Shown piece by piece: positions 1 through 64,000 of a stretch of DNA of 64,000 nucleotides (the first letter of the stretch is position 1; each line of letters begins with the position of its first letter). The position numbers were made by a program, and so were the translations under genes. Source of the DNA: Burkholderia pseudomultivorans (GTDB taxonomy: Bacteria; Pseudomonadota; Gammaproteobacteria; Burkholderiales; Burkholderiaceae); the NCBI RefSeq assembly GCF_001718415.1, contig NZ_CP013378.1, positions 1,240,001 to 1,304,000 on the forward strand, given 5' to 3'. The notes beneath the pieces were generated by a model. The model saw nothing but the letters and a program-made list of their open reading frames with translations. It had not been told where the DNA came from and ran no database searches.

Positions 1-808
1 CCGCGTCTTCGCCGGGGACCTCGAGCGGCGGAATCGGACACAGCCGCTCGCCCTGGACACGCAGCGCCTCGCGGCTGGTCGCGAGCACGCACAGGCCGGC
101 GTCGGATTCGGTCAGCGCGGTCGCGATCTGCGCGGCGGCGTCGAGCAGATGCTCGCAATTGTCGAGCACCAGCAGCATCCGGCGATGCGCGACGGTATCC
201 AGTACCGCGTCGAGTGTCAGCGAGCCGGCCGGCTGAACGATGCCGAACGCGCCCGCCAGCGCGTCCGGCACGAACTGCGGACACGCGACGGTGGCCAGCG
301 ACACGAACGCGGCGCCATCCGGAAACCTCGCCTCGGCCCGCATCGCCGCTTCGAGCGCGACCCGCGTCTTGCCGATGCCGCCCGCGCCCACCAGCGTCAC
401 GATCCGCGCGCTGTCGACCGCGGCCAGCACCTCGGCGACGGTCTGCTCGCGGCCGACCAGCGCGGTCGGCGCGGCCGTCAGCCGCGACGCCGCAGGACGC
501 ACGGGCGCGGCGCTTTCGACCCGGCCGCCGACCAGCCGGTAGCCGCGCCCGGGCACCGTGATGATCAGGTTGCGGTCGTCGCCCAGTGCCTTGCGCAGCG
601 CGGCGATATGCACCTGCAGGTTGTTTTCCTCCACGATCGTGTGCGGCCACACGCGCTGCATGATTTCGTCTTTCGATACCAATGCACCGTTCGCCCGAAT
701 CAGCAGTTCGAGAATTTCGAATGCGCGGCTGCCGACGCGCAGCAGCTTGCCGTTCGCGCGAATTTCACGCCGGTCGAGAAAAACGTGAAGGGTTCCAATC
801 CGGATCAT
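1..808 (-). CDS. Winged-helix DNA-binding ATPase regulator (C-terminus outside window)
   Basis: Predicted cytoplasmic transcription regulator. The first ~95 residues form an OmpR/PhoB-type winged helix (TVPGRGYRLV at its end). After a linker comes a P-loop ATPase with Walker A GAGGIGKT at residues 141-148 and a downstream VLDNCEHLLDA block typical of NB-ARC/STAND ATPases. The 269 codons present have no stop; the reading frame runs off the left edge, so the sensor/TPR part is missing here. The start is the ATG at 808, which aligns with the start of the paralogue at 27120-30020; no clear Shine-Dalgarno is visible. It is divergent from the HD gene at 1277. Its ligand and targets are unknown. Confidence 0.85.
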   Translation of the reverse strand, partial: MIRIGTLHVFLDRREIRANGKLLRVGSRAFEILELLIRANGALVSKDEIMQRVWPHTIVEENNLQVHIAALRKALGDDRNLIITVPGRGYRLVGGRVESAAPVRPAASRLTAAPTALVGREQTVAEVLAAVDSARIVTLVGAGGIGKTRVALEAAMRAEARFPDGAAFVSLATVACPQFVPDALAGAFGIVQPAGSLTLDAVLDTVAHRRMLLVLDNCEHLLDAAAQIATALTESDAGLCVLATSREALRVQGERLCPIPPLEVPGEDA

Positions 809-1276
809 GGGAATTTTTAAACGACTTCATTCATTGATGCCCTGTCAGAAATGACACCGGTTTGATGCACATGCTACGGCATTTACCGATTCAATTGATT
901 CAAATTATCAGAACCCACTGAGCAAATTTTTTGAATCGATGGAAACCGCGGGTAGCGGCCCTTCCCATGGTGCATGGCGGGACACTCCGGGAGCGTCCGG
1001 CATTTTCAATTCGCGAAATCGAGGTTCATCCATGAATCGATTCCACTGACTTTATTCGGCATAGTTAATCGAATTGACGGATGAATCGTACACAGTTGCA
1101 CTCAGGTAAAAACGACTTGAGATGCACGGCTGGACTGATTCCCGAGGCAGCGATCGGCCGATTTTCCGTTCAGAAAAATTCAGGTTCGGCTCAAGACATT
1201 CAGCGGCGCGACGCGCGACCATCTTCCGACGCCGTCAGCGTCAAGCGACCGCCGCCACGCCGCGAGGAACACGATC
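809..1276. other. Divergent intergenic region, AT-rich, with spaced inverted repeat
   Basis: This 468-bp gap separates the leftward ATPase regulator from the rightward HD gene and should hold both promoters. It is clearly more AT-rich than its surroundings between about 811 and 950. CGATTCAA at 887-894 and its exact reverse complement TTGAATCG at 931-938 form an inverted repeat with 36 bp between the arms, a possible regulator site. I see no coding sequence in it. Confidence 0.4.
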
Positions 1277-1918
1277 ATGGGCACCCGTATCGCCGGCATC
1301 CGGATTCCCGACGGCCCGATGGCGCGCGAGGCCGCCGCGATCGTGCGCGCCAGCGAACCAGAACTGCTGTTCCGCCACGCGATGCGCGTGTTCGCGTTTG
1401 CATCGATCCTCGGTCGGCGTCGCGATATCGCGTTCGATGCCGAACTGCTGTACGTCTCCGCGCTGTTCCATGACTTCGGCCTGACCGAGCGCTACCGGCA
1501 TTCGCGCCAACGCTTCGAGATCGACGGCGCGAACGCCGCGCACGCGTTCCTCGACGCACACGGCGTCGCCGCCGACGATGCGGCGGAGGTCTGGCGCGCG
1601 ATCGCGCTGCATGCGACGTTCGGCATTCACCCGTACATGACGCCATTGACGATGCTGCTCGGCGCCGGCATCGAGACGGATCTCTTCGCGCGTCATTTCG
1701 ACGAAGTGAGCCGCTCCGCACGCGATGAAATCCTGCGCGCATGGCCGCGCGGCCCGGGTTTCAAGGAGTTGTTCCTCGAGGCGCTTGGTGCGGGAATCGC
1801 CCATCGCCCGGCGACTGCGTTCGGCAACGTCTGCGCCGACGTGCTCGAACGTTGCGACCCGGACTATCGTCGGACGAATTTCTGCGGCCTGGTGCTCGGC
1901 TCCAAATGGATCGACTGA
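1277..1918 (+). CDS. HD-domain protein, cyanamide-hydratase-like
   Basis: A 213-residue soluble protein resembling the cyanamide hydratase-type HD family. The expected metal-binding set is visible: H34 (LFRHAMR), the HD pair H65-D66 (ALFHDFGLT) and H112 (AIALHATFG). HD proteins of this group are metal-dependent hydrolases or hydratases; the actual substrate cannot be told from sequence. A paralogue at 24322-24993 shares most blocks (RAIALH, AHRPA, ADVLER, NFCG) but has lost the HD pair. The ATG at 1277 is preceded by GAGGAACACGATC, a good ribosome binding site. It stands alone, divergent from a winged-helix ATPase that may regulate it. Confidence 0.8.
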   Translation: MGTRIAGIRIPDGPMAREAAAIVRASEPELLFRHAMRVFAFASILGRRRDIAFDAELLYVSALFHDFGLTERYRHSRQRFEIDGANAAHAFLDAHGVAADDAAEVWRAIALHATFGIHPYMTPLTMLLGAGIETDLFARHFDEVSRSARDEILRAWPRGPGFKELFLEALGAGIAHRPATAFGNVCADVLERCDPDYRRTNFCGLVLGSKWID

Positions 1919-1957
1919 GTCCGCCGCGCCGGGCGGCCCCCGGCCGATCGTTCCAGC

Positions 1958-2383
1958 TCATGAACTGGCGAACCGGATGACGAACCGGTCCAGTTCGGCC
2001 GCGAGGATCATCTCCCGATAGTTCGCCGGGCGCTTCGCTCCGCGCCACTGCGGCTTATAGATCGCGTCACCGGGACGAATCGTCATGCCGGTCAGCGCGC
2101 AGCGCCCAAGCGCGCGCGACCTGGCGCTGATCCAGCGCTGCTCGTCGTACCGGCAGCGCGTCGGGTCGCTCCACGACACCAGCACCGATGAGTCGGTCTG
2201 CCGCTCGGTCGCGACGATCGCGCAACGGCGGCGCACGTCGCCGCTCGACGCAGGCGGCGGATCGTCACGATAGCGGCGGCGCGCGGCGACCGGGTCGCGC
2301 AGATTCGATGGTGCACCGCAGCTTGCAGCGGGCGACGGGGCGAGGAGCGTCATCACGTGCTCCCAGCGATTGAATGCGTCCAT
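1958..2383 (-). CDS. DUF3331-like protein
   Basis: A protein of about 141 residues of unknown function. Its C-terminal half (SVLVSWSDPTRCRY followed by GRCALTGMTIRPGDAIY) resembles the DUF3331 family found mainly in Burkholderia. Two cysteines sit in CRYDEQ and RCALTG contexts. The ATG at 2383 (MDAFNRW) is used here. The ATG at 2353 (MTLLAPS) has the better ribosome binding site, GGGAG six bases upstream, so the true protein may be 10 residues shorter. It converges on the HD gene, whose stop lies 39 bp away. No function can be assigned. Confidence 0.65.
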   Translation of the reverse strand: MDAFNRWEHVMTLLAPSPAASCGAPSNLRDPVAARRRYRDDPPPASSGDVRRRCAIVATERQTDSSVLVSWSDPTRCRYDEQRWISARSRALGRCALTGMTIRPGDAIYKPQWRGAKRPANYREMILAAELDRFVIRFASS

Positions 2384-2704
2384 GGCGGCGGATCCAGGCA
2401 AGTGGCACAGGCCGGACTGGTCGCACCGGCTCGCATCACGATAGTCATCCGCCGACGCGCGCCCCCGACCACGACCATGATCGCGACCGGACCGCGACGG
2501 GATGACCTGATGCTGACGATAACCGAGCGCCGCTGAAGAGTCTTGATTCCGGGGCTTAATTTTTCTGGTCAGCCCGAGCGGTGCCGCACCGCCATCACGC
2601 CGGCGCGCTTTTAGCCTGTTTCAGGACACTTCAGGCCGCCGCCATTCCATTGCGGTGCACGCCCTCGCTAAGATCGTCGATGCATGCCGTCCGGCGTCGG
2701 GTGT
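2384..2704. other. Intergenic region without recognised gene
   Basis: About 320 bp between the 3' end of the DHA2 transporter (leftward) and the start of the DUF3331 gene (also leftward). It presumably holds the promoter of the DUF3331 gene. A short AT-rich stretch, CTTAATTTTTCTGG, lies near 2555-2570. I see no credible reading frame or strong hairpin. Confidence 0.3.
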
Positions 2705-4285
2705 TCACTGCACACGCGCCGGCCTCAGCAGCAATCCGATCAACACGCCCGCAGCCGCGAAAGCCATCGCGACGCGAAAATTGTCGGCCAGCGCGAGCGT
2801 GGTCGCCTGGACGCGCACCGCCCGGTCGAGCAGTGCATAGGTCGCCTGATCGCCGGTCGCGAAGGTCGCGCCATGCGACACGAGCAATGCCGCACCGGCA
2901 CGCAGGCGCTCCAGCGTTTGCGGATCCGACCGCGTAACATGCAAACCGACGAGATTCGAATGGGTAGCTTCCATGATGCGCTGGATCACCGCGATCGAAG
3001 TCGTGCCGAGCTGCCCGCTCAGCAGGCGCGTCGTCTGCACGACGGCGCCGAACGTCAGCGCGTGCTCGGCCGTCACATGCTTGCCGAAAAAGAACACGAC
3101 CGAGGTGAGCGCCATCGTCTGGCCCAATGCCTGCAGCAATTGCGACGGAATGAAGTCGGGTTCGGCCCATACGGGCGTGAGGCGCGCGCCGAGCGCGAAG
3201 GCGACTCCCACCATCGCGAATCCGGCCACGATCAGCCGGCGCGGATCGACGCGCTGCAACAGCCAGGCCACGCACGGCGCGAACAGCAGTTGCGGCATCG
3301 CGATCCAGCGCAGCGTATCGCCGATCTGAAGCGGGCGAAGCCCGTAGGTGCTCGCGAGAAACGCCGACGGAATGAAGCTCGTGTTGAGCACGGTAAAGCG
3401 AACGAGGCCGACGAGCAGGATCAGCAGCGCGACGTTGGGCAGCGCGAGATAGCCGAGATCGAGGCCGGCTCGTCGCGACGCCAGTTCGTGGATCAGGAAG
3501 GCGGCCACCATCACGATACCGATGGCCAGCAGCGTGACGATCAGCGGCGACTCGAACCAGAACAGCCGCTCGCCCTGATCGAGCGCGATACAGAGGCACG
3601 CGAAGCCGCCGGCGCCGAGCAGCATGCCGCGCATGTCGATACCGGCTGCGAAGCGCCTGATCGGCTCGGTGGACAGCGACAGCAGCAGGCAGACGATGAA
3701 CGGCACGGTCAGCAGCGCGTTCTGCCAGAACAGCCAGCGCCAGCTCAGGTGTTCGCTGTACCACCCTTCGAGCGTCGCCGACAGGTTCAGCGACATCTCG
3801 AGGTTCATCGCATAGGCGGCAATGCCGAACGCAACGAGCCGCGGCGGCAGCGTGCGCACGACGAAGCCGACGGTCAGCGGCACGAACACGCCGGACGCGC
3901 AGCCGGCCACGCTCTGCAGCGCGATGAACGTATTGAAGCGCGTGCACAGCGGCAGCACGCTTTCGACCACCAGGAATACTGCGGCGCCTGCCAGCAGGAC
4001 GCGCCGCGTGCCGAACACGAAGGCCGCGGCGATCGCGAGCGGCCCGACGAACATCTGCGCTGCGGTGAACGCCGTGTTGATCCACGCGCCCTCGTCGAAC
4101 CCGACGCCGAGCGCGCCCCGTATGTCGGCCAGCCCGAGCGACGTGATGCGCGACGTCAGCGTCGAGATGATCGCGCCGAGCAGCACGGCCGCGATCGCGG
4201 CGATCGAACGAAATGTCGGGATGTCGGAGGCCGGCGCGGCTGCCGGCCCCTGTGTCGCGCCGGCGGGGGCGAATGTGGTGTCCAT
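2705..4285 (-). CDS. DHA2-family (EmrB-like) MFS drug efflux pump
   Basis: A 526-residue inner-membrane protein with about 14 hydrophobic segments, the size and pattern of the DHA2 (EmrB/QacA) branch of the major facilitator superfamily. Conserved features include the TSLGLADIRGALG segment after helix 1 and a GxxxGPxxG-like helix near residues 130-150. It probably uses the proton gradient to export toxic compounds with the membrane-fusion protein and outer-membrane factor encoded to its right. Those two genes read away from it, an unusual divergent order for an emrAB-type system. The start chosen is ATG 4285 (MDTTFAP), with GGGAG about 10 bp upstream; ATG 4306 is possible. Confidence 0.88.
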   Translation of the reverse strand: MDTTFAPAGATQGPAAAPASDIPTFRSIAAIAAVLLGAIISTLTSRITSLGLADIRGALGVGFDEGAWINTAFTAAQMFVGPLAIAAAFVFGTRRVLLAGAAVFLVVESVLPLCTRFNTFIALQSVAGCASGVFVPLTVGFVVRTLPPRLVAFGIAAYAMNLEMSLNLSATLEGWYSEHLSWRWLFWQNALLTVPFIVCLLLSLSTEPIRRFAAGIDMRGMLLGAGGFACLCIALDQGERLFWFESPLIVTLLAIGIVMVAAFLIHELASRRAGLDLGYLALPNVALLILLVGLVRFTVLNTSFIPSAFLASTYGLRPLQIGDTLRWIAMPQLLFAPCVAWLLQRVDPRRLIVAGFAMVGVAFALGARLTPVWAEPDFIPSQLLQALGQTMALTSVVFFFGKHVTAEHALTFGAVVQTTRLLSGQLGTTSIAVIQRIMEATHSNLVGLHVTRSDPQTLERLRAGAALLVSHGATFATGDQATYALLDRAVRVQATTLALADNFRVAMAFAAAGVLIGLLLRPARVQ

Positions 4286-4368
4286 CGTCGAGCGGCTCCC
4301 GTGCATGAGGCTCGCGCAAGCATAGCGCGATGTGACGAAACCCGTCTGTTCGATGGAGTATCCCGACC

Positions 4369-5385
4369 GTGACCACCCCTTCGCAGGACACGCCCGCGCG
4401 GTCGCGCCGATGGCCGATCGCGCTGATCGCCGCAAGCGCTCTGCTGCTCGTCGCGCTGCTGCTCTATGAATTCGATGCGCACGATCGCGGCACCGACGAC
4501 GCGTACGTGACGGGCCACCTGCACGTGATCTCGCCGCGCGTGGCTGGCACGGTCGAGCGCGTGCTGGTGAACGACAACCAGTTCGTGCACGCGGGCGACC
4601 CGCTCGTGCAGCTCGATCCGCGCGATTTCGACGTGCGCGTCGCACTGCAGCGGGCACGCGTCGCGCAGGCACGCTCGGAGGCAAGCCGCGCCAGTGCGCT
4701 GGTCGAGCAGAGCGACGCGACGCTCGTATCCGCGCATGCCGACGCGGAAAAGGCCGAGCTCGACTACGCCCGCGCGCGCGAGCTGACCCGCGAAACCCCA
4801 CGCGGGCTGTCGCAACAGGAATTCGATGCCGCCAATGCGGCGCGCACGTCCGCCCGCGCCCGCATCGACGCGGCCCGAGCGCAGCGTCGCAGCGCGCAGG
4901 CCGCGCAGCAGGCCGCCGACGCCGTGTCGAACCAGAACGATGCCGAGTTGCGCGATGCGGAGCTGCAGCGCCGGTACACGACCGTCGTCGCGCCGTCCGA
5001 CGGCTATGTCGGCAAGAAGACCGTCGAGACCGGCGAGCATGTCGCGCCCGGCCAGGCATTGCTGACGCTCGTCGAACCGCATCCGTGGGTCGTCGCGAAC
5101 TTCCGCGAGACCCAGCTCCGGCATGTGCGGGCCGGCGACGCCGTGCGCCTGCGCTTCGACGCACTGCCGGACCTGAGCTTCGCAGGGCACGTCGACAGTC
5201 TGTCACCCGCGACCGGCGGGCAGTTTTCGCTGTTGCCGCCCGACAACGCGACCGGCAACTTCACGAAGGTCACGCAGCGCGTGCCCGTCAAGATCCTGCT
5301 CGACGGCCCGGCTGCGGCCGAGCCGCGCATTCGGCCGGGCCTGTCGGTCGTCGTCACGCTGCAGCGCAGCCGCGAGCTGCCATGA
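4369..5385 (+). CDS. HlyD/EmrA-family membrane-fusion protein
   Basis: A 338-residue periplasmic adaptor of a tripartite efflux pump. It has an N-terminal membrane anchor (about residues 15-35), a biotinyl-lipoyl-like half motif (GTDDAYVTGHLHVISPRVAG), a long alanine/arginine-rich coiled coil (about 85-205), the second lipoyl half (VVAPSDGYVGKKTVETGEHV) and a beta-barrel (VVANFRETQL). It should link the DHA2 pump in the inner membrane to the outer-membrane factor encoded next. GTG at 4369 is the only reasonable start, with GGAG upstream. Its stop overlaps the ATG of the next gene (ATGA). The pump gene is divergent, 83 bp away, so one shared regulatory region may serve both. Confidence 0.9.
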   Translation: MTTPSQDTPARSRRWPIALIAASALLLVALLLYEFDAHDRGTDDAYVTGHLHVISPRVAGTVERVLVNDNQFVHAGDPLVQLDPRDFDVRVALQRARVAQARSEASRASALVEQSDATLVSAHADAEKAELDYARARELTRETPRGLSQQEFDAANAARTSARARIDAARAQRRSAQAAQQAADAVSNQNDAELRDAELQRRYTTVVAPSDGYVGKKTVETGEHVAPGQALLTLVEPHPWVVANFRETQLRHVRAGDAVRLRFDALPDLSFAGHVDSLSPATGGQFSLLPPDNATGNFTKVTQRVPVKILLDGPAAAEPRIRPGLSVVVTLQRSRELP

Positions 5386-6809
5386 AGCGGATCGTCGTCG
5401 CGCTGCTTGTCGCCGGCCCGCTGGGCGCGTGCACGATCGCGCCGCAACCGCTCACGCCCGTCGCGGTCGGCCACGACCGGTTCCGCCATGCGGATGCGCC
5501 GGGCGAAGCAGCGCTGCCGCTCGCGGAATGGCCCGCGTCGTTCGGCGACGCGTCGCTGGTCGCGCTCGTCGACGCCGCGCTCGCCGGCAACGACGACATC
5601 CGCGCCGCCGCAGCGCGCGTCGATCAGGCGCAGGCGCTGCTCGGCGTGCGAGAAGCCGCACTGGCGCCGCGCGTCGGCGTCGCGCCGTCATTCAGCCGCG
5701 CGCGCGTGTCCGGCACCGTCGACAACGCGTTGCCGAAACGCACGATGCACAACTGGTCGGTGCCCTTCGCCGCCAGCTACGAAGTCGATTTGTGGGGGCG
5801 CCTGCGCGGCGACGCGGAAATCGGGAAGCAAAACGTACTGGAAGCCGCGGCGGATCGCGCGGCCGTTCGGCTGCGCGTCGCGACCGAGGTGGCGAGCGAC
5901 TATCTGACACTCCATTTCGTCGAACAGGATCTCGCCACGCTCGCGCGCGCGATCGAGCTGCGCCGCACCGCGCTCGACGTAATCGCCGCACGCGTGCGGG
6001 CCGGCGCCGCCGGCGATCTCGACGCATTGCGTGCGGCGGCCGATCTCGATACGGCCCGCGCCGATCTCGCGGACAGCCGGCGGCTGCGCGAAAACCTCGT
6101 CGACGCACTCGCCGCACTCACCGGGGCGTCGCCGACTGCATTCACGATTGCGCCGACTGTGTCTGCGATCCGGGTACCGACCGTGCCGCCCGGACTGCCG
6201 TCGTCGCTGCTCGCGCAACGGCCGGACGTCTATGCGGCGGCGCGGCGCGTCGACGCGGCGTCGCTCGAAATCGGCGTCGCGCGCACTGCATGGCTGCCGA
6301 CCTTGACGCTGACTGCCCAGGGCGGGTTCGCCAGCCGCGACCTCGGCACGTTTCTCGCCCGCAACAGCTCGCTATGGAGCCTCGGCGCGAGTGTGGCGGA
6401 AACGGTGTTCGACGGCGGCAAGCGCGACGCCGCGGTCGCAGCCGCGACGGCCGGTGCGCAACTCGCCGATGCGAACTATCGCGCGACCGCGTTGCGCGCG
6501 CTGCGCGAGGTGCAGGACGCGCTCAACGATATTGCCGCCGAGCGTGAGCGGATCGTGCGCTACGACAATGCGGCGCGCGCCGCCGAAGCCGCGGCGCGCC
6601 TGTCGCTGAGCCGCTACGGGCACGGCTACGTCAGCTATCTCGAGGTGATCGACGCGGATCGCGATGCTTTGAATGCGCAACGCCAGCTGATTCACAGCCG
6701 TCAGTCGCTCGCGATCGCGACGGTCAACCTCGTGCGTGCGCTTGGCGGCGGATGGACGGCGCCGGCAGCGACCGCGGCGAACGTGGCCGACCGCACCGGG
6801 CGGTTCTGA
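5382..6809 (+). CDS. NodT-family outer-membrane efflux lipoprotein
   Basis: A 475-residue outer-membrane channel of the RND/MFS efflux type (OprM/NodT group). The N-terminus is a lipoprotein signal with lipobox ending LGAC, so Cys17 would be the lipidated residue. Two outer-membrane-factor repeats follow; typical blocks are YEVDLWGRLR, LLAQRPDV and YLEVIDADRDALN. It completes the tripartite system with the adaptor upstream (4-bp ATGA overlap, translational coupling) and the divergent DHA2 pump. Confidence 0.9.
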   Translation: MKRIVVALLVAGPLGACTIAPQPLTPVAVGHDRFRHADAPGEAALPLAEWPASFGDASLVALVDAALAGNDDIRAAAARVDQAQALLGVREAALAPRVGVAPSFSRARVSGTVDNALPKRTMHNWSVPFAASYEVDLWGRLRGDAEIGKQNVLEAAADRAAVRLRVATEVASDYLTLHFVEQDLATLARAIELRRTALDVIAARVRAGAAGDLDALRAAADLDTARADLADSRRLRENLVDALAALTGASPTAFTIAPTVSAIRVPTVPPGLPSSLLAQRPDVYAAARRVDAASLEIGVARTAWLPTLTLTAQGGFASRDLGTFLARNSSLWSLGASVAETVFDGGKRDAAVAAATAGAQLADANYRATALRALREVQDALNDIAAERERIVRYDNAARAAEAAARLSLSRYGHGYVSYLEVIDADRDALNAQRQLIHSRQSLAIATVNLVRALGGGWTAPAATAANVADRTGRF

Positions 6810-6881
6810 AAAGATCTCGGCGCGACGCGATGGATGAACCGGACACACTGCGCGAATTCGAAATCACCTGGCGGCCGGCCG

Positions 6882-6995
6882 ATCGTCGAGGCGCACGGCG
6901 GCGCGCTTTCGGCCGCGCCGCACGCCGACCGGGAAACGGTGCCGACGTTCTGGCTGCCGCTGTCGACGACGCAGCGAAGCGGTGAGACGGCGTGA
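6882..6995 (+). pseudogene. Remnant of a histidine kinase C-terminus
   Basis: A 37-codon stretch ending in TGA at 6993-6995 begins IVEAHGGALSA and ends with a TFWLPL block. This is the usual very C-terminal signature of a sensor histidine kinase ATPase domain (the segment after the G2 box). No other part of a kinase is found upstream, where the efflux gene ends at 6809. I read it as the tail of a deleted two-component sensor, which suggests that the efflux operon may once have been followed by its regulator. It could still be read by a short ORF but is unlikely to be functional. Confidence 0.55.
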
Positions 6996-7019
6996 ACGGC
7001 GGAGCCTACACAGCGCAGA

Positions 7020-8291
7020 TCAGGCTCCGCCCGCACGACGCGCGTCCTCACTCAGGAACCGGTGCACAAAAGTCACGGCCATCGCCCCTTCGCCGACCGC
7101 CGACGCCACCCGCTTGACCGAACCCGAGCGGACATCGCCGGCCGCGAACGACCCGGGCACGCTCGTTTCCAGATAGTAGGGCCGCCGCTCGAGCGGCCAC
7201 ACGCGCTCGAATTCGGGGCAGTCGTAAAGATCGCTGCCCGTCACCAGATAGCCGCCCGGATTGCGGATGATGTTCGTATCGCGCGCCCATTCGGTATTCG
7301 GCGCGCCGCCGATGCAGACGAACAGGTGCGTGGCCGGCAGCACTTCGCGCGCGCTGCCTTCCGAACGCAGCCCGATCGCTTCGAGCCGGCCGTCGCCGTG
7401 CAGCGCGTCGACGGTCGAGCCGTAGCGGACCGTCACGTTCGGCGTGCGCTCGATGCGGTCGATCAGGTAGCGCGACAGCGTCGTCGCCAGCGACGCTCCC
7501 CTCACGATCATCGTGACTTCGCGCGCGTGCCGCGCGAAATTCATCGCGGCCTGGCCCGCCGAATTGCCGCCGCCGACGACGAACACGTGCTTGCCCTCGC
7601 ACATCGGCGCCTCGCTCGATCCCGCCCCGTAGAACAGCCCGGCATTGAGAAATTTCTGCTCGTCGGGCAAACCGAGACTGCGGTATTCGATCCCGGTCGC
7701 GCAGATGTTCGACCGCGCGGTCAGGATCGAGCCGTCCGCGAGATCGACGCGGATCTTTCCGTCGACGAACGTCGCGTGCACGCCCTCGCGCATCATCAGC
7801 AGTTCGACGCCGAACTTCACCGCTTGCTGGCGCGCCCGTTCGGCCAGCTCCGCCCCCGGAATGCCCTCCGGGAATCCCATGTAATTCTCGATCAGCGAAC
7901 TCGTGCCTGCCTGCCCGCCGATCGCATCGCGCTCGATCACGACGGCCCGCAGCCCTTCCGACGCCGCGTAGACGGCCGCCGACAGGCCGGCCGGCCCCGC
8001 ACCATAGATCGATACGTCGTACTCGACGAAACGCGGCCGCGAAACCCAGCCGAGCTTGGCGGCAATCTCCGGCAGCGTCGGCTGGTAGAGGCATGAGCCG
8101 TCCGGAAACACGACGACCGGCAGCCGGATGTCGCGCAGCGGCGCGATGCCGAGCTCGCGCATGCAATCGGTGTCCGACGTCAGTTCGCACCATTCGTACT
8201 CCACCACCCCGCGCTTCAGGAAGTCGCGGATCGCATAGGCTTCCTTGCTGTTCGGCAAACCGATTACCTTGACATGCTGCGACTGAGCCAT
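7020..8291 (-). CDS. Thioredoxin-reductase-like FAD/NAD(P) oxidoreductase lacking CxxC
   Basis: A 423-residue cytoplasmic flavoprotein. Residues 1-85 are a glutaredoxin-like domain whose active-site position reads GLPNSK instead of CPxC. Residues 90-415 are a thioredoxin-reductase fold with an FAD motif (GAGPAGL, 97-103), the NAD(P) motif (VVGGGNSA, 238-245) and a C-terminal FAD motif (SFAAGDVR). Where TrxB has its redox CATC the sequence is GAGS (222-225), so both disulfide centres are absent. It therefore cannot reduce thioredoxin by the classical route, and may be an NAD(P)H oxidase or transfer electrons elsewhere. The start at 8291 has GGGAG upstream. The divergent neighbour is a UBP-type zinc finger gene. 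Confidence 0.87.
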   Translation of the reverse strand: MAQSQHVKVIGLPNSKEAYAIRDFLKRGVVEYEWCELTSDTDCMRELGIAPLRDIRLPVVVFPDGSCLYQPTLPEIAAKLGWVSRPRFVEYDVSIYGAGPAGLSAAVYAASEGLRAVVIERDAIGGQAGTSSLIENYMGFPEGIPGAELAERARQQAVKFGVELLMMREGVHATFVDGKIRVDLADGSILTARSNICATGIEYRSLGLPDEQKFLNAGLFYGAGSSEAPMCEGKHVFVVGGGNSAGQAAMNFARHAREVTMIVRGASLATTLSRYLIDRIERTPNVTVRYGSTVDALHGDGRLEAIGLRSEGSAREVLPATHLFVCIGGAPNTEWARDTNIIRNPGGYLVTGSDLYDCPEFERVWPLERRPYYLETSVPGSFAAGDVRSGSVKRVASAVGEGAMAVTFVHRFLSEDARRAGGA

Positions 8292-8386
8292 GGGTTTCTC
8301 CCGCCGACCGCCATACCGGACCGCGCTCGGATCACGCGCCGGCCGTTCCCGAGACTGTACGTCCTCGCGACCGCCGAACCACACCG

Positions 8387-8402
8387 CTTAATAAGAATTA
8401 AG
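8387..8402. promoter_or_regulatory. Inverted repeat in divergent promoter region
   Basis: CTTAAT (8387-8392), a 4-bp spacer and ATTAAG (8397-8402) form a perfect inverted repeat in the 216-bp gap between the leftward flavoprotein and the rightward zinc-finger gene. Its AT-rich composition stands out from the surroundings. It could be an operator for one or both promoters; no matching regulator can be named. Confidence 0.35.
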
Positions 8403-8507
8403 GTCCGGCCGCGTTCCGGCCGTCCACAATGAACCGTATCCCACCCCGCTCGCAGCGCCGCGCCGGCCTTGCTGCGAGCGGTCCTGTCGCCGGCATCGGA
8501 GCGGAAG

Positions 8508-8780
8508 ATGGTCACGATCTGCACTCATCTCGGCGAAGCGCGCATCCTGACCACCGACAAGGACTACTGCGAGGCATGCAGGAAATCCGGCAGCCGCTGG
8601 GTGCACCTGCGGCTGTGCCTGACATGCGGGCACGTCGGCTGTTGCGACTCGTCGCCGAATCGCCATGCCAGCCGGCATTTTCGTGAAACCGGCCACCCGC
8701 TGGCGCGCTCGATCGAGCCCGGCGAGCGCTGGATCTGGTGCTATGCGGACGGCGGCATGGCCGGCGAGGTCCCGGCGTAA
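8508..8780 (+). CDS. UBP-type zinc-finger protein
   Basis: A 90-residue protein that is essentially one UBP-type (ZnF-UBP) zinc-binding domain. Cysteines and histidines occur in the usual order: ICTH near the N-terminus, YCEAC, LCLTCGHVGCC, then NRHASRHF and GHPLARS, ending with a WCYADG block. In eukaryotes this fold binds the free C-terminus of ubiquitin; the bacterial stand-alone role is unknown. The ATG at 8508 has GGAG six bases upstream, favouring it over the upstream start at 8469. It is divergent from the TrxR-like flavoprotein, and the pair may act together. Confidence 0.85.
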   Translation: MVTICTHLGEARILTTDKDYCEACRKSGSRWVHLRLCLTCGHVGCCDSSPNRHASRHFRETGHPLARSIEPGERWIWCYADGGMAGEVPA

Positions 8781-8871
8781 CGCGTCGCGCTGCGGCATCG
8801 GGCACCGTTTCGGACCGCGGGTTAACACGGTCCGCTCGCAGCTTTTGTTCGCCGATTTTTTCGACTATTAT

Positions 8872-8885
8872 TTATCGAACGATAA
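8872..8885 (+). promoter_or_regulatory. Candidate TetR operator, copy 1 (VOC operon)
   Basis: TTATCGAACGATAA is an almost perfect palindrome (arms TTATCG/CGATAA). It lies just upstream of the VOC gene and is followed after 1 bp by a second copy. A possible -10 TATTAT overlaps its left side (8866-8871). The same 14-mer pattern occurs before the MFS gene, the TetR gene and the porin gene. Confidence 0.6.
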
Positions 8886-8886
8886 C

Positions 8887-8900
8887 TTATCTATCGATAA
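8887..8900 (+). promoter_or_regulatory. Candidate TetR operator, copy 2 (VOC operon)
   Basis: TTATCTATCGATAA matches the pattern TTATCNANCGATAA. It starts 15 bp after copy 1 and ends 14 bp before the VOC start codon. Tandem placement this close to the start suits a strong repressor site. Confidence 0.58.
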
Positions 8901-8914
8901 ACAAGAGGTGCCCC

Positions 8915-9397
8915 ATGCCAGTCTCCAAACTTGCGCATTACTCGATCCGCACGCTCGATCTCGAAAGATCGTGCCGGTTCTACGAACGCGTGCTCGGCTT
9001 AAGGCGCGGCTATCGCCCGCCGTTCGACTTTCCCGGCGCGTGGCTCTACAAGGGCGACGACGAAGCCGATTACGGCACGGTTCACGTCATCGGCGTCGAT
9101 CCGGCCAACCCGGACGGGCTCACGGCCTATCTCGGCGACAAGGACCTGCCGGCGACCGGCACCGGAACCGTCGACCACATCGCGTTCCTCGCGACCGGCG
9201 TCGAGGCGATGTGGCAGACGCTGCGTACCGAAAACATCGCGTGGCGCGACCGCACCGTGCCGAGCCTCGGGCTGCACCAGGTCTTCATCGAAGATCCGTC
9301 CGGCGTGACGATCGAACTCAATTTCCCTGCCGCCGAGGTCGCCGGCCTGGCACTCCCCGGCACCGCCGCATCGGCCGGTGTCGCTCATGGAGACTGA
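8915..9397 (+). CDS. VOC-family (glyoxalase/extradiol dioxygenase-like) protein
   Basis: A 160-residue single-chain vicinal-oxygen-chelate protein. The metal ligands expected for the fold are visible: an early His (KLAHYSI), a second His (VDHIAF) and a late Glu (TIELNF). Members are glyoxalases, ring-cleaving dioxygenases or isomerases, so the reaction here is unknown. It is the first gene of the large catabolic operon and lies directly behind two candidate operators. Its stop is 1 bp from the start of the flavin monooxygenase, which suggests they act on the same pathway. ATG 8915 is preceded by AAGAGGTG, a good ribosome binding site. Confidence 0.85.
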   Translation: MPVSKLAHYSIRTLDLERSCRFYERVLGLRRGYRPPFDFPGAWLYKGDDEADYGTVHVIGVDPANPDGLTAYLGDKDLPATGTGTVDHIAFLATGVEAMWQTLRTENIAWRDRTVPSLGLHQVFIEDPSGVTIELNFPAAEVAGLALPGTAASAGVAHGD

Positions 9398-9398
9398 C

Positions 9399-10625
9399 AT
9401 GAATCACAGCACTTCGACGAACCGCAAGGCCGCCATCGTCGGCGGCTCGCTCGGCGGCCTGTTCGCCGCGAATCTCCTGCTGCGCAACGGCTGGGACGTG
9501 GACGTCTACGAACGCGTGCCCGAGGCGCTGTCGGGCCGCGGCGCCGGCATCGTCACGCATCCGGAACTGTTCGACGTGATGCTCGCCGCCGGCGTGCGCA
9601 TCGACGCATCGATCGGCGTGAAGGTCGAGTCGCGCATCACGCTGGACAAGGACGGCACCGTGGTATCGGAGCGCCGGCTGCCGCAGACGCTCACCGCTTG
9701 GAGCAAGATGTACCACGTGCTGCGCGCAGCGCTGCCCGACCAGCATTACCACGCGGGCGCCGTCGTCACCGAAGTCGCGGACGGGCCGGATCGCGCCTCC
9801 GTCACGCTGTCCGACGGCTCCGTCGTGCACGCCGATCTGGTCATCGCGGCCGACGGATTCCGCTCGGCGATCCGCGAGAAGCTGCTGCCGGACGCCACGC
9901 TTCGCTATGCGGGCTACGTCGCGTGGCGAGGACTGGTCGACGAACGCAACCTGTCGGAGGCGACCCACTCGACGCTGTTCGGCAATTTCGCGTTCGGCCT
10001 GCCGCCGCACGAGCAGATTCTCGGCTATCCCGTCGCCGGCCAGGGCAACAGCACGCAGCCCGGCGAGCGGCGCTACAACTACGTCTGGTATCGCGCGACC
10101 CGCGAGGACACGGACCTGCCGAACCTGCTGACCGACGCGACCGGCAAGCTGTGGGCGGGCGGCATTCCGCCGACGCTGATCCGGCGCGACGTTCTCGACG
10201 ACATGGAACAGGCCGCGCACGCGCTGCTGGCCCCGCAGTTCGCCGAGGTCGTGGCGCGCGCGACGCAGCCGCTGTTCCAGCCGATCTACGACCTCGAAGT
10301 GCCGAACATGGCGTTCGGCCGTATCGCGCTGCTCGGCGACGCCGCATTCGTCGCACGGCCGCATTGCGGGATGGGTGTCACGAAGGCCGCCGGCGATGCG
10401 CTCGCGCTCGTCACGGCACTCGCCACGCGCGCCGACACACTCGACGCTCTGCACGAATACAGCGAAACGCGCACCGCATTCGGCGCCGCGATCGTCGAGC
10501 ACGCGCGCCATCTCGGCGCCTACATGCAGGCGCAGCTCAAGGACGACACCGAGCGCGAAATGGCCGAGCGCTATCGCACGCCGGAAGTCGTGATGCGGGA
10601 CACCGCCGTTCCGCCGCATTTCTGA
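9399..10625 (+). CDS. FAD-dependent aromatic monooxygenase (2,6-dihydroxypyridine hydroxylase-like), copy 1
   Basis: A 408-residue class-A flavoprotein hydroxylase. It shows the dinucleotide motif VGGSLGGL near residue 12, the ribityl/GD motif LLGDAAF and the GMGVTKAAGDA block after it. The N-terminal style (GG-S-L/I-GGL, ..VYER..) resembles 2,6-dihydroxypyridine 3-monooxygenase and related enzymes that hydroxylate activated (hetero)aromatic rings using NAD(P)H and O2. This substrate assignment is inference. GGAGA precedes the ATG and the gene is 1 bp behind the VOC gene. Paralogues are at 13901 and 37698, with a remnant at 21262. Confidence 0.88.
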   Translation: MNHSTSTNRKAAIVGGSLGGLFAANLLLRNGWDVDVYERVPEALSGRGAGIVTHPELFDVMLAAGVRIDASIGVKVESRITLDKDGTVVSERRLPQTLTAWSKMYHVLRAALPDQHYHAGAVVTEVADGPDRASVTLSDGSVVHADLVIAADGFRSAIREKLLPDATLRYAGYVAWRGLVDERNLSEATHSTLFGNFAFGLPPHEQILGYPVAGQGNSTQPGERRYNYVWYRATREDTDLPNLLTDATGKLWAGGIPPTLIRRDVLDDMEQAAHALLAPQFAEVVARATQPLFQPIYDLEVPNMAFGRIALLGDAAFVARPHCGMGVTKAAGDALALVTALATRADTLDALHEYSETRTAFGAAIVEHARHLGAYMQAQLKDDTEREMAERYRTPEVVMRDTAVPPHF

Positions 10626-10689
10626 GCGACGGCGGGCGCGGCGCGCAGCGCCGCAGCCCGGCCCGGATACCCAACCATAAGGAGACACC

Positions 10690-11049
10690 GTGAACCACCC
10701 GATTCCGGCCGCCGCCGGCACCGCGCCCGCTCCGGACGCGCCGGCGCAGGCCCTCCATCCGCTGCTGCGCGACGCCCGCTTCCGCGCGTTCGTCAGGCGC
10801 AGAAGGCTGTTCGCCTGGTCCCTCGCGCTTGTCATGCTTGCGCTCTATTTCGCGTTCATCCTCACGCTGGCATTTTCGCCGACGCTGCTGGGACAGCCGA
10901 TCGTGCCGGGCCGCCCGACCCCGTGGGGCATCCCGGTCGGGTTCGGCATGTTCGTCGTCACGTTCGCGCTGGTCGCGCTCTACGTGTTCCAGGCCAATGC
11001 GGTGCACGACACGATCGTCGCGACCATTCGTCACGGAGGCGATCAATGA
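10690..11049 (+). CDS. DUF485 membrane protein, partner of ActP-type symporter
   Basis: A 119-residue protein with two transmembrane helices (about residues 44-70 and 84-108) and a typical DUF485 layout ([17 protein letters not shown] then membrane). DUF485 genes (YjcH type) are regularly placed directly before acetate-type sodium/solute symporters, as here. It starts with GTG at 10690 behind a strong AAGGAG, and its stop overlaps the ATG of the symporter (ATGA). It probably assists assembly or activity of that transporter. Confidence 0.85.
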
Positions 11050-12680
11050 AACGCCTGCTTCTCGCATCGATGGCCGCGGCCGGCTCCGCACCGGCGTTCG
11101 CGGCCGGGCCTGCCGCGCTGGCGCACGGGCACAATCCGGTCGCAATCGGCATGTTCCTGCTGTTCGTCGCGTCGACGCTCGTCATCACGCGCTGGGCCGC
11201 GCGCAGGAACCACAGTGTGGCCGATCACTACGCGGCGGGCGGCAAGATCACCGCGATCCAGAACGGCTGGGCGATTGCCGGCGACTACATGTCGGCGGCG
11301 TCGCTGCTCGGCATCTCCGCGCTGGTGTTCACCAGCGGCTATGACGGCCTGATCTATTCGGTCGGCTTCCTCGCGAGCTGGCCGATCATCCTGTTCCTGA
11401 TCGCCGAGCCGCTGCGCAACCTCGGCAAGTACACGCTCGCCGACGTCGTGTCCTATCGCCTGCGGCAACGGCCGATCCGCGCGTTCGCGGCATCGAGCTC
11501 GATCGTCATCGTGCTGCTGTACCTCGTGTCGCAGATGGTCGGCGCGGGCAAGCTGGTCGAACTGCTGTTCGGGCTGAACTACACGGTCGCCGTGCTGATC
11601 GTCGGCGTGCTGATGGTTGTCTACGTGTTCTTCGGCGGAATGCTGGCGACCACCTGGATCCAGATCATCAAGGCCGTGCTGCTGCTCGCCGGCGCAGCCT
11701 TCATGGCGATCATGGTGCTGAGCCGCTTCGGCTTCAGCCTCGATGCGCTGTTCGCGCAGGCGATCCTGGTCCACCCGAAACACGCGGCGATCATGCGCCC
11801 GGGCGGGCTGGTCTCCGATCCGGTCTCGGCGGTCTCGCTCGGTCTCGCGCTGATCTTCGGCACGGCCGGCCTGCCGCACATCCTGATGCGCTTTTTCACG
11901 GTCGGCGACGTCAAGGCGGCCCGCAAGAGCATCCTCTATGCGACGGGCATCGTCGGCGCCGGCTATGTGCTGATCATCATCATCGGCTTCGGCACCATCG
12001 CGCTCGTTGCGTCGGACCCGCAGTACCACGACGCGTCCGGCGCCATCGCGGGCGGCGTGAACATGGTCGCGATCCATCTCGCGCATGCGGTCGGCGGCAA
12101 CGTGTTCCTCGGCTTCATTTGCGCGGTCGCGTTCTCGACCATCCTGGCCGTGGTCGCCGGCCTGACGCTCGCCGGTTCGTCGGCGATCTCGCACGATCTC
12201 TATGCGAACGTGCTGCGTCGCGGCCGCGCGTCCGACCACGAGGAGATGCGCGTGGCGCGCGCAACGACGCTGGTGCTCGGCGTGCTCGCGATCCTGCTCG
12301 GCATCGCGTTCGAGAAACAGAACATCGCGTTCATCGTCAGCCTGACGTTTTCGATCGCGGCGAGTTCGAATTTTCCTGTGCTGCTGCTCTCGATCTACTG
12401 GCGCGGCCTCACCACGCGCGGGGCGGTACTGGGCGGCCTGCTTGGGCTCGCCACCGCGGTCACGCTCACCGTGCTCAGTCCGACCGTCTGGGTGCAGGTA
12501 CTCGGTCATGCGCATGCGGTCTATCCGTACGAATATCCGGCGCTGTTCTCGATGGCGGCGGCGTTCGTCGGCGTCGTCCTGTTCTCCGTGACCGATCGCT
12601 CGGCCGGCGCGCGACGGGAACGCGAGCAGTTCGACACGCAGCTCGTCGCATGCGAAATGGGCATGACGCCACGCGGCTGA
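11046..12680 (+). CDS. ActP-like cation/carboxylate symporter (SSS family)
   Basis: A 544-residue inner-membrane transporter of the sodium:solute symporter family, with about 13 helices and a cleavable-looking N-terminal segment (ending AFAAGPA), as in ActP. The signature [17 protein letters not shown] and the SSS block around [10 protein letters not shown] are clear. E. coli ActP takes up acetate and other small carboxylates. Its position inside an aromatic catabolic operon suggests uptake of the pathway's organic acid substrate or product. It is translationally coupled to the DUF485 gene. Confidence 0.88.
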
Positions 12681-12720
12681 ACCGCGTTTCCGACGATCCG
12701 ATCCACCACGAGAACACGAC

Positions 12721-13854
12721 ATGCTGAATTGCACCTGCTGTATCTCTCCGGCGCGGCGCCGCGCGCTCGGCGCATTGGCCGCGCTTGCCGGCAGCGCCGT
12801 CGCCGGCGGCCGCGCGTCGGCGGCCGAACCCGTAAGCGCGCCGGCCGCCCCGGTCGCCCTGCCGCTGCACCGCCCCCGCTCGATCGACATTCACGCGCAC
12901 TACTACCCCGAAAGCTTTTGCGACCTGGTCGGCGGCGAAGGCAAACGGTTCGGCGGCTCGTTCGCGTGCGACGACACGTCGTTCACGTTCCGCACGCCCG
13001 CCGGCGGGCTGGGCCCGTTGCCGATGAAGTTCATCGACGTCGATGCACGATTGCGCGACATGGATGCGTCCGGCGTCGACGTGCAGGCGCTGTCGCTCAG
13101 CGTACCGATGGCGTACTGGGGCGATCGTTCGTTCAACGCGAAGCTCGCGCGTGCCTGGAATACGGCCGCCTCGCGCGTCTACCAGCGTCACCCGACACGC
13201 TTCGTCGTCCTCGCGACGCTGCCGATGCTCGATGCCGCGGACGCGATCGACGAACTCGAGCGCGCGGTGCAATTGCCAGGCGTGCGCGGCATCTACATGG
13301 GCACCAACATCGACAACCGCGATCTCGACGATCCGCGGTTCGCGCCCGTCTTTGCGCGCATCGAGCAGCTGAACCTGCCGGTGTTCCTGCATCCGCAGCA
13401 GACCGTCGGCGGCGCGCGGCTCGGCGACTACTACCTGAGCAACCTGCTCGGCAATCCGTTCGATACCGCGATCGCGGGCTCGCATCTGATCCTCGGCGGC
13501 GTGCTCGATCGTTATCCGAACCTGCAGGTCACGCTGCCGCATGCGGGCGGCGCGCTGCCGATCCTCGTCGGGCGCCTCGACGCCGGCTGGACCGTCCGTC
13601 CGGAAACGCGCCGGCTCGCGCAGAAGCCGAGCAGCTACCTGCGGCGCTTCAGCTACGACACGGTGTCTCATTCGGGGCCGGTGCTGGATTTCCTGATCGC
13701 CCACGTCGGCATCGACCGGCTCGTGCTCGGCAGCGACTATTGTTTCGACATGGGCTACGCGCAGCCGGTCCGCTTTCTCGACCGCCTCGACCTCACGGCC
13801 GAACAGCGCGCGCTGATCCTCGGCGGCAATGCGGGCAAGCTGCTGCGGATCTAG
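12721..13854 (+). CDS. ACMSD-like metal-dependent amidohydrolase with Tat-type signal
   Basis: A 377-residue member of the aminocarboxymuconate-semialdehyde decarboxylase/amidohydrolase-2 family. Zinc-site motifs are visible: HAH in SIDIHAHYYP, FLHP, the PHAGG block and GSDYCFD near the C-terminus. Relatives are non-oxidative decarboxylases or hydrolases of aromatic breakdown products. Unusually, it begins with ARRRALGALAALAG...RASA, which looks like a twin-arginine export signal, so it may work in the periplasm, as the molybdenum hydroxylase below probably does. The ATG at 12721 has only a weak ribosome binding site. It lies 40 bp after the symporter. Confidence 0.82.
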   Translation: MLNCTCCISPARRRALGALAALAGSAVAGGRASAAEPVSAPAAPVALPLHRPRSIDIHAHYYPESFCDLVGGEGKRFGGSFACDDTSFTFRTPAGGLGPLPMKFIDVDARLRDMDASGVDVQALSLSVPMAYWGDRSFNAKLARAWNTAASRVYQRHPTRFVVLATLPMLDAADAIDELERAVQLPGVRGIYMGTNIDNRDLDDPRFAPVFARIEQLNLPVFLHPQQTVGGARLGDYYLSNLLGNPFDTAIAGSHLILGGVLDRYPNLQVTLPHAGGALPILVGRLDAGWTVRPETRRLAQKPSSYLRRFSYDTVSHSGPVLDFLIAHVGIDRLVLGSDYCFDMGYAQPVRFLDRLDLTAEQRALILGGNAGKLLRI

Positions 13855-13900
13855 CGCGGCGGCCGGCGAGCGCCCTCTGTCGAACACGGAGTCACGCACG

Positions 13901-15031
13901 ATGAAGATAGTCATTGCAGGCGGTTCGATCGCCGGCCTCACGGCCGCGCTGACGCTCGATTGCATCGGGCACGACGTGACGATCTACGAACGCTCGCCCG
14001 TCCCGCTGCGCGGCCAGGGCGGCGGCGTGGCCGTGCTGCGTCGCATGATGGCATTCCTCGAGCAGCACGGCCGTCATTGCCGCCACATGATCAGCGTACC
14101 GACCCACCGGCGGCGCTGGATCGACCGCGACGGCACGCTCACGCGCGACGAGCCCGAGATGCTGCCGTTCTCGTCGTGGGACGCCGTCTACCGGTCGCTG
14201 TGCGAGACCTTGCCGGCCGGGCGGATTCGCTATGGCCGCACCGTGACCGGCTTCACACAGGACGCCGACGGCGTCGACGTCCAGATCGACGACGAACGGC
14301 TGCGCGCCGATGTGCTGCTCGCCGCCGACGGCACCGGTTCGCGGTTGCGCGCACGGCTCTTTCCCGACTACGCGCCGTCGTTTGCCGGCTATCTCGCATG
14401 GCGAGGCATCGTCGACGAAGCCGGGTTCGACGTGTCCGCCATCGCGACGCTGGTCGAGAACATGACGCTCCACAAGGCGCCGGGCGAGCTGTTCATGGCC
14501 TTCCTGATTCCGGCGCTGGACGGATCGCTCGAACCGGGCACACGGCGCTTCAACTGGCTCTGGTATCGCAACGAAGCCGATCCGGACGCGCTGCGCCGAC
14601 ACCTGACCGATCGAACCGGCAAAGTGCATCACGCCTCGCTCCATCCCGGGCAGCTTGCCGACGAGGCCGTCGCGACGCTGCGCTCGCTCGCCGCCGAGCG
14701 GCTGCCGGCAGTGCTGTCGCAACTGGTGCTGGCGACCCGCGCGCCGTTCCTGCAGGTCATCTTCGATGCGCTGAGTCCCGACTTCGTCGACGGCCGCGTC
14801 GCGTTGATCGGCGACGCTGCCTGCACGGTGCGCCCCCATACCGCGTCCGGCACGTCGAAGGCGGCGCACGATGCGGTGTCGCTCGCCGAAGCGCTGCCGG
14901 CGAATGCGACCGATGTCGCGGAGCGACTGGCGCGATGGTCCGCGCAACGACGCACGGAAGTAAAGTCGCTGCTGGAAAAGGGGCCGCAACTCGCCGCGTC
15001 GTTCGACCTCGGCACGCCTCACCGCCGATAG
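13901..15031 (+). CDS. FAD-dependent aromatic monooxygenase, copy 2
   Basis: A 376-residue flavoprotein hydroxylase of the same subfamily as the gene at 9399. It has AGGSIAGL at residues 6-13, IYERSP, the GQGGGVAV loop and GDAACTVRPHTASGTSKAAHDA around residues 305-327. It likely hydroxylates a (hetero)aromatic intermediate. It lies 46 bp behind the amidohydrolase, with GGAG nine bases before the ATG. The remnant at 21262-21569 is closest to this copy (TAALTL, GVAVLRRMMAFLEQHG). Confidence 0.87.
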   Translation: MKIVIAGGSIAGLTAALTLDCIGHDVTIYERSPVPLRGQGGGVAVLRRMMAFLEQHGRHCRHMISVPTHRRRWIDRDGTLTRDEPEMLPFSSWDAVYRSLCETLPAGRIRYGRTVTGFTQDADGVDVQIDDERLRADVLLAADGTGSRLRARLFPDYAPSFAGYLAWRGIVDEAGFDVSAIATLVENMTLHKAPGELFMAFLIPALDGSLEPGTRRFNWLWYRNEADPDALRRHLTDRTGKVHHASLHPGQLADEAVATLRSLAAERLPAVLSQLVLATRAPFLQVIFDALSPDFVDGRVALIGDAACTVRPHTASGTSKAAHDAVSLAEALPANATDVAERLARWSAQRRTEVKSLLEKGPQLAASFDLGTPHRR

Positions 15032-15207
15032 CGGGCACGCGCATGCCGATTCATAACGATTAATTTTCGTTGCGCGACATGGCCTCCTACGCTCGATTGC
15101 ACGGCGGACGCATTGCGCGAATCCCGGTCCGCCGACTCCCGTCCGGTGCTGCGACATCCGCGCCGGCGTCCCGAACCGGCTTTTCATTGGAACAGCGAGA
15201 TCCAGTC

Positions 15208-15906
15208 ATGCGCAATCCTAAACTCGACGTCCTGACACCCCAGAACAGCCAGATGCTGTTCATCGACCTGCAGCCCCAGATGGCGCTCGGCGTGCAGTCG
15301 ATCGACCGGCAAACGCTGAAGAACAACGCGGTCGGGCTGGCGAAGGCAGCCCGGGCCTTCAACATCCCAACCACGATCACCACGGTGGAGACCGAAAGCT
15401 TTTCCGGCTATGCGTTCCCGGAGCTGCTCGATGTATTCCCGGACCACCCCGTGCTCGAACGCACGTCGATGAATTCGTGGGACGACCAGAAAGTGCGCGA
15501 CGCACTCGCGAAAAACGGCCGCAAGAAGGTGGTAGCCGCCGGGTTGTGGACCGAAGTGTGCAATCTCACCTTCGCGCTGTGCGCGATGGACGAAAGTGAA
15601 TACGAGATCTACATGGTCGCCGATGCGTCGGGCGGCACGTCGAAGGACGCGCACGATTACGCGATGCAGCGCATGATCCAGGCGGGGGTCGTGCCGGTGA
15701 CGTGGCAGCAGGTGCTGCTCGAATGGCAGCGCGACTGGGCGCGTCGGGAAACCTACGAGGCCGTGATGGACATCGTCCGTGAGCATTCCGGCGGATACGG
15801 GATGGGAGTCGACTATGCGGCCACGATGGTCCACAAGCAGCCTCAGCGCACGAAGCAGGCGCACACGATGCTCGCGCCCGTGCCGGCGCCGGTTTCGAAC
15901 AAGTGA
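15208..15906 (+). CDS. Isochorismatase-like cysteine hydrolase (YcaC type)
   Basis: A 232-residue isochorismatase-superfamily hydrolase. The expected triad is suggested by FIDLQPQM (Asp), the conserved Lys in RKKVVAAGLWTEVCN and the Cys in TEVCNLTF. Members hydrolyse amides such as maleamate or N-carbamoyl compounds, or vinyl ethers; YcaC-type enzymes are of unknown substrate. In an N-heterocycle pathway an amidase step is expected after ring cleavage, which fits but does not prove this role. The start is ATG 15208 (MRNPKLD), not the upstream in-frame codons. A strong hairpin follows the stop. Confidence 0.84.
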   Translation: MRNPKLDVLTPQNSQMLFIDLQPQMALGVQSIDRQTLKNNAVGLAKAARAFNIPTTITTVETESFSGYAFPELLDVFPDHPVLERTSMNSWDDQKVRDALAKNGRKKVVAAGLWTEVCNLTFALCAMDESEYEIYMVADASGGTSKDAHDYAMQRMIQAGVVPVTWQQVLLEWQRDWARRETYEAVMDIVREHSGGYGMGVDYAATMVHKQPQRTKQAHTMLAPVPAPVSNK

Positions 15907-15912
15907 GGCTGG

Positions 15913-15950
15913 CGCGCCGGCAGGTGTGGCCGCGCCTGCCGGCGCGTTCA
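15913..15950 (+). terminator. Hairpin after isochorismatase-like gene
   Basis: CGCGCCGGCAGG (15913-15924) pairs exactly with CCTGCCGGCGCG (15935-15946), giving a 12-bp GC stem with a 10-base loop, starting 7 bp after the stop codon. There is no clear T-tract, so termination may be partial. It divides the operon into an upstream part and the molybdenum hydroxylase part. Confidence 0.55.
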
Positions 15951-16053
15951 GAACGTTTCAGCGCGACTTCAGGATTTGACAGCACCGCCCGCGTAGACTG
16001 GCCGCATCGTTTGCCGCACGAACACGCGATGCGGCCCCCAATGGAGTAACGCC

Positions 16054-16179
16054 ATGAATTCCGTCGCGAATCGACGCCGGTGCGCACGCGCCCAGCGGCC
16101 GAATCGTTCGTCGATACGTCGCGCCCACGCGACCGCCGCGCGCGTGCGCAGCGAACCGATCCGCGTGGAGCCCGCATGA
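16054..16179 (+). CDS. Possible small arginine-rich leader ORF
   Basis: A 41-codon reading frame starts at ATG 16054 behind a good ribosome binding site (ATGGAG, 7-8 bases upstream). Its TGA overlaps the ATG of the cytochrome gene (ATGA). The product would be basic (many Arg) with no recognisable domain. The well-placed ribosome binding site and exact overlap suggest a translationally coupled leader rather than a functional protein, but coding is not proven. Confidence 0.35.
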   Translation: MNSVANRRRCARAQRPNRSSIRRAHATAARVRSEPIRVEPA

Positions 16180-17456
16180 AGCACAAACGACTCTGGTTCG
16201 GCGCGGCCGGCGTCGCGCTCGTCGGCCTGGCGATCGCGATCGGCATCATGGTTCAGCCTTCGATCGCGCCGATCGATCCGCCCGCGCGCGCGTCGTTCGA
16301 TCCGCAGCTCGTTCGCGCCGGCGCGCGCGTCGTCGCGCTCGGCGACTGCGTCGTCTGCCACACCGCGAAGGACGGCCAGCCGTTCGCCGGTGGCCTGCCG
16401 CTCGTGACGCCGTTCGGCACGATCTACGCGACCAACATCACGCCGGATGCCGACACCGGCATCGGCCGCTGGTCGCGGGACGCATTCGCGCGTGCGCTGC
16501 GCAGCGGGATCGCCCGCGACGGCCATCTGCTCTACCCGGCGTTTCCGTACATTCATTTCACGCGCATGTCCGACGAGGACATCTCGGCCGCCTACGCGTA
16601 CCTGATGACACGCACGCCCGTTCACGCGACCGCGCCGGCGAACGACCTGATTTTCCCGCTCAACTTCCGTCCGCCGCTCGCGTTCTGGAACCTCCTGTTC
16701 CTGCGCAAGGGCGCGTACCAGCCCGACCCGTCCCAATCCGCGCAATGGAATCGCGGCAAGGCGCTGGTCGACGGCCTCGGGCACTGCGCTTCCTGCCATT
16801 CGCCGCTGAACGCGATCGGCGGCGAACAAGCGGGCAAGGCGTTCGACGGCGGCATCGTCGACGGCTGGGAAGCACCGCCGCTCAATACGCTCGCCAGTGC
16901 ACCCCGCCCGTGGACGCAGGCGCAGCTCGTCACGTACCTGCGCACCGGCCGCGCGAGCGAGCACGGCGCAGCGGCCGGCCCGATGCTGCCCGTCACGCGC
17001 GATCTCGCCACGGTGCCGGTCGAAGACGTCGAGGCGATCGCCGCGTACCTGCTGTCGATCCAGAAGCCGGGCGGCAGACGGCCGGCGGCGAGCATCGTCG
17101 AACGCAGCGCGACGTCGCCCGCTGCGCAACGCGGCGCGGTGCTGTTCCAGGCTTCGTGCGCGCAGTGCCACGGCCCCGCTGCGCCGATGCAGTCGATCGG
17201 CGAACGGCCGACGCTCGCGTTCAGCACGGCCGTCAACGCCGACACGCCGCGCAACGCGATCCAGATGATGTTCAACGGCATCGGCTGGCACGGCGAGGAC
17301 ACGCTGAACTACATGCCGTCCTACCTCGACCAGTACGATGACGCGCAGATCGCGGACCTCGCCGCCTACCTGCGCGCCACCTACTCCGATCGCCCCGCGT
17401 GGAGCGATATCGATTCCCTGGCCGCCAAACTCAGAAAGGAGGACGGCGCGCGATGA
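16176..17456 (+). CDS. Tri-haem cytochrome c subunit of molybdenum hydroxylase
   Basis: A 426-residue protein with an N-terminal membrane anchor/signal (residues 7-25) and three c-type haem sites: CVVCH at 58-62, CASCH at 203-207 and CAQCH at 327-331. This is the three-domain cytochrome found with alcohol or aldehyde/N-heterocycle dehydrogenases. Here it precedes the 2Fe-2S and Mo subunits and should carry electrons from the Mo enzyme to the respiratory chain at the periplasmic face of the inner membrane. ATG 16176 has GGAG five bases upstream. Its stop overlaps the next ATG by 4 bp. Confidence 0.9.
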   Translation: MKHKRLWFGAAGVALVGLAIAIGIMVQPSIAPIDPPARASFDPQLVRAGARVVALGDCVVCHTAKDGQPFAGGLPLVTPFGTIYATNITPDADTGIGRWSRDAFARALRSGIARDGHLLYPAFPYIHFTRMSDEDISAAYAYLMTRTPVHATAPANDLIFPLNFRPPLAFWNLLFLRKGAYQPDPSQSAQWNRGKALVDGLGHCASCHSPLNAIGGEQAGKAFDGGIVDGWEAPPLNTLASAPRPWTQAQLVTYLRTGRASEHGAAAGPMLPVTRDLATVPVEDVEAIAAYLLSIQKPGGRRPAASIVERSATSPAAQRGAVLFQASCAQCHGPAAPMQSIGERPTLAFSTAVNADTPRNAIQMMFNGIGWHGEDTLNYMPSYLDQYDDAQIADLAAYLRATYSDRPAWSDIDSLAAKLRKEDGAR

Positions 17457-17953
17457 TCACCCTCACCGTGAATGGCGTGCGGCACACGCTCGACATCGAT
17501 CCGTCCACGCCGCTGCTGTACGCGCTGCGCAACGACCTGCATCTGCACGGCGCGAAGTTCGGCTGCGGCCTCGGGCAATGCGGCGCATGCACCGTGATCG
17601 TCGACGACAAGCCGATGTTCTCGTGCCTGATGCCGGTCGCCGCGCTCGGCGAGCGCCGCGTCAGGACCATCGAGAGTCTCGGCAGCGCCGAGCATCCGGG
17701 CAAGCTTCAGCAGGCGTTCATCGATCACCAGGCCGCGCAGTGCGGCTATTGCATCGCTGGCATGATCATGCGCGCGCAGGCGCTGCTCGAACGCAATCCG
17801 AAGCCGACCGAGCGCGAACTGCGCGCGCACATGGAACCGAACCTGTGCCGCTGCGGCACCCACATGCGGATCCTGGCCGCCATTCGCCAGGTCGCCGGCC
17901 TGCCGGCCCCGGAGCAGGCTGCCGCTCCCGTGATGATCAGCAAGGGAATCTGA
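17453..17953 (+). CDS. 2Fe-2S subunit of xanthine-oxidase-family molybdenum hydroxylase
   Basis: A 166-residue iron-sulfur subunit (IorA/CoxS type). The plant-ferredoxin-type cluster ligands are C38, C43, C46 and C58. The second cluster ligands are C97, C100, C132 and C134 (QCGYC and LCRCG). It transfers electrons from the Mo centre to the cytochrome c encoded upstream. ATGA overlap on the 5' side and TGATG overlap on the 3' side show tight translational coupling of the three subunits. It has no signal of its own and would be exported together with the Tat-bearing Mo subunit. Confidence 0.93.
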   Translation: MITLTVNGVRHTLDIDPSTPLLYALRNDLHLHGAKFGCGLGQCGACTVIVDDKPMFSCLMPVAALGERRVRTIESLGSAEHPGKLQQAFIDHQAAQCGYCIAGMIMRAQALLERNPKPTERELRAHMEPNLCRCGTHMRILAAIRQVAGLPAPEQAAAPVMISKGI

Positions 17954-20214
17954 TGAACGCACCCGACGACATCGACGAAGGCCGCCGGCACTTCATGGTC
18001 TCCGGCGCGCTTTTCGTCGCGTTCAGCCTCGCGCCGACGGCGCGCGCCGCCGCCGAAGTCGTGCTCGCCGACGAAGGCGCAGCCGTGCACGTGTCCTCGG
18101 CCACCGAAACGCTGGCCGGCAGCCTGAAGACCAACCCGCTGCTCGATGCATGGATCAAGATCGCGCCCGACGGCAAGGTCACCGTGTTTACCGGCAAGGT
18201 CGAACTCGGCACCGGCGTGCGCACCGCATTGCTGCAGGTGGCGGCCGAGGAGCTGAACATGAAGCCCTCGCTGATCACGTTCCTGACCGCCGACACCGGC
18301 GCGTCGCCGGACGAAGGCCTGACGGCCGGCAGCCACACGATGGCCGACAGCGGCACCGCGCTGCTGAACGCCGCCGCACAGGTGCGCGGCCTGCTGGTCG
18401 ACGGCGCGGCGAAGCAGTTCGGCGTCGACCCGCGCACGCTGACGGTCGCCGACGCGGTCATCAAGGCGCCGGACGGCCGCACGATGCGCTACGGCGACGC
18501 GATCCGCACCGTCGACCTGCATCGCAACGCGACGCCGACCTCTCCGCTGAAACGTCCGGACACGTTCGCGGTGATCGGCACGTCGCTTCCGCGCGTCGAC
18601 ATTCCGAACAAGGTCACGGGCGGCATCAGCTACGTGCAGGACATGGAGCTGCCCGGCATGCTGCACGCGCGCGTCGTGATGCCGCCCGTCTACGACGCGA
18701 AACTGCTGTCGTTCGACGAAGCCGCGATCCTGAAGATGCCGGGCGTCGTGCGCATCGTGCGCAACGGCAGCCTGCTCGCGGTCGTCGCGCAGGGCGAATG
18801 GCAGGCGGTGGTCGCGCAGCGCGCGCTGGCCGCCGGCAGCCGCTGGTCGCCCGGCCGGGCGCTGCCCGATCGCAAGACCGTGCATCAGGACCTGAAGCGA
18901 ATCGCGACGCAGCGCATCGAGATCGCCAACACGCATGCCGACGTCGCGCCGGCGACGAAGACGCTCACCGCCACCTTCCTGAAGAACTACCTGCTGCACG
19001 GCTCGATCGGGCCGTCGTGCGCGGTCGCGCATCTCGAGCACGGCACGCTGACCGTGTGGACGCACTCGCAGGGTGTCTATCCGCTGCGCGACGCGCTCGC
19101 CGAGATGCTGTCGATGCCGAAGGCGACGGTCCGCTGCATTCACACCGAGGGCTCCGGCTGCTACGGGCACAACGGCGCGGACGACGCGGCCGCGCATGCG
19201 GCGCTGATCGCGGCCGCGATGCCCGGCAAGCCGATCCGCGTGCAATGGATGCGCGAGCAGGAACATACGTGGGACCACTTCACGCCGGCGATGGTGACCG
19301 AACTCAGTGCCTCGCTCGACGCGAACGGCCGCATCGTCGACTGGCACTACGCGCTGTGGAGCAGCTCGCACAACGAGCGCATCGTCAATGCGGGCCGGCT
19401 GCTGCCTGCGCGCATGCTGGAGCCGCCGTTCGTGTCCGCGCCGTCGACGCCGATGCTGCAGCCGGAGGGCGGCGGCGATCGCAACGCGATCCCGCTCTAT
19501 GCGCTGCCGAACATGCACATCGTCAACAACTTCTCGCCGACGATGCCGCTGCAGACATCGGCGATGCGCTCGCTCGGCGCGCATACGAACATCTGGTCGA
19601 TCGAAAGCTTCATGGACGAACTGGCGCACGCCGCGGGCATCGATCCCGTCGAATTCCGGCTGCGGCACATGCAGGATCATCGCGCGCGCCAGGTGATCCA
19701 GCTCGCGGCAACCAGGTTCGGCTGGCCGCGGCCGCCGCGCGAGCGCAACCGCGGCGTCGGCTTCGCGTTCGGCAAGTACAAGAACCTGATGGCCTACGTC
19801 GCGATCGCGATCGACATCTCGGTCGTGCCGGAAACGGGCCAGGTGACGCTCGAGCACGCGGAAGTCGCCGTCGATGCCGGCCAGATCGTGTCGCCGGACG
19901 GCATTCGCAACCAGATCGAAGGCGGCATCGTGCAGGCCGCCAGCTGGACGCTGTACGAGGCGCTGCAATACGACTCGCAGCGCATCCGCAGCTTCGACTG
20001 GAGCAGCTATCCGATCCTCCGTTTTGGCGCCGCGCCGCAAAGCATCAACGTGCACCTGATCAATCGTCCGGGCGCGCCGTTCCTCGGTGCGGCCGAGGCC
20101 TCCATGGGGCCGACCGCTGGCGCGCTGGCCAATGCGATCTTCGACGCCACTGGCCAGCGCATGCGGGAAATGCCGTTCGCCGGCGACGGGCTCAGGCAGC
20201 GGATCGACGCGTAG
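17953..20214 (+). CDS. Molybdopterin-binding catalytic subunit (isoquinoline 1-oxidoreductase beta-like)
   Basis: A 753-residue catalytic subunit of the IorB/aldehyde-oxidase branch of the xanthine oxidase family. An RRHFMVSGALFVAF segment at the N-terminus looks like a twin-arginine signal, indicating a periplasmic enzyme. Mo-cofactor blocks include FTGKVELGTGVRTA, EGSGCYGHNGADDAA and QTSAMRSLGAHTN. The catalytic Glu is expected at E715 in GAAEASMGP. Such enzymes hydroxylate N-heteroaromatics or oxidise aldehydes with water as oxygen source; with two flavin hydroxylases nearby I favour an N-heteroaromatic substrate (inference). It is the last gene of the operon. Confidence 0.9.
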   Translation: MNAPDDIDEGRRHFMVSGALFVAFSLAPTARAAAEVVLADEGAAVHVSSATETLAGSLKTNPLLDAWIKIAPDGKVTVFTGKVELGTGVRTALLQVAAEELNMKPSLITFLTADTGASPDEGLTAGSHTMADSGTALLNAAAQVRGLLVDGAAKQFGVDPRTLTVADAVIKAPDGRTMRYGDAIRTVDLHRNATPTSPLKRPDTFAVIGTSLPRVDIPNKVTGGISYVQDMELPGMLHARVVMPPVYDAKLLSFDEAAILKMPGVVRIVRNGSLLAVVAQGEWQAVVAQRALAAGSRWSPGRALPDRKTVHQDLKRIATQRIEIANTHADVAPATKTLTATFLKNYLLHGSIGPSCAVAHLEHGTLTVWTHSQGVYPLRDALAEMLSMPKATVRCIHTEGSGCYGHNGADDAAAHAALIAAAMPGKPIRVQWMREQEHTWDHFTPAMVTELSASLDANGRIVDWHYALWSSSHNERIVNAGRLLPARMLEPPFVSAPSTPMLQPEGGGDRNAIPLYALPNMHIVNNFSPTMPLQTSAMRSLGAHTNIWSIESFMDELAHAAGIDPVEFRLRHMQDHRARQVIQLAATRFGWPRPPRERNRGVGFAFGKYKNLMAYVAIAIDISVVPETGQVTLEHAEVAVDAGQIVSPDGIRNQIEGGIVQAASWTLYEALQYDSQRIRSFDWSSYPILRFGAAPQSINVHLINRPGAPFLGAAEASMGPTAGALANAIFDATGQRMREMPFAGDGLRQRIDA

Positions 20215-20268
20215 CGGCACCCCACCGACAATCGCGTCCGCAATACACAGCCGGGAGACTTCTGAACG

Positions 20269-21186
20269 ATGGATACCTTGCTTTCGATGCGCGTGTTTAC
20301 GCGCATCGTCGAGACGGGCAGCTTCACGCGCGCGTCGGACACGACCGGGCTCACGACGCCGCGCGTGTCCGCGCTGCTGAGCACGCTGGAGCAGCATCTC
20401 GGCTGCCGGCTGCTGAACCGCACCACGCGCCGGATCTCGCTGACCGAGGACGGGCAGGCCTATTACGAACGCTGCGTCGGCGTGCTGCGCGAGATCGACG
20501 ACATGGAAGCGGCGGTATCGCAGGCGCGCAACGTGCCGCGCGGCCGGCTGAGAGTGAACCTGCCGCCGGCGATGGCCAAGCAGATCATGGTGCCCGCGCT
20601 GCCGGAATTCCTCGCTGCCCATCCGGGCATCTCGGTCGAACTCGGTGTCACCGATCGCCAGATCGATCTGGTCGGCGAAGGGGTCGACTGCGTCGTGCGC
20701 ATCGGCGCGCTAGACGACTCGGGGCTGGTCGCGAAACGGATCGGCAGCCTGACCACCTGCACCTGCGCGGCCCCCGCGTATCTCGAACGATGCGGCGCCC
20801 CCGAAACGGTGGACGAGCTCGCGCAGCACGTCGCGATCAGCCACATCTCGGCCGACACCGGCCGGCCGCGTCCCTGGGATTACCTGGTCGACGGCGAAAC
20901 GCGCATCGTGCAGATGTGCGGCACCGTCGCGGTCAATGACGCCGATACCTACATCGCGTGCGGCGTCGCCGGAATCGGCCTGATCAAGACCTCGCTGTAC
21001 CTGGTCGAGCCGTATCTGAAATCGGGGCGCCTGCGCGAGGTGCTGACCGATTTCAACACGCCGCCGCGGCCGATCTCGATCCTGTATCCGCCCAACCGGC
21101 ATACGCCCGTCAAGCTCAAGGTGTTCGTCGACTGGCTGGCGGGACTGTTCGCGCAGATTCCGACGCTGCAGGGCAGGCGCAGCTGA
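20269..21186 (+). CDS. LysR-family transcriptional regulator
   Basis: A 305-residue LysR regulator. The N-terminal winged helix (MDTLLSMRVFTRIVETGSF, ..RLLNRTTRRISLTEDG) is followed by a substrate-binding domain of the AaeR/DmlR type (PAMAKQIMVPALPEFLAAHP, ..ADTYIACGVAGIG). It reads in the same direction as the molybdenum hydroxylase genes and starts 54 bp after them, so it may be co-transcribed and respond to a pathway compound. ATG 20269 is preceded by GGGAGA at a suitable distance. Confidence 0.9.
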   Translation: MDTLLSMRVFTRIVETGSFTRASDTTGLTTPRVSALLSTLEQHLGCRLLNRTTRRISLTEDGQAYYERCVGVLREIDDMEAAVSQARNVPRGRLRVNLPPAMAKQIMVPALPEFLAAHPGISVELGVTDRQIDLVGEGVDCVVRIGALDDSGLVAKRIGSLTTCTCAAPAYLERCGAPETVDELAQHVAISHISADTGRPRPWDYLVDGETRIVQMCGTVAVNDADTYIACGVAGIGLIKTSLYLVEPYLKSGRLREVLTDFNTPPRPISILYPPNRHTPVKLKVFVDWLAGLFAQIPTLQGRRS

Positions 21187-21261
21187 ATCACGCAACCGAA
21201 GCACGCGGTGGACGCCGCCGGGCGCGCGCCGCGGCGGGCACCGCATCGATCGGGTTCACGT

Positions 21262-21569
21262 GAATCAATCGCGGCCCTGGCCGCCGCCATTACGCTGAAC
21301 CGCGTCGGCCACGTCGTCGTCCATGAGCGCCGCGGCGGGCTGTGGCCGCATCTCGACGGCGGCGTCAGGGCGCTGCGTCGCATGACGGCATTTCTCGACG
21401 CGCACGGCGACGAAGGCGCTCGCCGACGCCGTCACCGTCGCGCAGGCGCTGCTTCCGCGCCCGATATCACGTCGCGCACCGCGTCGTAGGCGGCCACGCA
21501 CGAGTCGCATCGGCGGGCCTCGCCAGCGCCAGCGTACGGTCCGCGGCCCATCTCGGCATCCGCACATGA
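21262..21569 (+). pseudogene. Decayed FAD monooxygenase (internal deletion and frameshift)
   Basis: The frame from 21262 reads ESIAALAAAITLNRVGHVVV, then GGVRALRRMTAFLDAHG, a clear match to residues 7-50 of the monooxygenase at 13901 (GSIAGLTAALTLDCIGH, GGVAVLRRMMAFLEQHG). At about 21410 the homology jumps, in a different frame, to TKALADAVTVAQALLP. That matches TSKAAHDAVSLAEALPA near residue 325 of the same enzyme, so about 270 codons are missing. A possible C-terminal vestige ends at the TGA at 21567-21569. No start codon with a ribosome binding site remains. This was once a further flavin hydroxylase gene. Confidence 0.75.
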
Positions 21570-21637
21570 ACCCGCCTACGGTCCGTCCCCTTTGCATGGC
21601 ACGCAATGCTCGATTGCGCGCCGGACCCATTCCGCTG

Positions 21638-21655
21638 TTATCGATCGATCAATAA
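21638..21655 (+). promoter_or_regulatory. Candidate TetR operator (MFS promoter)
   Basis: TTATCGATCGATCAATAA contains the 14-mer TTATCGATCGATCA, which differs at one defined position from TTATCNANCGATAA. It lies about 100 bp upstream of the MFS start codon and is followed by GCTTGACATCAATG, where TTGACA is a good -35 hexamer (21658-21663). An operator next to a -35 box suits repression. Confidence 0.5.
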
Positions 21656-21753
21656 GCTTGACATCAATGCGGCGGTCTCCGTTTCGCCGCGACGGCAATC
21701 GCAACGCCCGCCCGGTCTTCGGGCACCCGACATCTCAATCCAAGGAGTCGACC

Positions 21754-22971
21754 ATGTCAGCAGAACCTACCCCGCTCCCGGCCCACGGGCACGCGGCCAA
21801 GCTCACGCAGGGCCTCATCCTGCTGTTCGCGTTCAGTTGCGGCGCGATCGTCGCCAACCTGTACTACGCGCAGCCGATAACCGAACTCATCGCGCCGAGT
21901 CTCCATATGTCGGGTGAATCGGCGAGCCTGATCGTGTCGCTCACCCAGATCGGCTACGCACTCGGCCTGTTCTTCATCGTGCCGCTCGGCGATCTGCTCG
22001 AGAACCGCAAGCTGATGATCGTCACGGCCCTCGTGTCGATCGCCAGCCTCGCGGCGGCAGCGGCCGCGCAGACGCCCGGCCTGTTCCTCGTGATTTCGCT
22101 GCTGGTCGGCTTCAGCTCGGTGGCCGTCCAGATCCTGGTGCCGCTCGCCGCGCACCTCGCGCCGGATCATTCGCGCGGCCGCGTGGTCGGCACGATCATG
22201 AGCGGGCTGCTGCTCGGCATCCTGCTCGCCCGTCCGCTGTCGAGCGTGGTCGCCGACGCGTTCGGCTGGCGCTTCGTGTTCGCCGCCGCGGCCGTGCTGA
22301 TGACGCTCGTGACGACCGTGCTCGCGCTGACGATCCCGTCGCGCCGGCCCGATCATCGCGCGACTTACTTCGAACTGATCGGGTCGCTGCTGCATCTGGT
22401 CCGCACGATGCCGGTGCTGCGCCATCGCGCCTTTTACCAGGGCCTGATGTTCGCGTCGTTCAGCCTGTTCTGGACCGCCGTGCCGGTCGAGCTGACGCGT
22501 CACTACGGCCTGTCGCAATCGGCCATCGGCCTGTTCGCGCTGGTCGGCGCGATCGGCGCGACGTCGGCGCCGGTCGCGGGCCGCCTCGCGGACGCCGGCC
22601 ATACCGTACGGGCGACGCTGATCGCGCTGGTTGCCGGCGCGCTGTCGTACGCCGTCGCGCTGATCCATGGCGCCGGCCTGTACGGCCTCGTCGTCACGGG
22701 CATCGTGCTCGATTTCGCGGTGCAGATGAACATGGTGCTCGGCCAGCGCGAAATCTACGCGCTGCATGCGGCGAGCCGCAACCGCCTGAACGCACTGTAC
22801 ATGACGAGCATCTTCATCGGCGGCGCGGTCGGCTCCGCGCTCGCGAGCCCGCTCTACGAGCATGGCGGCTGGCCGCTCGTCGCCGCCGTCGCCGGCGCGT
22901 TCCCGATCGTTGCGCTCGCGCACTACCTCGCCATCGGGCGTCCGCACGCGGAACGCCACGCACGAACCTGA
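21754..22971 (+). CDS. MFS transporter
   Basis: A 405-residue inner-membrane protein with 12 predicted helices of the major facilitator superfamily. Typical pieces are GAIVANLYYAQPITELI in helix 1, PLGDLLENRKLM in the cytoplasmic 2-3 loop and a second-half loop GRLADAGHTVR. It could import the pathway substrate or export an intermediate; direction cannot be told from sequence. The start is ATG 21754 with AAGGAG upstream. A candidate TetR operator and a TTGACA box lie about 100 bp before it, and the Old Yellow Enzyme gene follows in the same direction. Confidence 0.85.
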   Translation: MSAEPTPLPAHGHAAKLTQGLILLFAFSCGAIVANLYYAQPITELIAPSLHMSGESASLIVSLTQIGYALGLFFIVPLGDLLENRKLMIVTALVSIASLAAAAAAQTPGLFLVISLLVGFSSVAVQILVPLAAHLAPDHSRGRVVGTIMSGLLLGILLARPLSSVVADAFGWRFVFAAAAVLMTLVTTVLALTIPSRRPDHRATYFELIGSLLHLVRTMPVLRHRAFYQGLMFASFSLFWTAVPVELTRHYGLSQSAIGLFALVGAIGATSAPVAGRLADAGHTVRATLIALVAGALSYAVALIHGAGLYGLVVTGIVLDFAVQMNMVLGQREIYALHAASRNRLNALYMTSIFIGGAVGSALASPLYEHGGWPLVAAVAGAFPIVALAHYLAIGRPHAERHART

Positions 22972-23137
22972 ACCGGCGCCGGCACCGGTTCACGCGCGAA
23001 CGCCGCACCGGTCGTTCGCGCGCCGGAACGCTGCCGGCACATCGCTTACCGAACTTTACGCGGGGCCCGTCGTTGCGCCGTCGCCATCGAACGCTACGCA
23101 GCGACGCCCGCCCCGCATCACGCAAAAGGAATCCATC

Positions 23138-24250
23138 ATGTCTTCCCTGCTCAGCCACTACGATCTGCGCGGCCTGTCGCTTCCCAACCGCATCGTGATG
23201 GGGCCGATGACGCGTTCGCGCGCGCCGTCGCGCGGCCAGCCGACCGAACTGATGGCCGAATACTATGCGCAGCGCGCATCCGCCGGCCTGATCGTGACAG
23301 AGGCAACCAACGTCAGCCCGGCCTCCGCAGCATTCGAACTGACGCCGGGGCTCGTCACCGACGAGCAGGCGGCCGGCTGGAAGCGGATCACGGACGCGGT
23401 CCATGCGAACGGCGGCCGCATCTTCGCGCAGCTGTGGCACGGCGGCCGCGTCAGCTCGCTGACGCTGCTCGGCGGAGAAGCGCCGCTGTCGCCGTCCGGC
23501 GTCAACGACGATCTCGAGCAACTGCAGGTATGGGCGCAGTTGCAGAACGGCTATTACACGAAGATTCACGCGACCCCGTCGCGGGCGATGACGACCGAAG
23601 AAGTCGCCGCAACGGTCGACGAATTCCGCCAGGCAGCCGTCCGCGCGAAGGCGGCCGGCTTCGACGGCGTCGAAATCCATGCCGCCAACGGCTACCTGCC
23701 GCACCAGTTCCTGTCGTCGACGCTGAATCGCCGCGACGACCGCTACGGCGGCTCGCTCGCGAACCGCGCGCGCTTCCTTGCGGAGATCGTCGACGCGGTC
23801 GGCGGCGTGATGCCGCTGAGCCGCGTGGGCGTGCGCATTTCGCCGTACGCGAAGTACAACAACGTGCGCGACGCGGATCCCGATGCGACGTACGCGTATG
23901 TCGGCCGCCTGCTCGACGAAGCCGGCGTCGCGTACGTGCACGCGGCGGACACCAACGGCTGGAGCGGCGAGCCCGACCTGCCGCGCATCGTCGAGAACAC
24001 GCGCAAGCACTTCGGCGGCACGCTGGTCGTCAACGGCGGCATCGCGCCGGATGCCGCGCAGGCGCTGATCGACGCAGGCGACGCCGATCTCGTCGCGTTC
24101 GCACGCGCGTACATCGCCAACCCCGATCTCGTTGAACGCATCGCGGCAAATGCGCCGCTTGCGGCGCCGAAGGCGGTCGGCTGGTATGGCGGCGACCGCG
24201 CCGGTTACGTCGACTATGCGCGCCACGATGGCGCGGACGCGGACGCCTGA
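23138..24250 (+). CDS. Old Yellow Enzyme-family FMN ene-reductase
   Basis: A 370-residue TIM-barrel flavoprotein of the OYE/NemA family, which reduces activated C=C bonds (and some nitro compounds) with NAD(P)H. Active-site features are the HAAN pair H181/N184 that binds the substrate carbonyl, MGPMTRS with the FMN-tuning Thr at 25, and the conserved NRRDDRYGGS block. It lies 166 bp behind the MFS gene. It could reduce an unsaturated ring-cleavage product or an electrophile formed by the monooxygenases. AAGGA precedes the ATG, and a strong bidirectional hairpin follows the stop. Confidence 0.9.
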   Translation: MSSLLSHYDLRGLSLPNRIVMGPMTRSRAPSRGQPTELMAEYYAQRASAGLIVTEATNVSPASAAFELTPGLVTDEQAAGWKRITDAVHANGGRIFAQLWHGGRVSSLTLLGGEAPLSPSGVNDDLEQLQVWAQLQNGYYTKIHATPSRAMTTEEVAATVDEFRQAAVRAKAAGFDGVEIHAANGYLPHQFLSSTLNRRDDRYGGSLANRARFLAEIVDAVGGVMPLSRVGVRISPYAKYNNVRDADPDATYAYVGRLLDEAGVAYVHAADTNGWSGEPDLPRIVENTRKHFGGTLVVNGGIAPDAAQALIDAGDADLVAFARAYIANPDLVERIAANAPLAAPKAVGWYGGDRAGYVDYARHDGADADA

Positions 24251-24284
24251 TCGGCCATACGGTCGGCAAGCGGACTTGCCGACA

Positions 24285-24317
24285 AAGCCGGCCGGATCTG
24301 CGCGATCCGGCCGGCTT
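24285..24317. terminator. Bidirectional hairpin between convergent genes
   Basis: AAGCCGGCCGGATC (24285-24298) and GATCCGGCCGGCTT (24304-24317) form a perfect 14-bp stem with a 5-base loop, midway between the OYE stop (24250) and the stop of the leftward HD-like gene (24322). Flanking A and T residues give it short tails on both strands. Confidence 0.8.
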
Positions 24318-24321
24318 CATG

Positions 24322-24993
24322 TCAGGCGTCCTTCCAGCGTGCGCCCAGCACGCGTCCGCAGAAATTCGGCCGATGAAAATCCGGATCGGCGCGCTCGAGC
24401 ACGTCGGCGCTCCAGGTGCCGAACGTCGATGCCGGCCGGTGCGCGACGCCGCGCGCAACCGCGTCGAGGAAGGCCTCGCCGAACCCGTCGCCACGTGGGT
24501 AGGCCGCGAGCAGCGCGCGCCGCTCCTCGGGCGAATACGCGTCGAAGTCGACGCCCATCAGGTCGGTCGATACCGCCGACGCCAGTGCGCGAGCGAGCGG
24601 CGACACGCGCGCGGCCACGCCCGGCGTCGTATGGAGCGCGATCGCGCGCCACACGTCGTCGCGCATGCACTGCGAGGTCTGATGGCGCAGCAGGAACGCA
24701 TGGGCGGCATCGGCACTGTCGAGCTCGTAGCGCGCGGTCGAACGGCCGTACGCCGTACTCAGCCCCATGTTGGCGTACATCGCGGCGACATACAGCGCAT
24801 CGGCGTCGCAGGGCTCCTTCGCGCGCCGGGCCGCGAGCGACGCGAGCACGAATAGCCGGCAGGCGTGATCGGCAATCGCGCGCGGCAGCGACGCACGCGC
24901 CGCCTCGGCGGCTTCGACCGCCATCTGCGACCGCGGTATGCGCACGCCCGCGACTTCGTCGTCGGCAGGTGCGCACGTTTGCGCTGTACTCAT
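24322..24993 (-). CDS. HD-like paralogue with lost HD motif (probable pseudoenzyme)
   Basis: A 223-residue protein clearly homologous to the HD-domain protein at 1277-1918: shared blocks include RAIALH, DAAHAFL, GVAHRPA, ADVLERADPDF and NFCGRVLG. The metal-binding HD pair, H65-D66 in the paralogue (ALFHDFGLT), is replaced by A74-N75 (AMYANMGLS). The outer histidines H43 and H121 remain. Without the HD pair it is unlikely to hold the usual metal and may be a regulatory or binding protein. ATG 24993 has AGGAGA upstream; a longer upstream frame exists but has no comparable start. It reads leftward, downstream of the amidohydrolase. Confidence 0.8.
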   Translation of the reverse strand: MSTAQTCAPADDEVAGVRIPRSQMAVEAAEAARASLPRAIADHACRLFVLASLAARRAKEPCDADALYVAAMYANMGLSTAYGRSTARYELDSADAAHAFLLRHQTSQCMRDDVWRAIALHTTPGVAARVSPLARALASAVSTDLMGVDFDAYSPEERRALLAAYPRGDGFGEAFLDAVARGVAHRPASTFGTWSADVLERADPDFHRPNFCGRVLGARWKDA

Positions 24994-25085
24994 TTCGTCT
25001 CCTTCTGCCCCCTGCCGGGGCGGCAAATTGTCGATCGTTCGCGGCGCCCGTCGACGCAAGCGGTCACGCGCCGCCTGACGCCGCC

Positions 25086-26963
25086 CTAGCAGGCGGCGCT
25101 CGGTTGACGGAATCCTGCGCAGCGCTCCAGCGCGTCCATCGCCGCTGCATGGAGGCACTGTGTGAAACGAGTGCGCGCGCGCGCGGTGCTGTCGTGCGGG
25201 CCGCGATCGGGCGCGGCGCACACCGGCACGGACACCGCCGGCTGTCGCCGGCCGGTGCCACCGAACTCGGCCACCGGCGACCACGCGGGGCTGATCGCCA
25301 GCGGCGGCGGCGCGAGCGGCGCAAATTCCGCGTCCGCATGCACGACCTTGCCGCCCACGACGGTCAGCACCGACGACAGCGACTTGATCTGCGTTTCGTC
25401 GATCGTGAAGTAATCGTCGGTCAGCACCGCGAAATCCGCGTACTGACCGGGCACCAGCGCCCCCTTCCGATCGTCCTCGTTCGAGAACCACGCGCTGCCG
25501 ACCGTGTAGCGGCGCAGCGCTTCCATGCGACTGAGCCGGTTGCACTCGGGATAGAGCGCCGTGCCGCCGACCGTACGCCCCGACACCATCCAGTACAGCG
25601 ACAGGAACGGGTTGTAGCTCGCGATTCGGGTCGCGTCGGTGCCCGCGCCGACCGGCAGCCCGGCCGCCAGCATCGTGCGGATCGGCGGCGCGCGCATCGC
25701 GGCCTGCGCGCCGTAGCGCGCGATGAAATACTCGCCCTGGAACGCCATCCGGTGCTGGACCGTCACGCCGCCGCCGAGCGCGGCGATGCGCGCGATGTTC
25801 GCATCCGAAATCGTCTCGCAGTGGTCGAAGAACCAGCGCAGCCCGTCGAACGGAACGTCACGGTTCACCGCTTCGAGCACGTTCAGGAAGCGGCCGATCG
25901 ATTCGTCGTACGTCGCGTGCAGCCGGAACGGCCAGCGGTGCCGCACCAGCAGGCGGACCACCGCGGCGAGTTCGGCCTCGAGCGCGGCGGGCAGGTCGGG
26001 GCGCGGTTCGAGAAAATTGCCGAAATCGGCGGCCGAGTACACCAGCAGCTCGCCGGCGCCGTTCATCCGCAGGAACGCGTCGCCGTCGCCGGGCTTCGCC
26101 AGCGTCACCCAGCGCGCGTAGTCGTCGAGCTCCCGTCCGGCATGCTGCACGAACAGGCTATAGGCGATGCGCACCGTCATCTCGCCGCGCTGCGCGAGCG
26201 TCATGATCGCGGCATAGTCGTCCGGATAGGCCTGGAAATCGCCGCCGGCATCGATCGCGCTCGTCACGCCGAGGCGGTTCAGTTCGCGCATGAAATGCCG
26301 CATCGAATTCATCTGGTCGTCGATGCCGAGCTTCGGGCCCTTCTCGAGCGCGGTGTGAAGCACGCCCATGTCCGGGCGCGCGATCAGCATGCCGGTCGGC
26401 CGGCCGAGGCGATCGCGCTGGATCTCGCCGCCGGGCGGATCGGATGTGTCGCGACCATAGCCGATCGCGCGCAGTGCGGCCGCGTTCAGCAGCGCACTGT
26501 CGCCGAGGTGCATGATGAAGACCGGCGTGTCGGGCGCGATCGCGTTGAGTTCGGCCACCGTCGGCCCGCGCTTTTCGGCGAACTGGAATTCGGTCCAGCC
26601 GCCGACCACGCGCACCCACTGCGGCGCCGGCGTCCGTAACACCTGGCGACGCAGCATCGCGAGCGCGTCGGCCAGCGTCGGCACGCCGTCCCAGCGCAAC
26701 TCCAGGTTGAAATTCAGGCCGCCGCGAATCACGTGCAGGTGCGAATCGTTCAGCCCCGGAATGACGGTGCGGCCGTTCAGGTCGATGCGAAGCGTGTCGG
26801 CGCGCGCATGGCGCATCACCTCGTGCCCGCTGCCGGTCGCGAGGATCCGGCCGTCCTTCACCGCGAGTGCGGTCACGAACGACTGCCGGTCGTCCTGCGT
26901 CGCGATCTTGCCGTTGCATACGATGAGGTCCGCCGCTGCGGCGGATTCCTTCGCCTTAAGCAC
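25086..26963 (-). CDS. YtcJ-like amidohydrolase (amidohydrolase family 3)
   Basis: A 625-residue metal-dependent hydrolase of the YtcJ/Amidohydro_3 group. It has an N-terminal composite barrel (DLIVCNGKIATQD), the metal motif HLH in GLNDSHLHV, a central FRLHATYD block, FDHCE and the late GTDATR Asp. Family members hydrolyse amide, N-formyl or cyclic imide bonds; the substrate is unknown. It has about 60 extra C-terminal residues after the barrel. The start is GTG 26963 with GGGAGG eight bases upstream. The HD-like gene follows 92 bp downstream, probably in one transcript. Confidence 0.85.
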   Translation of the reverse strand: MLKAKESAAAADLIVCNGKIATQDDRQSFVTALAVKDGRILATGSGHEVMRHARADTLRIDLNGRTVIPGLNDSHLHVIRGGLNFNLELRWDGVPTLADALAMLRRQVLRTPAPQWVRVVGGWTEFQFAEKRGPTVAELNAIAPDTPVFIMHLGDSALLNAAALRAIGYGRDTSDPPGGEIQRDRLGRPTGMLIARPDMGVLHTALEKGPKLGIDDQMNSMRHFMRELNRLGVTSAIDAGGDFQAYPDDYAAIMTLAQRGEMTVRIAYSLFVQHAGRELDDYARWVTLAKPGDGDAFLRMNGAGELLVYSAADFGNFLEPRPDLPAALEAELAAVVRLLVRHRWPFRLHATYDESIGRFLNVLEAVNRDVPFDGLRWFFDHCETISDANIARIAALGGGVTVQHRMAFQGEYFIARYGAQAAMRAPPIRTMLAAGLPVGAGTDATRIASYNPFLSLYWMVSGRTVGGTALYPECNRLSRMEALRRYTVGSAWFSNEDDRKGALVPGQYADFAVLTDDYFTIDETQIKSLSSVLTVVGGKVVHADAEFAPLAPPPLAISPAWSPVAEFGGTGRRQPAVSVPVCAAPDRGPHDSTARARTRFTQCLHAAAMDALERCAGFRQPSAAC

Positions 26964-27119
26964 CGTCGGGCCTCCCGCTTGCGCCGCAGGCCGGGCCGCG
27001 CGTCGCGTACCCCCGGTTTGACGATTGACGGACCATCCACTTCCCCTTGAACATTGAACGATTGGGCCGGCGGGCCGCGGTGCAGTCGCGCGGCCGCCTC
27101 CTGCGCGGGCCGGGCGCCG

Positions 27120-30020
27120 CTACGCCACCGTCTGCATCGCGTCCGCCGCCTCGTGCCGCGTGCGCGTCCGGCCGCTCGACGGTGTCGGCTCCGGACGCAC
27201 GAAGTTCTGCACGCGCGCGAGACGGCGCAGGTCGAACGCGCGCGATTGCGGATCGAAGTGCGCCGGCAGGCTGGCCACCAGCGACGCGGCCTGCGCGATG
27301 CGCCCGCGCTCGATCAGGTGATCGGCGAGATCGAGCGTGCCGCGCAGCGCCCATATCGCTGCGCCCTGCCCGTTCGCGGTATGGATCCCCGTCAGCAGAT
27401 GACGACGTCCCTCGGCTTCGCAGGCGATGGCGAGATCCGTATCGACGGCGCGGGCCTGTTCGAGCATCGCCAGCCCTCTGGCGCGCAACAGCTCCGGCAC
27501 GAACAGATGCTCGCCGTGCGCGCGGCAGCGCACGAGCGTCGCGTCGAGCTTCGCGCAGGCCTCGGCCGCGCGGCCGGTGCGCGTCAGCCCTTCCGCGTAC
27601 GCGACGACCAGCGGCGCGAGCAGGCGCCGGAATCCGCTGGCTTCGATGTGCCGCAGCGCGGGTTCGAGCCGTGCGAGACCGGCGCCCGGATGCCCGGCCT
27701 GCATGTCGAACTGTCCGGCCAGGCATTCCGCGTGGCTGAGCCAGATGTCGAAGCCGTTTGTTTCCGCGGCCATCCGCAGCGTGCCGAGATAGTCGGCAAT
27801 CACGTCGTGGTCGCCGTAGCGCAGCGCGATCGGCACCGCCGCCGCGCCGAGCACGACGCACAGCGCCGCGCCCGAACCCGCGCGGCGCGCGTGTTCGACC
27901 GCCTGCGCGGCCAGCCGCATCGCGTATTCCGGATCGCCCTGCATCCACACGAGCCGCGTCAGCATGGTCCGGCCGAGCGTCGCGACGTCGACGCCGAGCG
28001 CCGCCTGCGCACAGGCCGGTTCGCCGACCTCGGCCAGCTCGGCCGTCGCCGCCTCCAGCCGCTCGCGCGCCTGCGCATGCTCGCCGAAATAATGCAGGGA
28101 AGTCGCGACCATCGCGTTCGCCAGCAGCCGCTGCGGTCGGTCGCCGCGCCGCTCGGCGGCGCGCTCGAAGCGCATCGCGTAGCGCAGCGATTCGTGGATG
28201 TCGGAACGCGTCAGCATCGTATTCCACAGCCCGACCAGCGCGCGCGCATCGAACGCCGCGTCGCCGGTGCGGCCCGCCAGCGCGAGCGTCCGGTCCCACA
28301 TCGTGGCCGCGGTCTGCGTATCGCCATCGGTATGCAGCAGCGCGGTCGCATAGGCAGCGCGCAAGCGCATCTCGCGCGCCGCGTCGATAGCCCCGGCCTC
28401 GCCGGCTTCAGCCGCCTCGAGCGTTCGCCGCGCCGGCATCGAACATTCACGCATCCGCGCTGGCTCCAGCAACGCACGCGCCAGCGCGTCCGCTGCCGTT
28501 ACCGCTTCCCCATCCGCTGCCGGCGGCTCGACGGTCACGGTCTCGCAAGACGCCGGGGCGCCCGCAGCACCCCGCAGGCTCGCCCGGTCGGCAGCCGCCT
28601 GCATCCGCGCTTCGCCCTGCTCGCGCTCGTAGCGCACATGACGCGCGGCAACCGATTCGAATTCGCCCTCGTTGTGCAGCTTTTCGAGCGCATACGCACG
28701 CGTCGATTCCGTCAACCGGTAGCGCACCTGCGTGCCGTTGAACTCGACGCTCACCAGCGACTTCGCCACCAGTTCGCCGAGCACCGCGATCATGTCGGCG
28801 GCGGACATCGCGGGATCCATCGCCACCTCGCGCGCGGCGTCGAACGTAAACGGACCGATGAAGCACGCCATGCGGCGAAACAGCGCGCGCGCTGGTGCGT
28901 CCAGCAGCACGTAGCTCCAGTCGAACGTCGCCCGCAAGGTCTGATGGCGCGGCAAGGCCGATCGAAGCCCGCCCGTCAGCAGGTTCAGCCGGTCGTCGAG
29001 ACGCGACGCGACGACCTCGAGTCCGAGCGTCGCGACGCGCGCGGCAGCCAGTTCGATGGCCAGCGGCAGCCCGTCGAGACGCCGGCAGATATCGCCGATC
29101 AGCCGGATGCCGGCCGGGTCGATCGCGCACTCGGGCGTGGCGGCACGGATCCGCGCCAGGAACAGCTCGACGGCCGAATGGCGCATCATCTCGTCGACCG
29201 ACGCATCGCCGTCCGGCACCGCCAGCGGACTCACGCGGAACACGGCTTCGGCCGAGATATGCAGCGGCTCGCGACTCGTCACGAGCACGCGCAGCGACGC
29301 GGCGCGCGAGGTCAGCGTATCGACCAGGTCGGCCACCAGGTCGACGACGTGCTCCGCGTTGTCGAGCACGATCAGCCCGGGCGACGCGGCGAACGCATCG
29401 GCGATCCTGTCGACACCCGGCACGTGGTCCGTCTCGAGTTCCAGCGCTGCGGCAATCGCAAGCAGCACCTCGTCGCGCGTCGCGGCACTCGCCAGCGCGA
29501 CGAACACGACGCGTTCGCCGGAGCGGCCGCGCACCTCGTGCGCGACCCGGTCGGCGAGGCTCGTCTTGCCGATGCCGCCCGCACCAACCAGCGTGACGAC
29601 CGGCGCACGCTCGATCATGTCGACGATCTGTTCGATCTCGGCCTGACGTCCGACGAGCGGCTGCGGACGGGCAGTCGTGACGACCTCGCGCGGCACCGGC
29701 ATCGCGCGCGGCACCGCCTCCTGCGCGACGACAGGATTCGCGATCAGCAGATAGCCGCGGCCCGGCACCGTCTTGATCAGGTCGCGGTTCGCGCCGAGCG
29801 CCTTGCGCAAGGTCGCGACATGGACCTGCAGCCGGTTCTCCTCGACGATCAGGCCCGGCCAGACGGCATCCATGATGTCGTCCTTCGACACGACGGAACC
29901 GTTGGCGCGATGCAGTACTTCCAGTATGTCAAGCGCGCGTGCGCCAATACGCAGCGACGCGCCATGGCGGCGAATGTCCCGCTGCTCGAAATCCACCGAC
30001 AACGTCCCGATCTGGATCAT
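27120..30020 (-). CDS. Winged-helix DNA-binding ATPase regulator with TPR-like C-terminus
   Basis: A 966-residue regulator built like the truncated one at the left edge. It has an OmpR-type winged helix (1-95, ending TVPGRGYLLI), an NB-ARC/STAND ATPase with Walker A GAGGIGKT at 147-154 and a Walker B-like LIVLDNAEHVVDL, and then a long helical, TPR-like sensor half. ATG 30020 has an excellent GGAGGT. It is probably an ATP-dependent switch activated by a small ligand. It is divergent from the AraC regulator at 30419 and lies upstream, in the same direction, of the amidohydrolase and HD-like genes. Confidence 0.88.
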   Translation of the reverse strand: MIQIGTLSVDFEQRDIRRHGASLRIGARALDILEVLHRANGSVVSKDDIMDAVWPGLIVEENRLQVHVATLRKALGANRDLIKTVPGRGYLLIANPVVAQEAVPRAMPVPREVVTTARPQPLVGRQAEIEQIVDMIERAPVVTLVGAGGIGKTSLADRVAHEVRGRSGERVVFVALASAATRDEVLLAIAAALELETDHVPGVDRIADAFAASPGLIVLDNAEHVVDLVADLVDTLTSRAASLRVLVTSREPLHISAEAVFRVSPLAVPDGDASVDEMMRHSAVELFLARIRAATPECAIDPAGIRLIGDICRRLDGLPLAIELAAARVATLGLEVVASRLDDRLNLLTGGLRSALPRHQTLRATFDWSYVLLDAPARALFRRMACFIGPFTFDAAREVAMDPAMSAADMIAVLGELVAKSLVSVEFNGTQVRYRLTESTRAYALEKLHNEGEFESVAARHVRYEREQGEARMQAAADRASLRGAAGAPASCETVTVEPPAADGEAVTAADALARALLEPARMRECSMPARRTLEAAEAGEAGAIDAAREMRLRAAYATALLHTDGDTQTAATMWDRTLALAGRTGDAAFDARALVGLWNTMLTRSDIHESLRYAMRFERAAERRGDRPQRLLANAMVATSLHYFGEHAQARERLEAATAELAEVGEPACAQAALGVDVATLGRTMLTRLVWMQGDPEYAMRLAAQAVEHARRAGSGAALCVVLGAAAVPIALRYGDHDVIADYLGTLRMAAETNGFDIWLSHAECLAGQFDMQAGHPGAGLARLEPALRHIEASGFRRLLAPLVVAYAEGLTRTGRAAEACAKLDATLVRCRAHGEHLFVPELLRARGLAMLEQARAVDTDLAIACEAEGRRHLLTGIHTANGQGAAIWALRGTLDLADHLIERGRIAQAASLVASLPAHFDPQSRAFDLRRLARVQNFVRPEPTPSSGRTRTRHEAADAMQTVA

Positions 30021-30418
30021 GGCCACCTCCAGGTTCCCCACGATGACCGCCGTGTGAACATGGCCGTTCACTCAGGCGGAAGTCCGCATCCGGCCAGCGT
30101 TGCAAGCTGGATGCAAAGACTCAGAAAGCAAGCGGAGTGTAACCGCCGCATAAACAAAAATCTTGAAGGAAAATGCGCTGACGGCCGCCGCCACCGCATG
30201 CCGCCCCGCGCGCGCCGCGCCCACATAAACGGGGCAACATCATTGGCGGGCGCACCTTCGCGTGCGGGCCGCGCGTCGCGCGGCACGGGTCGATGCCGCA
30301 CTGGTATTGCGTCGGATGTGGACATTTGTTCAAGTCGTCTTGGGACTGTCAGGCGCGCCGTATAAACTGCTCGTAAAAACGCTCGCGCGCCGCCCCTCCA
30401 ACGAAGGATCGTTCCGTC
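30021..30418. other. Divergent regulatory region
   Basis: This 398-bp gap lies between the leftward ATPase regulator and the rightward AraC gene. It includes an AT-rich patch near 30150-30170 (ATAAACAAAAATCTTG) and another near 30358-30380 (TATAAACTGCTCGTAAAAAC), plausible promoter cores for the two genes. No coding sequence is supported. Confidence 0.35.
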
Positions 30419-31324
30419 ATGCCCGCTCCCCTCGCCGCGCCGCCGGCGCCACCGAAGGACACGCTCGGATGTCTGTCGAGCCTGCTGTCCAAGGATATTG
30501 AAAGGTCGGTCGGCGGCCTGACGCTCCATCGCAAATGCATGCGCGACGAACAATTCGAGCGCATCGAAATGGCGGCCAGCGATCGCGGCTTCCTGATCGG
30601 CGTGTCGCTCAACGGCGGACACCATCGCACGATCTATGGCGGGAGCGGCAAATCCGAGCGGCGGTTTCAGCACAACACGATCTACATTCGCGACTTCTCC
30701 CGGAATTTCCGCGCCGACCTGTACGGCAAGTTCGACTTCGTGCTGGTCGAGCTGTCGCACCGCTACCTCGACGACCTCGGCCGCGAACACGACGGCACGG
30801 AAATCGGCGGCCTGACCTGCGCGCCCGACGTGCAGGACCCGGTGCTCGGCCATCTCGCGCACGCCGTCGCCGACAGCCTCGACGGGCGCGGCGCGCTGAA
30901 CACGCTGTTCATCGAGCAGATGGGGCTCGCGATCGGCACGCATCTCGCGCGCCAGTACGGCAACGCCAGCGTGCGCGACCTGCAGCGCAAGGGCAGACTG
31001 TCGCCGGCCAAGATCGCGCTCGCCAAGGAACTGCTGATGGAAAAAGCCGATCTCGGCGTGTCGATCGAGGAAGTCGCGAGCGAATGCGAGCTGTCGCGCG
31101 GCTATTTCATCCGTGCGTTCTCGCGAACGACGGGACGCACGCCCCATCAATGGCTGCTCGAACAGCGCGTGATCCGTGCCCGACAACTGATCGAGACGAC
31201 CTCGATGACGCTCGCGGAAATCGCGGCGGCGTGCGGTTTCGCGGACCAGAGCCATCTGAACCGCGTGTTCGCCCGCATCGTTGGCCACCCGCCCGGCGCA
31301 TGGCGGCGCGAACTGTCCCGCTGA
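30419..31324 (+). CDS. AraC-family transcriptional regulator
   Basis: A 301-residue regulator. The C-terminal ~100 residues carry the two helix-turn-helix units of AraC/XylS proteins (VSIEEVASECELSRGYFIRAFSRT and TLAEIAAACGFADQSHLNRVF). The N-terminal half is an effector domain of the type common in Burkholderia AraC proteins. It probably activates a nearby catabolic or efflux gene; the target cannot be identified. ATG 30419 is preceded by AAGGA about 10 bases upstream. Confidence 0.9.
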   Translation: MPAPLAAPPAPPKDTLGCLSSLLSKDIERSVGGLTLHRKCMRDEQFERIEMAASDRGFLIGVSLNGGHHRTIYGGSGKSERRFQHNTIYIRDFSRNFRADLYGKFDFVLVELSHRYLDDLGREHDGTEIGGLTCAPDVQDPVLGHLAHAVADSLDGRGALNTLFIEQMGLAIGTHLARQYGNASVRDLQRKGRLSPAKIALAKELLMEKADLGVSIEEVASECELSRGYFIRAFSRTTGRTPHQWLLEQRVIRARQLIETTSMTLAEIAAACGFADQSHLNRVFARIVGHPPGAWRRELSR

Positions 31325-31435
31325 GCCGCGCGATTGCCCGCGCCACGCGGACGCGACGCGCGACACCGATCGCATAACGCCGCTCGGCGACGCGCTTCGG
31401 CGTGCCGGCATCGCCCACCGCTCGCCGGTCCGGAC

Positions 31436-32086
31436 TCAGGCCGCCGCGTCATGCACGCGCTGCGCGGCGATCAATGCATCGCGAAAGACCGCAGCCGGCT
31501 GCGCGCCGCTGACGACCGCCTGCCCGATGCGCGTCGACGGCACCGACGCGACGCCTTCGCTCACCGTGCCCGCTTCGAGCTCGACCACCGCGTCGAGCCC
31601 TGCGTCGGACGCGAGGAACGCACGCACCGCGTCGCCCGGCAGACCGGCGCCGGTCGCGATCTCGACCAGCACGTCCGCGTCGCCGATATCTCGGCCATCG
31701 CGAAAATATGCGGCGAACAGCGCATCGACGAGCGCGACCGCGCTGCCGCGTTGCTGCGCGAACCAGACGAGCCGGTGTGCCAGCCGCGTATTCGGCGTAC
31801 GCGCGATCCGCGCATGATCGAACACGAGGCCCGCCGCCCGTCCGGCTTCGGCCACATGCGCGTCGAGTCCCTGCGAGCGCGCCCAGCTGCCGAACTTCGC
31901 GCTCCGGTATGCCTTGCGGTCCATCCCGCCGGCCGGCATCGACGGATTCAGTTCGAACGGCACGAACCGGACGTTCACGCTGCCGGTCAGGCCGACTTCA
32001 TCGATCGCCTGCGCGAGCCGGTGCCCGGCAATCCAGCACCACGGGCAGATGAGATCGTGGATCACCGTTACTTCGATAGGCTTCAT
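31436..32086 (-). CDS. FrnE-like DsbA-family oxidoreductase
   Basis: A 216-residue thioredoxin-fold protein of the cytoplasmic DsbA/FrnE (2-hydroxychromene-2-carboxylate isomerase-like) group, with no signal peptide. The redox motif is CPWC at residues 14-17 in HDLICPWCWIAG, followed by the long helical insert typical of the family. Such proteins catalyse thiol/disulfide exchange or isomerise ring-cleavage products with glutathione. ATG 32086 has a perfect AGGAGG. It is divergent from a LysR regulator starting 112 bp away, a classic regulator-target arrangement. Confidence 0.85.
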   Translation of the reverse strand: MKPIEVTVIHDLICPWCWIAGHRLAQAIDEVGLTGSVNVRFVPFELNPSMPAGGMDRKAYRSAKFGSWARSQGLDAHVAEAGRAAGLVFDHARIARTPNTRLAHRLVWFAQQRGSAVALVDALFAAYFRDGRDIGDADVLVEIATGAGLPGDAVRAFLASDAGLDAVVELEAGTVSEGVASVPSTRIGQAVVSGAQPAAVFRDALIAAQRVHDAAA

Positions 32087-32198
32087 GGCTGCCTCCTGTA
32101 CATGGCTACATTGCAGTCTCGAAGATAGCGCCGGTGCGCCGGCGATAGAATGCGAACGGCACGCAACGCATCGTTGCGGCACGCACAAAGGCGATCAC

Positions 32199-33104
32199 AT
32201 GGACAAATTCTCCGCGCTGCGCGCATTCGTGGAAGTAGCGGAAGCCGGCGGCTTCTCGAGCGCGGGGCGGCGTCTCGAACTCGCGGCGTCGTCGGTGGTG
32301 CGCGCGGTCGATGCGCTCGAGGCGTCGCTCGGCACCGTGCTGCTGAACCGCACGACGCGGCAGGTCACGCTGTCCGACGCGGGCGCCGTGTACTACGCAC
32401 GCGCGAAGCAACTGCTGGAGGAACTCGCGGAAGCCGACGCGCTGGTCGCCGATCGCGGCGACGAGCCGTCCGGGCCGCTGCGTGTGTCGGTGCCGGTGGC
32501 CTACGGCGTGCGCCGCATCGCACCGCACGTCGCGGCCTTCCTCGCGCGCTATCCGAAGCTCGACCTCGACCTGCAGCTCACCGACGAGCGCGTCGATCTC
32601 GTGACCGGCCGGATCGACGTCGCGATCCGGCTCGGCGAAGCGGCGCCGTCCGCGGAAGTCGTCGCGCGGCCGCTCGGCGCGTTCCATCGCTATGTCGTCG
32701 CCAGCCACGACTACCTCGACGCGCGCGGCACGCCCGCGACGCCGGGCGAACTGGTCGATCACGAATGCCTGCGCTTTCACTTCGGCGGCGATCAGCAGGC
32801 GTGGGCCTTTGCCGATGCGCACGGCACGACCAGGGTACTGGTCACCGGACGCCTGAAATCGAACCACAGCGAAGTGCTGCGCGAGGCCGTGCTCGATAGC
32901 GCCGGCATTGCGCTGCTGCCCGACTGGCTCGTCGATGCCGACGTCCAGTCGGGCCGCCTGCGCAGGCTGTTCGAACAGTACGACGTCACGCCGGATACGG
33001 CCCGCTCGGTCGTCACCGCGCTGTACCTGCCGAACCAGCGCGGCTCGAAGCGCGTCGCGGCGTTCATCGATTTCGTCGAGACGCTGGCGCGCGCGCAACA
33101 CTGA
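32199..33104 (+). CDS. LysR-family regulator, divergent from the DsbA gene
   Basis: A 301-residue LysR regulator with an N-terminal winged helix (MDKFSALRAFVEVAEAGGF, ..TVLLNRTTRQVTLSDAG) and a DmlR/AaeR-type effector domain (RVSVPVAYGVRRIAPHVAAF, ..DSAGIALLPDWL). It likely controls the divergent FrnE-like gene, whose start is 112 bp away. AAAGG precedes the ATG. Its 3' end is only 18 bp from the convergent AlgE-like gene. Confidence 0.9.
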   Translation: MDKFSALRAFVEVAEAGGFSSAGRRLELAASSVVRAVDALEASLGTVLLNRTTRQVTLSDAGAVYYARAKQLLEELAEADALVADRGDEPSGPLRVSVPVAYGVRRIAPHVAAFLARYPKLDLDLQLTDERVDLVTGRIDVAIRLGEAAPSAEVVARPLGAFHRYVVASHDYLDARGTPATPGELVDHECLRFHFGGDQQAWAFADAHGTTRVLVTGRLKSNHSEVLREAVLDSAGIALLPDWLVDADVQSGRLRRLFEQYDVTPDTARSVVTALYLPNQRGSKRVAAFIDFVETLARAQH

Positions 33105-33122
33105 GCCGCGCGGCGCGACGCG

Positions 33123-34571
33123 CTACCAGCCGAACTTCGCTTCCATGCCGACATAGTCGGCGTTGCGCGCCCCAAGCGCGCGAATCGAGTCGGCGATCTG
33201 GAAGTGCACGGCCTCGACGGCCAGCGCCACGTTCTGATTGACGAGCCAGTCCACGCGCGCCTGCGCATACATGCCCGTCCACGCACCGCCCTTGCCGGCC
33301 GTGCCGGGCACCGCCGACATCCCCTGCCCGTAGATTGCGTCGGCCGTCGTCTCGCGCCACTGAAAACCGAGCGCCGTCAGCACCGTCACGCTGGAGGACG
33401 GCTTGAACGTCAGCGAAGGCTTCACGTGAATCAGGTTGCTGTAGCCTGTGTAGCCGGCGAGCGTGAAGTAATAGCCGTTCGGAAACAGCGGATTGAAGGT
33501 GCCCATGCGCCCGTCGCCCGGATGCCTGTCGCCCGAGGCACCGTCGACCTGGATGCCGATGCGCGGCGTGCCGGGCGTCTTCGCGAAGGTATAGCCGCCG
33601 AGCGCGCCGAACGCCCATGCGCCGATCGTGTCCTGGCCGATATGACCGGTCTGCAGCATTGCCTCGACGTCCCAGTCGAGCCGGCCGGATTTGCCCGCGT
33701 AGCGCAGGTCGAAGACGTCGCGCCGCTCGGTGCCGGCGCCGGAGAGATAGCGCGCGTTGTCGCGCGTATAGCGCGACCAGTAGCCCGACAGGTCGCCGGG
33801 GCCCGTACCGTTGCGCTCGATGCGCACGCCGTCGAATCGCAGGTGCCGGTTCGACACGTCGTCGAATACCGCGTCGTCGCGATACTGCACGGGGCGCGTC
33901 ACATAGCCGATCAGCCGCCACTTGCCGATCTCGTAATCGGCCCACAGCGCGTCGAACGCCTGGCGCACGTTCGGGCCGTCCCGCACCGACACGAACCGCT
34001 GCAAGTCGAACGCCATCTCCTGTCGGCCGATGCGCGTCTTGAACACGCCGCCGCCCAACTGGTCGACATAGGCGACGAACGCCTGCTCGATATCGAGCTG
34101 ATCCTTGTCGACGGCCCCGACCGTATCCTTGCCGAACGGCCGCGCATCGACGAACTGCACGAAGGCCTGGAAATGCCCGGCGTAACGCAGATCCGCATGC
34201 ACCGTCGCGCGCTGGATCACGTAGTTGTCGTCATGCGCGGCGCCGAGCCCGAACAGCGGTGCGTTGTTCAGTTCGAAGCGCTCGCGCAGGTTCGCGCCGA
34301 GCGACAGGTAGGTCGACGGATCGGCGCCCAGCGGAATGTACTTCAGCCCGTCAAGCGGCTCGCGCGGCACGCACGGGTTCGCGAGGACCGACCAGTCTTC
34401 CTGCCAGCGGTTGAACAGCACCGTGGGACGCTTGGCGGTGCAGGTCGTGCCGCCCGGCGTCGCGGCTACCTCGGCCGCGGCCGCCGTGCCTGCGCAGGTC
34501 GCGACGCCGCCGGCCAGGACCGCGGCCGGCAACACGCTGCGCCAGGCGCGCCCGATCGATCCGCGCGCCAT
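33123..34571 (-). CDS. AlgE-like (alginate export family) outer-membrane channel
   Basis: A 482-residue outer-membrane beta-barrel protein with an N-terminal signal (ending TAAAAEV) and many alternating amphipathic strands. It resembles the alginate-export/Alginate_exp family: an N-terminal NRWQEDWS block, LGANLRERFELN, the RIGRQEMAFD strand and a final aromatic strand ending KFGW. Members form substrate-selective channels in catabolic clusters. Its ATG overlaps the stop of the exported VOC gene (TAATG), so the two are translationally coupled, suggesting uptake linked to a periplasmic reaction. Confidence 0.83.
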   Translation of the reverse strand: MARGSIGRAWRSVLPAAVLAGGVATCAGTAAAAEVAATPGGTTCTAKRPTVLFNRWQEDWSVLANPCVPREPLDGLKYIPLGADPSTYLSLGANLRERFELNNAPLFGLGAAHDDNYVIQRATVHADLRYAGHFQAFVQFVDARPFGKDTVGAVDKDQLDIEQAFVAYVDQLGGGVFKTRIGRQEMAFDLQRFVSVRDGPNVRQAFDALWADYEIGKWRLIGYVTRPVQYRDDAVFDDVSNRHLRFDGVRIERNGTGPGDLSGYWSRYTRDNARYLSGAGTERRDVFDLRYAGKSGRLDWDVEAMLQTGHIGQDTIGAWAFGALGGYTFAKTPGTPRIGIQVDGASGDRHPGDGRMGTFNPLFPNGYYFTLAGYTGYSNLIHVKPSLTFKPSSSVTVLTALGFQWRETTADAIYGQGMSAVPGTAGKGGAWTGMYAQARVDWLVNQNVALAVEAVHFQIADSIRALGARNADYVGMEAKFGW

Positions 34572-35512
34572 TACTTCGACTGCGCGTGGATTTCGGCGAC
34601 GTAGCCGCCCGGGAACTGCACGAGCGCGGCATCGCGCCCGTCCGACGTGAAGCTCGGCACCAGCACGGTCACGCCTGCGGCCTGCGCCTGCTTCAGCGTC
34701 GCGGCGAGATCCGGCACTTCGTAGCCCGTCAGCTCGCGGCCGAACGGATAGGGCAGATGGCCGTCCGTCGCCAGCACGGTCATCTTGCCGAAACCCGACT
34801 CGATGCGGATGCGGCGGTACGTGTCGTTGGGCCGGCCGATCTCGACGCCCGGCGCCTTGCGCACGTCGGACACAACCTTGCCGCGCGAGAACGCGACGAA
34901 GTCGTGCACCAGCTTGTTCGCGCTCTCCGGCGACACGTACACGCGGTTCTCCGGCACCGTCTGCAGCGGGTCGTAGTGCGGCGCCTGGGTGTGCCAGTAA
35001 AGCTGCATGTTGACGCCGCCCGGCCAGCGGACGATCGCATCGCGGCCGATCGGGTCGGGGAACGTGTCGACGATCACATCCGCGCCGTGCGCACGCGCCG
35101 ACTTCATCGCGACGTCCATGTCGCTGACCAGGTAGCCCGTGCGCTCGGCGCAGAACGGATACGGGATCGGCGTCTTGAAGCCGAACACGGAAATCGTGCC
35201 GGCCGGCGTGAACACGAGCTGCGACATCGTCTGGCTCGGCGTCGGCGTGACCTGGAACACGCCCTGCTGCGACTTCTTGCCGCCGAAAGTCGCGACGAAG
35301 CTGTCGGTGAAGCGGTCGAAATCCTCCGGTGCGACGCACACGTGCGTCGTGTCGTATTGCGGGCCGACCGCGACGGCCGGCACGCGCGCGGACGCGGACT
35401 GGGTCAGGCGCGTCGCATCGGCGTGGGCCGGCGCGGTCGCCAGCAACGCGCCGAGCATGGCCGTCGCCGCAGCCGTCATCCGCAATCCTTGCTGCAGTTT
35501 CGGTGCAATCAT
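34571..35512 (-). CDS. Exported two-domain VOC (glyoxalase-like) protein
   Basis: A 313-residue protein with a clear Sec signal (residues 10-32, ending APAHADA) and two vicinal-oxygen-chelate-like domains. The first starts at YDTTHVCVAPEDFDRF; the second starts at NRVYVSPESANKLVHDF and ends GYVAEIHAQ. VOC enzymes are usually cytoplasmic, so a periplasmic one is unusual. A first-domain His (THVCV) and a late Glu (AEIHA) could be metal ligands; others are not obvious. ATG 35512 has AAGGAG upstream. It overlaps the AlgE-like channel gene downstream and follows the DUF1275 gene by 48 bp, so the three probably form one operon. Confidence 0.82.
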   Translation of the reverse strand: MIAPKLQQGLRMTAAATAMLGALLATAPAHADATRLTQSASARVPAVAVGPQYDTTHVCVAPEDFDRFTDSFVATFGGKKSQQGVFQVTPTPSQTMSQLVFTPAGTISVFGFKTPIPYPFCAERTGYLVSDMDVAMKSARAHGADVIVDTFPDPIGRDAIVRWPGGVNMQLYWHTQAPHYDPLQTVPENRVYVSPESANKLVHDFVAFSRGKVVSDVRKAPGVEIGRPNDTYRRIRIESGFGKMTVLATDGHLPYPFGRELTGYEVPDLAATLKQAQAAGVTVLVPSFTSDGRDAALVQFPGGYVAEIHAQSK

Positions 35513-35560
35513 CGAGTTCTCCTTGAAAGTGGCAAGCGCAGCCGTACGCCGCGCGCGCAT

Positions 35561-36295
35561 TCAGCGTGGCGTGGGCCGTTCGTCGGACCGGCCGGATTGA
35601 TAGGCGAGGAAGCACAGGGTCGCGAGCGGCAGCGCCAGTGCCCAGAAGGCCGCGAACAGATAGGCCGCCGCGCCCGCACCGGCCCCGAGCGCAAAGCCCG
35701 CGACCGGCGGCAGCGTGCGCCGCAGCCGCACCCGCGCGGCCTCCCGTTCGGCCGGCGCGGCGAGCGGCACGAGCCAGTCGAACGCATCGATCACCGCCTG
35801 CGTGACATTGCCCGTCATCACCGTGTTGGCGACCACCGAGCGGGCCGTCAGCCGGCCGTGCGCGTTCTGCACGCCCATTGCCGCGGCGCCGAGCAGGCCG
35901 CACAGAATCGTCCTCGGCGCATCGGCGTCGGCGATCGGCGAGGCCATCACGCCGGCCAGCATGAATCCGGCCAGCAGCACGGCCTGCAGCGCATACAGCG
36001 AACGCGCCCGCACGCCGTGCCCCAGCGTGCGCATCCGATGGTCGAGCACGCGCGCGCCGACGATGCCGGCGATGAAGGCCGGAAACGCGAGCCACTTGAT
36101 CGCGAGCCCTTGCCCGACGCCGGCCAGCCCCGAGCCGATCAGGATGAAGTTGCCGGTGACGTGCGCGGTGAACAGGCCGAACAGCGCGACGAAGCCGAGC
36201 GTGTCGACATAGCCGGCGATCGACGCGAGAAACACGTCCTCGCCGCGCACGCGGTCGGGCGCGGCGGCTGCCGCGGTTACGGGTTGTGGCGGCAT
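35561..36295 (-). CDS. DUF1275 (YoaK-like) membrane protein
   Basis: A 244-residue inner-membrane protein with about six helices and the family signature: ASIAGYVDTLGF at the start, FTAHVTGNF, MGVQNAHGR and the TGNVTQA block. The function of DUF1275 proteins is unknown. It is the first gene of a leftward unit with the exported VOC and AlgE-like genes and is divergent from the TetR gene, whose candidate operator lies between them. ATG 36295 has AGGAAG upstream. Confidence 0.86.
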   Translation of the reverse strand: MPPQPVTAAAAAPDRVRGEDVFLASIAGYVDTLGFVALFGLFTAHVTGNFILIGSGLAGVGQGLAIKWLAFPAFIAGIVGARVLDHRMRTLGHGVRARSLYALQAVLLAGFMLAGVMASPIADADAPRTILCGLLGAAAMGVQNAHGRLTARSVVANTVMTGNVTQAVIDAFDWLVPLAAPAEREAARVRLRRTLPPVAGFALGAGAGAAAYLFAAFWALALPLATLCFLAYQSGRSDERPTPR

Positions 36296-36441
36296 GGCGC
36301 GGCTTCCTGGAAAGTGTCGACGGCGCCGGCCCGGCCTGGGCGCGGCGAGATCAGATAACGCATGTTCCGCTCCGGTTGCGCCGGCCGGCCCGGCTTGCCG
36401 GCTGGCATCCGGCCCATGCGGCGGCTCGGCAGCTAGACTAG

Positions 36442-36457
36442 TTAAGGAAAGCCTTAA
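36442..36457. promoter_or_regulatory. Inverted repeat upstream of DUF1275 operon
   Basis: TTAAGG (36442-36447), spacer AAAG and CCTTAA (36452-36457) form a perfect 6+4+6 inverted repeat about 150 bp before the DUF1275 start. It differs from the TTATCNANCGATAA pattern, so it would belong to another regulator if it is an operator. Confidence 0.35.
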
Positions 36458-36581
36458 TGTCATGGCCGCGGCCTGAATTTTTCTGAATGCGCCGGCCGGT
36501 CGCGGCACGGACGGCCGATCCGGTTCGATGCGGGGAGGCTTCCTGCGCCGCAAACCGGAGCCGACACGCCGATCGTGTTAT

Positions 36582-36595
36582 TTTTCGATCGATAG
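36582..36595 (+). promoter_or_regulatory. Candidate TetR operator (tetR autoregulation)
   Basis: TTTTCGATCGATAG matches TTATCNANCGATAA at all but two defined positions and contains the symmetrical core CGATCG. It lies 31 bp upstream of the TetR start codon, where an autoregulatory site is expected. Confidence 0.45.
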
Positions 36596-36626
36596 TTTAG
36601 GCACGCTCACCACCAGGAGCCGATGA

Positions 36627-37346
36627 ATGACCGAAACCAAACGCAGCGCGCCCGCCCGCGAACGCGGGACGGACGCCGACGGCAACGCCGTCACGCCGGG
36701 CCGCCGGCTCGCGCCGGAGGCGCGCGAGCGGCAGATCGTCGAGAAAGCGATCGAGCACTTCGCCACGCACGGCTTTTCCGGCAGCACGCGCGAACTCGCG
36801 CGGCAGATCGGCGTCACCCAGCCGCTGCTGTACCGGTACTTCCCGAGCAAGGAGGCACTGATCGATCGCGTCTACGACGAGATCTACACGTGGAACCCCG
36901 ACTGGGAAAAACTGATCGCCGATCGCGCGGTCCCGTTGCAGGAGCGGCTCGTCGCGTTCTACCGCGCGTACGCGCAAACCATCCTGCGACGCGAATGGAT
37001 CCGCACCTTCATCTTCGCGGGGCTCAGCCGCGAGGGGTTCAACACGCGCTACCTGTCGCGGCTGCGCGAACGCGTCTTCCTGCCGGTGCTGCGCGAGCTG
37101 CGCCACGAGTACGAGATCGCCACGCCGACGACCGAGGCGCAGCGCAATGCCGAAATCGAACTGGTCTGGAGCCTGCACGCGAGCATCTTCTATTTCGGCG
37201 TTCGCAAATGGGTATACGGCCTGCCGGTGCCCGACGATCTCGACACTGAAATCGAACGGTTGATCGACGCGTTCCTGAATGGCACGCCCGCCGCGCTGAA
37301 GCAACTCGCGTCGGGGGGGACCGCCCGGCGGCGCCGGCGCGCGTGA
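36627..37346 (+). CDS. TetR-family transcriptional regulator
   Basis: A 239-residue regulator. The N-terminal helix-turn-helix (IVEKAIEHFATHGFSGSTRELARQIGVTQPLLYRYFPSKEAL) is at residues 35-78, and a helical ligand-binding domain follows. The first ~30 residues are a basic, disordered extension. ATG 36627 fits AGGAG at about 8 bases; an out-of-frame ATG at 36623 does not. I infer that it represses genes carrying TTATCNANCGATAA-like sites (its own promoter, the VOC operon, the MFS/OYE unit and the porin), because a weaker version of this palindrome lies directly before it. Confidence 0.9.
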   Translation: MTETKRSAPARERGTDADGNAVTPGRRLAPEARERQIVEKAIEHFATHGFSGSTRELARQIGVTQPLLYRYFPSKEALIDRVYDEIYTWNPDWEKLIADRAVPLQERLVAFYRAYAQTILRREWIRTFIFAGLSREGFNTRYLSRLRERVFLPVLRELRHEYEIATPTTEAQRNAEIELVWSLHASIFYFGVRKWVYGLPVPDDLDTEIERLIDAFLNGTPAALKQLASGGTARRRRRA

Positions 37347-37697
37347 CACGGCGGCGGTCGCCGCGGGGCAGCGAATGCCGACGGGGCACAAGACGAATTC
37401 AGAACAATTTATCCGGCGAGCCGATCGAGTCGCCTATGCTCGAAAGGCCTCCGCACGCGCCGCCGGCGGCACGCGGGTCCAACCCAACATGCACCGTCAC
37501 ATGACCATCGTCGAGCCTTCGATCGCCTCTCACACTGCCACTGCGGACGGCGTCCGACCGCACTCCTGCCTCGGTGCCGGCAGCGTGCCGGGCGCCGGCT
37601 ACGACCGCCGCGCCCGCGTCGCGACGCGTTTCCCGGAGGCTCTCTCCGAGCGCGCCGAACCACCGCGCCCGCAAACGATCACCGGGAGGCAGCCATC
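37347..37697. other. Intergenic region before monooxygenase copy 3
   Basis: 351 bp between the TetR gene and the flavin monooxygenase. A relatively AT-rich piece, AGAACAATTTATCCGG at about 37401-37416, may be part of the monooxygenase promoter. Open frames across it have no ribosome binding site or recognisable protein. No TTATCNANCGATAA site was found here. Confidence 0.3.
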
Positions 37698-38840
37698 ATG
37701 AGCAGCGTTTCGAGCCCGCTGGCGGTCGTCATCGGCGGATCGGTGGGCGGGCTGTTCGCGGCGACCGCATTGCGGGCGGCCGGATGGCGCGTCAAGGTGT
37801 TCGAGCAATCGCCGAACGATCTCGACAGTCGCGGCGGCGGCATCGTGCTGCAGGCGCCGATCGAACGCGCGTTCGCGTTCGGCGGCGTGCCTTTGCCACG
37901 CGATGCAGGCGTCGATTCCGTCGACCGGATCTATCTCGACGAGGACGACCGGATCGTGCAGCGCCTGTACATGCCGCAAACGCAGACCGCATGGAACGTG
38001 ATCTATACGGCGCTGAAGCGCGCGCTGCCCGCCGACGTCGTGCACGCCGGCGTATCGTTCGAGCGGTTCACGCGGGAAGGCGACGACGTGATCGCGCATT
38101 TCGCGGACGGCCGCGCCGAGCGGGCCGACCTGCTGGTTGGCGCCGACGGCGGCCGCTCGAACGTCCGCGCGCAGTTGCTGCCCGATGCGCGGCCTGCCTA
38201 CGCGGGCTATGTCGCGTGGCGCGGCCTCGTCGACGAGCACCTGCTGCCCGACACGGTGCTGCGGGTGTTGCGCGACCGCTTCACGTTTCAACAAGGCGAC
38301 GCGCATCTGTTCCTGACTTACCTCGTGCCCGGCCGCGACGGTGCGACCGAGCCGGGCAAACGCCGCGTGAACTGGGTCTGGTACCGGCGGCTCGCACCGG
38401 ACCGGCTGCCGCCGCTGTTCCTCGCGCAGGACGGCACACAGCGCGACGGCTCGCTGCCGCCAGGCGCGATGCGCGACGATAACCGGCTCGAACTCGTCGA
38501 CGCCGGCCGTCGCCTGCTCGCGCCGACGCTCGCCGCGCTCGTCGAGGCGACGCACGCGCCGTTCGCGCAATCGATCCTGGATCTCGCGGTCGATCGCATG
38601 GCGTTCGGCCGCGCGGTGCTGATCGGCGACGCGGCCTGCTTGGTCCGACCGCACACGGCCGCCGGTGTCGCGAAGGCGGCGGAGAACGCGGTCGGTCTTG
38701 CCGAGGCATTGCGCGGCGTCGTGCGCGGCACCGCATTCGACGCCGCGCTGTCGCGCTGGGAAGCGGTTCAGCTCGCGACCAATGCGTCGCTGTCCGAACT
38801 CGGCATCTCGCTCGGCACCCGCGTCATGGGGCGCGCTTGA
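37698..38840 (+). CDS. FAD-dependent aromatic monooxygenase, copy 3
   Basis: A 380-residue flavoprotein hydroxylase of the same subfamily as those at 9399 and 13901. It has IGGSVGGLFAATALRAAGW, the RGGGIVLQ loop, an internal AYAGYVAWRGLVDE block shared with copy 1, and GDAACLVRPHTAAGVAKAAENA near the C-terminus. It likely hydroxylates an aromatic or hydroxypyridine-like ring. GGGAGG lies before the ATG. It is separated from copies 1 and 2 by over 20 kb but sits beside the TetR gene and convergent to the porin gene (19-bp gap). Confidence 0.88.
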   Translation: MSSVSSPLAVVIGGSVGGLFAATALRAAGWRVKVFEQSPNDLDSRGGGIVLQAPIERAFAFGGVPLPRDAGVDSVDRIYLDEDDRIVQRLYMPQTQTAWNVIYTALKRALPADVVHAGVSFERFTREGDDVIAHFADGRAERADLLVGADGGRSNVRAQLLPDARPAYAGYVAWRGLVDEHLLPDTVLRVLRDRFTFQQGDAHLFLTYLVPGRDGATEPGKRRVNWVWYRRLAPDRLPPLFLAQDGTQRDGSLPPGAMRDDNRLELVDAGRRLLAPTLAALVEATHAPFAQSILDLAVDRMAFGRAVLIGDAACLVRPHTAAGVAKAAENAVGLAEALRGVVRGTAFDAALSRWEAVQLATNASLSELGISLGTRVMGRA

Positions 38841-38859
38841 GCGGCCGGCAAAGCGCGCG

Positions 38860-40098
38860 TCAGAAGCGATGCGCGATGCCGACGGCATCCACGAACTGCT
38901 GGCGCGAAGCCGACGGCGTCATCCCGTTGATCGACGCGACTGCGGGCTGTCCGAGCGAATCGGTGCCGGCCGCGCGCTGATAGACCGCGATCATGTAGAC
39001 GTCCGTGCGTTTCGACAGCGCATAGTGCACGCCGGCGTTGACCTGGTGGTAATGCGCGCCGATCGCGTCGGGCCCGCGCGCGAGCGTGTACGAATACGAC
39101 GCGCCGAGCGACACGGCCGCGCCGATCCGGTAGCTGCCATTGAGTTCGACCGTATTGAAGCTCGCGCTGCCCGCATAGCCGCGCGGATTGGGCCCCGCGT
39201 CCGAGCCCAGTCCGACGAAGCGCGTGTTCGTATAGACCGCGCCGATCGTCGCATTGCCGAGCGCATAGCTCGCGCCCGCGCCGACCGTCTGCTCGCGGCT
39301 CGCCGATGCGTAGCCGGCCATCACCGGATTGCGCTCGGGCACCGTCGCCGACCCGAACGAGCCGATATTGTTCGCCGCGCTGCCGCCGCCGTTCGGCTGT
39401 CCGCCCCACATCGACACGTTGGGCGCGGACGCGCTGAGATAGCCGACGCCGATCCGCAACGAACTGCCCGCGTAGCCGACCCCGGCCGACATGACCTGAT
39501 TCCGGCCCACGTGGCCCGGGACACCGCCCAACGCGTACATCGCACCGGCCGACCATCCATGCCAGACCGGCGTCGAGAACTTCACCGCATTGTTCTGCCT
39601 GACCGTCAGGCCCAGATCGTCGATGTCGTCCGGATGCGCGGTAATGAATCCGCCCCACTGCGATACCGTCGTGAGCGGCGCAAGAAAATCGATCACCGGC
39701 GAATATTGACGGCCGAGCATCACGCTGCCGAACCGCTCGTTCGACACACCGACGAATGCCTGCCGGCCAAACAGCGCACCGCCCTGCCCGAGCGAGCCGT
39801 TCGCGACGCTGAATCCGTTCTCCAGCGCGAATACCGCGAACGTTCCCGCGCCGAGGTCTTCCCGCCCGCGAATGCCGAATCGGCTGCCGACATAGGCCGA
39901 GGTCGTGGCGTCCTGAAGCGATATCTGCCGGTCGCCGTGAAGCGCTCCCGCCACGCGCCCGGTCTGTGCATTGCTGACGAATACCACATCGGGATTGACA
40001 ATGCCGTACAAGGTCACACTGCTCTGAGCGCACGCGCCCCACGCCCATCCAAGCGGCAACGCGGCCGCGACTATCCGTACTGCTCTCTCGATCGACAT
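38860..40098 (-). CDS. Gram-negative porin (Porin_4 family)
   Basis: A 412-residue outer-membrane trimeric porin of the betaproteobacterial OmpC/Porin_4 type. The signal peptide ends GACAQ, and the mature protein begins SSVTLYGIVNPDVVF as usual. Strand motifs SRFGIRGREDLG and LGRQYSP are present, and it ends with a terminal Phe (GIAHRF) required for barrel assembly. It probably admits the catabolic substrate. ATG 40098 has a GAGAGAAG ribosome binding site. A perfect TTATCAAACGATAA site (reading in the gene's direction) lies about 185 bp upstream, linking it to the VOC operon. Confidence 0.9.
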   Translation of the reverse strand: MSIERAVRIVAAALPLGWAWGACAQSSVTLYGIVNPDVVFVSNAQTGRVAGALHGDRQISLQDATTSAYVGSRFGIRGREDLGAGTFAVFALENGFSVANGSLGQGGALFGRQAFVGVSNERFGSVMLGRQYSPVIDFLAPLTTVSQWGGFITAHPDDIDDLGLTVRQNNAVKFSTPVWHGWSAGAMYALGGVPGHVGRNQVMSAGVGYAGSSLRIGVGYLSASAPNVSMWGGQPNGGGSAANNIGSFGSATVPERNPVMAGYASASREQTVGAGASYALGNATIGAVYTNTRFVGLGSDAGPNPRGYAGSASFNTVELNGSYRIGAAVSLGASYSYTLARGPDAIGAHYHQVNAGVHYALSKRTDVYMIAVYQRAAGTDSLGQPAVASINGMTPSASRQQFVDAVGIAHRF

Positions 40099-40452
40099 AT
40101 CTTCTCTCTCGTCCGACTGGAACATTCGACAAACCGATTCGGCGACAGCTGGAATAGCCGTACGCAGACATCCACCCTCTGTAGTCCGAATAATATTGCT
40201 CAGGCGACTACCGCCAGGCGCGACGCGGCTGTCCAACGACCCGCCTGGAGACGGGGTGTCGCGCATCCGCCTTCCACGATACTTATCGTTTGATAAATTA
40301 TAGATCGCAGGACACGTTTGGGGCGGGGATCGCGAGTCAGTGTTTACCCGTTTTCGATTTTTTTGAACGATGGAGTCTCAAGGCGGCAGGTCCACGATTT
40401 TCGATGAATCGCGTCGCCGCTCTCGATGGATCGACGATGCGTGCGGGCAGTT
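40099..40452. other. Porin promoter region
   Basis: 354 bp upstream of the porin gene, ending at the stop of ogt. It contains the candidate operator at 40283-40296 and an AT-rich stretch with AATAATATTGC near 40190-40200 that could hold the core promoter. The porin transcript would then have a leader of roughly 90-180 bases. No coding sequence is supported. Confidence 0.4.
40283..40296 (-). promoter_or_regulatory. Candidate TetR operator (porin promoter)
   Basis: On the strand of the porin gene the site reads TTATCAAACGATAA, a full match to TTATCNANCGATAA, the same pattern found twice before the VOC operon. Its orientation relative to the gene is the same as there. Confidence 0.55.
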
Positions 40453-41004
40453 CTAGAACCCCGGAAGCGTCAACGCCTCAGGAACAGGCCCACAGAACGC
40501 CGGAACCTTCTCGTGCCCGAGCAGCCAGCGCTTCCGGTGCACGCCCCACGCGTACCCTTTCAGGTCGCCGTTGCTTGCAATCACGCGATGGCACGGCACC
40601 ACGATTGCGATGGAATTGGCCGCATTGGCCGCGCCCACATCGATCGCCGCACGCGGATCGTCGAAGCCCAGCGCCTTCGCCAGCTTGCCGTACGTCGTGG
40701 TCGTGCCCGGCGCAACGAGCCTCAATGCTTGCCACACGCGCAGTTGCAGATCGGTGCCGGCAGTGACGATCGACAATTCGTCGAGCGCTGTCAGCTCGCC
40801 TGCAAAGTACCGGCTGAACGCGCTCGCGATCGGCTCCGGCACCGCGCGGCTTGCAGGCTCCGACACCCCGTGGCGCTCGGCGATGCCGCGACGCAGGCGC
40901 GACAGGTGGCTGGCGAATTCGAGTGCGTGAATTGCGTCGTGCCTGTCGGTGACGACCAGCATGTCACCCATCGGGGTTTCGAAGCGACTTTGAAAAAGCT
41001 GCAT
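40453..41004 (-). CDS. ogt: Methylated-DNA--protein-cysteine methyltransferase
   Basis: A 183-residue DNA repair protein that removes O6-methylguanine by a one-way transfer of the methyl group to its own cysteine. The acceptor is C138 in IVVPCHRVIASNG; the helix-turn-helix block VWQALRLVAPGTTTTYGKLA precedes it. GGGAG precedes ATG 41004. It is the last gene in direction of a leftward repair island with ada and three Oxygenase-NA genes. The 128-bp gap to the gene upstream holds a copy of the motif also found before ada, so it may have its own Ada-controlled promoter. Confidence 0.93.
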   Translation of the reverse strand: MQLFQSRFETPMGDMLVVTDRHDAIHALEFASHLSRLRRGIAERHGVSEPASRAVPEPIASAFSRYFAGELTALDELSIVTAGTDLQLRVWQALRLVAPGTTTTYGKLAKALGFDDPRAAIDVGAANAANSIAIVVPCHRVIASNGDLKGYAWGVHRKRWLLGHEKVPAFCGPVPEALTLPGF

Positions 41005-41075
41005 GATGTGCTCCCGGTCGAAAATCAGAAACCATGCGCTTACTGTACGTGCGAGACGGTGCGGCCGAACTCCGT

Positions 41076-41092
41076 CTCTTGCGTTCGAATTC
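41076..41092 (-). promoter_or_regulatory. Candidate Ada-regulon motif before ogt
   Basis: CTCTTGCGTTCGAATTC, read on the plus strand, resembles TTCTTGCGATCGAACTC (45687-45703) and TTCTTGCGATCAAACTC (44115-44131). The bases to its left, CCGAACTCC (41065-41073), also match the corresponding CGGAACTCC at 45675-45683. It lies 72 bp upstream of the ogt start. Confidence 0.45.
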
Positions 41093-41132
41093 TCGAATTC
41101 GTGGACATGCCCCGCCCGGGAGAACCAGTGAC

Positions 41133-41909
41133 CTACTTCGCGTCGTGAAAAATGACGCCGAGCGTGCGCCGTTCGCCGCGGCGCACCCGGCTCACGCCAT
41201 GTCGCAGCGACGCGCGATAGAATCCGCGCGACGACTTCACCGGCCGATGGTTCACCGCCAGCACGACTGCGTCGCCTTGCCGGAGCGGCACGACCTCGGC
41301 CCGTCCCGGCTTCTTCGGATCGCTTTCGGTCAACAGCAGTTCGCCGCCGTCGAAATCCCGCGCGGGTTCGTCAAGCAGGAAGATCGCCTGCAACGGGAAC
41401 ACGAACTCGCCGTACAGATCCTGGTGTAGACAGCAGTAGTCGTTTTCCTGGTATCGCAGCAGCAGCGGTGTCGGCCGGGTCTGCCCTGCGTGACGGCACA
41501 CCGCATGGAACGCTTCGAGCGTGTCGGGAAACCGGGTGTCGATGCGCATCAGGCCGTGCCAGCGGTTCGCAATCGGCGCCAGACGCGCATAAAGCGATTC
41601 GCGCAACTGCCCGACGATATCGGGCAGCGGCCGCGCGAAATACTTGTATTCGCCGCGACCGAATGCGTAGCGCTCCATCACGATGCGGCTGCGAAAACGC
41701 CGTTCCTGCGGGAAGTAATCCGCGACCTCGCGGCAAAGGGATTGCGCGAGCATTTCTGGAAGCACCGCATACCCGTCACGCGTGAGGTCGCACTCGAATG
41801 CGCGCCAGTCGATCGCGCCGAGCTTCGCGTCGATCGACGCATCCGCCGATCCTTCATCCGCATCGACGCGCTCGGCGTCGAACATCAGCGTTGCTTGCGT
41901 ACTTGTCAT
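41133..41909 (-). CDS. Oxygenase-NA (DUF2086) 2OG-Fe(II) oxygenase, paralogue 1
   Basis: A 258-residue predicted 2-oxoglutarate/Fe(II) dioxygenase. The iron ligands are H162-x-D164 in CLHQDLYGE and H237 in SLRHGVS; Arg in RRGERRTLGVIF would bind 2-oxoglutarate. The family (PF09859) is described as acting on damaged DNA; the precise lesion is not established to my knowledge. Its neighbours ogt and ada support alkylation repair. ATG 41909 has GAGGAAG upstream, and its first bases overlap the stop of the Ada-like zinc-domain gene (ATGA), so it belongs to the ada operon. Confidence 0.85.
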   Translation of the reverse strand: MTSTQATLMFDAERVDADEGSADASIDAKLGAIDWRAFECDLTRDGYAVLPEMLAQSLCREVADYFPQERRFRSRIVMERYAFGRGEYKYFARPLPDIVGQLRESLYARLAPIANRWHGLMRIDTRFPDTLEAFHAVCRHAGQTRPTPLLLRYQENDYCCLHQDLYGEFVFPLQAIFLLDEPARDFDGGELLLTESDPKKPGRAEVVPLRQGDAVVLAVNHRPVKSSRGFYRASLRHGVSRVRRGERRTLGVIFHDAK

Positions 41910-42208
41910 CCCGGCTTCCTCGTGTGCGACCGGTTCGAACGCGCGGTCGAAGCCGCCTTCCAGGCAGCGTATTGTTCCGGCAGGCAGACCGCGCAAGGAC
42001 GATAGCCGGCCGCGACGGCGGTCTCTTCATCCCGAAAGAACACGCGGTATTCGACATAGCCGCCGCGCGCGATCGCCTGCAGCGCGGACCGGCAGTCGAG
42101 CCGACCATAGATGCGATTGCGCCGATGTCCGCCGAGCGTGCCCGGCACGACGCTGTCGTACAGTTTGCCGTCCCGGCCGACGAGGCTGAAATGCGTGGAT
42201 TGCGACAT
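41906..42208 (-). CDS. Stand-alone Ada-like zinc-domain protein
   Basis: A 100-residue protein resembling only the N-terminal metal-binding domain of Ada. IYGRLDCRSAL and AAGYRPCAVCLPEQY correspond to the Cys38 region and the Cys69/Cys72 pair of E. coli Ada (GFRPCKRC). Three cysteines are present; the fourth Ada-type cysteine is not at its usual place. It has no helix-turn-helix or methyltransferase domain. It may bind or demethylate alkylated DNA, or act as a sensor for the defective Ada encoded upstream. It lies between two Oxygenase-NA genes, overlapping the downstream one by 4 bp. The ribosome binding site is weak (AAAGG). Confidence 0.75.
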   Translation of the reverse strand: MSQSTHFSLVGRDGKLYDSVVPGTLGGHRRNRIYGRLDCRSALQAIARGGYVEYRVFFRDEETAVAAGYRPCAVCLPEQYAAWKAASTARSNRSHTRKPG

Positions 42209-42228
42209 GGCCTTTGCGTTCCGCGTCG

Positions 42229-42936
42229 TCACGGCGCGTGATGAAACGACAGTTCGATGCCAAGCCGCTCGCCGTCGCGAACGCGACTGATCGCATGCTT
42301 CAGATTGACGCGGTAGTAGCCCTTGCTTCCCTTGAACGGACGCTGCGCAGTGCCGATGATCGCGGCATCGCCCAGCGCGAGCGGCAACACCATCGGGCGC
42401 GACTGCATCCGCGGCCGTTGCTCGGTCAGAACGAACTCCCCGCCCGTGAAGTCCTCGCCGGGTTCGCTCAGCAGCACGACGACCTGCATCGGAAAGACAT
42501 GCTCGCCGTCGCTGCGCTGATGCAGCGCCAGATAGTCGCCGACACCGAGACGGCTCAGATGACACAGCGGCTGTTTTTGCCCGGCTTCGGCGTTGCGTTT
42601 CAGGAACGCGCCCAGCTCCGGCGGATATCGATACGGGACGCCCAGCGTCTCGTTCCAGCGATTGGCGATGGGCGCGAGATCCCGATACAGCGCGGCGCGC
42701 CACGACGCCAGCGGCTCCGGCAGTTGCGCCCCGAAGCGCCTGATTTCACCGCGCCCGAGTTCGAGCGAATCGAGCGACACGCGACGAGCGATACCGTCCG
42801 CCGCGATCCGGCGTACAAGTTCACGGGCCTCGTCGGGCGCGAACGCACCGGGCAGCAGTGCGTAACCGTCGGAATCGAGCTGAGCGCCAATGTCGGTCCA
42901 GTCGGGCGCGTCGCAACGGATGGAGATTTCGTTCAT
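42229..42936 (-). CDS. Oxygenase-NA (DUF2086) paralogue 2 with altered iron site
   Basis: A 235-residue paralogue of the oxygenases at 41133 and 44631. The overall family pattern is kept (LAPIANRWN, HVFPMQVVVLLSEPG, LKHAISRVRDGERLGIELSFHH), including the distal His H214. The HxD motif reads H139-Q-R141, with Arg in place of the iron-binding Asp; an Asp lies two residues later (D143). It may therefore be inactive, use a shifted ligand or have changed function. ATG 42936 lies 35 bp behind ada without a strong ribosome binding site. Confidence 0.8.
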   Translation of the reverse strand: MNEISIRCDAPDWTDIGAQLDSDGYALLPGAFAPDEARELVRRIAADGIARRVSLDSLELGRGEIRRFGAQLPEPLASWRAALYRDLAPIANRWNETLGVPYRYPPELGAFLKRNAEAGQKQPLCHLSRLGVGDYLALHQRSDGEHVFPMQVVVLLSEPGEDFTGGEFVLTEQRPRMQSRPMVLPLALGDAAIIGTAQRPFKGSKGYYRVNLKHAISRVRDGERLGIELSFHHAP

Positions 42937-42971
42937 GTTGAAAGTCACGGTCGGGTTCGAGTGCGCAGCGC

Positions 42972-44048
42972 TCAGGACTTCGCTTCGCGGCGCAGCAGTT
43001 CGCGCTTGCGATCGACACCCCAGCGGTATCCGGAGATGTCGCCGTCCCGCCGTACGACGCGATGGCAAGGTATTGCAACCGCGATAGGGTTCGAGCCGCA
43101 AGCCTGCGCGACGGCGCGCGTCGCCTTCGGCGCGCCGATCCGCTGCGCGATCTCCGCGTAGCTGACGGTGGTTCCCGGCGGAATGTCGCGCAGCGCCTGC
43201 CACACGCGCTCCTGAAAGGCCGTGCCGCGAACGTCCAGCGGCAGGTTCAGGCCGATGGACGGCGCCTCCACGAATCCGACCACCTGTGCGATCAGCGTCT
43301 CGAAGTCGGCGTCTCCTCCGACGAACTGCGCTTGCGGAAACTGGTCCTGCAGGTTCCGGACGAGCAGGTCGGGATCGTCGCCCAGCAGGATCGCGCAGAT
43401 CCCGCGCTCGCTTTGCGCGACGAGTATCGCGCCCAGCGTGCATTGGCCAACCGCGAACCGGATCGCCGTTCCGGCACCGCCCGCCCGATAGTCGCGTGCG
43501 CGCATGCCGAGGAGTTGATCGGAATGTTCGTAGAAGCGGCTGTTCGAATTGAAACCCGCATCGTAGATCGCATCGGTCACCGACGCGCCGGGGCCGTTCA
43601 GTTTCGAACGCAGCTTGCGCGCCCTGGACGCCGACGCATAGGCCTTCGGCGTCAATCCCGTTTCCGCCTTGAACAGGCGATGGATATGGAACGGGCTCAT
43701 GCCCACATGCGCAGCCAATTCGTCGAGCTTCGGCGGCGTCTCGGCTTCGTCGATCAGCCTGCACAGCTTCGCGACGACGTCGATGCGTGCAGCCTCCGCG
43801 CTGGAGCGGTCGCCGCTCGCCCGCCGGCTCGGCCGATAGCCAGCCTTTTCGGCCTCCGCGGCGGTCGCGAAGAACACGACGTTGCTGCGTCTGGGCTGGC
43901 GAGTCGACGAGCTCGGCCGACAATAGACGCCGGTCGTCTTCACCGCATACACGAAACATGCGTCGGCACGGCGGTCTCGCGTGCGCACCGCTTCCCAACG
44001 TTCGTCGTCCGTCGTGTAGGCGTTCGTGGTTGAAACAGTCGATTCCAT
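42972..44048 (-). CDS. ada: Ada-type regulator/O6-methylguanine methyltransferase with degenerate sensor domain
   Basis: A 358-residue three-part protein: Ada N-domain (1-80), AraC-type DNA-binding domain (about 90-180) and C-terminal methyltransferase with acceptor C328 in AIPCHRVVRRDGD. In E. coli, Cys38, 42, 69 and 72 bind zinc, and methylation of Cys38 turns Ada into an activator. Here only the Cys38 equivalent remains (C43 in GVYCRPSS); the others are S47, S74 and A77 (YRPSRRAS). The methyltransferase half looks intact. ATG 44048 is chosen; an in-frame start at 44105 is possible. It leads the operon of two oxygenases and the zinc-domain gene. Confidence 0.88.
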   Translation of the reverse strand: MESTVSTTNAYTTDDERWEAVRTRDRRADACFVYAVKTTGVYCRPSSSTRQPRRSNVVFFATAAEAEKAGYRPSRRASGDRSSAEAARIDVVAKLCRLIDEAETPPKLDELAAHVGMSPFHIHRLFKAETGLTPKAYASASRARKLRSKLNGPGASVTDAIYDAGFNSNSRFYEHSDQLLGMRARDYRAGGAGTAIRFAVGQCTLGAILVAQSERGICAILLGDDPDLLVRNLQDQFPQAQFVGGDADFETLIAQVVGFVEAPSIGLNLPLDVRGTAFQERVWQALRDIPPGTTVSYAEIAQRIGAPKATRAVAQACGSNPIAVAIPCHRVVRRDGDISGYRWGVDRKRELLRREAKS

Positions 44049-44097
44049 GGCAATCGCGCAGGAAATTTGATCACGATTCGAGAATAGTCGCGAGATC

Positions 44098-44131
44098 GAT
44101 CGCAAGCACCCCGATTCTTGCGATCAAACTC
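44098..44131. promoter_or_regulatory. Candidate Ada-regulon site before ada (inverted repeat)
   Basis: GATCGCAAG (44098-44106) and CTTGCGATC (44117-44125) form a perfect 9-bp inverted repeat with a 10-bp spacer. The right half continues as TTCTTGCGATCAAACTC (44115-44131), which matches motifs before ogt and before the gene at 45353. It starts 50 bp upstream of the ada start codon. Confidence 0.55.
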
Positions 44132-44301
44132 TGGCGAGCCGGGTTGTCGGGGTCGTGTCGTGCCCTTTCAAGCACCGGCAGCCTTCGCGCACGCCGGAAT
44201 CTTTCGCAGGCGCGATCTTCAGACGGGCCATCATATAGCTCAGGAGCATCTCGACCGCCCCCCTTCCGACACCGCGCAGCGTGACCAGGCATTCGGCTCG
44301 A

Positions 44302-44517
44302 TCATCTGCAGCGCGTCACGCCGGCCTCGCCGAGCAGATAGGCTTCGCCACTGACCATCTGCAACTCCGCGTCGCCGTTTTCGTTGATCCGCCAGAACGC
44401 GATTCCCGCATCGACGAGCGACTGACACTGCGCCTCGATTTCGGACCGCAAGGCCTCCGCGTCGACACACGAGATCGCCCCGAAATCGCTTCGTGCGTCC
44501 CGTTTGCTCATTGGCAT
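44302..44517 (-). CDS. Small hypothetical protein
   Basis: A 71-residue acidic soluble protein (start MPMSKRDARSD) with no family I recognise. A helix-like region (DAEALRSEIEAQCQSLVDAG) is followed by a short strand-rich part (AFWRINENGDAELQMVSGEAYLLG). ATG 44517, or the in-frame ATG 44511, sits behind GGAGGGG. It lies between ada and the third Oxygenase-NA gene in the same direction, 113 bp after the latter, so it may belong to the repair island by location only. Confidence 0.5.
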   Translation of the reverse strand: MPMSKRDARSDFGAISCVDAEALRSEIEAQCQSLVDAGIAFWRINENGDAELQMVSGEAYLLGEAGVTRCR

Positions 44518-44630
44518 GTCCCCTCCGCGTTTGCGCGGCATGCGGCGCATTCGGCGCGCGACGGAACGCCCGTTGCGTCACGCCCGACCGATGCAATGCA
44601 TTCAAACAGGAACATCGAGCGCGTATTCAT

Positions 44631-45356
44631 TCAGCGAGAATCGTGAAAAATCAACCCGACCGTGTAACGCCTTCCGCGCCGGACGACGCTCACGCCGTGG
44701 CGCATCATGACGCGCCGCGTCCTACCTCGCGCGCCCGTCGACGGCCGCTGATTGACCGTGAAGATCACCGCATCGCCCTTGTTCAGCGCCACCACGTCCG
44801 CGCGCTGCCCGCGGGTGGACCTCTCCGTCATCACAAACTCGCCGCCTTCGAACTCGACGCCGGGCTTCGACAGCAGAATCGCCACCTGCAACGGAAAGAC
44901 ATGTTCGCCATACAGGTCTTGATGAAGACAGTTGTAGTCGCCCCGACCATATTCGAGAAGAAGCGGAGTCGGTCGCGTCTGCCCGGCTTCGTGACACTGG
45001 CGCAGATACGTATCCAGTTTCGACGGAAAGCGCACACCGACACCCATCGCGTCGTTCCAGCGATTGGCGACGGGCGCCAGTCGCGCATACAACGCGTGTC
45101 GCAACGCGTCGAGCAGACGCGGCAGCGGGTACGCGAAGTACTTGTACTCGCCGCGGCCGAAACCGTGACGCGCCATCACGATGGTGGTCCGAAAGCAGGA
45201 TTGCGTCGCATACAGCGCGGCAATCGCATCGCACTGCGCTTCGGTCAGCAAGCCGGGCAGCACGGCATTTCCGTGCGTGTCGAGCGATCGTTCGATCTCG
45301 GGCCAGTCGAAGCCGGCCATCGTCGTCGCGAGAGTGTTCTCCATCGCGGAACTCAT
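44631..45356 (-). CDS. Oxygenase-NA (DUF2086) 2OG-Fe(II) oxygenase, paralogue 3
   Basis: A 241-residue paralogue of the gene at 41133 with an intact iron site: H145-Q-D147 in NCLHQDLYGEHVFPLQ and H220 in MMRHGVS, followed by the 2OG-binding RRGRRYTVGLIFHD. It likely oxidises alkylated or damaged DNA. The ATG at 45356 has GGAGCG nine bases upstream and overlaps the stop of the small gene upstream by 4 bp (ATGA), so the two are coupled. A copy of the putative Ada motif lies upstream of that small gene. Confidence 0.84.
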   Translation of the reverse strand: MSSAMENTLATTMAGFDWPEIERSLDTHGNAVLPGLLTEAQCDAIAALYATQSCFRTTIVMARHGFGRGEYKYFAYPLPRLLDALRHALYARLAPVANRWNDAMGVGVRFPSKLDTYLRQCHEAGQTRPTPLLLEYGRGDYNCLHQDLYGEHVFPLQVAILLSKPGVEFEGGEFVMTERSTRGQRADVVALNKGDAVIFTVNQRPSTGARGRTRRVMMRHGVSVVRRGRRYTVGLIFHDSR

Positions 45357-45619
45357 CGGGCGCACGCTCCGGCCGGCCTGTTGCGCTGTATCAGCGCCTG
45401 CGGAGGCGCAAACCCGTCGTAACGCACGCCAACGTTCGGGAAAAACGCGCTGGGTCGATTCAAGCGATCATGCTCGCCTTCATCGAAAAAAAACGCGCTA
45501 TCGACCGGAACGGTATCGCGCCCGGTTCGAGTCCGCGCATACCGGATCGGACCCTCGCATAGACCCGCCAGCGTGCGGAAATCGTATGCGAACGCGGAGA
45601 TGATCGGTCGAGTTTTCAT
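45353..45619 (-). CDS. Small unknown protein coupled to Oxygenase-NA 3
   Basis: An 88-residue protein (MKTRPIISAFAYDFRTL) of unknown function, with a conserved-looking centre DSAFFFDEGEHDRLNRPSAF. No domain is recognised. A start 9 codons upstream (ATG 45646) is possible; neither has a strong ribosome binding site. Its stop overlaps the start of the oxygenase by 4 bp, which argues that it is real and functionally linked. The putative Ada-regulon motif at 45687-45703 lies just upstream. Confidence 0.55.
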   Translation of the reverse strand: MKTRPIISAFAYDFRTLAGLCEGPIRYARTRTGRDTVPVDSAFFFDEGEHDRLNRPSAFFPNVGVRYDGFAPPQALIQRNRPAGACAR

Positions 45620-45686
45620 TGCGTTTGTCCGGACGTGAGCAGTCATGCAGCCAATCTACATTCGACAGCGCGGATCGGAACTCCAT

Positions 45687-45703
45687 TTCTTGCGATCGAA
45701 CTC
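45687..45703 (-). promoter_or_regulatory. Candidate Ada-regulon motif before orf-oxygenase operon
   Basis: TTCTTGCGATCGAACTC on the plus strand is nearly identical to the site before ada (one difference in 17 bases) and similar to that before ogt. The left flank CGGAACTCC (45675-45683) is shared with the ogt site as well. It ends 18 bp before the stop of the gene at 45721 and lies 68 bp upstream of the start at 45619. Confidence 0.5.
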
Positions 45704-45720
45704 GCGCACAGCGAGTCGCG

Positions 45721-46311
45721 TCACCATCCCGGAAAGGTTGCGATCAGGCGTACCCAGATCGTCAGGCAGCCGGCGTCGTGCATGTAGCGCAAGGCCTCGT
45801 GCGCGCGCCACGTGCACGGCACGCGCCGCAACCAGGTGGAATCCGCTCCGGATCGATACAGCCACACGATCGTCGCCGCCATCATCTGCTGTTCCGGCGC
45901 CATCGCGCGAAAGACGGCGCGCCACGCGGCCATTTCCGCCGGATGATGCTCGCCCGATCGCTCGTCATAGGCGGCCGGGCAAATGCCGCGATGGAATTCG
46001 CCCTGCCCGCTGGAACTGAACAGCCTCGACAATCTCAGCTCGGCGATCGCCTGTTCCAAGGCGGCCAGAAAGTGCGCCGGTGATCTCGTCGCCGGCGCAC
46101 ACGCTGCGCCGGCCAGTTCCTCGAGCATCCGTGCTTCGTGATCGTCGAGATCCAGCGAGCGCGCGACCAGCCGATCCAGTCGAACTTCGTTCTGCGGCGT
46201 CGATATCCGCGCCTGTTCGTACAGCACGCGCAGCACCACGTCTGCGCGATCGCCTGCGAATCGAGCGTCGATTTTCGTCGCGCCTTGTCTGTCATTCATC
46301 CGAGCGGTCAT
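45721..46311 (-). CDS. Hypothetical protein
   Basis: A 196-residue, mostly helical, soluble protein with no family I recognise. Notable stretches are ADVVLRVLYEQARIS, SLDLDDHEARMLEELAGAA and a tryptophan-rich C-terminal part (AAWRAVFRAM, STWLRRVPCTWRAHEALRYM). ATG 46311 has GAGGATG five bases upstream; ATG 46299 is an alternative. It is the first gene, in direction, of the leftward block that contains the alkylation-repair genes. Confidence 0.55.
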   Translation of the reverse strand: MTARMNDRQGATKIDARFAGDRADVVLRVLYEQARISTPQNEVRLDRLVARSLDLDDHEARMLEELAGAACAPATRSPAHFLAALEQAIAELRLSRLFSSSGQGEFHRGICPAAYDERSGEHHPAEMAAWRAVFRAMAPEQQMMAATIVWLYRSGADSTWLRRVPCTWRAHEALRYMHDAGCLTIWVRLIATFPGW

Positions 46312-46617
46312 TGCATCCTCATCCGGTTCGAGACGAGTCTCCAGGCGACTCGACCCATGTCGTCGAACACACGCGTACGCGAGCTTCCGCGGTCACGCGA
46401 CCGGCCTGCTGATGCAGGACCATACCCGTCGCAGACAGGCTTTTCGATCCGCTTCTTGCCGCCGAATGCCGGCCCTTCGATGCATCGCGATGCCGATGGC
46501 AGTTCGTTGAATGACACGCCAAGAAACGAATAGAAGTGCGCCTGTCCGGTCGCTATCGTTGGTTCCGGGCGGAGCCACTCCGTCTCTCCATCAACCACGA
46601 TCATCAAGGAGTCGAAC
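46312..46617. other. Divergent intergenic region
   Basis: 306 bp between the leftward hypothetical gene and the rightward SnoaL-like gene; it must hold both promoters. No strong palindrome, and no copy of either shared motif described for this window, was found. No coding sequence is supported. Confidence 0.3.
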
Positions 46618-47067
46618 ATGTCGAAGGAAGACGATAACAAGGCAGTCGTCGGCCGCTGGTTCACGAAGTTCTGGGGCGAGAAATGCGACCTCAGCATCGT
46701 CGACGAGATCGCTGCACCGGACATGCTGCTGAAGTACTCGCTGCATGAGCCGCGTCGCGGCCGCGAGGACATCAAGGCATTCATGACCGACTTCCGCGCG
46801 GCCTTCCCGGACCTCAACTTCTGGGGCGTCACCGACCTGATCGCCGAAGGCGACTACGTGGTCGGTCAGTGGGAAGGCGGCGGCACGCATACGGGCCCGG
46901 CCTTCAGCGACTTCCTGGTCGGATCGCTGCCTGCCGCGACCGGTCGCCGGATGCACTTCACCGGCACGACGGTCCTGCGCCTGAAGGACGGCCTGATCGT
47001 CGAGGAACTCGGGCTCGACGATGGCGTGACGGCGTTGATGCAGCTCGAACTGATCAGGAAGGCGTAA
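46618..47067 (+). CDS. SnoaL-like polyketide cyclase/ester cyclase family protein
   Basis: A 149-residue protein of the NTF2-like superfamily, SnoaL branch. Typical features are VVGRWFTKFWGE, the REDIKAFMTDFRAAFPDLNFW block and an ending rich in beta strand (GTTVLRLKDGLIVEELGLDDG). SnoaL-like proteins include cyclases, hydrolases and proteins of unknown role; no catalytic assignment is possible. AAGGAG lies before the ATG. The GST gene follows 67 bp downstream in the same direction. Confidence 0.82.
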   Translation: MSKEDDNKAVVGRWFTKFWGEKCDLSIVDEIAAPDMLLKYSLHEPRRGREDIKAFMTDFRAAFPDLNFWGVTDLIAEGDYVVGQWEGGGTHTGPAFSDFLVGSLPAATGRRMHFTGTTVLRLKDGLIVEELGLDDGVTALMQLELIRKA

Positions 47068-47134
47068 ACAGGCGCGCTGCGGTGTGCGTCCGCGCGGTTT
47101 ACACTGGCGGCGTTCGACGCTCCGGGAGATGCGC

Positions 47135-47791
47135 ATGCTGACGGTATGGGGTCGCCGCAATGCGTTCAACGTGCAGAAGGTGATGTGGCTCGTCGGCGAG
47201 ATCGGGCTCGCGCATCGGCACGTGCCGGCCGGCGGCCCGTTCGGCGGCCTCGACGCACCGGCTTTTCTCGCGATGAATCCGCACGGACGCGTGCCGGTGA
47301 TCGACGACGACGGCACGGTCGTCTGGGAATCGCACAGCATCCTGCGCTATCTCGCGGCCCGCTACGGGCGCCCCCGCTTCTGGAGCGACGACCCGGGCCT
47401 GCAGTCGCATGCCGACCGATGGCTGGACTGGTCGCAAACGACACTGCAGCCCGCCTTCCTCACGGGCGTGTTCCGGGCGTACTTCCGGACGCCGCCCGAA
47501 CAGCGCGACAACGCGCGCGTCGAGCAGAGCATTGCACAATGCGCGCGATATTTCCGGCTGCTCGACGACGTGCTGACCGACCAGCCGTTTCTGGCGGGCG
47601 ACGCGATCACGCTCGCCGATATCGCGGCGGGCACGCATCTCTATCGGTATTTCGAACTCGACATCGCGCGGCCGCCGTTGCCGAACGTGGAAGCGTGGTA
47701 TGCGCGCCTGAAGGCGCGGCCCGCCTACCGCACGCATGTGATGATCCCGTTCGACGACCTGCGCGGGCAACTGGACGACCCGGTGCGATAG
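47135..47791 (+). CDS. Glutathione S-transferase
   Basis: A 218-residue soluble GST. The N-terminal thioredoxin fold (MLTVWGRRNAFNVQKVMWLVGEIGL, cis-Pro in GRVPVIDDDG, ESHSILRYLAARY) binds glutathione, and the helical C-domain has the usual LADIAAGTHLYRY block. It probably detoxifies electrophiles. ATG 47135 is preferred because GGGAG is six bases upstream; ATG 47129 is the alternative. It converges on the LysR gene 13 bp away. Confidence 0.9.
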   Translation: MLTVWGRRNAFNVQKVMWLVGEIGLAHRHVPAGGPFGGLDAPAFLAMNPHGRVPVIDDDGTVVWESHSILRYLAARYGRPRFWSDDPGLQSHADRWLDWSQTTLQPAFLTGVFRAYFRTPPEQRDNARVEQSIAQCARYFRLLDDVLTDQPFLAGDAITLADIAAGTHLYRYFELDIARPPLPNVEAWYARLKARPAYRTHVMIPFDDLRGQLDDPVR

Positions 47792-47804
47792 AACCGCCGC
47801 TGCG

Positions 47805-48776
47805 CTATTCGAGCGCCAGCAACATCCGCTCCATCAGCGCCAGCACCTCCGGCCGGCTCTCCCCTTTCGCGTGCACGAAGTAATACTTCTGCGGCGACTC
47901 GACTTCATGGCGACTCACGCGCACGAGTTCGCTGCGTTCGAGATACGCAGCGGCGAGCGGCGTACGCGCGAGCGCGACGCCGAGTCCCGCTTCGGCCGCG
48001 GCCAGCACCAGGTTGTAATCCTCGAAACGGCGATCCTGCACGCGCGGCTTGAACGGAATGCCCAGCGCCTCGAACCACGCACGCCAGCCCGTCACATCGG
48101 AGTCGTGCAGCAGCGGCATGTCGAGCAGCGCGGCGGCATCGCGCCGCGTGCGCGGCGTAGCCAGTTGTGCGGCGAGCCGCGGGTGCGCGACCGGGTACAG
48201 CGTCTCGGGCATGAACGCCCTGACCTCGAGCTGCCGCCAGTTGCCGCGCCCGTATCGAACCGACAGGTCCGCTTCGCCGCCGGCGATATCCACGTTGCGA
48301 AGATCGATATGGAGTTCGACGCGCAATGCCGGCGCTTCGCTTTCGAGCGCCTGCTGGCGAGCGAAGAACCACAGCTGCGCAAACGCCGGCACCACGCTCA
48401 TCCTGACCAGCCGCGGACTGCGCGGCGTACGCCACTGCTCGGCCGCGCCGTCGATCACGGCAAACGCCTGTTCGATGCGGCCGACGAAGCGCTGGCCGTC
48501 CGGTGTCAGGCGCACGCCCCGCGCATGGCGTTCGAACAGCGTCATGCCCAGCCAGTTTTCGACGGCGGCCACCCGCCTGCTGATCGCACCGTGCGTCACG
48601 CCCGACACCTCGGCCGCTGCGAGAAACGAACCCTGCCGCGCGACCGTGCACACGGTCTCGAGACTCGCGAGCGGCGGCCGCGCTGCCGGCAACGCAACGG
48701 GCGACGCCGTCGCGACTGGACGCGTACGCGGCGACGCCGCGTCGCGCCGCCGGGTCGAGCTGTGAGCCATATTCAT
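47805..48776 (-). CDS. LysR-family regulator (GcvA-like)
   Basis: A 323-residue LysR regulator with an unusually long N-terminal extension (about 35 residues, rich in Arg/Pro/Ala) before the helix-turn-helix (LASLETVCTVARQGSFLAAAEVSGVTHGAISRRVAAVE). The effector domain is of the GcvA type (YRGxGxW-like VRYGRGNW, FVHAKGES). It is divergent from the EamA transporter gene 57 bp away and probably controls it. ATG 48776 or 48770 are both possible starts. Confidence 0.88.
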   Translation of the reverse strand: MNMAHSSTRRRDAASPRTRPVATASPVALPAARPPLASLETVCTVARQGSFLAAAEVSGVTHGAISRRVAAVENWLGMTLFERHARGVRLTPDGQRFVGRIEQAFAVIDGAAEQWRTPRSPRLVRMSVVPAFAQLWFFARQQALESEAPALRVELHIDLRNVDIAGGEADLSVRYGRGNWRQLEVRAFMPETLYPVAHPRLAAQLATPRTRRDAAALLDMPLLHDSDVTGWRAWFEALGIPFKPRVQDRRFEDYNLVLAAAEAGLGVALARTPLAAAYLERSELVRVSRHEVESPQKYYFVHAKGESRPEVLALMERMLLALE

Positions 48777-48833
48777 ATCCGGTGGTCGATATGTGCGCTA
48801 GCTTAGCATCTGGCCGCGCGGCACCATGACCGC

Positions 48834-49733
48834 ATGAACACGCTCTCCTCCTCGTCGCGCGACGCGCGCCAATCCCTCGTCGCGGCAGGCGCCGTCGCTT
48901 TCACGATTGCGTCGTGGGCCAGTGCCTTTCCATTCATCCGCATCGGGTTGCACGGGCTCACGCCGCTGCAACTCGCAGCGTCGCGCTTCGCCACCGCGGC
49001 CGTGCTCATCGTCGCGTGGCTGCTGTGGCGACGCCCCCGTCGGCCGACGAAGCGCGACGCGCTGCGCTTCCTGCTGTGCGGCCTGCTCGGCATCGCGCTC
49101 TACAACGCGCTGCTTAATACCGGCGAGCAAACCGTATCGGCCGGCGCCGCGAGTTTCATCGTCAACACCTTGCCGATTTTCACGGCGCTGCTTGCCGCAG
49201 TGTTTCTCGGCGAGCGGTTCAATCGCTGGGGATGGCTCGGTTCGCTGGTCAGCCTCGCCGGCATCGCGGTGATCGCGCGCGGACAGCCCGGCGGCCTGGT
49301 CCTCGGCGCGGGGAGCACGTTGATACTCGGTGCCGCACTGTGTTCGGCCAGCTACTTCGTGCTGCAGCGCCGGCTGATTCCCGTGTATGGCGCGCTGACC
49401 TGCACCGCCTATACGCTGCTGGCCGGCGCGCTGCTGCTCACGCCGTGGCTGCCCGGTGCGCTGACGGCGCTCGGCGGCGACGCGTCGCGCGACACGGTGT
49501 GGGCAGTCGTGATGCTCGGCGTGTTTCCCGCGGCATTGGGTTACGCGACCTGGACCTTCGCACTCGGCTATTTCGGCGCGGCGCGTGCGGCCAGCTTCCT
49601 TTACCTGACGCCGGCCGTCGCCACTGCGCTGTCGATCGCGCTGACGGGCGAACGGCCCGGTATCGAGACGGTGCTGGGCGGCCTGCTGGCGATTGCCGGC
49701 GTGGTGTTCGTCGCGTGGCGTGGACGTTCCTAG
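48834..49733 (+). CDS. EamA/DMT-superfamily transporter
   Basis: A 299-residue inner-membrane protein with ten helices in two EamA repeats (AFTIASWASAFPFIRIGLHGLTPLQLAASRF; second repeat LGVFPAALGYATWTFALGYFGAARAASFLYLTP). Such proteins mostly export amino acids or other metabolites. The divergent LysR gene suggests induction by the exported compound. No clear ribosome binding site precedes ATG 48834. Confidence 0.87.
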   Translation: MNTLSSSSRDARQSLVAAGAVAFTIASWASAFPFIRIGLHGLTPLQLAASRFATAAVLIVAWLLWRRPRRPTKRDALRFLLCGLLGIALYNALLNTGEQTVSAGAASFIVNTLPIFTALLAAVFLGERFNRWGWLGSLVSLAGIAVIARGQPGGLVLGAGSTLILGAALCSASYFVLQRRLIPVYGALTCTAYTLLAGALLLTPWLPGALTALGGDASRDTVWAVVMLGVFPAALGYATWTFALGYFGAARAASFLYLTPAVATALSIALTGERPGIETVLGGLLAIAGVVFVAWRGRS

Positions 49734-50184
49734 CCGGCGCGGCGTAGTTCGTGGACGCCTGTCGGGCTGACCGTTAGTTGCAACATGGCGCGGCAGGCGC
49801 CGGAATCGGCCGGACCGCCAGGCGCCTTCGCCGAAGTGTGCAGACAAACCGACCGAACAGTTGTCGATTGATCGCAACGGACTGTCCATGGCCATCGACG
49901 CTTGCGCGATCGAATAATCGGTTCAATCGCCGAAGGGCGTCCGGCGCGTCCGGCGTCGCGACAAGGTGTCGGCAAGCGGGCAACGACAGGTTCGGCTATA
50001 TTCGTACCCTTGCATTTCGTCTGGAGAATCGCCGGCCCGCTCGCCCGGGCAATGCGGCGACGGACGACATGCAGCCGAACCCGCATGGGTCACTGGAGAC
50101 TCGTTCGGCCGGCCGCGCCGCCTCACGAGGGCGACCGGCCGGTCGGGACGTGAATAGAAATATCAATCAATTCGGAGATGGCTG
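49734..50184. other. Intergenic region before the binding-protein gene
   Basis: 451 bp without a credible gene. It contains the 12-bp palindrome GACCGGCCGGTC (50133-50144), about 40 bp before the start of the binding protein, and a possible promoter region around 49995-50020 (TTCGGCTATATTCG). No transposon ends or RNA gene were recognised. Confidence 0.3.
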
Positions 50185-51339
50185 ATGGAACGAAGCATTG
50201 TCGGCATGCGCTGCAAACCCCTGATCACCGCGGCCCTGGCCGTTGCCGCATTTACGGCTGCGTCGGGCGCGATGGCCGATCAGGTCGTCAAGATCGGCAG
50301 CGTCGAACCGACGACGGGCGGCATTTCGCACCTCGGCAAGGACAACGAGAACGGCGCGCGCCTCGCGGTCGAGGAAATCAATGCGAAGGGGCTGACGATC
50401 GGCGGCCAGAAAATCACGCTGCAGTTCGATCCGCAGGATGACGCGGCCGACCCGCGCCAGGCCACGCAGGTCGCGCAGAAGCTGGTCGACGACAAGGTCG
50501 TCGCCGTGATCGGCCACCTGAATTCGGGCACGTCGATCCCCGCCTCGAAGATCTACAGCGACGCGGGCATCGTGCAGGTCTCGCCGTCGGCGACCAACCC
50601 GACCTACACGCAGCAGGGCTTCAAGACGACCTACCGCGTGGTCGCGACCGACGCGCAGCAGGGGCCGGCGCTCGCGAGCTATGCGCAGTCGAAGGGCGTG
50701 AAGAGCGTCGCCGTCGTCGACGATTCGACCGCATACGGCCAGGGCCTCGCGAACGAGTTCGAGAAGAAGGCGAAGGCGCTCGGCCTGAAGGTGCTGTCGC
50801 ACGACGCGACCAACGACAAGGCGGTCGACTTCCGCGCGATCCTGACCAAGATCAAGGGCGAGAACCCCGACGCGATCATGTACGGCGGCATGGACGCAAC
50901 CGGCGGCCCGCTCGCGAAGCAGGCGAAGCAGCTCGGCCTGCGCGCGAAGATCCTGTCCGGCGACGGCGTGTGCACCGACTCGCTGGCCGAGCTCGCCGGC
51001 CCGGCGGCCGACAACGTGCTGTGCTCGCAGGCCGGCGCCGCGCTCGAGAAGATGCCGGGCGGCGCGGCGTTCGTCGCGAAGTACCAGAAGCGTTTCAACC
51101 AGGGCATCAAGTTCGATGCGCCGTTCGCGTACGACGCGGTCTACATCGTCGTCGACGCGATGAAGCGCGCGAACTCGACCGACCCCGCGAAGATCCTCGC
51201 CGCGATGCCGGCGACCAAGTATGACGGCGTGATCGGCACGACGACCTTCGATTCGAAGGGCGACCTGACGCACGGGATCATCTCGATCTATGGCTACAAG
51301 AGCGGCAAGAAGACCTTCCTCGACCAGGTCCGCATGTAA
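50185..51339 (+). CDS. Periplasmic branched-chain amino acid-type ABC binding protein (orphan)
   Basis: A 384-residue LivJ/LivK-type periplasmic binding protein (Peripla_BP_6) with a Sec signal (residues 10-31, ending GAMADQ). The mature protein starts VVKIGSVEPTTGG, with the family blocks KDNENGARLAVEEINAKG, AVIGHLNSGTSIPAS and FAYDAVY. It should deliver a branched-chain amino acid or amide-like ligand to an ABC importer, but no permease or ATPase genes are nearby. ATG 50185 has GGAG nine bases upstream. A GC-rich hairpin follows the stop. Confidence 0.9.
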   Translation: MERSIVGMRCKPLITAALAVAAFTAASGAMADQVVKIGSVEPTTGGISHLGKDNENGARLAVEEINAKGLTIGGQKITLQFDPQDDAADPRQATQVAQKLVDDKVVAVIGHLNSGTSIPASKIYSDAGIVQVSPSATNPTYTQQGFKTTYRVVATDAQQGPALASYAQSKGVKSVAVVDDSTAYGQGLANEFEKKAKALGLKVLSHDATNDKAVDFRAILTKIKGENPDAIMYGGMDATGGPLAKQAKQLGLRAKILSGDGVCTDSLAELAGPAADNVLCSQAGAALEKMPGGAAFVAKYQKRFNQGIKFDAPFAYDAVYIVVDAMKRANSTDPAKILAAMPATKYDGVIGTTTFDSKGDLTHGIISIYGYKSGKKTFLDQVRM

Positions 51340-51360
51340 CCGCCGCCACGACGCCGGCAC

Positions 51361-51380
51361 GACGGGCCTCGCCGCCCGTC
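51361..51380 (+). terminator. Hairpin after binding-protein gene
   Basis: GACGGGC (51361-51367) and GCCCGTC (51374-51380) pair with a 6-base loop, and further GC-rich bases on both sides (CGCCGGCAC / GGCGCCGGCG) can extend it imperfectly. There is no T-tract. It lies 22 bp after the stop codon. Confidence 0.4.
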
Positions 51381-51429
51381 GGCGCCGGCGCGACGAGGGC
51401 CGAATCCTGTTTTACGGAGAAGAAGCAGC

Positions 51430-51729
51430 ATGTGCGCAATGGCGTATGCCGAATTTCAACAGGAGTTGAAGAAGGCGCAGTTGACGGCGCGGGAGTTCGC
51501 CCGGCTGATCCGGATGAACGAGAGCTCCATCACGAACTATTCGAGCAAGGGCACGGTCCCTTCGCACCTCGCGGTCATCGCGAAGCTGATCGGCGCGCTG
51601 GCCGCGCACGAGATCGATTTCCGGCGCGTGATCCGGCAGACGCGGATCGAGCCGAAACGGCCGAGGGGAGGCGGCGCGTTTCCTGCAGCGAATACGCGGT
51701 CGGAGAAGGATAGGACAACGGCGTCGTGA
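51430..51729 (+). CDS. Small XRE-like DNA-binding protein
   Basis: A 99-residue protein whose first 65 residues look like a Cro/XRE helix-turn-helix (FQQELKKAQLTAREFARLIRMNESSITNYSSKGTVPSHLAVIAKLIGAL). The C-terminus is basic and probably disordered (RIEPKRPRGGGAF). GGAGAAG precedes ATG 51430. It follows the binding-protein gene by 90 bp, beyond a hairpin. Its target is unknown. Confidence 0.7.
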   Translation: MCAMAYAEFQQELKKAQLTAREFARLIRMNESSITNYSSKGTVPSHLAVIAKLIGALAAHEIDFRRVIRQTRIEPKRPRGGGAFPAANTRSEKDRTTAS

Positions 51730-52248
51730 CCCGTGTCGAGCACCTCCGGCGGCCGCTGGGTCGGGAGAAATGGCAGCCGCATCGACAGGACGGCTGCACA
51801 CGACGTCATTGAGTCACGCACACCGGATAGCGAATTCCGTCGCGGCGCGTTTGTTGCGCGCGGACGCCCCGCATCCATCGGCACACGCACAGTCGCGCCG
51901 CGCACCCGCTCCTTCGGGTCATCGCCGTAGGCGAACAACGCCATCGTCGACAACCCGCGACCGCCTGAACGCGCCCGTGGGTCGCCGCCCTAGCACTTCT
52001 CTTGCCGACCTCCGCTGTTGTCCTCCTCATCGTCCGCATCGGACCTTCACAACCGTCTCTAACTGGATCACGCGAAGCGTCGTCCAACGTCGAATCGCGA
52101 CGCTTGCGGTTAGCGGCAGGATGAGGCCGTTAGTTGCGATTTTGGGGATCGGCGCACGGCCGGTATCGTTTCACCAAGCCAGAACGGGTTCGCAGCTCAG
52201 GCCGCCGTTTCACGGCATCGCCTTGCTCTCGATCGGGGTTCCCTCAAG

Positions 52249-52272
52249 ATAAGGTGTAAACCCTTATTTTTT
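52249..52272 (+). terminator. Hairpin with T-tract upstream of the GntR gene
   Basis: ATAAGG (52249-52254), loop TGTAAAC and CCTTAT (52262-52267) followed by five further T residues resemble a small intrinsic terminator. It could end readthrough from upstream, or act as an attenuator in the leader of the GntR gene, depending on where transcription starts. Confidence 0.4.
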
Positions 52273-52297
52273 ACGTGTCTATTCTCAACCTAAACTG

Positions 52298-52316
52298 TGT
52301 CTACAGTTTGTAGACA
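52298..52316. promoter_or_regulatory. Candidate GntR operator
   Basis: TGTCTAC and GTAGACA form a perfect 7-bp inverted repeat around AGTTT, ending 8 bp before the GntR start codon. The right half TTGTAGACAA has the GT-N(2)-AC core typical of FadR/FCD-type operators. Autoregulation and control of the downstream operon are likely. Confidence 0.65.
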
Positions 52317-52324
52317 ATGAAATC

Positions 52325-53056
52325 ATGTCCAGACAAAAGCTTCAGCCGGCCACCGCGGATACCGAATCGGGCCCCTCGGCGGATCGGAAAAACGTGATGG
52401 CCGAAACGCTGCGCAGACGCATCGTCGGCATGGAGCTCGCGCCCGGCGCGGTCGTCGACGAACTCGCATTGAGCGAAGAGTTCGGGCTGTCACGTCCGCC
52501 CGTGCGTGAGCTGATGCGTCAGATGGCGGCCGAGGGATATCTCGAACTCGAACCGAATCGTCCGGCGCGCGTATCGCCGATGAGCTATCAGTCATTACGC
52601 AGCTTCTTTCTGGCGGCGCCGCTGCTCTATGTGGCCACCACGCAGTTGGCGGCCAGCCACGCAACGGCCGAGGAAGTCGAGCGGCTGCGGCAGATTCAGA
52701 CGCAGTTTCGTGCGGCGATCGACGCAAACGACTTGCAGGCACGCGTGCTGCACAACGACGAGTTTCATTTCGAGATCGGCCGGATCGCCCGCAACGCATA
52801 CCTGATGCCGAGCCTGCGTCGCGTGCTGATCGATCATGCGCGGCTCGGCAAGATCTTCTACCGCTCGCCGGCGACAAGCGACATGCAACGGGATCTGGAA
52901 ACGGCCGTCGAGCAGCACGACCAGATCATCGACGCCATTGCGGTAGGCGACGCCCAGCGTGCCGGAGAACTGGTGCGTAGCCACATGGAGCTGTCGAGGC
53001 GGCGCATGACCGAGTACGTAATCCCAGAAGGGCTGGACGTGCCGATCCAGTTGTAA
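52325..53056 (+). CDS. GntR-family (FCD domain) transcriptional regulator
   Basis: A 243-residue regulator with an N-terminal GntR winged helix (LRRRIVGMELAPGAVVDELALSEEFGLSRPPVRELMRQMAAEGYL) and a helical FCD ligand domain (NDEFHFEIGRIARN with the metal-binding His/Asp set, and HDQIIDAIAVGDAQRAGELVRSHM). It probably represses the catabolic operon that follows until its ligand appears. A palindrome fitting this family overlaps its promoter. It lies 85 bp before the oxidase gene. Confidence 0.9.
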   Translation: MSRQKLQPATADTESGPSADRKNVMAETLRRRIVGMELAPGAVVDELALSEEFGLSRPPVRELMRQMAAEGYLELEPNRPARVSPMSYQSLRSFFLAAPLLYVATTQLAASHATAEEVERLRQIQTQFRAAIDANDLQARVLHNDEFHFEIGRIARNAYLMPSLRRVLIDHARLGKIFYRSPATSDMQRDLETAVEQHDQIIDAIAVGDAQRAGELVRSHMELSRRRMTEYVIPEGLDVPIQL

Positions 53057-53141
53057 AGCGCGCCCGCGACGATGCGCGCCGCCATGCGCGCATCGCCGTC
53101 TCCGGGCGACGATTGATTCATCAGCGATATTGGATTTAGGA

Positions 53142-54461
53142 ATGCAAAAGGTTACATCGCTCCCTGCGGACGACCGGATGTGCGGCTGGTATCACACGAG
53201 CCCGCCGCGCCTGCCGAGGCCATCCCACGCTGGCGAATCGACGGCGCGCTGGGCAGTCGTCGGCGCCGGATTCACCGGCTTGGCTGCCGCGCGTCAGCTC
53301 GCGCTTAATTTTCCGGACGACGAAATAATTCTTGTCGACGCTCAGGAAGTCGGATACGGCACGTCGGGGCGCAACGCTGGTTTCGCGATTGACCTGCCGC
53401 ATGATATCGGCGCGGACGACTACATCGGTGATATCCCGACCGCCAGAAACACACTGAAGCTGAACCTCCTCGGCCAGACGATCCTGCGCAACCTCGTATC
53501 GACGCACCGCATCGACTGCCAGTTGCACGCATCCGGAAAATACCAGGCAGCCGTGGCGGAGCGAGGCGTCGCGGTACTCGACGCATATCGGCGCGGCCTC
53601 GACAAGCTCGGACAAGCGTACGAAGTGATCGACGGCAAGGATCTGCCGGCACATATCGGTACCTCGTTCTACCGCAAGGGGCTGTTTACGCCCGGCACCG
53701 TGCTGGTCCAGCCGTCCGCCCTCGTGAAGGGACTGGCGGACTGCCTGCCGCCGAACGTCACGCTGTGCGAGAACACGCCGATCACCGGTGTCGACTACGG
53801 CGACAAGGTCGTACTCGCACATCGCAACGGCCGCATTACGGCCGACAAGCTGGTGCTGGCGAACAACGCCTTCGGCATGCGCTTCGGCTTTCTCGAACGC
53901 ACGATGCTGCCGGTGTTCCTGTATGCGAGCCTTACGCGGCCGCTGAGTACCGCGGAACAGGCCCGACTCGGCGGCAAGCCGTTCTGGGGCGTGATTCCTG
54001 CAGACCCGTTCGGCAGCACGCTGCGCCGCACGCACGACAACCGCATCCTGGTGCGCAACAGCTTCAGCTTCAATCCGGACGGCCGACCACGCGAGGCATA
54101 CCTGCCGCGCTTCGCGCAGCGGCATCGCCTGTCGTTCGAGCGCCGCTTCCCGATGCTGCCCGACGTCGAGTTCGAATACACGTGGAGCGGTTCGCTTGCG
54201 CTGTCGCACAACCACAAGGGATTTTTCGGACAGCTCGCACCGAACGTGTACGGCGCGCTGTGCTGCAACGGCCTCGGCATCACACGCGGCACCGTGACAG
54301 GCACGCTGCTCGCCGACTGGCTTGCTGGCAAGCGCAGCGACCTGACCGACTTCCTGCTCGCGACCTCTGGACCGAACCGGAATCCGCCCGAGCCGTTCCT
54401 GTCGATCGGCGTCAACGCGACCCTGTGGTGGGGGCAACGCAAGGCGGGACTCGAAAGCTGA
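53142..54461 (+). CDS. FAD-dependent amine/D-amino-acid oxidase-type oxidoreductase (DAO family)
   Basis: A 439-residue flavoprotein of the DAO family, closest in style to PuuB/OrdL-type amine oxidoreductases. It begins with a CGWYHTSP segment, then the dinucleotide fold VVGAGFTGLAAARQL and GYGTSGRNAGF. A C-terminal glycine-rich NGLGITRGT block binds FAD. It probably oxidises an amine or imino acid as the first step of the pathway completed by the DapA-family enzyme and the aldehyde dehydrogenase. ATG 53142 is used; the ribosome binding site is poor and a TTG at 53130 is possible. Confidence 0.85.
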   Translation: MQKVTSLPADDRMCGWYHTSPPRLPRPSHAGESTARWAVVGAGFTGLAAARQLALNFPDDEIILVDAQEVGYGTSGRNAGFAIDLPHDIGADDYIGDIPTARNTLKLNLLGQTILRNLVSTHRIDCQLHASGKYQAAVAERGVAVLDAYRRGLDKLGQAYEVIDGKDLPAHIGTSFYRKGLFTPGTVLVQPSALVKGLADCLPPNVTLCENTPITGVDYGDKVVLAHRNGRITADKLVLANNAFGMRFGFLERTMLPVFLYASLTRPLSTAEQARLGGKPFWGVIPADPFGSTLRRTHDNRILVRNSFSFNPDGRPREAYLPRFAQRHRLSFERRFPMLPDVEFEYTWSGSLALSHNHKGFFGQLAPNVYGALCCNGLGITRGTVTGTLLADWLAGKRSDLTDFLLATSGPNRNPPEPFLSIGVNATLWWGQRKAGLES

Positions 54462-54615
54462 ACCGGCTTCGGGCAGCCGCGCCGGCGGTCGTATCGACGT
54501 CCGGCCGGAGGCAATTCTCACGAACCGATCTGATTCGTCGGCCCGAATACGATAAGGAAAACGAAGTAAAGTCCGAACCGCATGTTCCGCGAACTTTCAT
54601 GGAAGGAGACAGGCA

Positions 54616-55947
54616 ATGCAGAAGCATCACTTATCCATCGAGGATGTTCCCCTCAACAGATTTCACCAGTTGCTCACCGTGCGTTCGGGCGGCGGCTGGC
54701 TGATGGACGGCTACGTGCTGAGCATCATCGGTGTCGCGATGGTGCAATTCTCGACCGAGCTCGACCTGAACAGCTTCTGGCAAGGGATGGTGGCCGCCTC
54801 CGCGCTGATCGGCATTTTCTTCGGCGGCTTCGCGGGCGGCTGGCTGAGCGATCGACTCGGCCGCCAGAAGCCCTATTTCTTCGGGCCGGTGATCTTCTTC
54901 GTCTGCTCGCTCGCACAGCTCTGGGTTCAGTCGGGCGAGGCCCTGTTCGTGCTGCGGTTTCTGATCGGCATCGGCGTCGGCATCGAATATCCGGTAGCAG
55001 GGTCGCTGCTCGTCGAATTCATGCCGCGCAAATATCGCGGCCCGCGCCTCGCCGCGCTGACGATCATCTGGTTCTTCGGTGCCGCGCTGGCCTACATCGT
55101 CGGCAACCTGATCCTCGGCACCGGCATGCACGATGCGTGGCGCTGGGTACTCGCGAGCCCGGCTGCGATCGGTCTCGTGCTGTTCATCGTGCGCATCGGT
55201 ACGCCCGAGTCGCCGCGCTGGCTGCTCAGCAAGGGCCGCATCGCTGAAGCGGACGCGGTGATCCGCAAGGTCTACGGTCCGTCGTTCTCCGTGCAGAATC
55301 TGCCCGAGGAACAGACCGACAAGAAGATTTCGCTGTGGGCGCTGCTGCATTCCGGGTACGGCAAACGCATGCTGTTCGTCACGGTGTTCTGGAGCTGCTC
55401 GGTGATCCCCGTATTCGCGGTCTATTCGTTCGCGCCGCGCGTGCTCGAAGCGCTGCACCTGACGGGCCAGTGGGAATCGCTCGGGTCGGTGGCGATCACG
55501 CTACTGTTCGTGGTCGGCTGCATTCTCGCGACGCGCATCATCAACACGCTCGGCCGGCGCGCGATGGTGATCCACAGCTTCCTGTGGTCCGGGCTGGCGC
55601 TGCTCGGCCTCGGCGCCTGTTCAGGCAGCTCCGCACTGCTGATTCTGGTGCTGTTCGGCGCCTATGCAGTGCTGATCGGCGGCGCGCAAGTGCTGCAACT
55701 GGTCTATCCGAACGAAATTTTCCCGACCGACATCCGCGCGTTCGCCGTCGGCATGGGCGCGTCGCTGTCGCGCATCGGCGCAGCGGTCGGCACGTGGCTC
55801 GTGCCGATTGCACTGCAGACCATCGGGATCGGCAACACGATGTACGCGGCCGCAGCCGTATCGTTCGTCGGTCTGATCGCGTCGCTCGCGCTGGCGCCGG
55901 AAACGCGATCGCTCAGCCTGCAGGAAGCTGCGTCGCTCAATCACTGA
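54616..55947 (+). CDS. MFS transporter (sugar-porter type)
   Basis: A 443-residue, 12-helix major facilitator protein of the sugar/aromatic-acid porter type. The GGWLSDRLGRQKPYF loop between helices 2 and 3, the FLIGIGVGIEYPVAGSLLVEFMPRKYRG block and PESPRWLLSKGR after helix 6 are diagnostic. It is likely the importer for the compound oxidised by the DAO-type enzyme upstream. AAGGAGA lies before ATG 54616. Confidence 0.88.
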   Translation: MQKHHLSIEDVPLNRFHQLLTVRSGGGWLMDGYVLSIIGVAMVQFSTELDLNSFWQGMVAASALIGIFFGGFAGGWLSDRLGRQKPYFFGPVIFFVCSLAQLWVQSGEALFVLRFLIGIGVGIEYPVAGSLLVEFMPRKYRGPRLAALTIIWFFGAALAYIVGNLILGTGMHDAWRWVLASPAAIGLVLFIVRIGTPESPRWLLSKGRIAEADAVIRKVYGPSFSVQNLPEEQTDKKISLWALLHSGYGKRMLFVTVFWSCSVIPVFAVYSFAPRVLEALHLTGQWESLGSVAITLLFVVGCILATRIINTLGRRAMVIHSFLWSGLALLGLGACSGSSALLILVLFGAYAVLIGGAQVLQLVYPNEIFPTDIRAFAVGMGASLSRIGAAVGTWLVPIALQTIGIGNTMYAAAAVSFVGLIASLALAPETRSLSLQEAASLNH

Positions 55948-56031
55948 ATCTCCATCGTCGGCGTGTCGCCGTCCGATGGACGTCGACACGCCGTTCGTCA
56001 ACACGTTCTTTCACCCCTGCGGAACTCCATC

Positions 56032-56940
56032 ATGAACTTCGAAGGCATCTATACCCCCGCCATCACGCCGCTGACCGACGCGGGCCAGATCGACAAGGCG
56101 GCCTTTGCCGAAGTGCTCGAATCGCTGATCGGCGCCGGTGTGCACGGCATCATCGTCGGCGGCTCGACCGGCGAATACTATGCGCATACCGCGCAGGAGC
56201 GCTTCGATCTCGGCGCATGGGCAAAAGACGTCATCGGCTCGCGCGTTCCGCTGGTTATCGGCACCGGCGCCGTGCGCACCGAAGATTCGGTCGAGTACGC
56301 AAAGGCCGCGAAGGCGATCAAGGCGGATGCAATCCTGATCGGTTCGCCGCCGTATGCGCTTCCCACGCAACAGGAAAACGCGGCCCACGCGCTGACGATC
56401 GACCGCGCGGCCGACCTGCCCGCGATGCTGTACAACTACCCGGCCCGAATGAGCGTGTCGATGGATCGCGAATTCTTCCGCACCGTATGCACGGCGTCGA
56501 AGAACTTCGTGGCGATCAAGGAAAGCTCGGGGCAGACTGCGCAACTGCACATGCTGGTTCGCGAGTTTCCGAACATCCGCGTTTCGTGCGGCTGGGACGA
56601 CCAGGCGCTCGAGTTCTTCGCATGGGGCGCGCGCAGTTGGGTATGCGCGGGTTCGAACTTCCTGCCGACCGAACACATCGCGCTATACGAGGCTTGCGCG
56701 ATCGAAAAGGACTTCGACAAGGGCCGCCGCATCATGTCCGCGATGCTGCCGCTGATGGATTTCCTCGAGAGCGGAAAATTCGTGCAGTCGATCAAGTACG
56801 GCTGCGAACTCGCGGGGTTGCGCACCGGCAGCGTACGCGCACCGCTCGGCCCGCTCGACGAGCAGGAAAAGCAGGCGCTGAAGGAAATCGTGGCCGGGGT
56901 CAGGCGCGAAGTCGCATCGATCATCGGAGGTGCCGCCTGA
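56032..56940 (+). CDS. DapA-family aldolase/dehydratase
   Basis: A 302-residue TIM-barrel enzyme of the dihydrodipicolinate synthase/N-acetylneuraminate lyase family. The Schiff-base lysine is K163 in FVAIKESSG, the proton-relay tyrosine Y136 is in MLYNYPAR, and the GGSTGEYY block binds the keto-acid carboxylate. In pathways with an amino-acid oxidase and an aldehyde dehydrogenase, such enzymes act as deaminating dehydratases or keto-acid aldolases. The substrate here is not known. Its stop overlaps the ATG of the aldehyde dehydrogenase (TGATG). Confidence 0.88.
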   Translation: MNFEGIYTPAITPLTDAGQIDKAAFAEVLESLIGAGVHGIIVGGSTGEYYAHTAQERFDLGAWAKDVIGSRVPLVIGTGAVRTEDSVEYAKAAKAIKADAILIGSPPYALPTQQENAAHALTIDRAADLPAMLYNYPARMSVSMDREFFRTVCTASKNFVAIKESSGQTAQLHMLVREFPNIRVSCGWDDQALEFFAWGARSWVCAGSNFLPTEHIALYEACAIEKDFDKGRRIMSAMLPLMDFLESGKFVQSIKYGCELAGLRTGSVRAPLGPLDEQEKQALKEIVAGVRREVASIIGGAA

Positions 56941-58442
56941 TGGCCGACCTGCTCACTGCCGCGCAGTACGCGGCGATCGCTGCGGAACTGCAGCTTCCGA
57001 ATCAGGCGTTCATCGACGGTGCGTTCCGCCCGTCGAGTTCAGGCGACACGTTCGCGACGACCAATGCCGCCACCAACACGATCCTGACCGAGATCGCCGC
57101 CTGCAACGCGGCGGACGTCGACGTCGCGGTCGCCAGCGCGCGACAGGCGTTCCGCGACGGGCGCTGGCGCCGAATGCCGCCTTCGCAACGCAAGTCGATC
57201 CTGCTCAAATTCGCGGATCTGCTCGAACGGCACGCGCACGAACTCGCCACGATGGAGAGTCTCGACAGCGGCAAGCCGATTCGCGAATGCCAGAACACCG
57301 ATGTGCCGGAAACGATCCATACGATTCGCTGGCATGCCGAGCTGATCGACAAGATCTACGACAGCACCGCGCCGACGGGCGCGAATGCGCTGGCGCTGGT
57401 CGTGCGTGAGCCGATCGGTGTCGTCGGCCTCGTGCTGCCGTGGAATTTCCCGCTGCTGATGCTCGCATGGAAGATCGGCCCGTCGCTGGCGGCCGGCTGC
57501 TCGATCGTCGTCAAACCAGCGAAGGAAACCACGCTGACCGCGTTGCGTGTCGCCGAACTGGCCCACGAGGCAGGCGTGCCGGCCGGCGTCTTCAACGTGC
57601 TGCCCGGCGGCGGCAAGGAAGTCGGCGAGCCGCTGGGCCGACACCCGGATGTGGACATGGTCAGTTTCACCGGCTCGACCGACACGGGCCGCCGCTTCCT
57701 CAACTATGCTGCCGAGTCCAATCTGAAGCGCATCGTGCTCGAATGTGGCGGCAAGAATCCGGCCGTCGTGATGCGCGATGCCGAGGATCTGGACGCAGTC
57801 GCGCAACACGTCGTCAACGGCGCGTTCTGGAACATGGGCGAGAACTGTTCGGCATCGTCGCGGCTGATCGTCCATGCCGACATCAAGGACGAACTGCTGC
57901 GGCGTATCGGCGTGCAGTTGCGCGAATGGAAGACCGGCAATCCGCTCGACCCGGACCACCGGCTCGGCTCGATGGTCAGCAAGGCGCACTTCGAAAAGGT
58001 GCGTTCGTATCTCGCGCACGTCGACGCCGAACGCCTGCGCGTCGCGTTCGGCGGCAGCACGGCCAACGACATTTTCGTCGAGCCGACCATCGTGGACGGC
58101 GTGCGACCGGACAGCCGGCTGTTTCGCGAAGAGATTTTCGGACCGGTGCTGTCGGTCACGACGTTCACCGATATCGAGGAGGCGATCGCACTCGCGAACG
58201 ATTCGGTCTATGGACTTGCCGCGTCGGTCTATACCGGCAGCCTGAATCACGCGATTCGCCTGTCGCGCGAGATCCGCGCCGGCGTCGTAACCGTCAACTG
58301 CTTCGGCGAAGGCGATGTCACGACACCGTTCGGCGGCTACAAGGAGTCCGGATTCGGCGGTCGTGACAAATCCGTCTGTGCGCACGATCAGTACACCGAG
58401 ATCAAGACCATCTGGATCGACGTGCCTGCGGCTGCCGCATAA
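56940..58442 (+). CDS. Aldehyde dehydrogenase (PuuC/betaine-aldehyde type)
   Basis: A 500-residue NAD(P)-dependent aldehyde dehydrogenase. The catalytic cysteine is C303 in NMGENCSASSRL, the general base E268 is in VLECGGKNP, and the cofactor-binding VLPWNFPLLM and SFTGSTDTGR blocks are intact. It probably oxidises the semialdehyde made by the upstream enzymes to an acid that enters central metabolism. Translational coupling with the DapA-family gene (TGATG) supports a two-step sequence. A strong terminator follows. Confidence 0.92.
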   Translation: MADLLTAAQYAAIAAELQLPNQAFIDGAFRPSSSGDTFATTNAATNTILTEIAACNAADVDVAVASARQAFRDGRWRRMPPSQRKSILLKFADLLERHAHELATMESLDSGKPIRECQNTDVPETIHTIRWHAELIDKIYDSTAPTGANALALVVREPIGVVGLVLPWNFPLLMLAWKIGPSLAAGCSIVVKPAKETTLTALRVAELAHEAGVPAGVFNVLPGGGKEVGEPLGRHPDVDMVSFTGSTDTGRRFLNYAAESNLKRIVLECGGKNPAVVMRDAEDLDAVAQHVVNGAFWNMGENCSASSRLIVHADIKDELLRRIGVQLREWKTGNPLDPDHRLGSMVSKAHFEKVRSYLAHVDAERLRVAFGGSTANDIFVEPTIVDGVRPDSRLFREEIFGPVLSVTTFTDIEEAIALANDSVYGLAASVYTGSLNHAIRLSREIRAGVVTVNCFGEGDVTTPFGGYKESGFGGRDKSVCAHDQYTEIKTIWIDVPAAAA

Positions 58443-58460
58443 GCACGTCGTATCATGCTG

Positions 58461-58504
58461 CCGGTCGCGGCCATTCGAAGAGTAGCCGCGACCGGCTATT
58501 TTCG
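58461..58504 (+). terminator. Terminator after aldehyde dehydrogenase
   Basis: GCCGGTCGCGGC (58461-58472) and GCCGCGACCGGC (58486-58497) form a perfect 12-bp stem with a 13-base loop, followed by TATTTTC. It lies 18 bp after the stop codon and should separate the operon from yddG. Confidence 0.8.
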
Positions 58505-58569
58505 TTCGCCCGGCAGTATGCACGCGGTGAACCGTTTCTTTCGGAGTGGAAATAAGTGGTAGTACAAGT

Positions 58570-59517
58570 ATGAGAAGCAAGGACAAGGCGACGCTGGCCG
58601 GCCTCGTCGCGATCCTGTTGTGGTCCTCGGTCGTCGCGCTCGTTCGCGGCCTCAGCGAAAGTCTCGGCGCGACCGGCGGCGCCGCGATGATGTATTCCGT
58701 CGCATCGGGGTTGCTGGCATTCACGATCGGCTTCCCGCGTCTGCGCGAGCTGCCGCGCAGCTATCTGCTGTGGGGCGGCGCGCTGTTCGTGGCGTACGAA
58801 CTGTGCCTGTCGCTGTCGATCGGATATGCGAGCGACAGCCGGCAGGCGATCGAAGTCGGGATGGTCAACTACCTGTGGCCGACCTTCACGCTCGCATCGG
58901 CGATCCTGTTCAACCGGCAGCGCGCGAACCTGCTGATCGTCCCCGGCTTCGCGCTGTCGATGCTCGGCATCGGCTGGGTGCTGGGCGGCGATCGCGGACT
59001 CGACCTGCCAGGCATGCTCGAAAACGTGAGAGTCAATCCGACAAGTTACGGCCTCGCGTTTCTCGGCGCGCTGATCTGGGCCGCGTATTGCACGGTGACG
59101 GCGCGCACCGCCAACGGCAAGAACGCGGTCACGCCGTTTTTCGTGCTCGTGTCCGTCGTGCTTTGGATCAAGTATTTCAGCGACGGCGGGGGCGCGATGA
59201 GGTTCGATCTTCATGCGATCGTCTATCTCATGCTCGCGGCCTGCGCGATGGGATTTGGCTATGCTGCGTGGAACACAGGAATCCTGCACGGCAATGTCAC
59301 GGTTATCGTTGGCGCATCGTACTTCACGCCGGTGATTGCGTCGGCGTTCGCGACGGCGCTGCTGCATGCACCGCTGTCAGCCGGGTTCTGGCAGGGCGCG
59401 CTGATGGTTTGCGGCGGATCGACTCTGTGCTGGCTGGCGACGCGCGGCGGACACGCGAAGGTACCGACACAGTCAAAAGCCGGCGCACACGCTCGAAGCG
59501 GTTGCCAGGAATGTTGA
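58570..59517 (+). CDS. yddG: Aromatic amino acid exporter YddG (EamA/DMT superfamily)
   Basis: A 315-residue, ten-helix inner-membrane transporter that resembles E. coli YddG along its whole length: the start KATLAGLVAILLWSSVVALVRG, the QAIEVGMVNYLWP helix, GALIWAAYCTVT, AAWNTGILHGNVT and FWQGALMVCGGS. YddG exports aromatic amino acids and has been linked to paraquat resistance. The extra C-terminus (about 20 residues) is not conserved. ATG 58570 matches the usual start; a GTG at 58546 is also in frame. A terminator separates it from the aldehyde dehydrogenase, so it likely has its own promoter. Confidence 0.88.
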   Translation: MRSKDKATLAGLVAILLWSSVVALVRGLSESLGATGGAAMMYSVASGLLAFTIGFPRLRELPRSYLLWGGALFVAYELCLSLSIGYASDSRQAIEVGMVNYLWPTFTLASAILFNRQRANLLIVPGFALSMLGIGWVLGGDRGLDLPGMLENVRVNPTSYGLAFLGALIWAAYCTVTARTANGKNAVTPFFVLVSVVLWIKYFSDGGGAMRFDLHAIVYLMLAACAMGFGYAAWNTGILHGNVTVIVGASYFTPVIASAFATALLHAPLSAGFWQGALMVCGGSTLCWLATRGGHAKVPTQSKAGAHARSGCQEC

Positions 59518-59813
59518 CGTGAATGGACCGCCGGCGGCGACATGTCGACGCCGATAGATTCACCGGCCGACGCGCCCGCTGTTTGCCGCTATCGCGCACT
59601 GCCCTGAACGCGCGAACGTTGTCCGTCGCAATCAATCGGTACGACGCCTGACTGACAGCACGATCCGATGTGCCGGACTTGAATGCAAAGCGGCGCAACA
59701 CCGAGACAAGTCAGCAGGAAGCTTCCGAATCGTCATCCCGCCGCGCGCCTCGGTGACGCGCCCGAGTATTCCCGACCGCCCATCGAATGCGGCGGCCGGG
59801 ACATCCGTGTCGC
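59518..59813. other. Intergenic region between convergent genes
   Basis: About 296 bp between the stops of yddG and the leftward glycine-rich repeat gene. No gene, strong hairpin or repeat was recognised in it. Confidence 0.3.
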
Positions 59814-62800
59814 TTACTTTCTCGACAGCGGCGCCGTAAGCGAGGTGACGAGCGACGTCACCGGCGCAAGCAGGCCGCCGCCAGACGCAGCACCGCCGCC
59901 TTGCGCGGAGTTGCTGTTCAGCGAGACCGCCAGTGCGGGGACCACGCCGGCCACCGATCCGACTGCCGAACCGACGGAATGCACCGCCGCGTTGGCGATC
60001 GTCGCGCCACCGGAGACGAGCGCGCCGACCGCATTGGTCGCGCCTCCGACCGCACCGGATGCCGTGCCGCCGTTGAGCGCGACACTCAGTGCCGGCAGAG
60101 TGCCAGCCACCGCGCCGGTCGTGCCGGTGACGGTGTTCGCCAGCGTGCCCGCAAGGCCTGTCGTGACCGTCGCGAGGGATCCGGCCGCACCGGTTGCGCC
60201 GGTGATGACGCCGGTTCCGGAGCCGATGACGCCACCAGCGCCGCTCGTGGCAGGCCCGATCAGCGAAGTCACCGCCGATGCGATCGGCGTGATCGCCGCC
60301 GTGCCGCTGCCGGCGATCCCGGTTACCGCGCCGGACGTCGCGCCAATTGCGCCGGTGGCAGCCCCGACCGGCAGCGAGCCGCCAAGGGACCCGACGACGC
60401 TCGTGATCGGCGTAATCAGCGCGCCACCGTTGCCCGCGGCCCCCGTAACGGCGTTGACGACGCCCGTGCCGGTGCTGCCGAGCGTTCCAACGACGCCACC
60501 CAGGCCGCCGATCGGACCGCCGGCGCCGCCAACGCCGCCCAGCGTCCCGGTCAACGTACCGAGCGCGCCGGTGGCCGAGTTGGCTACGGTGCTGACGACT
60601 CCGCCAAGGCCGCCTGCTGTGCCGCCGATGCCGCCTGCACCGCCAAGTGCTCCGGTCAACGTTCCGACTGCACCGGTTGCCGTGTTAGCGACCGTGCCAA
60701 CGACACCGCCGAGGCCACCCGCTGCGCCACCCACACCGCCAACGCCGCCCAATGCTCCGGTCAACGTTCCGACCGCGCCCGATGCCGTATTGGCGACCGT
60801 GCCGACGACACCGCCGAGGCCGCCCGCTGCGCCACCGGCACCGCCAGCGCCGCCCAGTACTCCCGTCAACGTCCCGACCGCGCCCGTTGCCGAGTTGCCG
60901 ACCGTGCCGACGACACCGCCGACGCCGCCCGCTGCGCCACCGACACCACCAACGCCGCCGAGTGCTCCGGTCAACGTCCCGACCGCGCCCGTTGCCGTGT
61001 TGGCCACCGTACCGACAACACCGCCGAGGCCGCCCGCTGCGCCACCGACACCGCCAACGCCGCCAAGTGCTCCGGTCAACGTCCCGACTGCGCCCGTTGC
61101 CGTGTTGGCCACCGTGCCAACGACACCGCCAAGGCCACCGGCCGGATCGCCGTTGCCGCCCAAAGCGCCCGTCACTGTGCCGATCACGCCGCCAAGACCA
61201 CCAGCAGGATTGCCATTGCCACCGAGCGCCCCCGTCACCGTACCGATCACGCCGTCCAAGCCACCGGTCGGATTCCCGCTACCGCCGACACCACCCAAGG
61301 CGCCTGTCACGGTACCGACTGCACCGGTTGCTGCATTGGCAACCGTGCCGACGACTCCACCGAGACCGCCAGCGGGATTTCCGGTGCCGCCGAGCCCACC
61401 CAGGGCGCCAGTCACCGTGCCGACCACACCGCCAAGGCCACCGGCCGGATTCCCGCTACCGCCGACGCCACCCAGGGTGCCGGTCACGGTACCGACGGTC
61501 CCCGTTGCTGCATTGGCAATCGTGCCGACGACTCCACCGAGACCGCCAGTCGGATCACCGCTGCCGCCCAATGCGCCTGTCACGGAGCCAATCACGCCGC
61601 CCAGACCGCCGGTCGGATTGCCGCTGCCACCGACACTACCCAGTGCGCCGGATACGGTACCGAGCGCGCCGGTTGCCGTGTCGGCTACCGTCCCGACGAC
61701 TCCGCCAAGGCCGCCGGCCGGGTTGCCGTTACCGCCCAATGCCCCGGTGACCGTGCCAATCACCCCGCCGAGACCGCCAGCCGGATTACCGTTGCCACCG
61801 AGGCCACCCAACGCACCAGTCACGGTGCCGACCACACCGCCGAGCCCCCCCGTCGGATCACCGCTGCCACCAACGCCGCCCAGCGCACCCGTTACCGTAC
61901 CGACCGCACCGGTCGCCGCATTGGCCACCGTACCGACAACACCACCAAGGCCACCGGTCGCACCACCACTTCCGCCGATGCCACCCAGCGCACCAGTCAC
62001 CGTGCCGACCACACCGCCGAGACCACCCGTCGGATCACCGCTGCCACCAACGCCGCCCAGCGCACCCGTCACCGTACCGACCGCACCGGTCGCCGCATTA
62101 GCCACCGTACCGACGACACCACCAAGGCCCCCGGTCGAACCACCACTTCCGCCGATGCCACCCAACGCCCCGGTCACCGTACCGACCACGCCACCGAGAC
62201 CACCCGTCGGATCACCGCTGCCACCAACGCCACCCAGCGCACCCGTTACCGTACCGACCGCACCGGTCGCCGCGTTGGTCACCGTACCGACGACACCACC
62301 AAGGCCACCGGTCGCACCACCACTTCCGCCGATGCCACCCAGCGCCCCCGTCACCGTACCGACCACGCCACCGAGGCCACCCGTCGGATCACCGCTGCCA
62401 CCAACGCCGCCCAGCGCACCCGTTACCGTACCGACCGCACCGGTCGCCGCGTTGGTCACCGTACCGACGACACCACCAAGACCACCGGTCGAGCCACCAC
62501 TTCCCCCGATTCCACCCAGCGCACCCGTCACCGTACCGACCACGCCACCGAGACCACCCGTCGGATCACCGCTGCCACCAACGCCGCCCAGCGCACCCGT
62601 TACCGTACCGACGACACCACCAAGGCCACCGGTCGCACCACCACCTCCGCCGATGCCACCCAACGCCCCCGTCACCGTACCGACCACGCCGCCGAGACCA
62701 CCTATCGGATCCCCGCTGCCACCAACGCCGCCCAGTGCACCCGTTACCGTACCGACGACACCACCAAGACCACCGGTCGAGCCACCACTCCCGCCGATGC

Positions 62801-63326
62801 CACCCAACGCCCCGGTCACCGTACCGACCACGCCACCGAGACCACCCGTCGGATCACTACTGCCACCAACACCACCCAACGCACCCGTCACCGCGCCGAC
62901 CGCCCCCGTAGCCGCATTGCCCACCGTTCCGACCACACCACCCAGGCCGCCTGCTGCGCCACCACTGCCCCCGACTCCGCCAAGCGCCCCCGTCACCGTG
63001 CCGGCCACGCCCGCCACCGGCTCGAGCAACCCGCTACCGATATTGACCGTCGCGCTTCCCGTCCCCGTTCCCGCCATCCCGATCGAGATGCCTCCGCCGT
63101 TCGCCGGACTGCCAACCGACACCGCTCCATTCCCCCATCCCGTCACGGTGCCGATCAGCCCCCCGGACGCCGGCGATGCGCCTTCGATGATCACGCCGTC
63201 GGTGTTACTGAGACTTCCCGGGACGGCAGTCACGACCACCGCCTCGGATGAACCGGCGGCCATGCTGAACAAAGCCGCGACCGACAAGGCGATGCCCGTC
63301 AATTTCACGTTCATTTTCGTTTTCAT
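59814..63326 (-). CDS. Secreted glycine-rich tandem-repeat protein
   Basis: A 1170-residue protein with a Sec signal (start MKTKMNVKLTGIALSVAAL, ending SSEA). About 90 unique residues are followed by some 29 copies (my count) of a unit built on GGLGGVVGTVTGALGG, many with an inserted NAATGAVGTV segment, and then a less regular glycine/alanine/threonine-rich region of about 230 residues ending TAPLSRK. Composition is mostly Gly, Val, Thr, Ala and Leu, with very few charged residues. It is not collagen (no G-x-y triplets) and has no barrel or anchor that I can see. GAGGT precedes ATG 63326. It may form an extracellular fibre or surface layer; function unknown. Confidence 0.75.
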   Translation of the reverse strand: MKTKMNVKLTGIALSVAALFSMAAGSSEAVVVTAVPGSLSNTDGVIIEGASPASGGLIGTVTGWGNGAVSVGSPANGGGISIGMAGTGTGSATVNIGSGLLEPVAGVAGTVTGALGGVGGSGGAAGGLGGVVGTVGNAATGAVGAVTGALGGVGGSSDPTGGLGGVVGTVTGALGGIGGSGGSTGGLGGVVGTVTGALGGVGGSGDPIGGLGGVVGTVTGALGGIGGGGGATGGLGGVVGTVTGALGGVGGSGDPTGGLGGVVGTVTGALGGIGGSGGSTGGLGGVVGTVTNAATGAVGTVTGALGGVGGSGDPTGGLGGVVGTVTGALGGIGGSGGATGGLGGVVGTVTNAATGAVGTVTGALGGVGGSGDPTGGLGGVVGTVTGALGGIGGSGGSTGGLGGVVGTVANAATGAVGTVTGALGGVGGSGDPTGGLGGVVGTVTGALGGIGGSGGATGGLGGVVGTVANAATGAVGTVTGALGGVGGSGDPTGGLGGVVGTVTGALGGLGGNGNPAGGLGGVIGTVTGALGGNGNPAGGLGGVVGTVADTATGALGTVSGALGSVGGSGNPTGGLGGVIGSVTGALGGSGDPTGGLGGVVGTIANAATGTVGTVTGTLGGVGGSGNPAGGLGGVVGTVTGALGGLGGTGNPAGGLGGVVGTVANAATGAVGTVTGALGGVGGSGNPTGGLDGVIGTVTGALGGNGNPAGGLGGVIGTVTGALGGNGDPAGGLGGVVGTVANTATGAVGTLTGALGGVGGVGGAAGGLGGVVGTVANTATGAVGTLTGALGGVGGVGGAAGGVGGVVGTVGNSATGAVGTLTGVLGGAGGAGGAAGGLGGVVGTVANTASGAVGTLTGALGGVGGVGGAAGGLGGVVGTVANTATGAVGTLTGALGGAGGIGGTAGGLGGVVSTVANSATGALGTLTGTLGGVGGAGGPIGGLGGVVGTLGSTGTGVVNAVTGAAGNGGALITPITSVVGSLGGSLPVGAATGAIGATSGAVTGIAGSGTAAITPIASAVTSLIGPATSGAGGVIGSGTGVITGATGAAGSLATVTTGLAGTLANTVTGTTGAVAGTLPALSVALNGGTASGAVGGATNAVGALVSGGATIANAAVHSVGSAVGSVAGVVPALAVSLNSNSAQGGGAASGGGLLAPVTSLVTSLTAPLSRK
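60440..63020. repeat. Tandem DNA repeats coding for the glycine-rich units
   Basis: Roughly 2.6 kb of imperfect direct repeats with a basic period of about 72 bp (24 codons) and longer 100-bp-class units where the NAATGAVGTV insert is present. Copies around 61.8-62.8 kb are nearly identical over long stretches, while those nearer both ends have diverged, suggesting recent expansion in the middle. Such arrays change copy number by slippage or recombination. They lie fully within the gene and keep its frame. Confidence 0.85.
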
Positions 63327-63646
63327 GAATAACCTCATTTCGGTTGGACAACCGCGGGACAGCTCGAGCGATGACGCTTGGACCCTGTCGCCCGCAGGCG
63401 GCATGAATCGTTGGCGGATTGCCCGAATCGGACGGAACGACGAATCAATTGCCCGATATGACAAAGCGTTGAAACAGCTGAAACCGTTGAAACGAAACCT
63501 GCCGGTTCGACAGCACGCGAGCCTTCGCACACAACATCCATTCGCATCACGAAACATTCACGATGCAAACCAACAGGCCGACCATCAAACCCTCGATCAA
63601 CAACCGGCCGCTCGCGACACCCGCATCGCGAGCGGCCGATTCCCCC
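63327..63646. other. Intergenic region between autotransporter and repeat gene
   Basis: 320 bp that includes the promoter side of the glycine-rich gene. The internal direct repeat TGAAACAGCTGAAACCGTTGAAACG (given in overlapping parts: TGAAAC, TGAAAC, TGAAAC at about 63471-63497) is visible. No coding sequence or clear terminator is supported. Confidence 0.35.
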
Positions 63647-64000
63647 TTAGAACTTCCACAGCAGATTGGCGTACAGCGCGTGGTCGCTGATGCTGCCGCC
63701 GAGCTGGCCGCTATACGACAAGCCGAGCGACAGGTTCTTCGTGACCGCCGCATCGACGCCGACCTCCAGCACCGCGGCATCCCGCGCGATCGGCACGCCG
63801 ACCACGCTGAACGGCGAACCGCCGCTCGCGAACGACAGCGTCGAGCCCGGCTGCGTATTGCCGAACGCATGCCGCCAGCCGACCGTACCGAATGCCGTGA
63901 CCTTGCCCTTGGTGGTCACCGCGACGTCGGTCGATGCCCGCACGCCGAGCGTCGAGTAGCCGATGCCGTTCGTGCCGGACTCGCCCTGCAGCGCCGCCGC
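63647..64000 (-). CDS. C-terminal beta-barrel of an autotransporter (5' end outside window)
   Basis: The last 117 codons of a leftward gene whose start lies beyond the right edge. The sequence consists of amphipathic strands (YSTLGVRAST, GWRHAFG, LGLSYSGQLGG) and ends in LLWKF, the aromatic C-terminal signal of outer-membrane barrels. The GWRHAFG block is typical of type V autotransporter translocator domains. The adjacent downstream gene is the secreted glycine-rich repeat protein, separated by 320 bp. Confidence 0.85.
   Translation of the reverse strand, partial: AAALQGESGTNGIGYSTLGVRASTDVAVTTKGKVTAFGTVGWRHAFGNTQPGSTLSFASGGSPFSVVGVPIARDAAVLEVGVDAAVTKNLSLGLSYSGQLGGSISDHALYANLLWKF

Follow-up and report, generated by a model that had tools for sequence, protein, structure and literature searches.

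The locus examined here raises the question of which regulator joins a dispersed set of uptake and oxidation genes. The window is the whole 64-kb stretch of Burkholderia pseudomultivorans DNA analysed, and the genes lie in a 31-kb cluster within it. The initial annotation placed five copies of a 14-bp palindrome in four promoters, one of them that of a TetR-family gene, and a motif scan of the window found all five at those positions. On sequence grounds, the nearby TetR protein, a proposed repressor, very probably docks at the palindrome before the uptake and oxidation genes.

The promoter of the VOC/monooxygenase operon contains a tandem pair of operators, TTATCGAACGATAA (8872..8885) and TTATCTATCGATAA (8887..8900), set in a 15-bp register and defined by motif scan and conservation. 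Promoter alignment places a TATTAT hexamer, the proposed −10 (8866..8871, forward strand), directly against the first operator and a GGGTTAACAC element, the proposed activator box (8819..8828, forward strand), further upstream. The presumed operon lies on the forward strand and opens with a VOC (glyoxalase/dioxygenase superfamily) protein (8915..9397; PF00903). It continues with the FAD monooxygenase FMO1 (9378..10625), whose best solved relative is 2,6-dihydroxypyridine hydroxylase (2VOU), and an amidohydrolase-2 family protein (12721..13854), whose best solved relatives are ACMSD decarboxylases. The remaining genes, assigned by domain scan, encode an ActP-like SSF sodium:solute symporter (10923..12680), FMO2, a second PRK07236-type FAD monooxygenase (13829..15031), an isochorismatase-family hydrolase (15070..15906), a cytochrome c protein (16080..17456) that is the probable electron acceptor of the molybdenum enzyme, the large subunit of that molybdopterin-dependent dehydrogenase (17338..20214), and the LysR1 regulator at the end of the operon (20269..21186).

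The VOC promoter is strongly conserved. An operator with at most one arm mismatch is present in 36 of 38 VOC promoters, against 6 of 1900 shuffles. The tandem pair is kept in 34 of the 38, and the outer half-sites of the pair are invariant in all 34 tandem promoters. The comparison promoters of AmdH2 (1/21), FMO3 (1/27), CytC (1/22), OYE (0/18), and LysR2 (1/27) rarely contain an operator, and the lone LysR2 match (G021) is spurious, produced by a stretch that was cut short. Three of 20 VOC matches (G022, G080, and G074) carry an in-frame stop within the aligned stretch.

The second target is a unit of an MFS transporter (21754..22971) and an OYE-family flavin oxidoreductase (22862..24250), both on the forward strand and assigned by domain scan. 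Its operator, TTATCGATCGATCA (21638..21651; motif scan and conservation), recurs in every one of the 16 same-genus MFS promoters. All 16, when aligned, also keep a dyad with the core GCAA-N7-TTGC (21601..21619), a possible site of a second regulator. Outside the genus, a search within 260 bp found an operator in none of seven MFS promoters. G080 yielded no MFS match, but a two-mismatch site stands at the corresponding position.

The third target is a Gram-negative porin on the reverse strand (38863..40266; domain scan). Its start codon is probably near 40098, at M57 of the long ORF, where related sequences begin to align. With that start, the operator TTATCAAACGATAA (40283..40296, reverse strand; motif scan) lies about 185 bp upstream of the start, directly behind the TATAAT proposed as the −10 (40297..40302, reverse strand). 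Promoter comparison identified a GGGTAAACAC element further upstream (40340..40349, reverse strand).

The fourth promoter belongs to tetR itself. The operator TTTTCGATCGATAG (36582..36595; motif scan and conservation) is located 31 bp before the start codon of the TetR-family regulator (36627..37346, forward strand), the proposed repressor, which is assigned by domain and fold. Its N terminus contains a TetR_N helix-turn-helix (PF00440, 51 bits against a cut-off of 24), and its AlphaFold model displays the all-helical fold of the family (mean pLDDT 76.9, pTM 0.67). The listed best PDB matches of the model are TetR-family proteins (such as HapR, SmcR, and TetR(D)) with TM scores of about 0.4–0.6. 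A further trait of the family, palindromes overlapping the target promoters and tetR's own, is seen in the sequence of the window and of the genus. The adjoining gene, FMO3, a third PRK07236-type monooxygenase (37698..38840, forward strand; domain scan), has no operator within 250 bp upstream. An AraC gene and a pair of LysR genes, LysR1 included, lie in the cluster as well.

Among same-genus loci, the site precedes tetR in 22 of 24, with diverged flanking sequence; the other two loci are C-terminal tetR remnants lacking the first half of the gene. In the promoter scan, the G045 tetR entry is invalid, since the stretch taken opens within the coding sequence, and the late start of its alignment caused G050 to be overlooked; both sites were seen in a separate same-genus tetR comparison. 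The sequence at locus L283 does not represent a genuine tetR promoter. In other genera, the site precedes tetR in only 8 of 20 loci.

As the initial annotation expected, the sites exceed chance in the window: the motif matches 11 times on both strands, one of these being a weak extra at 54631, while 100 shuffles gave 0.93 matches on average and never more than 4. The exact arms TTATC-N4-GATAA occur four times in the 7.96-Mb genome. Three copies fall within the 31-kb cluster (Poisson 6e-7), and the fourth, the only exact copy outside it, lies inside a predicted ORF. The tandem pair occurs once in the whole genome. Allowing up to two mismatches to TTATCGATCGATAA yields 21 places genome-wide, five of them in the cluster (Poisson 3e-8).

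The two-mismatch matches argue against an exclusive motif: of the 16 places elsewhere, 8 are inside and 8 outside ORFs predicted by a crude frame-GC gene caller. A Pfam scan of nine genes neighbouring these other places revealed no connection to the cluster. Of the 45 same-genus genomes that lack a full-length TetR, 18 likewise have a single exact-arm site. Matches that stand alone or carry two mismatches are thus not diagnostic; the diagnostic features are position, tandem register, and conservation. The stray matches would be expected if the sites were chance or generic AT-rich promoter sequence, but that explanation is rejected as extremely improbable, given the shuffles, the clustering, the cross-genus conservation with a fixed 15-bp tandem register, and the composite promoter survey described below.

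The operators are linked to TetR across genomes. At least two exact-arm sites are present in 19 of 20 same-genus genomes with a full-length TetR, versus 2 of 45 without (G023 and G079). Among 65 same-genus genomes, 19 contain both TetR and VOC genes, one contains each alone, and 44 contain neither (Fisher 3e-14, uncorrected for shared ancestry). G062 has TetR without VOC, and G079, an 82%-complete assembly, has operators with no TetR found. Twenty other-genus stretches were picked for carrying TetR, and 18 of them have VOC nearby. The operators reappear at rearranged units, before AmdH2 in G074, CytC in G300, and OYE in G362 (two mismatches), and in G074 and G362 the porin is part of the VOC operon. 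In a metagenome-assembled genome whose TetR is 53% identical, tetR and VOC are each still preceded by a site. The G034 and G026 homologs (about 50% identity) share the recognition-helix sequence and have no site near tetR, each genome having one one-mismatch match kilobases away; the g28 homologs (about 38%) likewise have no site near tetR. The proposal that one TetR governs several promoters is supported by co-occurrence, nearness, the site before tetR in the genus, and the rearranged operators; the MFS (0/7) and tetR (8/20) sites are not general in other genera.

The site before tetR would also fit if tetR were merely a target and another cluster regulator bound the palindromes. LysR1, LysR2, AraC, and SARP/STAND-type genes all lie within the cluster, and several genera have a relative of LysR2 close to the locus. 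None of the four, however, recurs in every other-genus stretch. G185 and G373 contain none of them at E 1e-12 and keep the VOC operators with TetR (present by selection), and the G016 stretches keep the sites with no AraC and only 39% SARP and 52% LysR2 relatives seen. LysR2 promoters also lack a genuine site. A short 5-4-5 palindrome spanning the transcription start is more characteristic of a TetR protein than of a LysR protein. Binding by LysR1, LysR2, AraC, or SARP is accordingly judged unlikely.

The VOC and porin promoters share a second element that the initial annotation did not contain, GGGTWWACAC, placed 37 bp before the −10 that abuts the operator. All 20 same-genus VOC promoters have a GGGTWWACAC-type element, as do 30 of the 38 VOC promoters overall. 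Of 398 family genomes, 34 contain the composite promoter, against 0 for the control. Each of these 34 is also one of the 102 of 398 with TetR, in a comparison that scored the seven best candidates per genome. Both promoters are read as combining putative TetR repression with a putative activator.

This arrangement suggests a mechanism. The sites, where they lie, how they are conserved, and their link to TetR are observed; we infer that TetR binds and represses, that a ligand releases it, that an activator takes part, and what the substrate may be. TetR would recognise TTATC-N4-GATAA as a repressor, with two dimers side by side on 8872–8900, immediately after the VOC/monooxygenase −10, and single dimers behind the porin −10 (40283–40296), upstream of the MFS/OYE unit (21638–21651), and in the tetR promoter (36582–36595), where the less perfect site would suit autoregulation. 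TetR would be released by a ligand, probably the substrate of the pathway or one of its early products, and an activator at GGGTWWACAC, starting 47 bp upstream of the −10, would serve the VOC and porin promoters. TetR might instead bind the sites mainly as an activator or dual regulator, as VOC promoters show no clear −35 consensus and have conserved upstream sequence. At VOC and porin alike, however, the operator stands right behind the −10, where it would block RNA polymerase, and activation could use a distinct element further upstream, which makes that role quite improbable. The whole repressor model, with TetR on tandem and single TTATC-N4-GATAA sites, ligand release, and a GGGTWWACAC activator, appears highly probable.

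More tentatively, GGGTWWACAC, a 37-bp spacer, and TANNAT abutting the TetR operator (tandem at the main operon) may form a portable control cassette, which at least seven genera of the family would have retained together with a single catabolic pathway through operon splits, fusions, and duplications. The cassette would place the porin and oxidising enzymes under 'activator AND NOT TetR' control, with an unrecognised regulator as the activator and an undescribed route.

The regulon looks like a familiar kind of control. The GGGTWWACAC element is new here. QacR-type operators carry two TetR dimers on one promoter, as proposed here. The QacR half-sites overlap as a dual overlapping repeat (PMC2770484), unlike the two complete palindromes in succession with a 15-bp register. 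None of the papers searched contains any of four operator strings, and the nearest precedent found is PaaR (BCAL0210) of the Burkholderia cenocepacia phenylacetate regulon, reported to have the operator ACCGACCGGTCGGT between −10 and −35 (PMC2770484). In common with the system proposed here, PaaR is described as a TetR-type repressor whose catabolic regulon extends to a number of promoters; its inverted repeat lies within the core promoter, its own operon has a copy that scores lower, and a genome-wide matrix scan led to the pathway genes (PMC2770484). The present regulon differs in its TTATC-N4-GATAA operator, the tandem after the main operon's −10, the shared upstream GGGTWWACAC, the inclusion of a porin and transporters, and its other pathway genes. 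It does not belong to the PaaR regulon as reported, since the operator differs from ACCGACCGGTCGGT and no paa gene is among the cluster genes scanned.

The regulon would serve one compound family, perhaps with a hydroxylated N-heteroaromatic acid as substrate, a guess of low confidence. The best solved relatives point to pyridine-type chemistry for two monooxygenases and are ACMSD-like for the amidohydrolase; comparison of the enzyme set through solved relatives matched no pathway. If the guess is right, the system would resemble NicR/NicS control of nicotinate, a local repressor of N-heteroaromatic acid catabolism (PMC10269826). By gene type it differs, NicR being reported as MarR type (PMC10269826) and the present cluster containing VOC, PRK07236-type monooxygenases, and an ACMSD-like amidohydrolase. 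An NCBIfam scan of the cluster genes gave no nic equivalog at cut-off among the matches listed. For the fusaric-acid degrader Burkholderia sp. IMCC1007, the authors point to fus and nic genes (PMC10293998).

Burkholderia, Paraburkholderia, Caballeronia, Trinickia, and relatives have in common a catabolic pathway that is uncharacterised, and the analysis supplies for it a specific operator sequence, a repressor candidate, and a delimited set of genes. The inducer releasing TetR should be the pathway compound, so the substrate can be found. In addition, the natural operator variants and TetR orthologs (98 to about 53% identity) provide a data set for TetR–operator recognition.

Three sites stand apart from these promoters. 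The two-mismatch place G000:C2:3252900, resembling TCATCGATCGATAT, precedes an LprI-like gene, and a search of that stretch with the window's porin found no relative. A site at −9.4 kb lies near a response-regulator gene in G024, G045, G062, G063, G064, G072, G077, and G079; its conservation is not independent, as the stretch may be coding. Finally, a porin of 33% identity has TCATCGATCGATAT upstream in G045, G062, G063, and G072.

The initial annotation proposed that the TetR regulator encoded at 36627..37346 represses a dispersed regulon through a 14-bp palindrome found at four promoters, including that of its own gene. All five palindromes, which are TTATC-N4-GATAA or near forms, are present at their assigned positions: a tandem pair at 8872-8885 and 8887-8900, and single sites at 21638, 36582, and 40283. 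With both strands included and no more than two mismatches allowed, the window contains 11 matches to TTATCNANCGATAA, where 0.93 would be expected. The whole genome (7.96 Mb, three contigs) contains four exact sites, compared with about 0.5 predicted from base composition alone. Three of these belong to this cluster and the fourth lies within a predicted ORF. The relaxed tandem pattern matches the genome only at 8872-8900. Relaxing the genome scan to two mismatches raises the count to 21 places, of which this cluster holds five; 8 of the 16 others lie outside predicted ORFs, so weak or lone matches are no proof of regulon membership.

The tandem pair precedes a co-directional gene run, presumed to be one operon, that sequentially encodes a VOC protein (8915..9397), a FAD monooxygenase, an SSF symporter, an amidohydrolase, a second monooxygenase, an isochorismatase, a cytochrome c, a molybdopterin dehydrogenase, and a LysR regulator. 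The remaining sites are located upstream of an MFS transporter and OYE enzyme (21638), the TetR gene (36582), and a porin (40283). The TetR protein contains a clear TetR_N domain and its predicted structure is a TetR fold. The solved structure closest to the monooxygenases FMO1 and FMO3 is 2,6-dihydroxypyridine hydroxylase, and those closest to the cluster amidohydrolase are ACMSD decarboxylases. At a guess from these relatives, the pathway substrate may be N-heteroaromatic.

Among 65 genomes of the same genus, a full-length TetR orthologue is present in 20, the VOC protein in 20, and both in 19. G062 has TetR without VOC; G079, an assembly 82% complete, has VOC, and TetR was not found in it. 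All 20 genomes with full-length TetR have one or more exact-arm sites, versus 18/45 without it; two or more are present in 19/20 versus 2/45 (G023 and G079). The tetR gene is a remnant or broken in G013, G023, G042, and G067 (L164, L165, L166, and L167), where the VOC gene is also absent, as expected if TetR serves the VOC operon; G062 is a counter-example.

The sequence TTTTCGATCGATA(G/A) or a close variant lies about 45 bp upstream of tetR in 22 of 24 same-genus loci, including two decayed genes, and the sequence flanking these sites differs among loci. The two loci without a site (G013 and G023) retain merely the C-terminal end of the gene. All 16 same-genus MFS promoters in the compared stretches contain TTATC-N4-GATCA, with G074 providing a seventeenth. 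Five genomes have a porin orthologue with an identity of roughly 70% or higher. The porin gene is preceded by an exact operator in G000 (the window's genome), G024, and G016, and lies inside the VOC-FMO1-SSF operon, behind its operators, in G074 and G362.

Across the family, 102 of 398 genomes, representing 9 of 25 genera, have TetR relatives, with the best seven candidates per genome scored. Outside the genus, 18 of 20 stretches, which were picked around TetR genes, contain a VOC relative near TetR. When no more than one arm mismatch is allowed, 36/38 VOC promoters over all stretches carry a site, compared with 6/1900 in shuffled controls. By the same criterion, sites are found at 1/21 AmdH2 (amidohydrolase), 1/27 FMO3, 1/22 CytC (cytochrome c), and 0/18 OYE promoters, and at 1/27 LysR2 promoters, that one an artefact. 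A tandem pair in a 15-bp register is present in 34/38 VOC promoters. The half-sites that face outward, TTATC and GATAA, do not change in any of the 34, while inner positions do, suggesting that two cooperating dimers may bind the pair. The exact tandem occurs in 18/398 genomes, all of the window's genus and all TetR-bearing. A Burkholderiales MAG whose TetR is 52-53% identical has a single site upstream of each of tetR and VOC. Against universality, only 8/20 tetR loci of other genera have an upstream site with at most two mismatches, and 0/7 MFS promoters outside the genus have one within 260 bp; in G399 a site lies 383 bp upstream of its MFS.

Sites also reappear at rearranged operons: before CytC-MoCo (cytochrome c and molybdopterin dehydrogenase) in G300, before OYE in G362 (two mismatches), and before AmdH2 in G369. 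G074 has a complete tandem promoter upstream of AmdH2-CytC-MoCo-LysR1 and a separate copy at VOC-FMO1-SSF-porin. That sites appear to follow genes into new units would be difficult to account for if no regulator were shared. The VOC-FMO1-SSF-porin genes of G074 (L155, L156, and L293) are 67-75% identical to those of the window, and its remaining regulon genes 83-93%, suggesting that the former were acquired separately.

The aligned motif-bearing TetR relatives share the recognition helix TQPLLYRYF. In g28, a group of small genomes of relatives outside the genus, the helix is THTLLYHYF (two rows aligned), and the TetR-VOC-FMO1 adjacency is kept (seen in two) without the operator motif. In most aligned g28 promoters (L227, L228, and L278-L292, without L283), tetR is preceded by a different palindrome, ATTGTTCAACAAT or a close variant of it, which is a lead only. 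Against a simple helix-motif link, the helix of G034 and G026 is identical in sequence to that of the motif-bearing relatives, yet neither has a site near tetR.

The VOC and porin promoters are built alike: GGGTWWACAC, a spacer of about 37 bp, and TANNAT (or a close variant) immediately next to the operator. GGGTWWACAC aligns in 20/20 same-genus and 30/38 of all VOC promoters. By itself the GGGT element occurs three times in the window (0.96 expected), and the GGGT-TANNAT pair only at the VOC and porin promoters (0.00 expected). The composite including the operator has 41 copies in 34/398 genomes and 7/25 genera; its reversed control has no match in the 398 genomes. All 34 composite-bearing genomes have TetR (hypergeometric 7e-23, uncorrected for shared ancestry). 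In the 16 aligned MFS promoters, the shared element is instead a dyad, GCAA-N7-TTGC, placed some 20 bp ahead of the operator. We read both elements as putative activator sites. Several related regulators with Trans_reg_C and ATPase domains flank and interrupt the cluster (window 27123-30071 and 2-820; L110 10462-11820; L111 2822-4234), one of which could be the activator.

Co-occurrence with VOC, conserved sites, and sites at rearranged units together make TetR action on several promoters through the palindrome a well-supported prediction. Most likely, TetR would occupy the predicted operators just behind the -10 element and repress transcription, a pathway compound would relieve repression, and activation would come from the putative GGGTWWACAC element. 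The tetR gene is likewise most likely autoregulated through the less perfect site in its own promoter. Of the published systems found, B. cenocepacia PaaR (PMC2770484) comes closest: the regulatory logic is alike, but the operator and genes differ from those of the window. Four operator strings have no match in the literature searched.

Three related PF09859-type oxygenase stretches (41136-41996, 42235-42927, and 44634-45341) surround an Ada-type methyltransferase gene (42975-44105), apparently a DNA-alkylation-repair cluster adjoining the regulon. In four relatives, another porin gene close to FMO3, whose product is 33% identical, has TCATCGATCGATAT upstream (L116 6779, L122 4872, L152 2800, and L154 4048). 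Finally, in relatives a FixJ-like response-regulator gene lies about 9.4 kb to the left of the VOC operon, and a palindrome is conserved where this gene begins (L111 2191, L114 2164, L117 2059, L120 2009, L123 17460, L150 10480, L153 16531, and L163 4486), in a stretch that may be coding.
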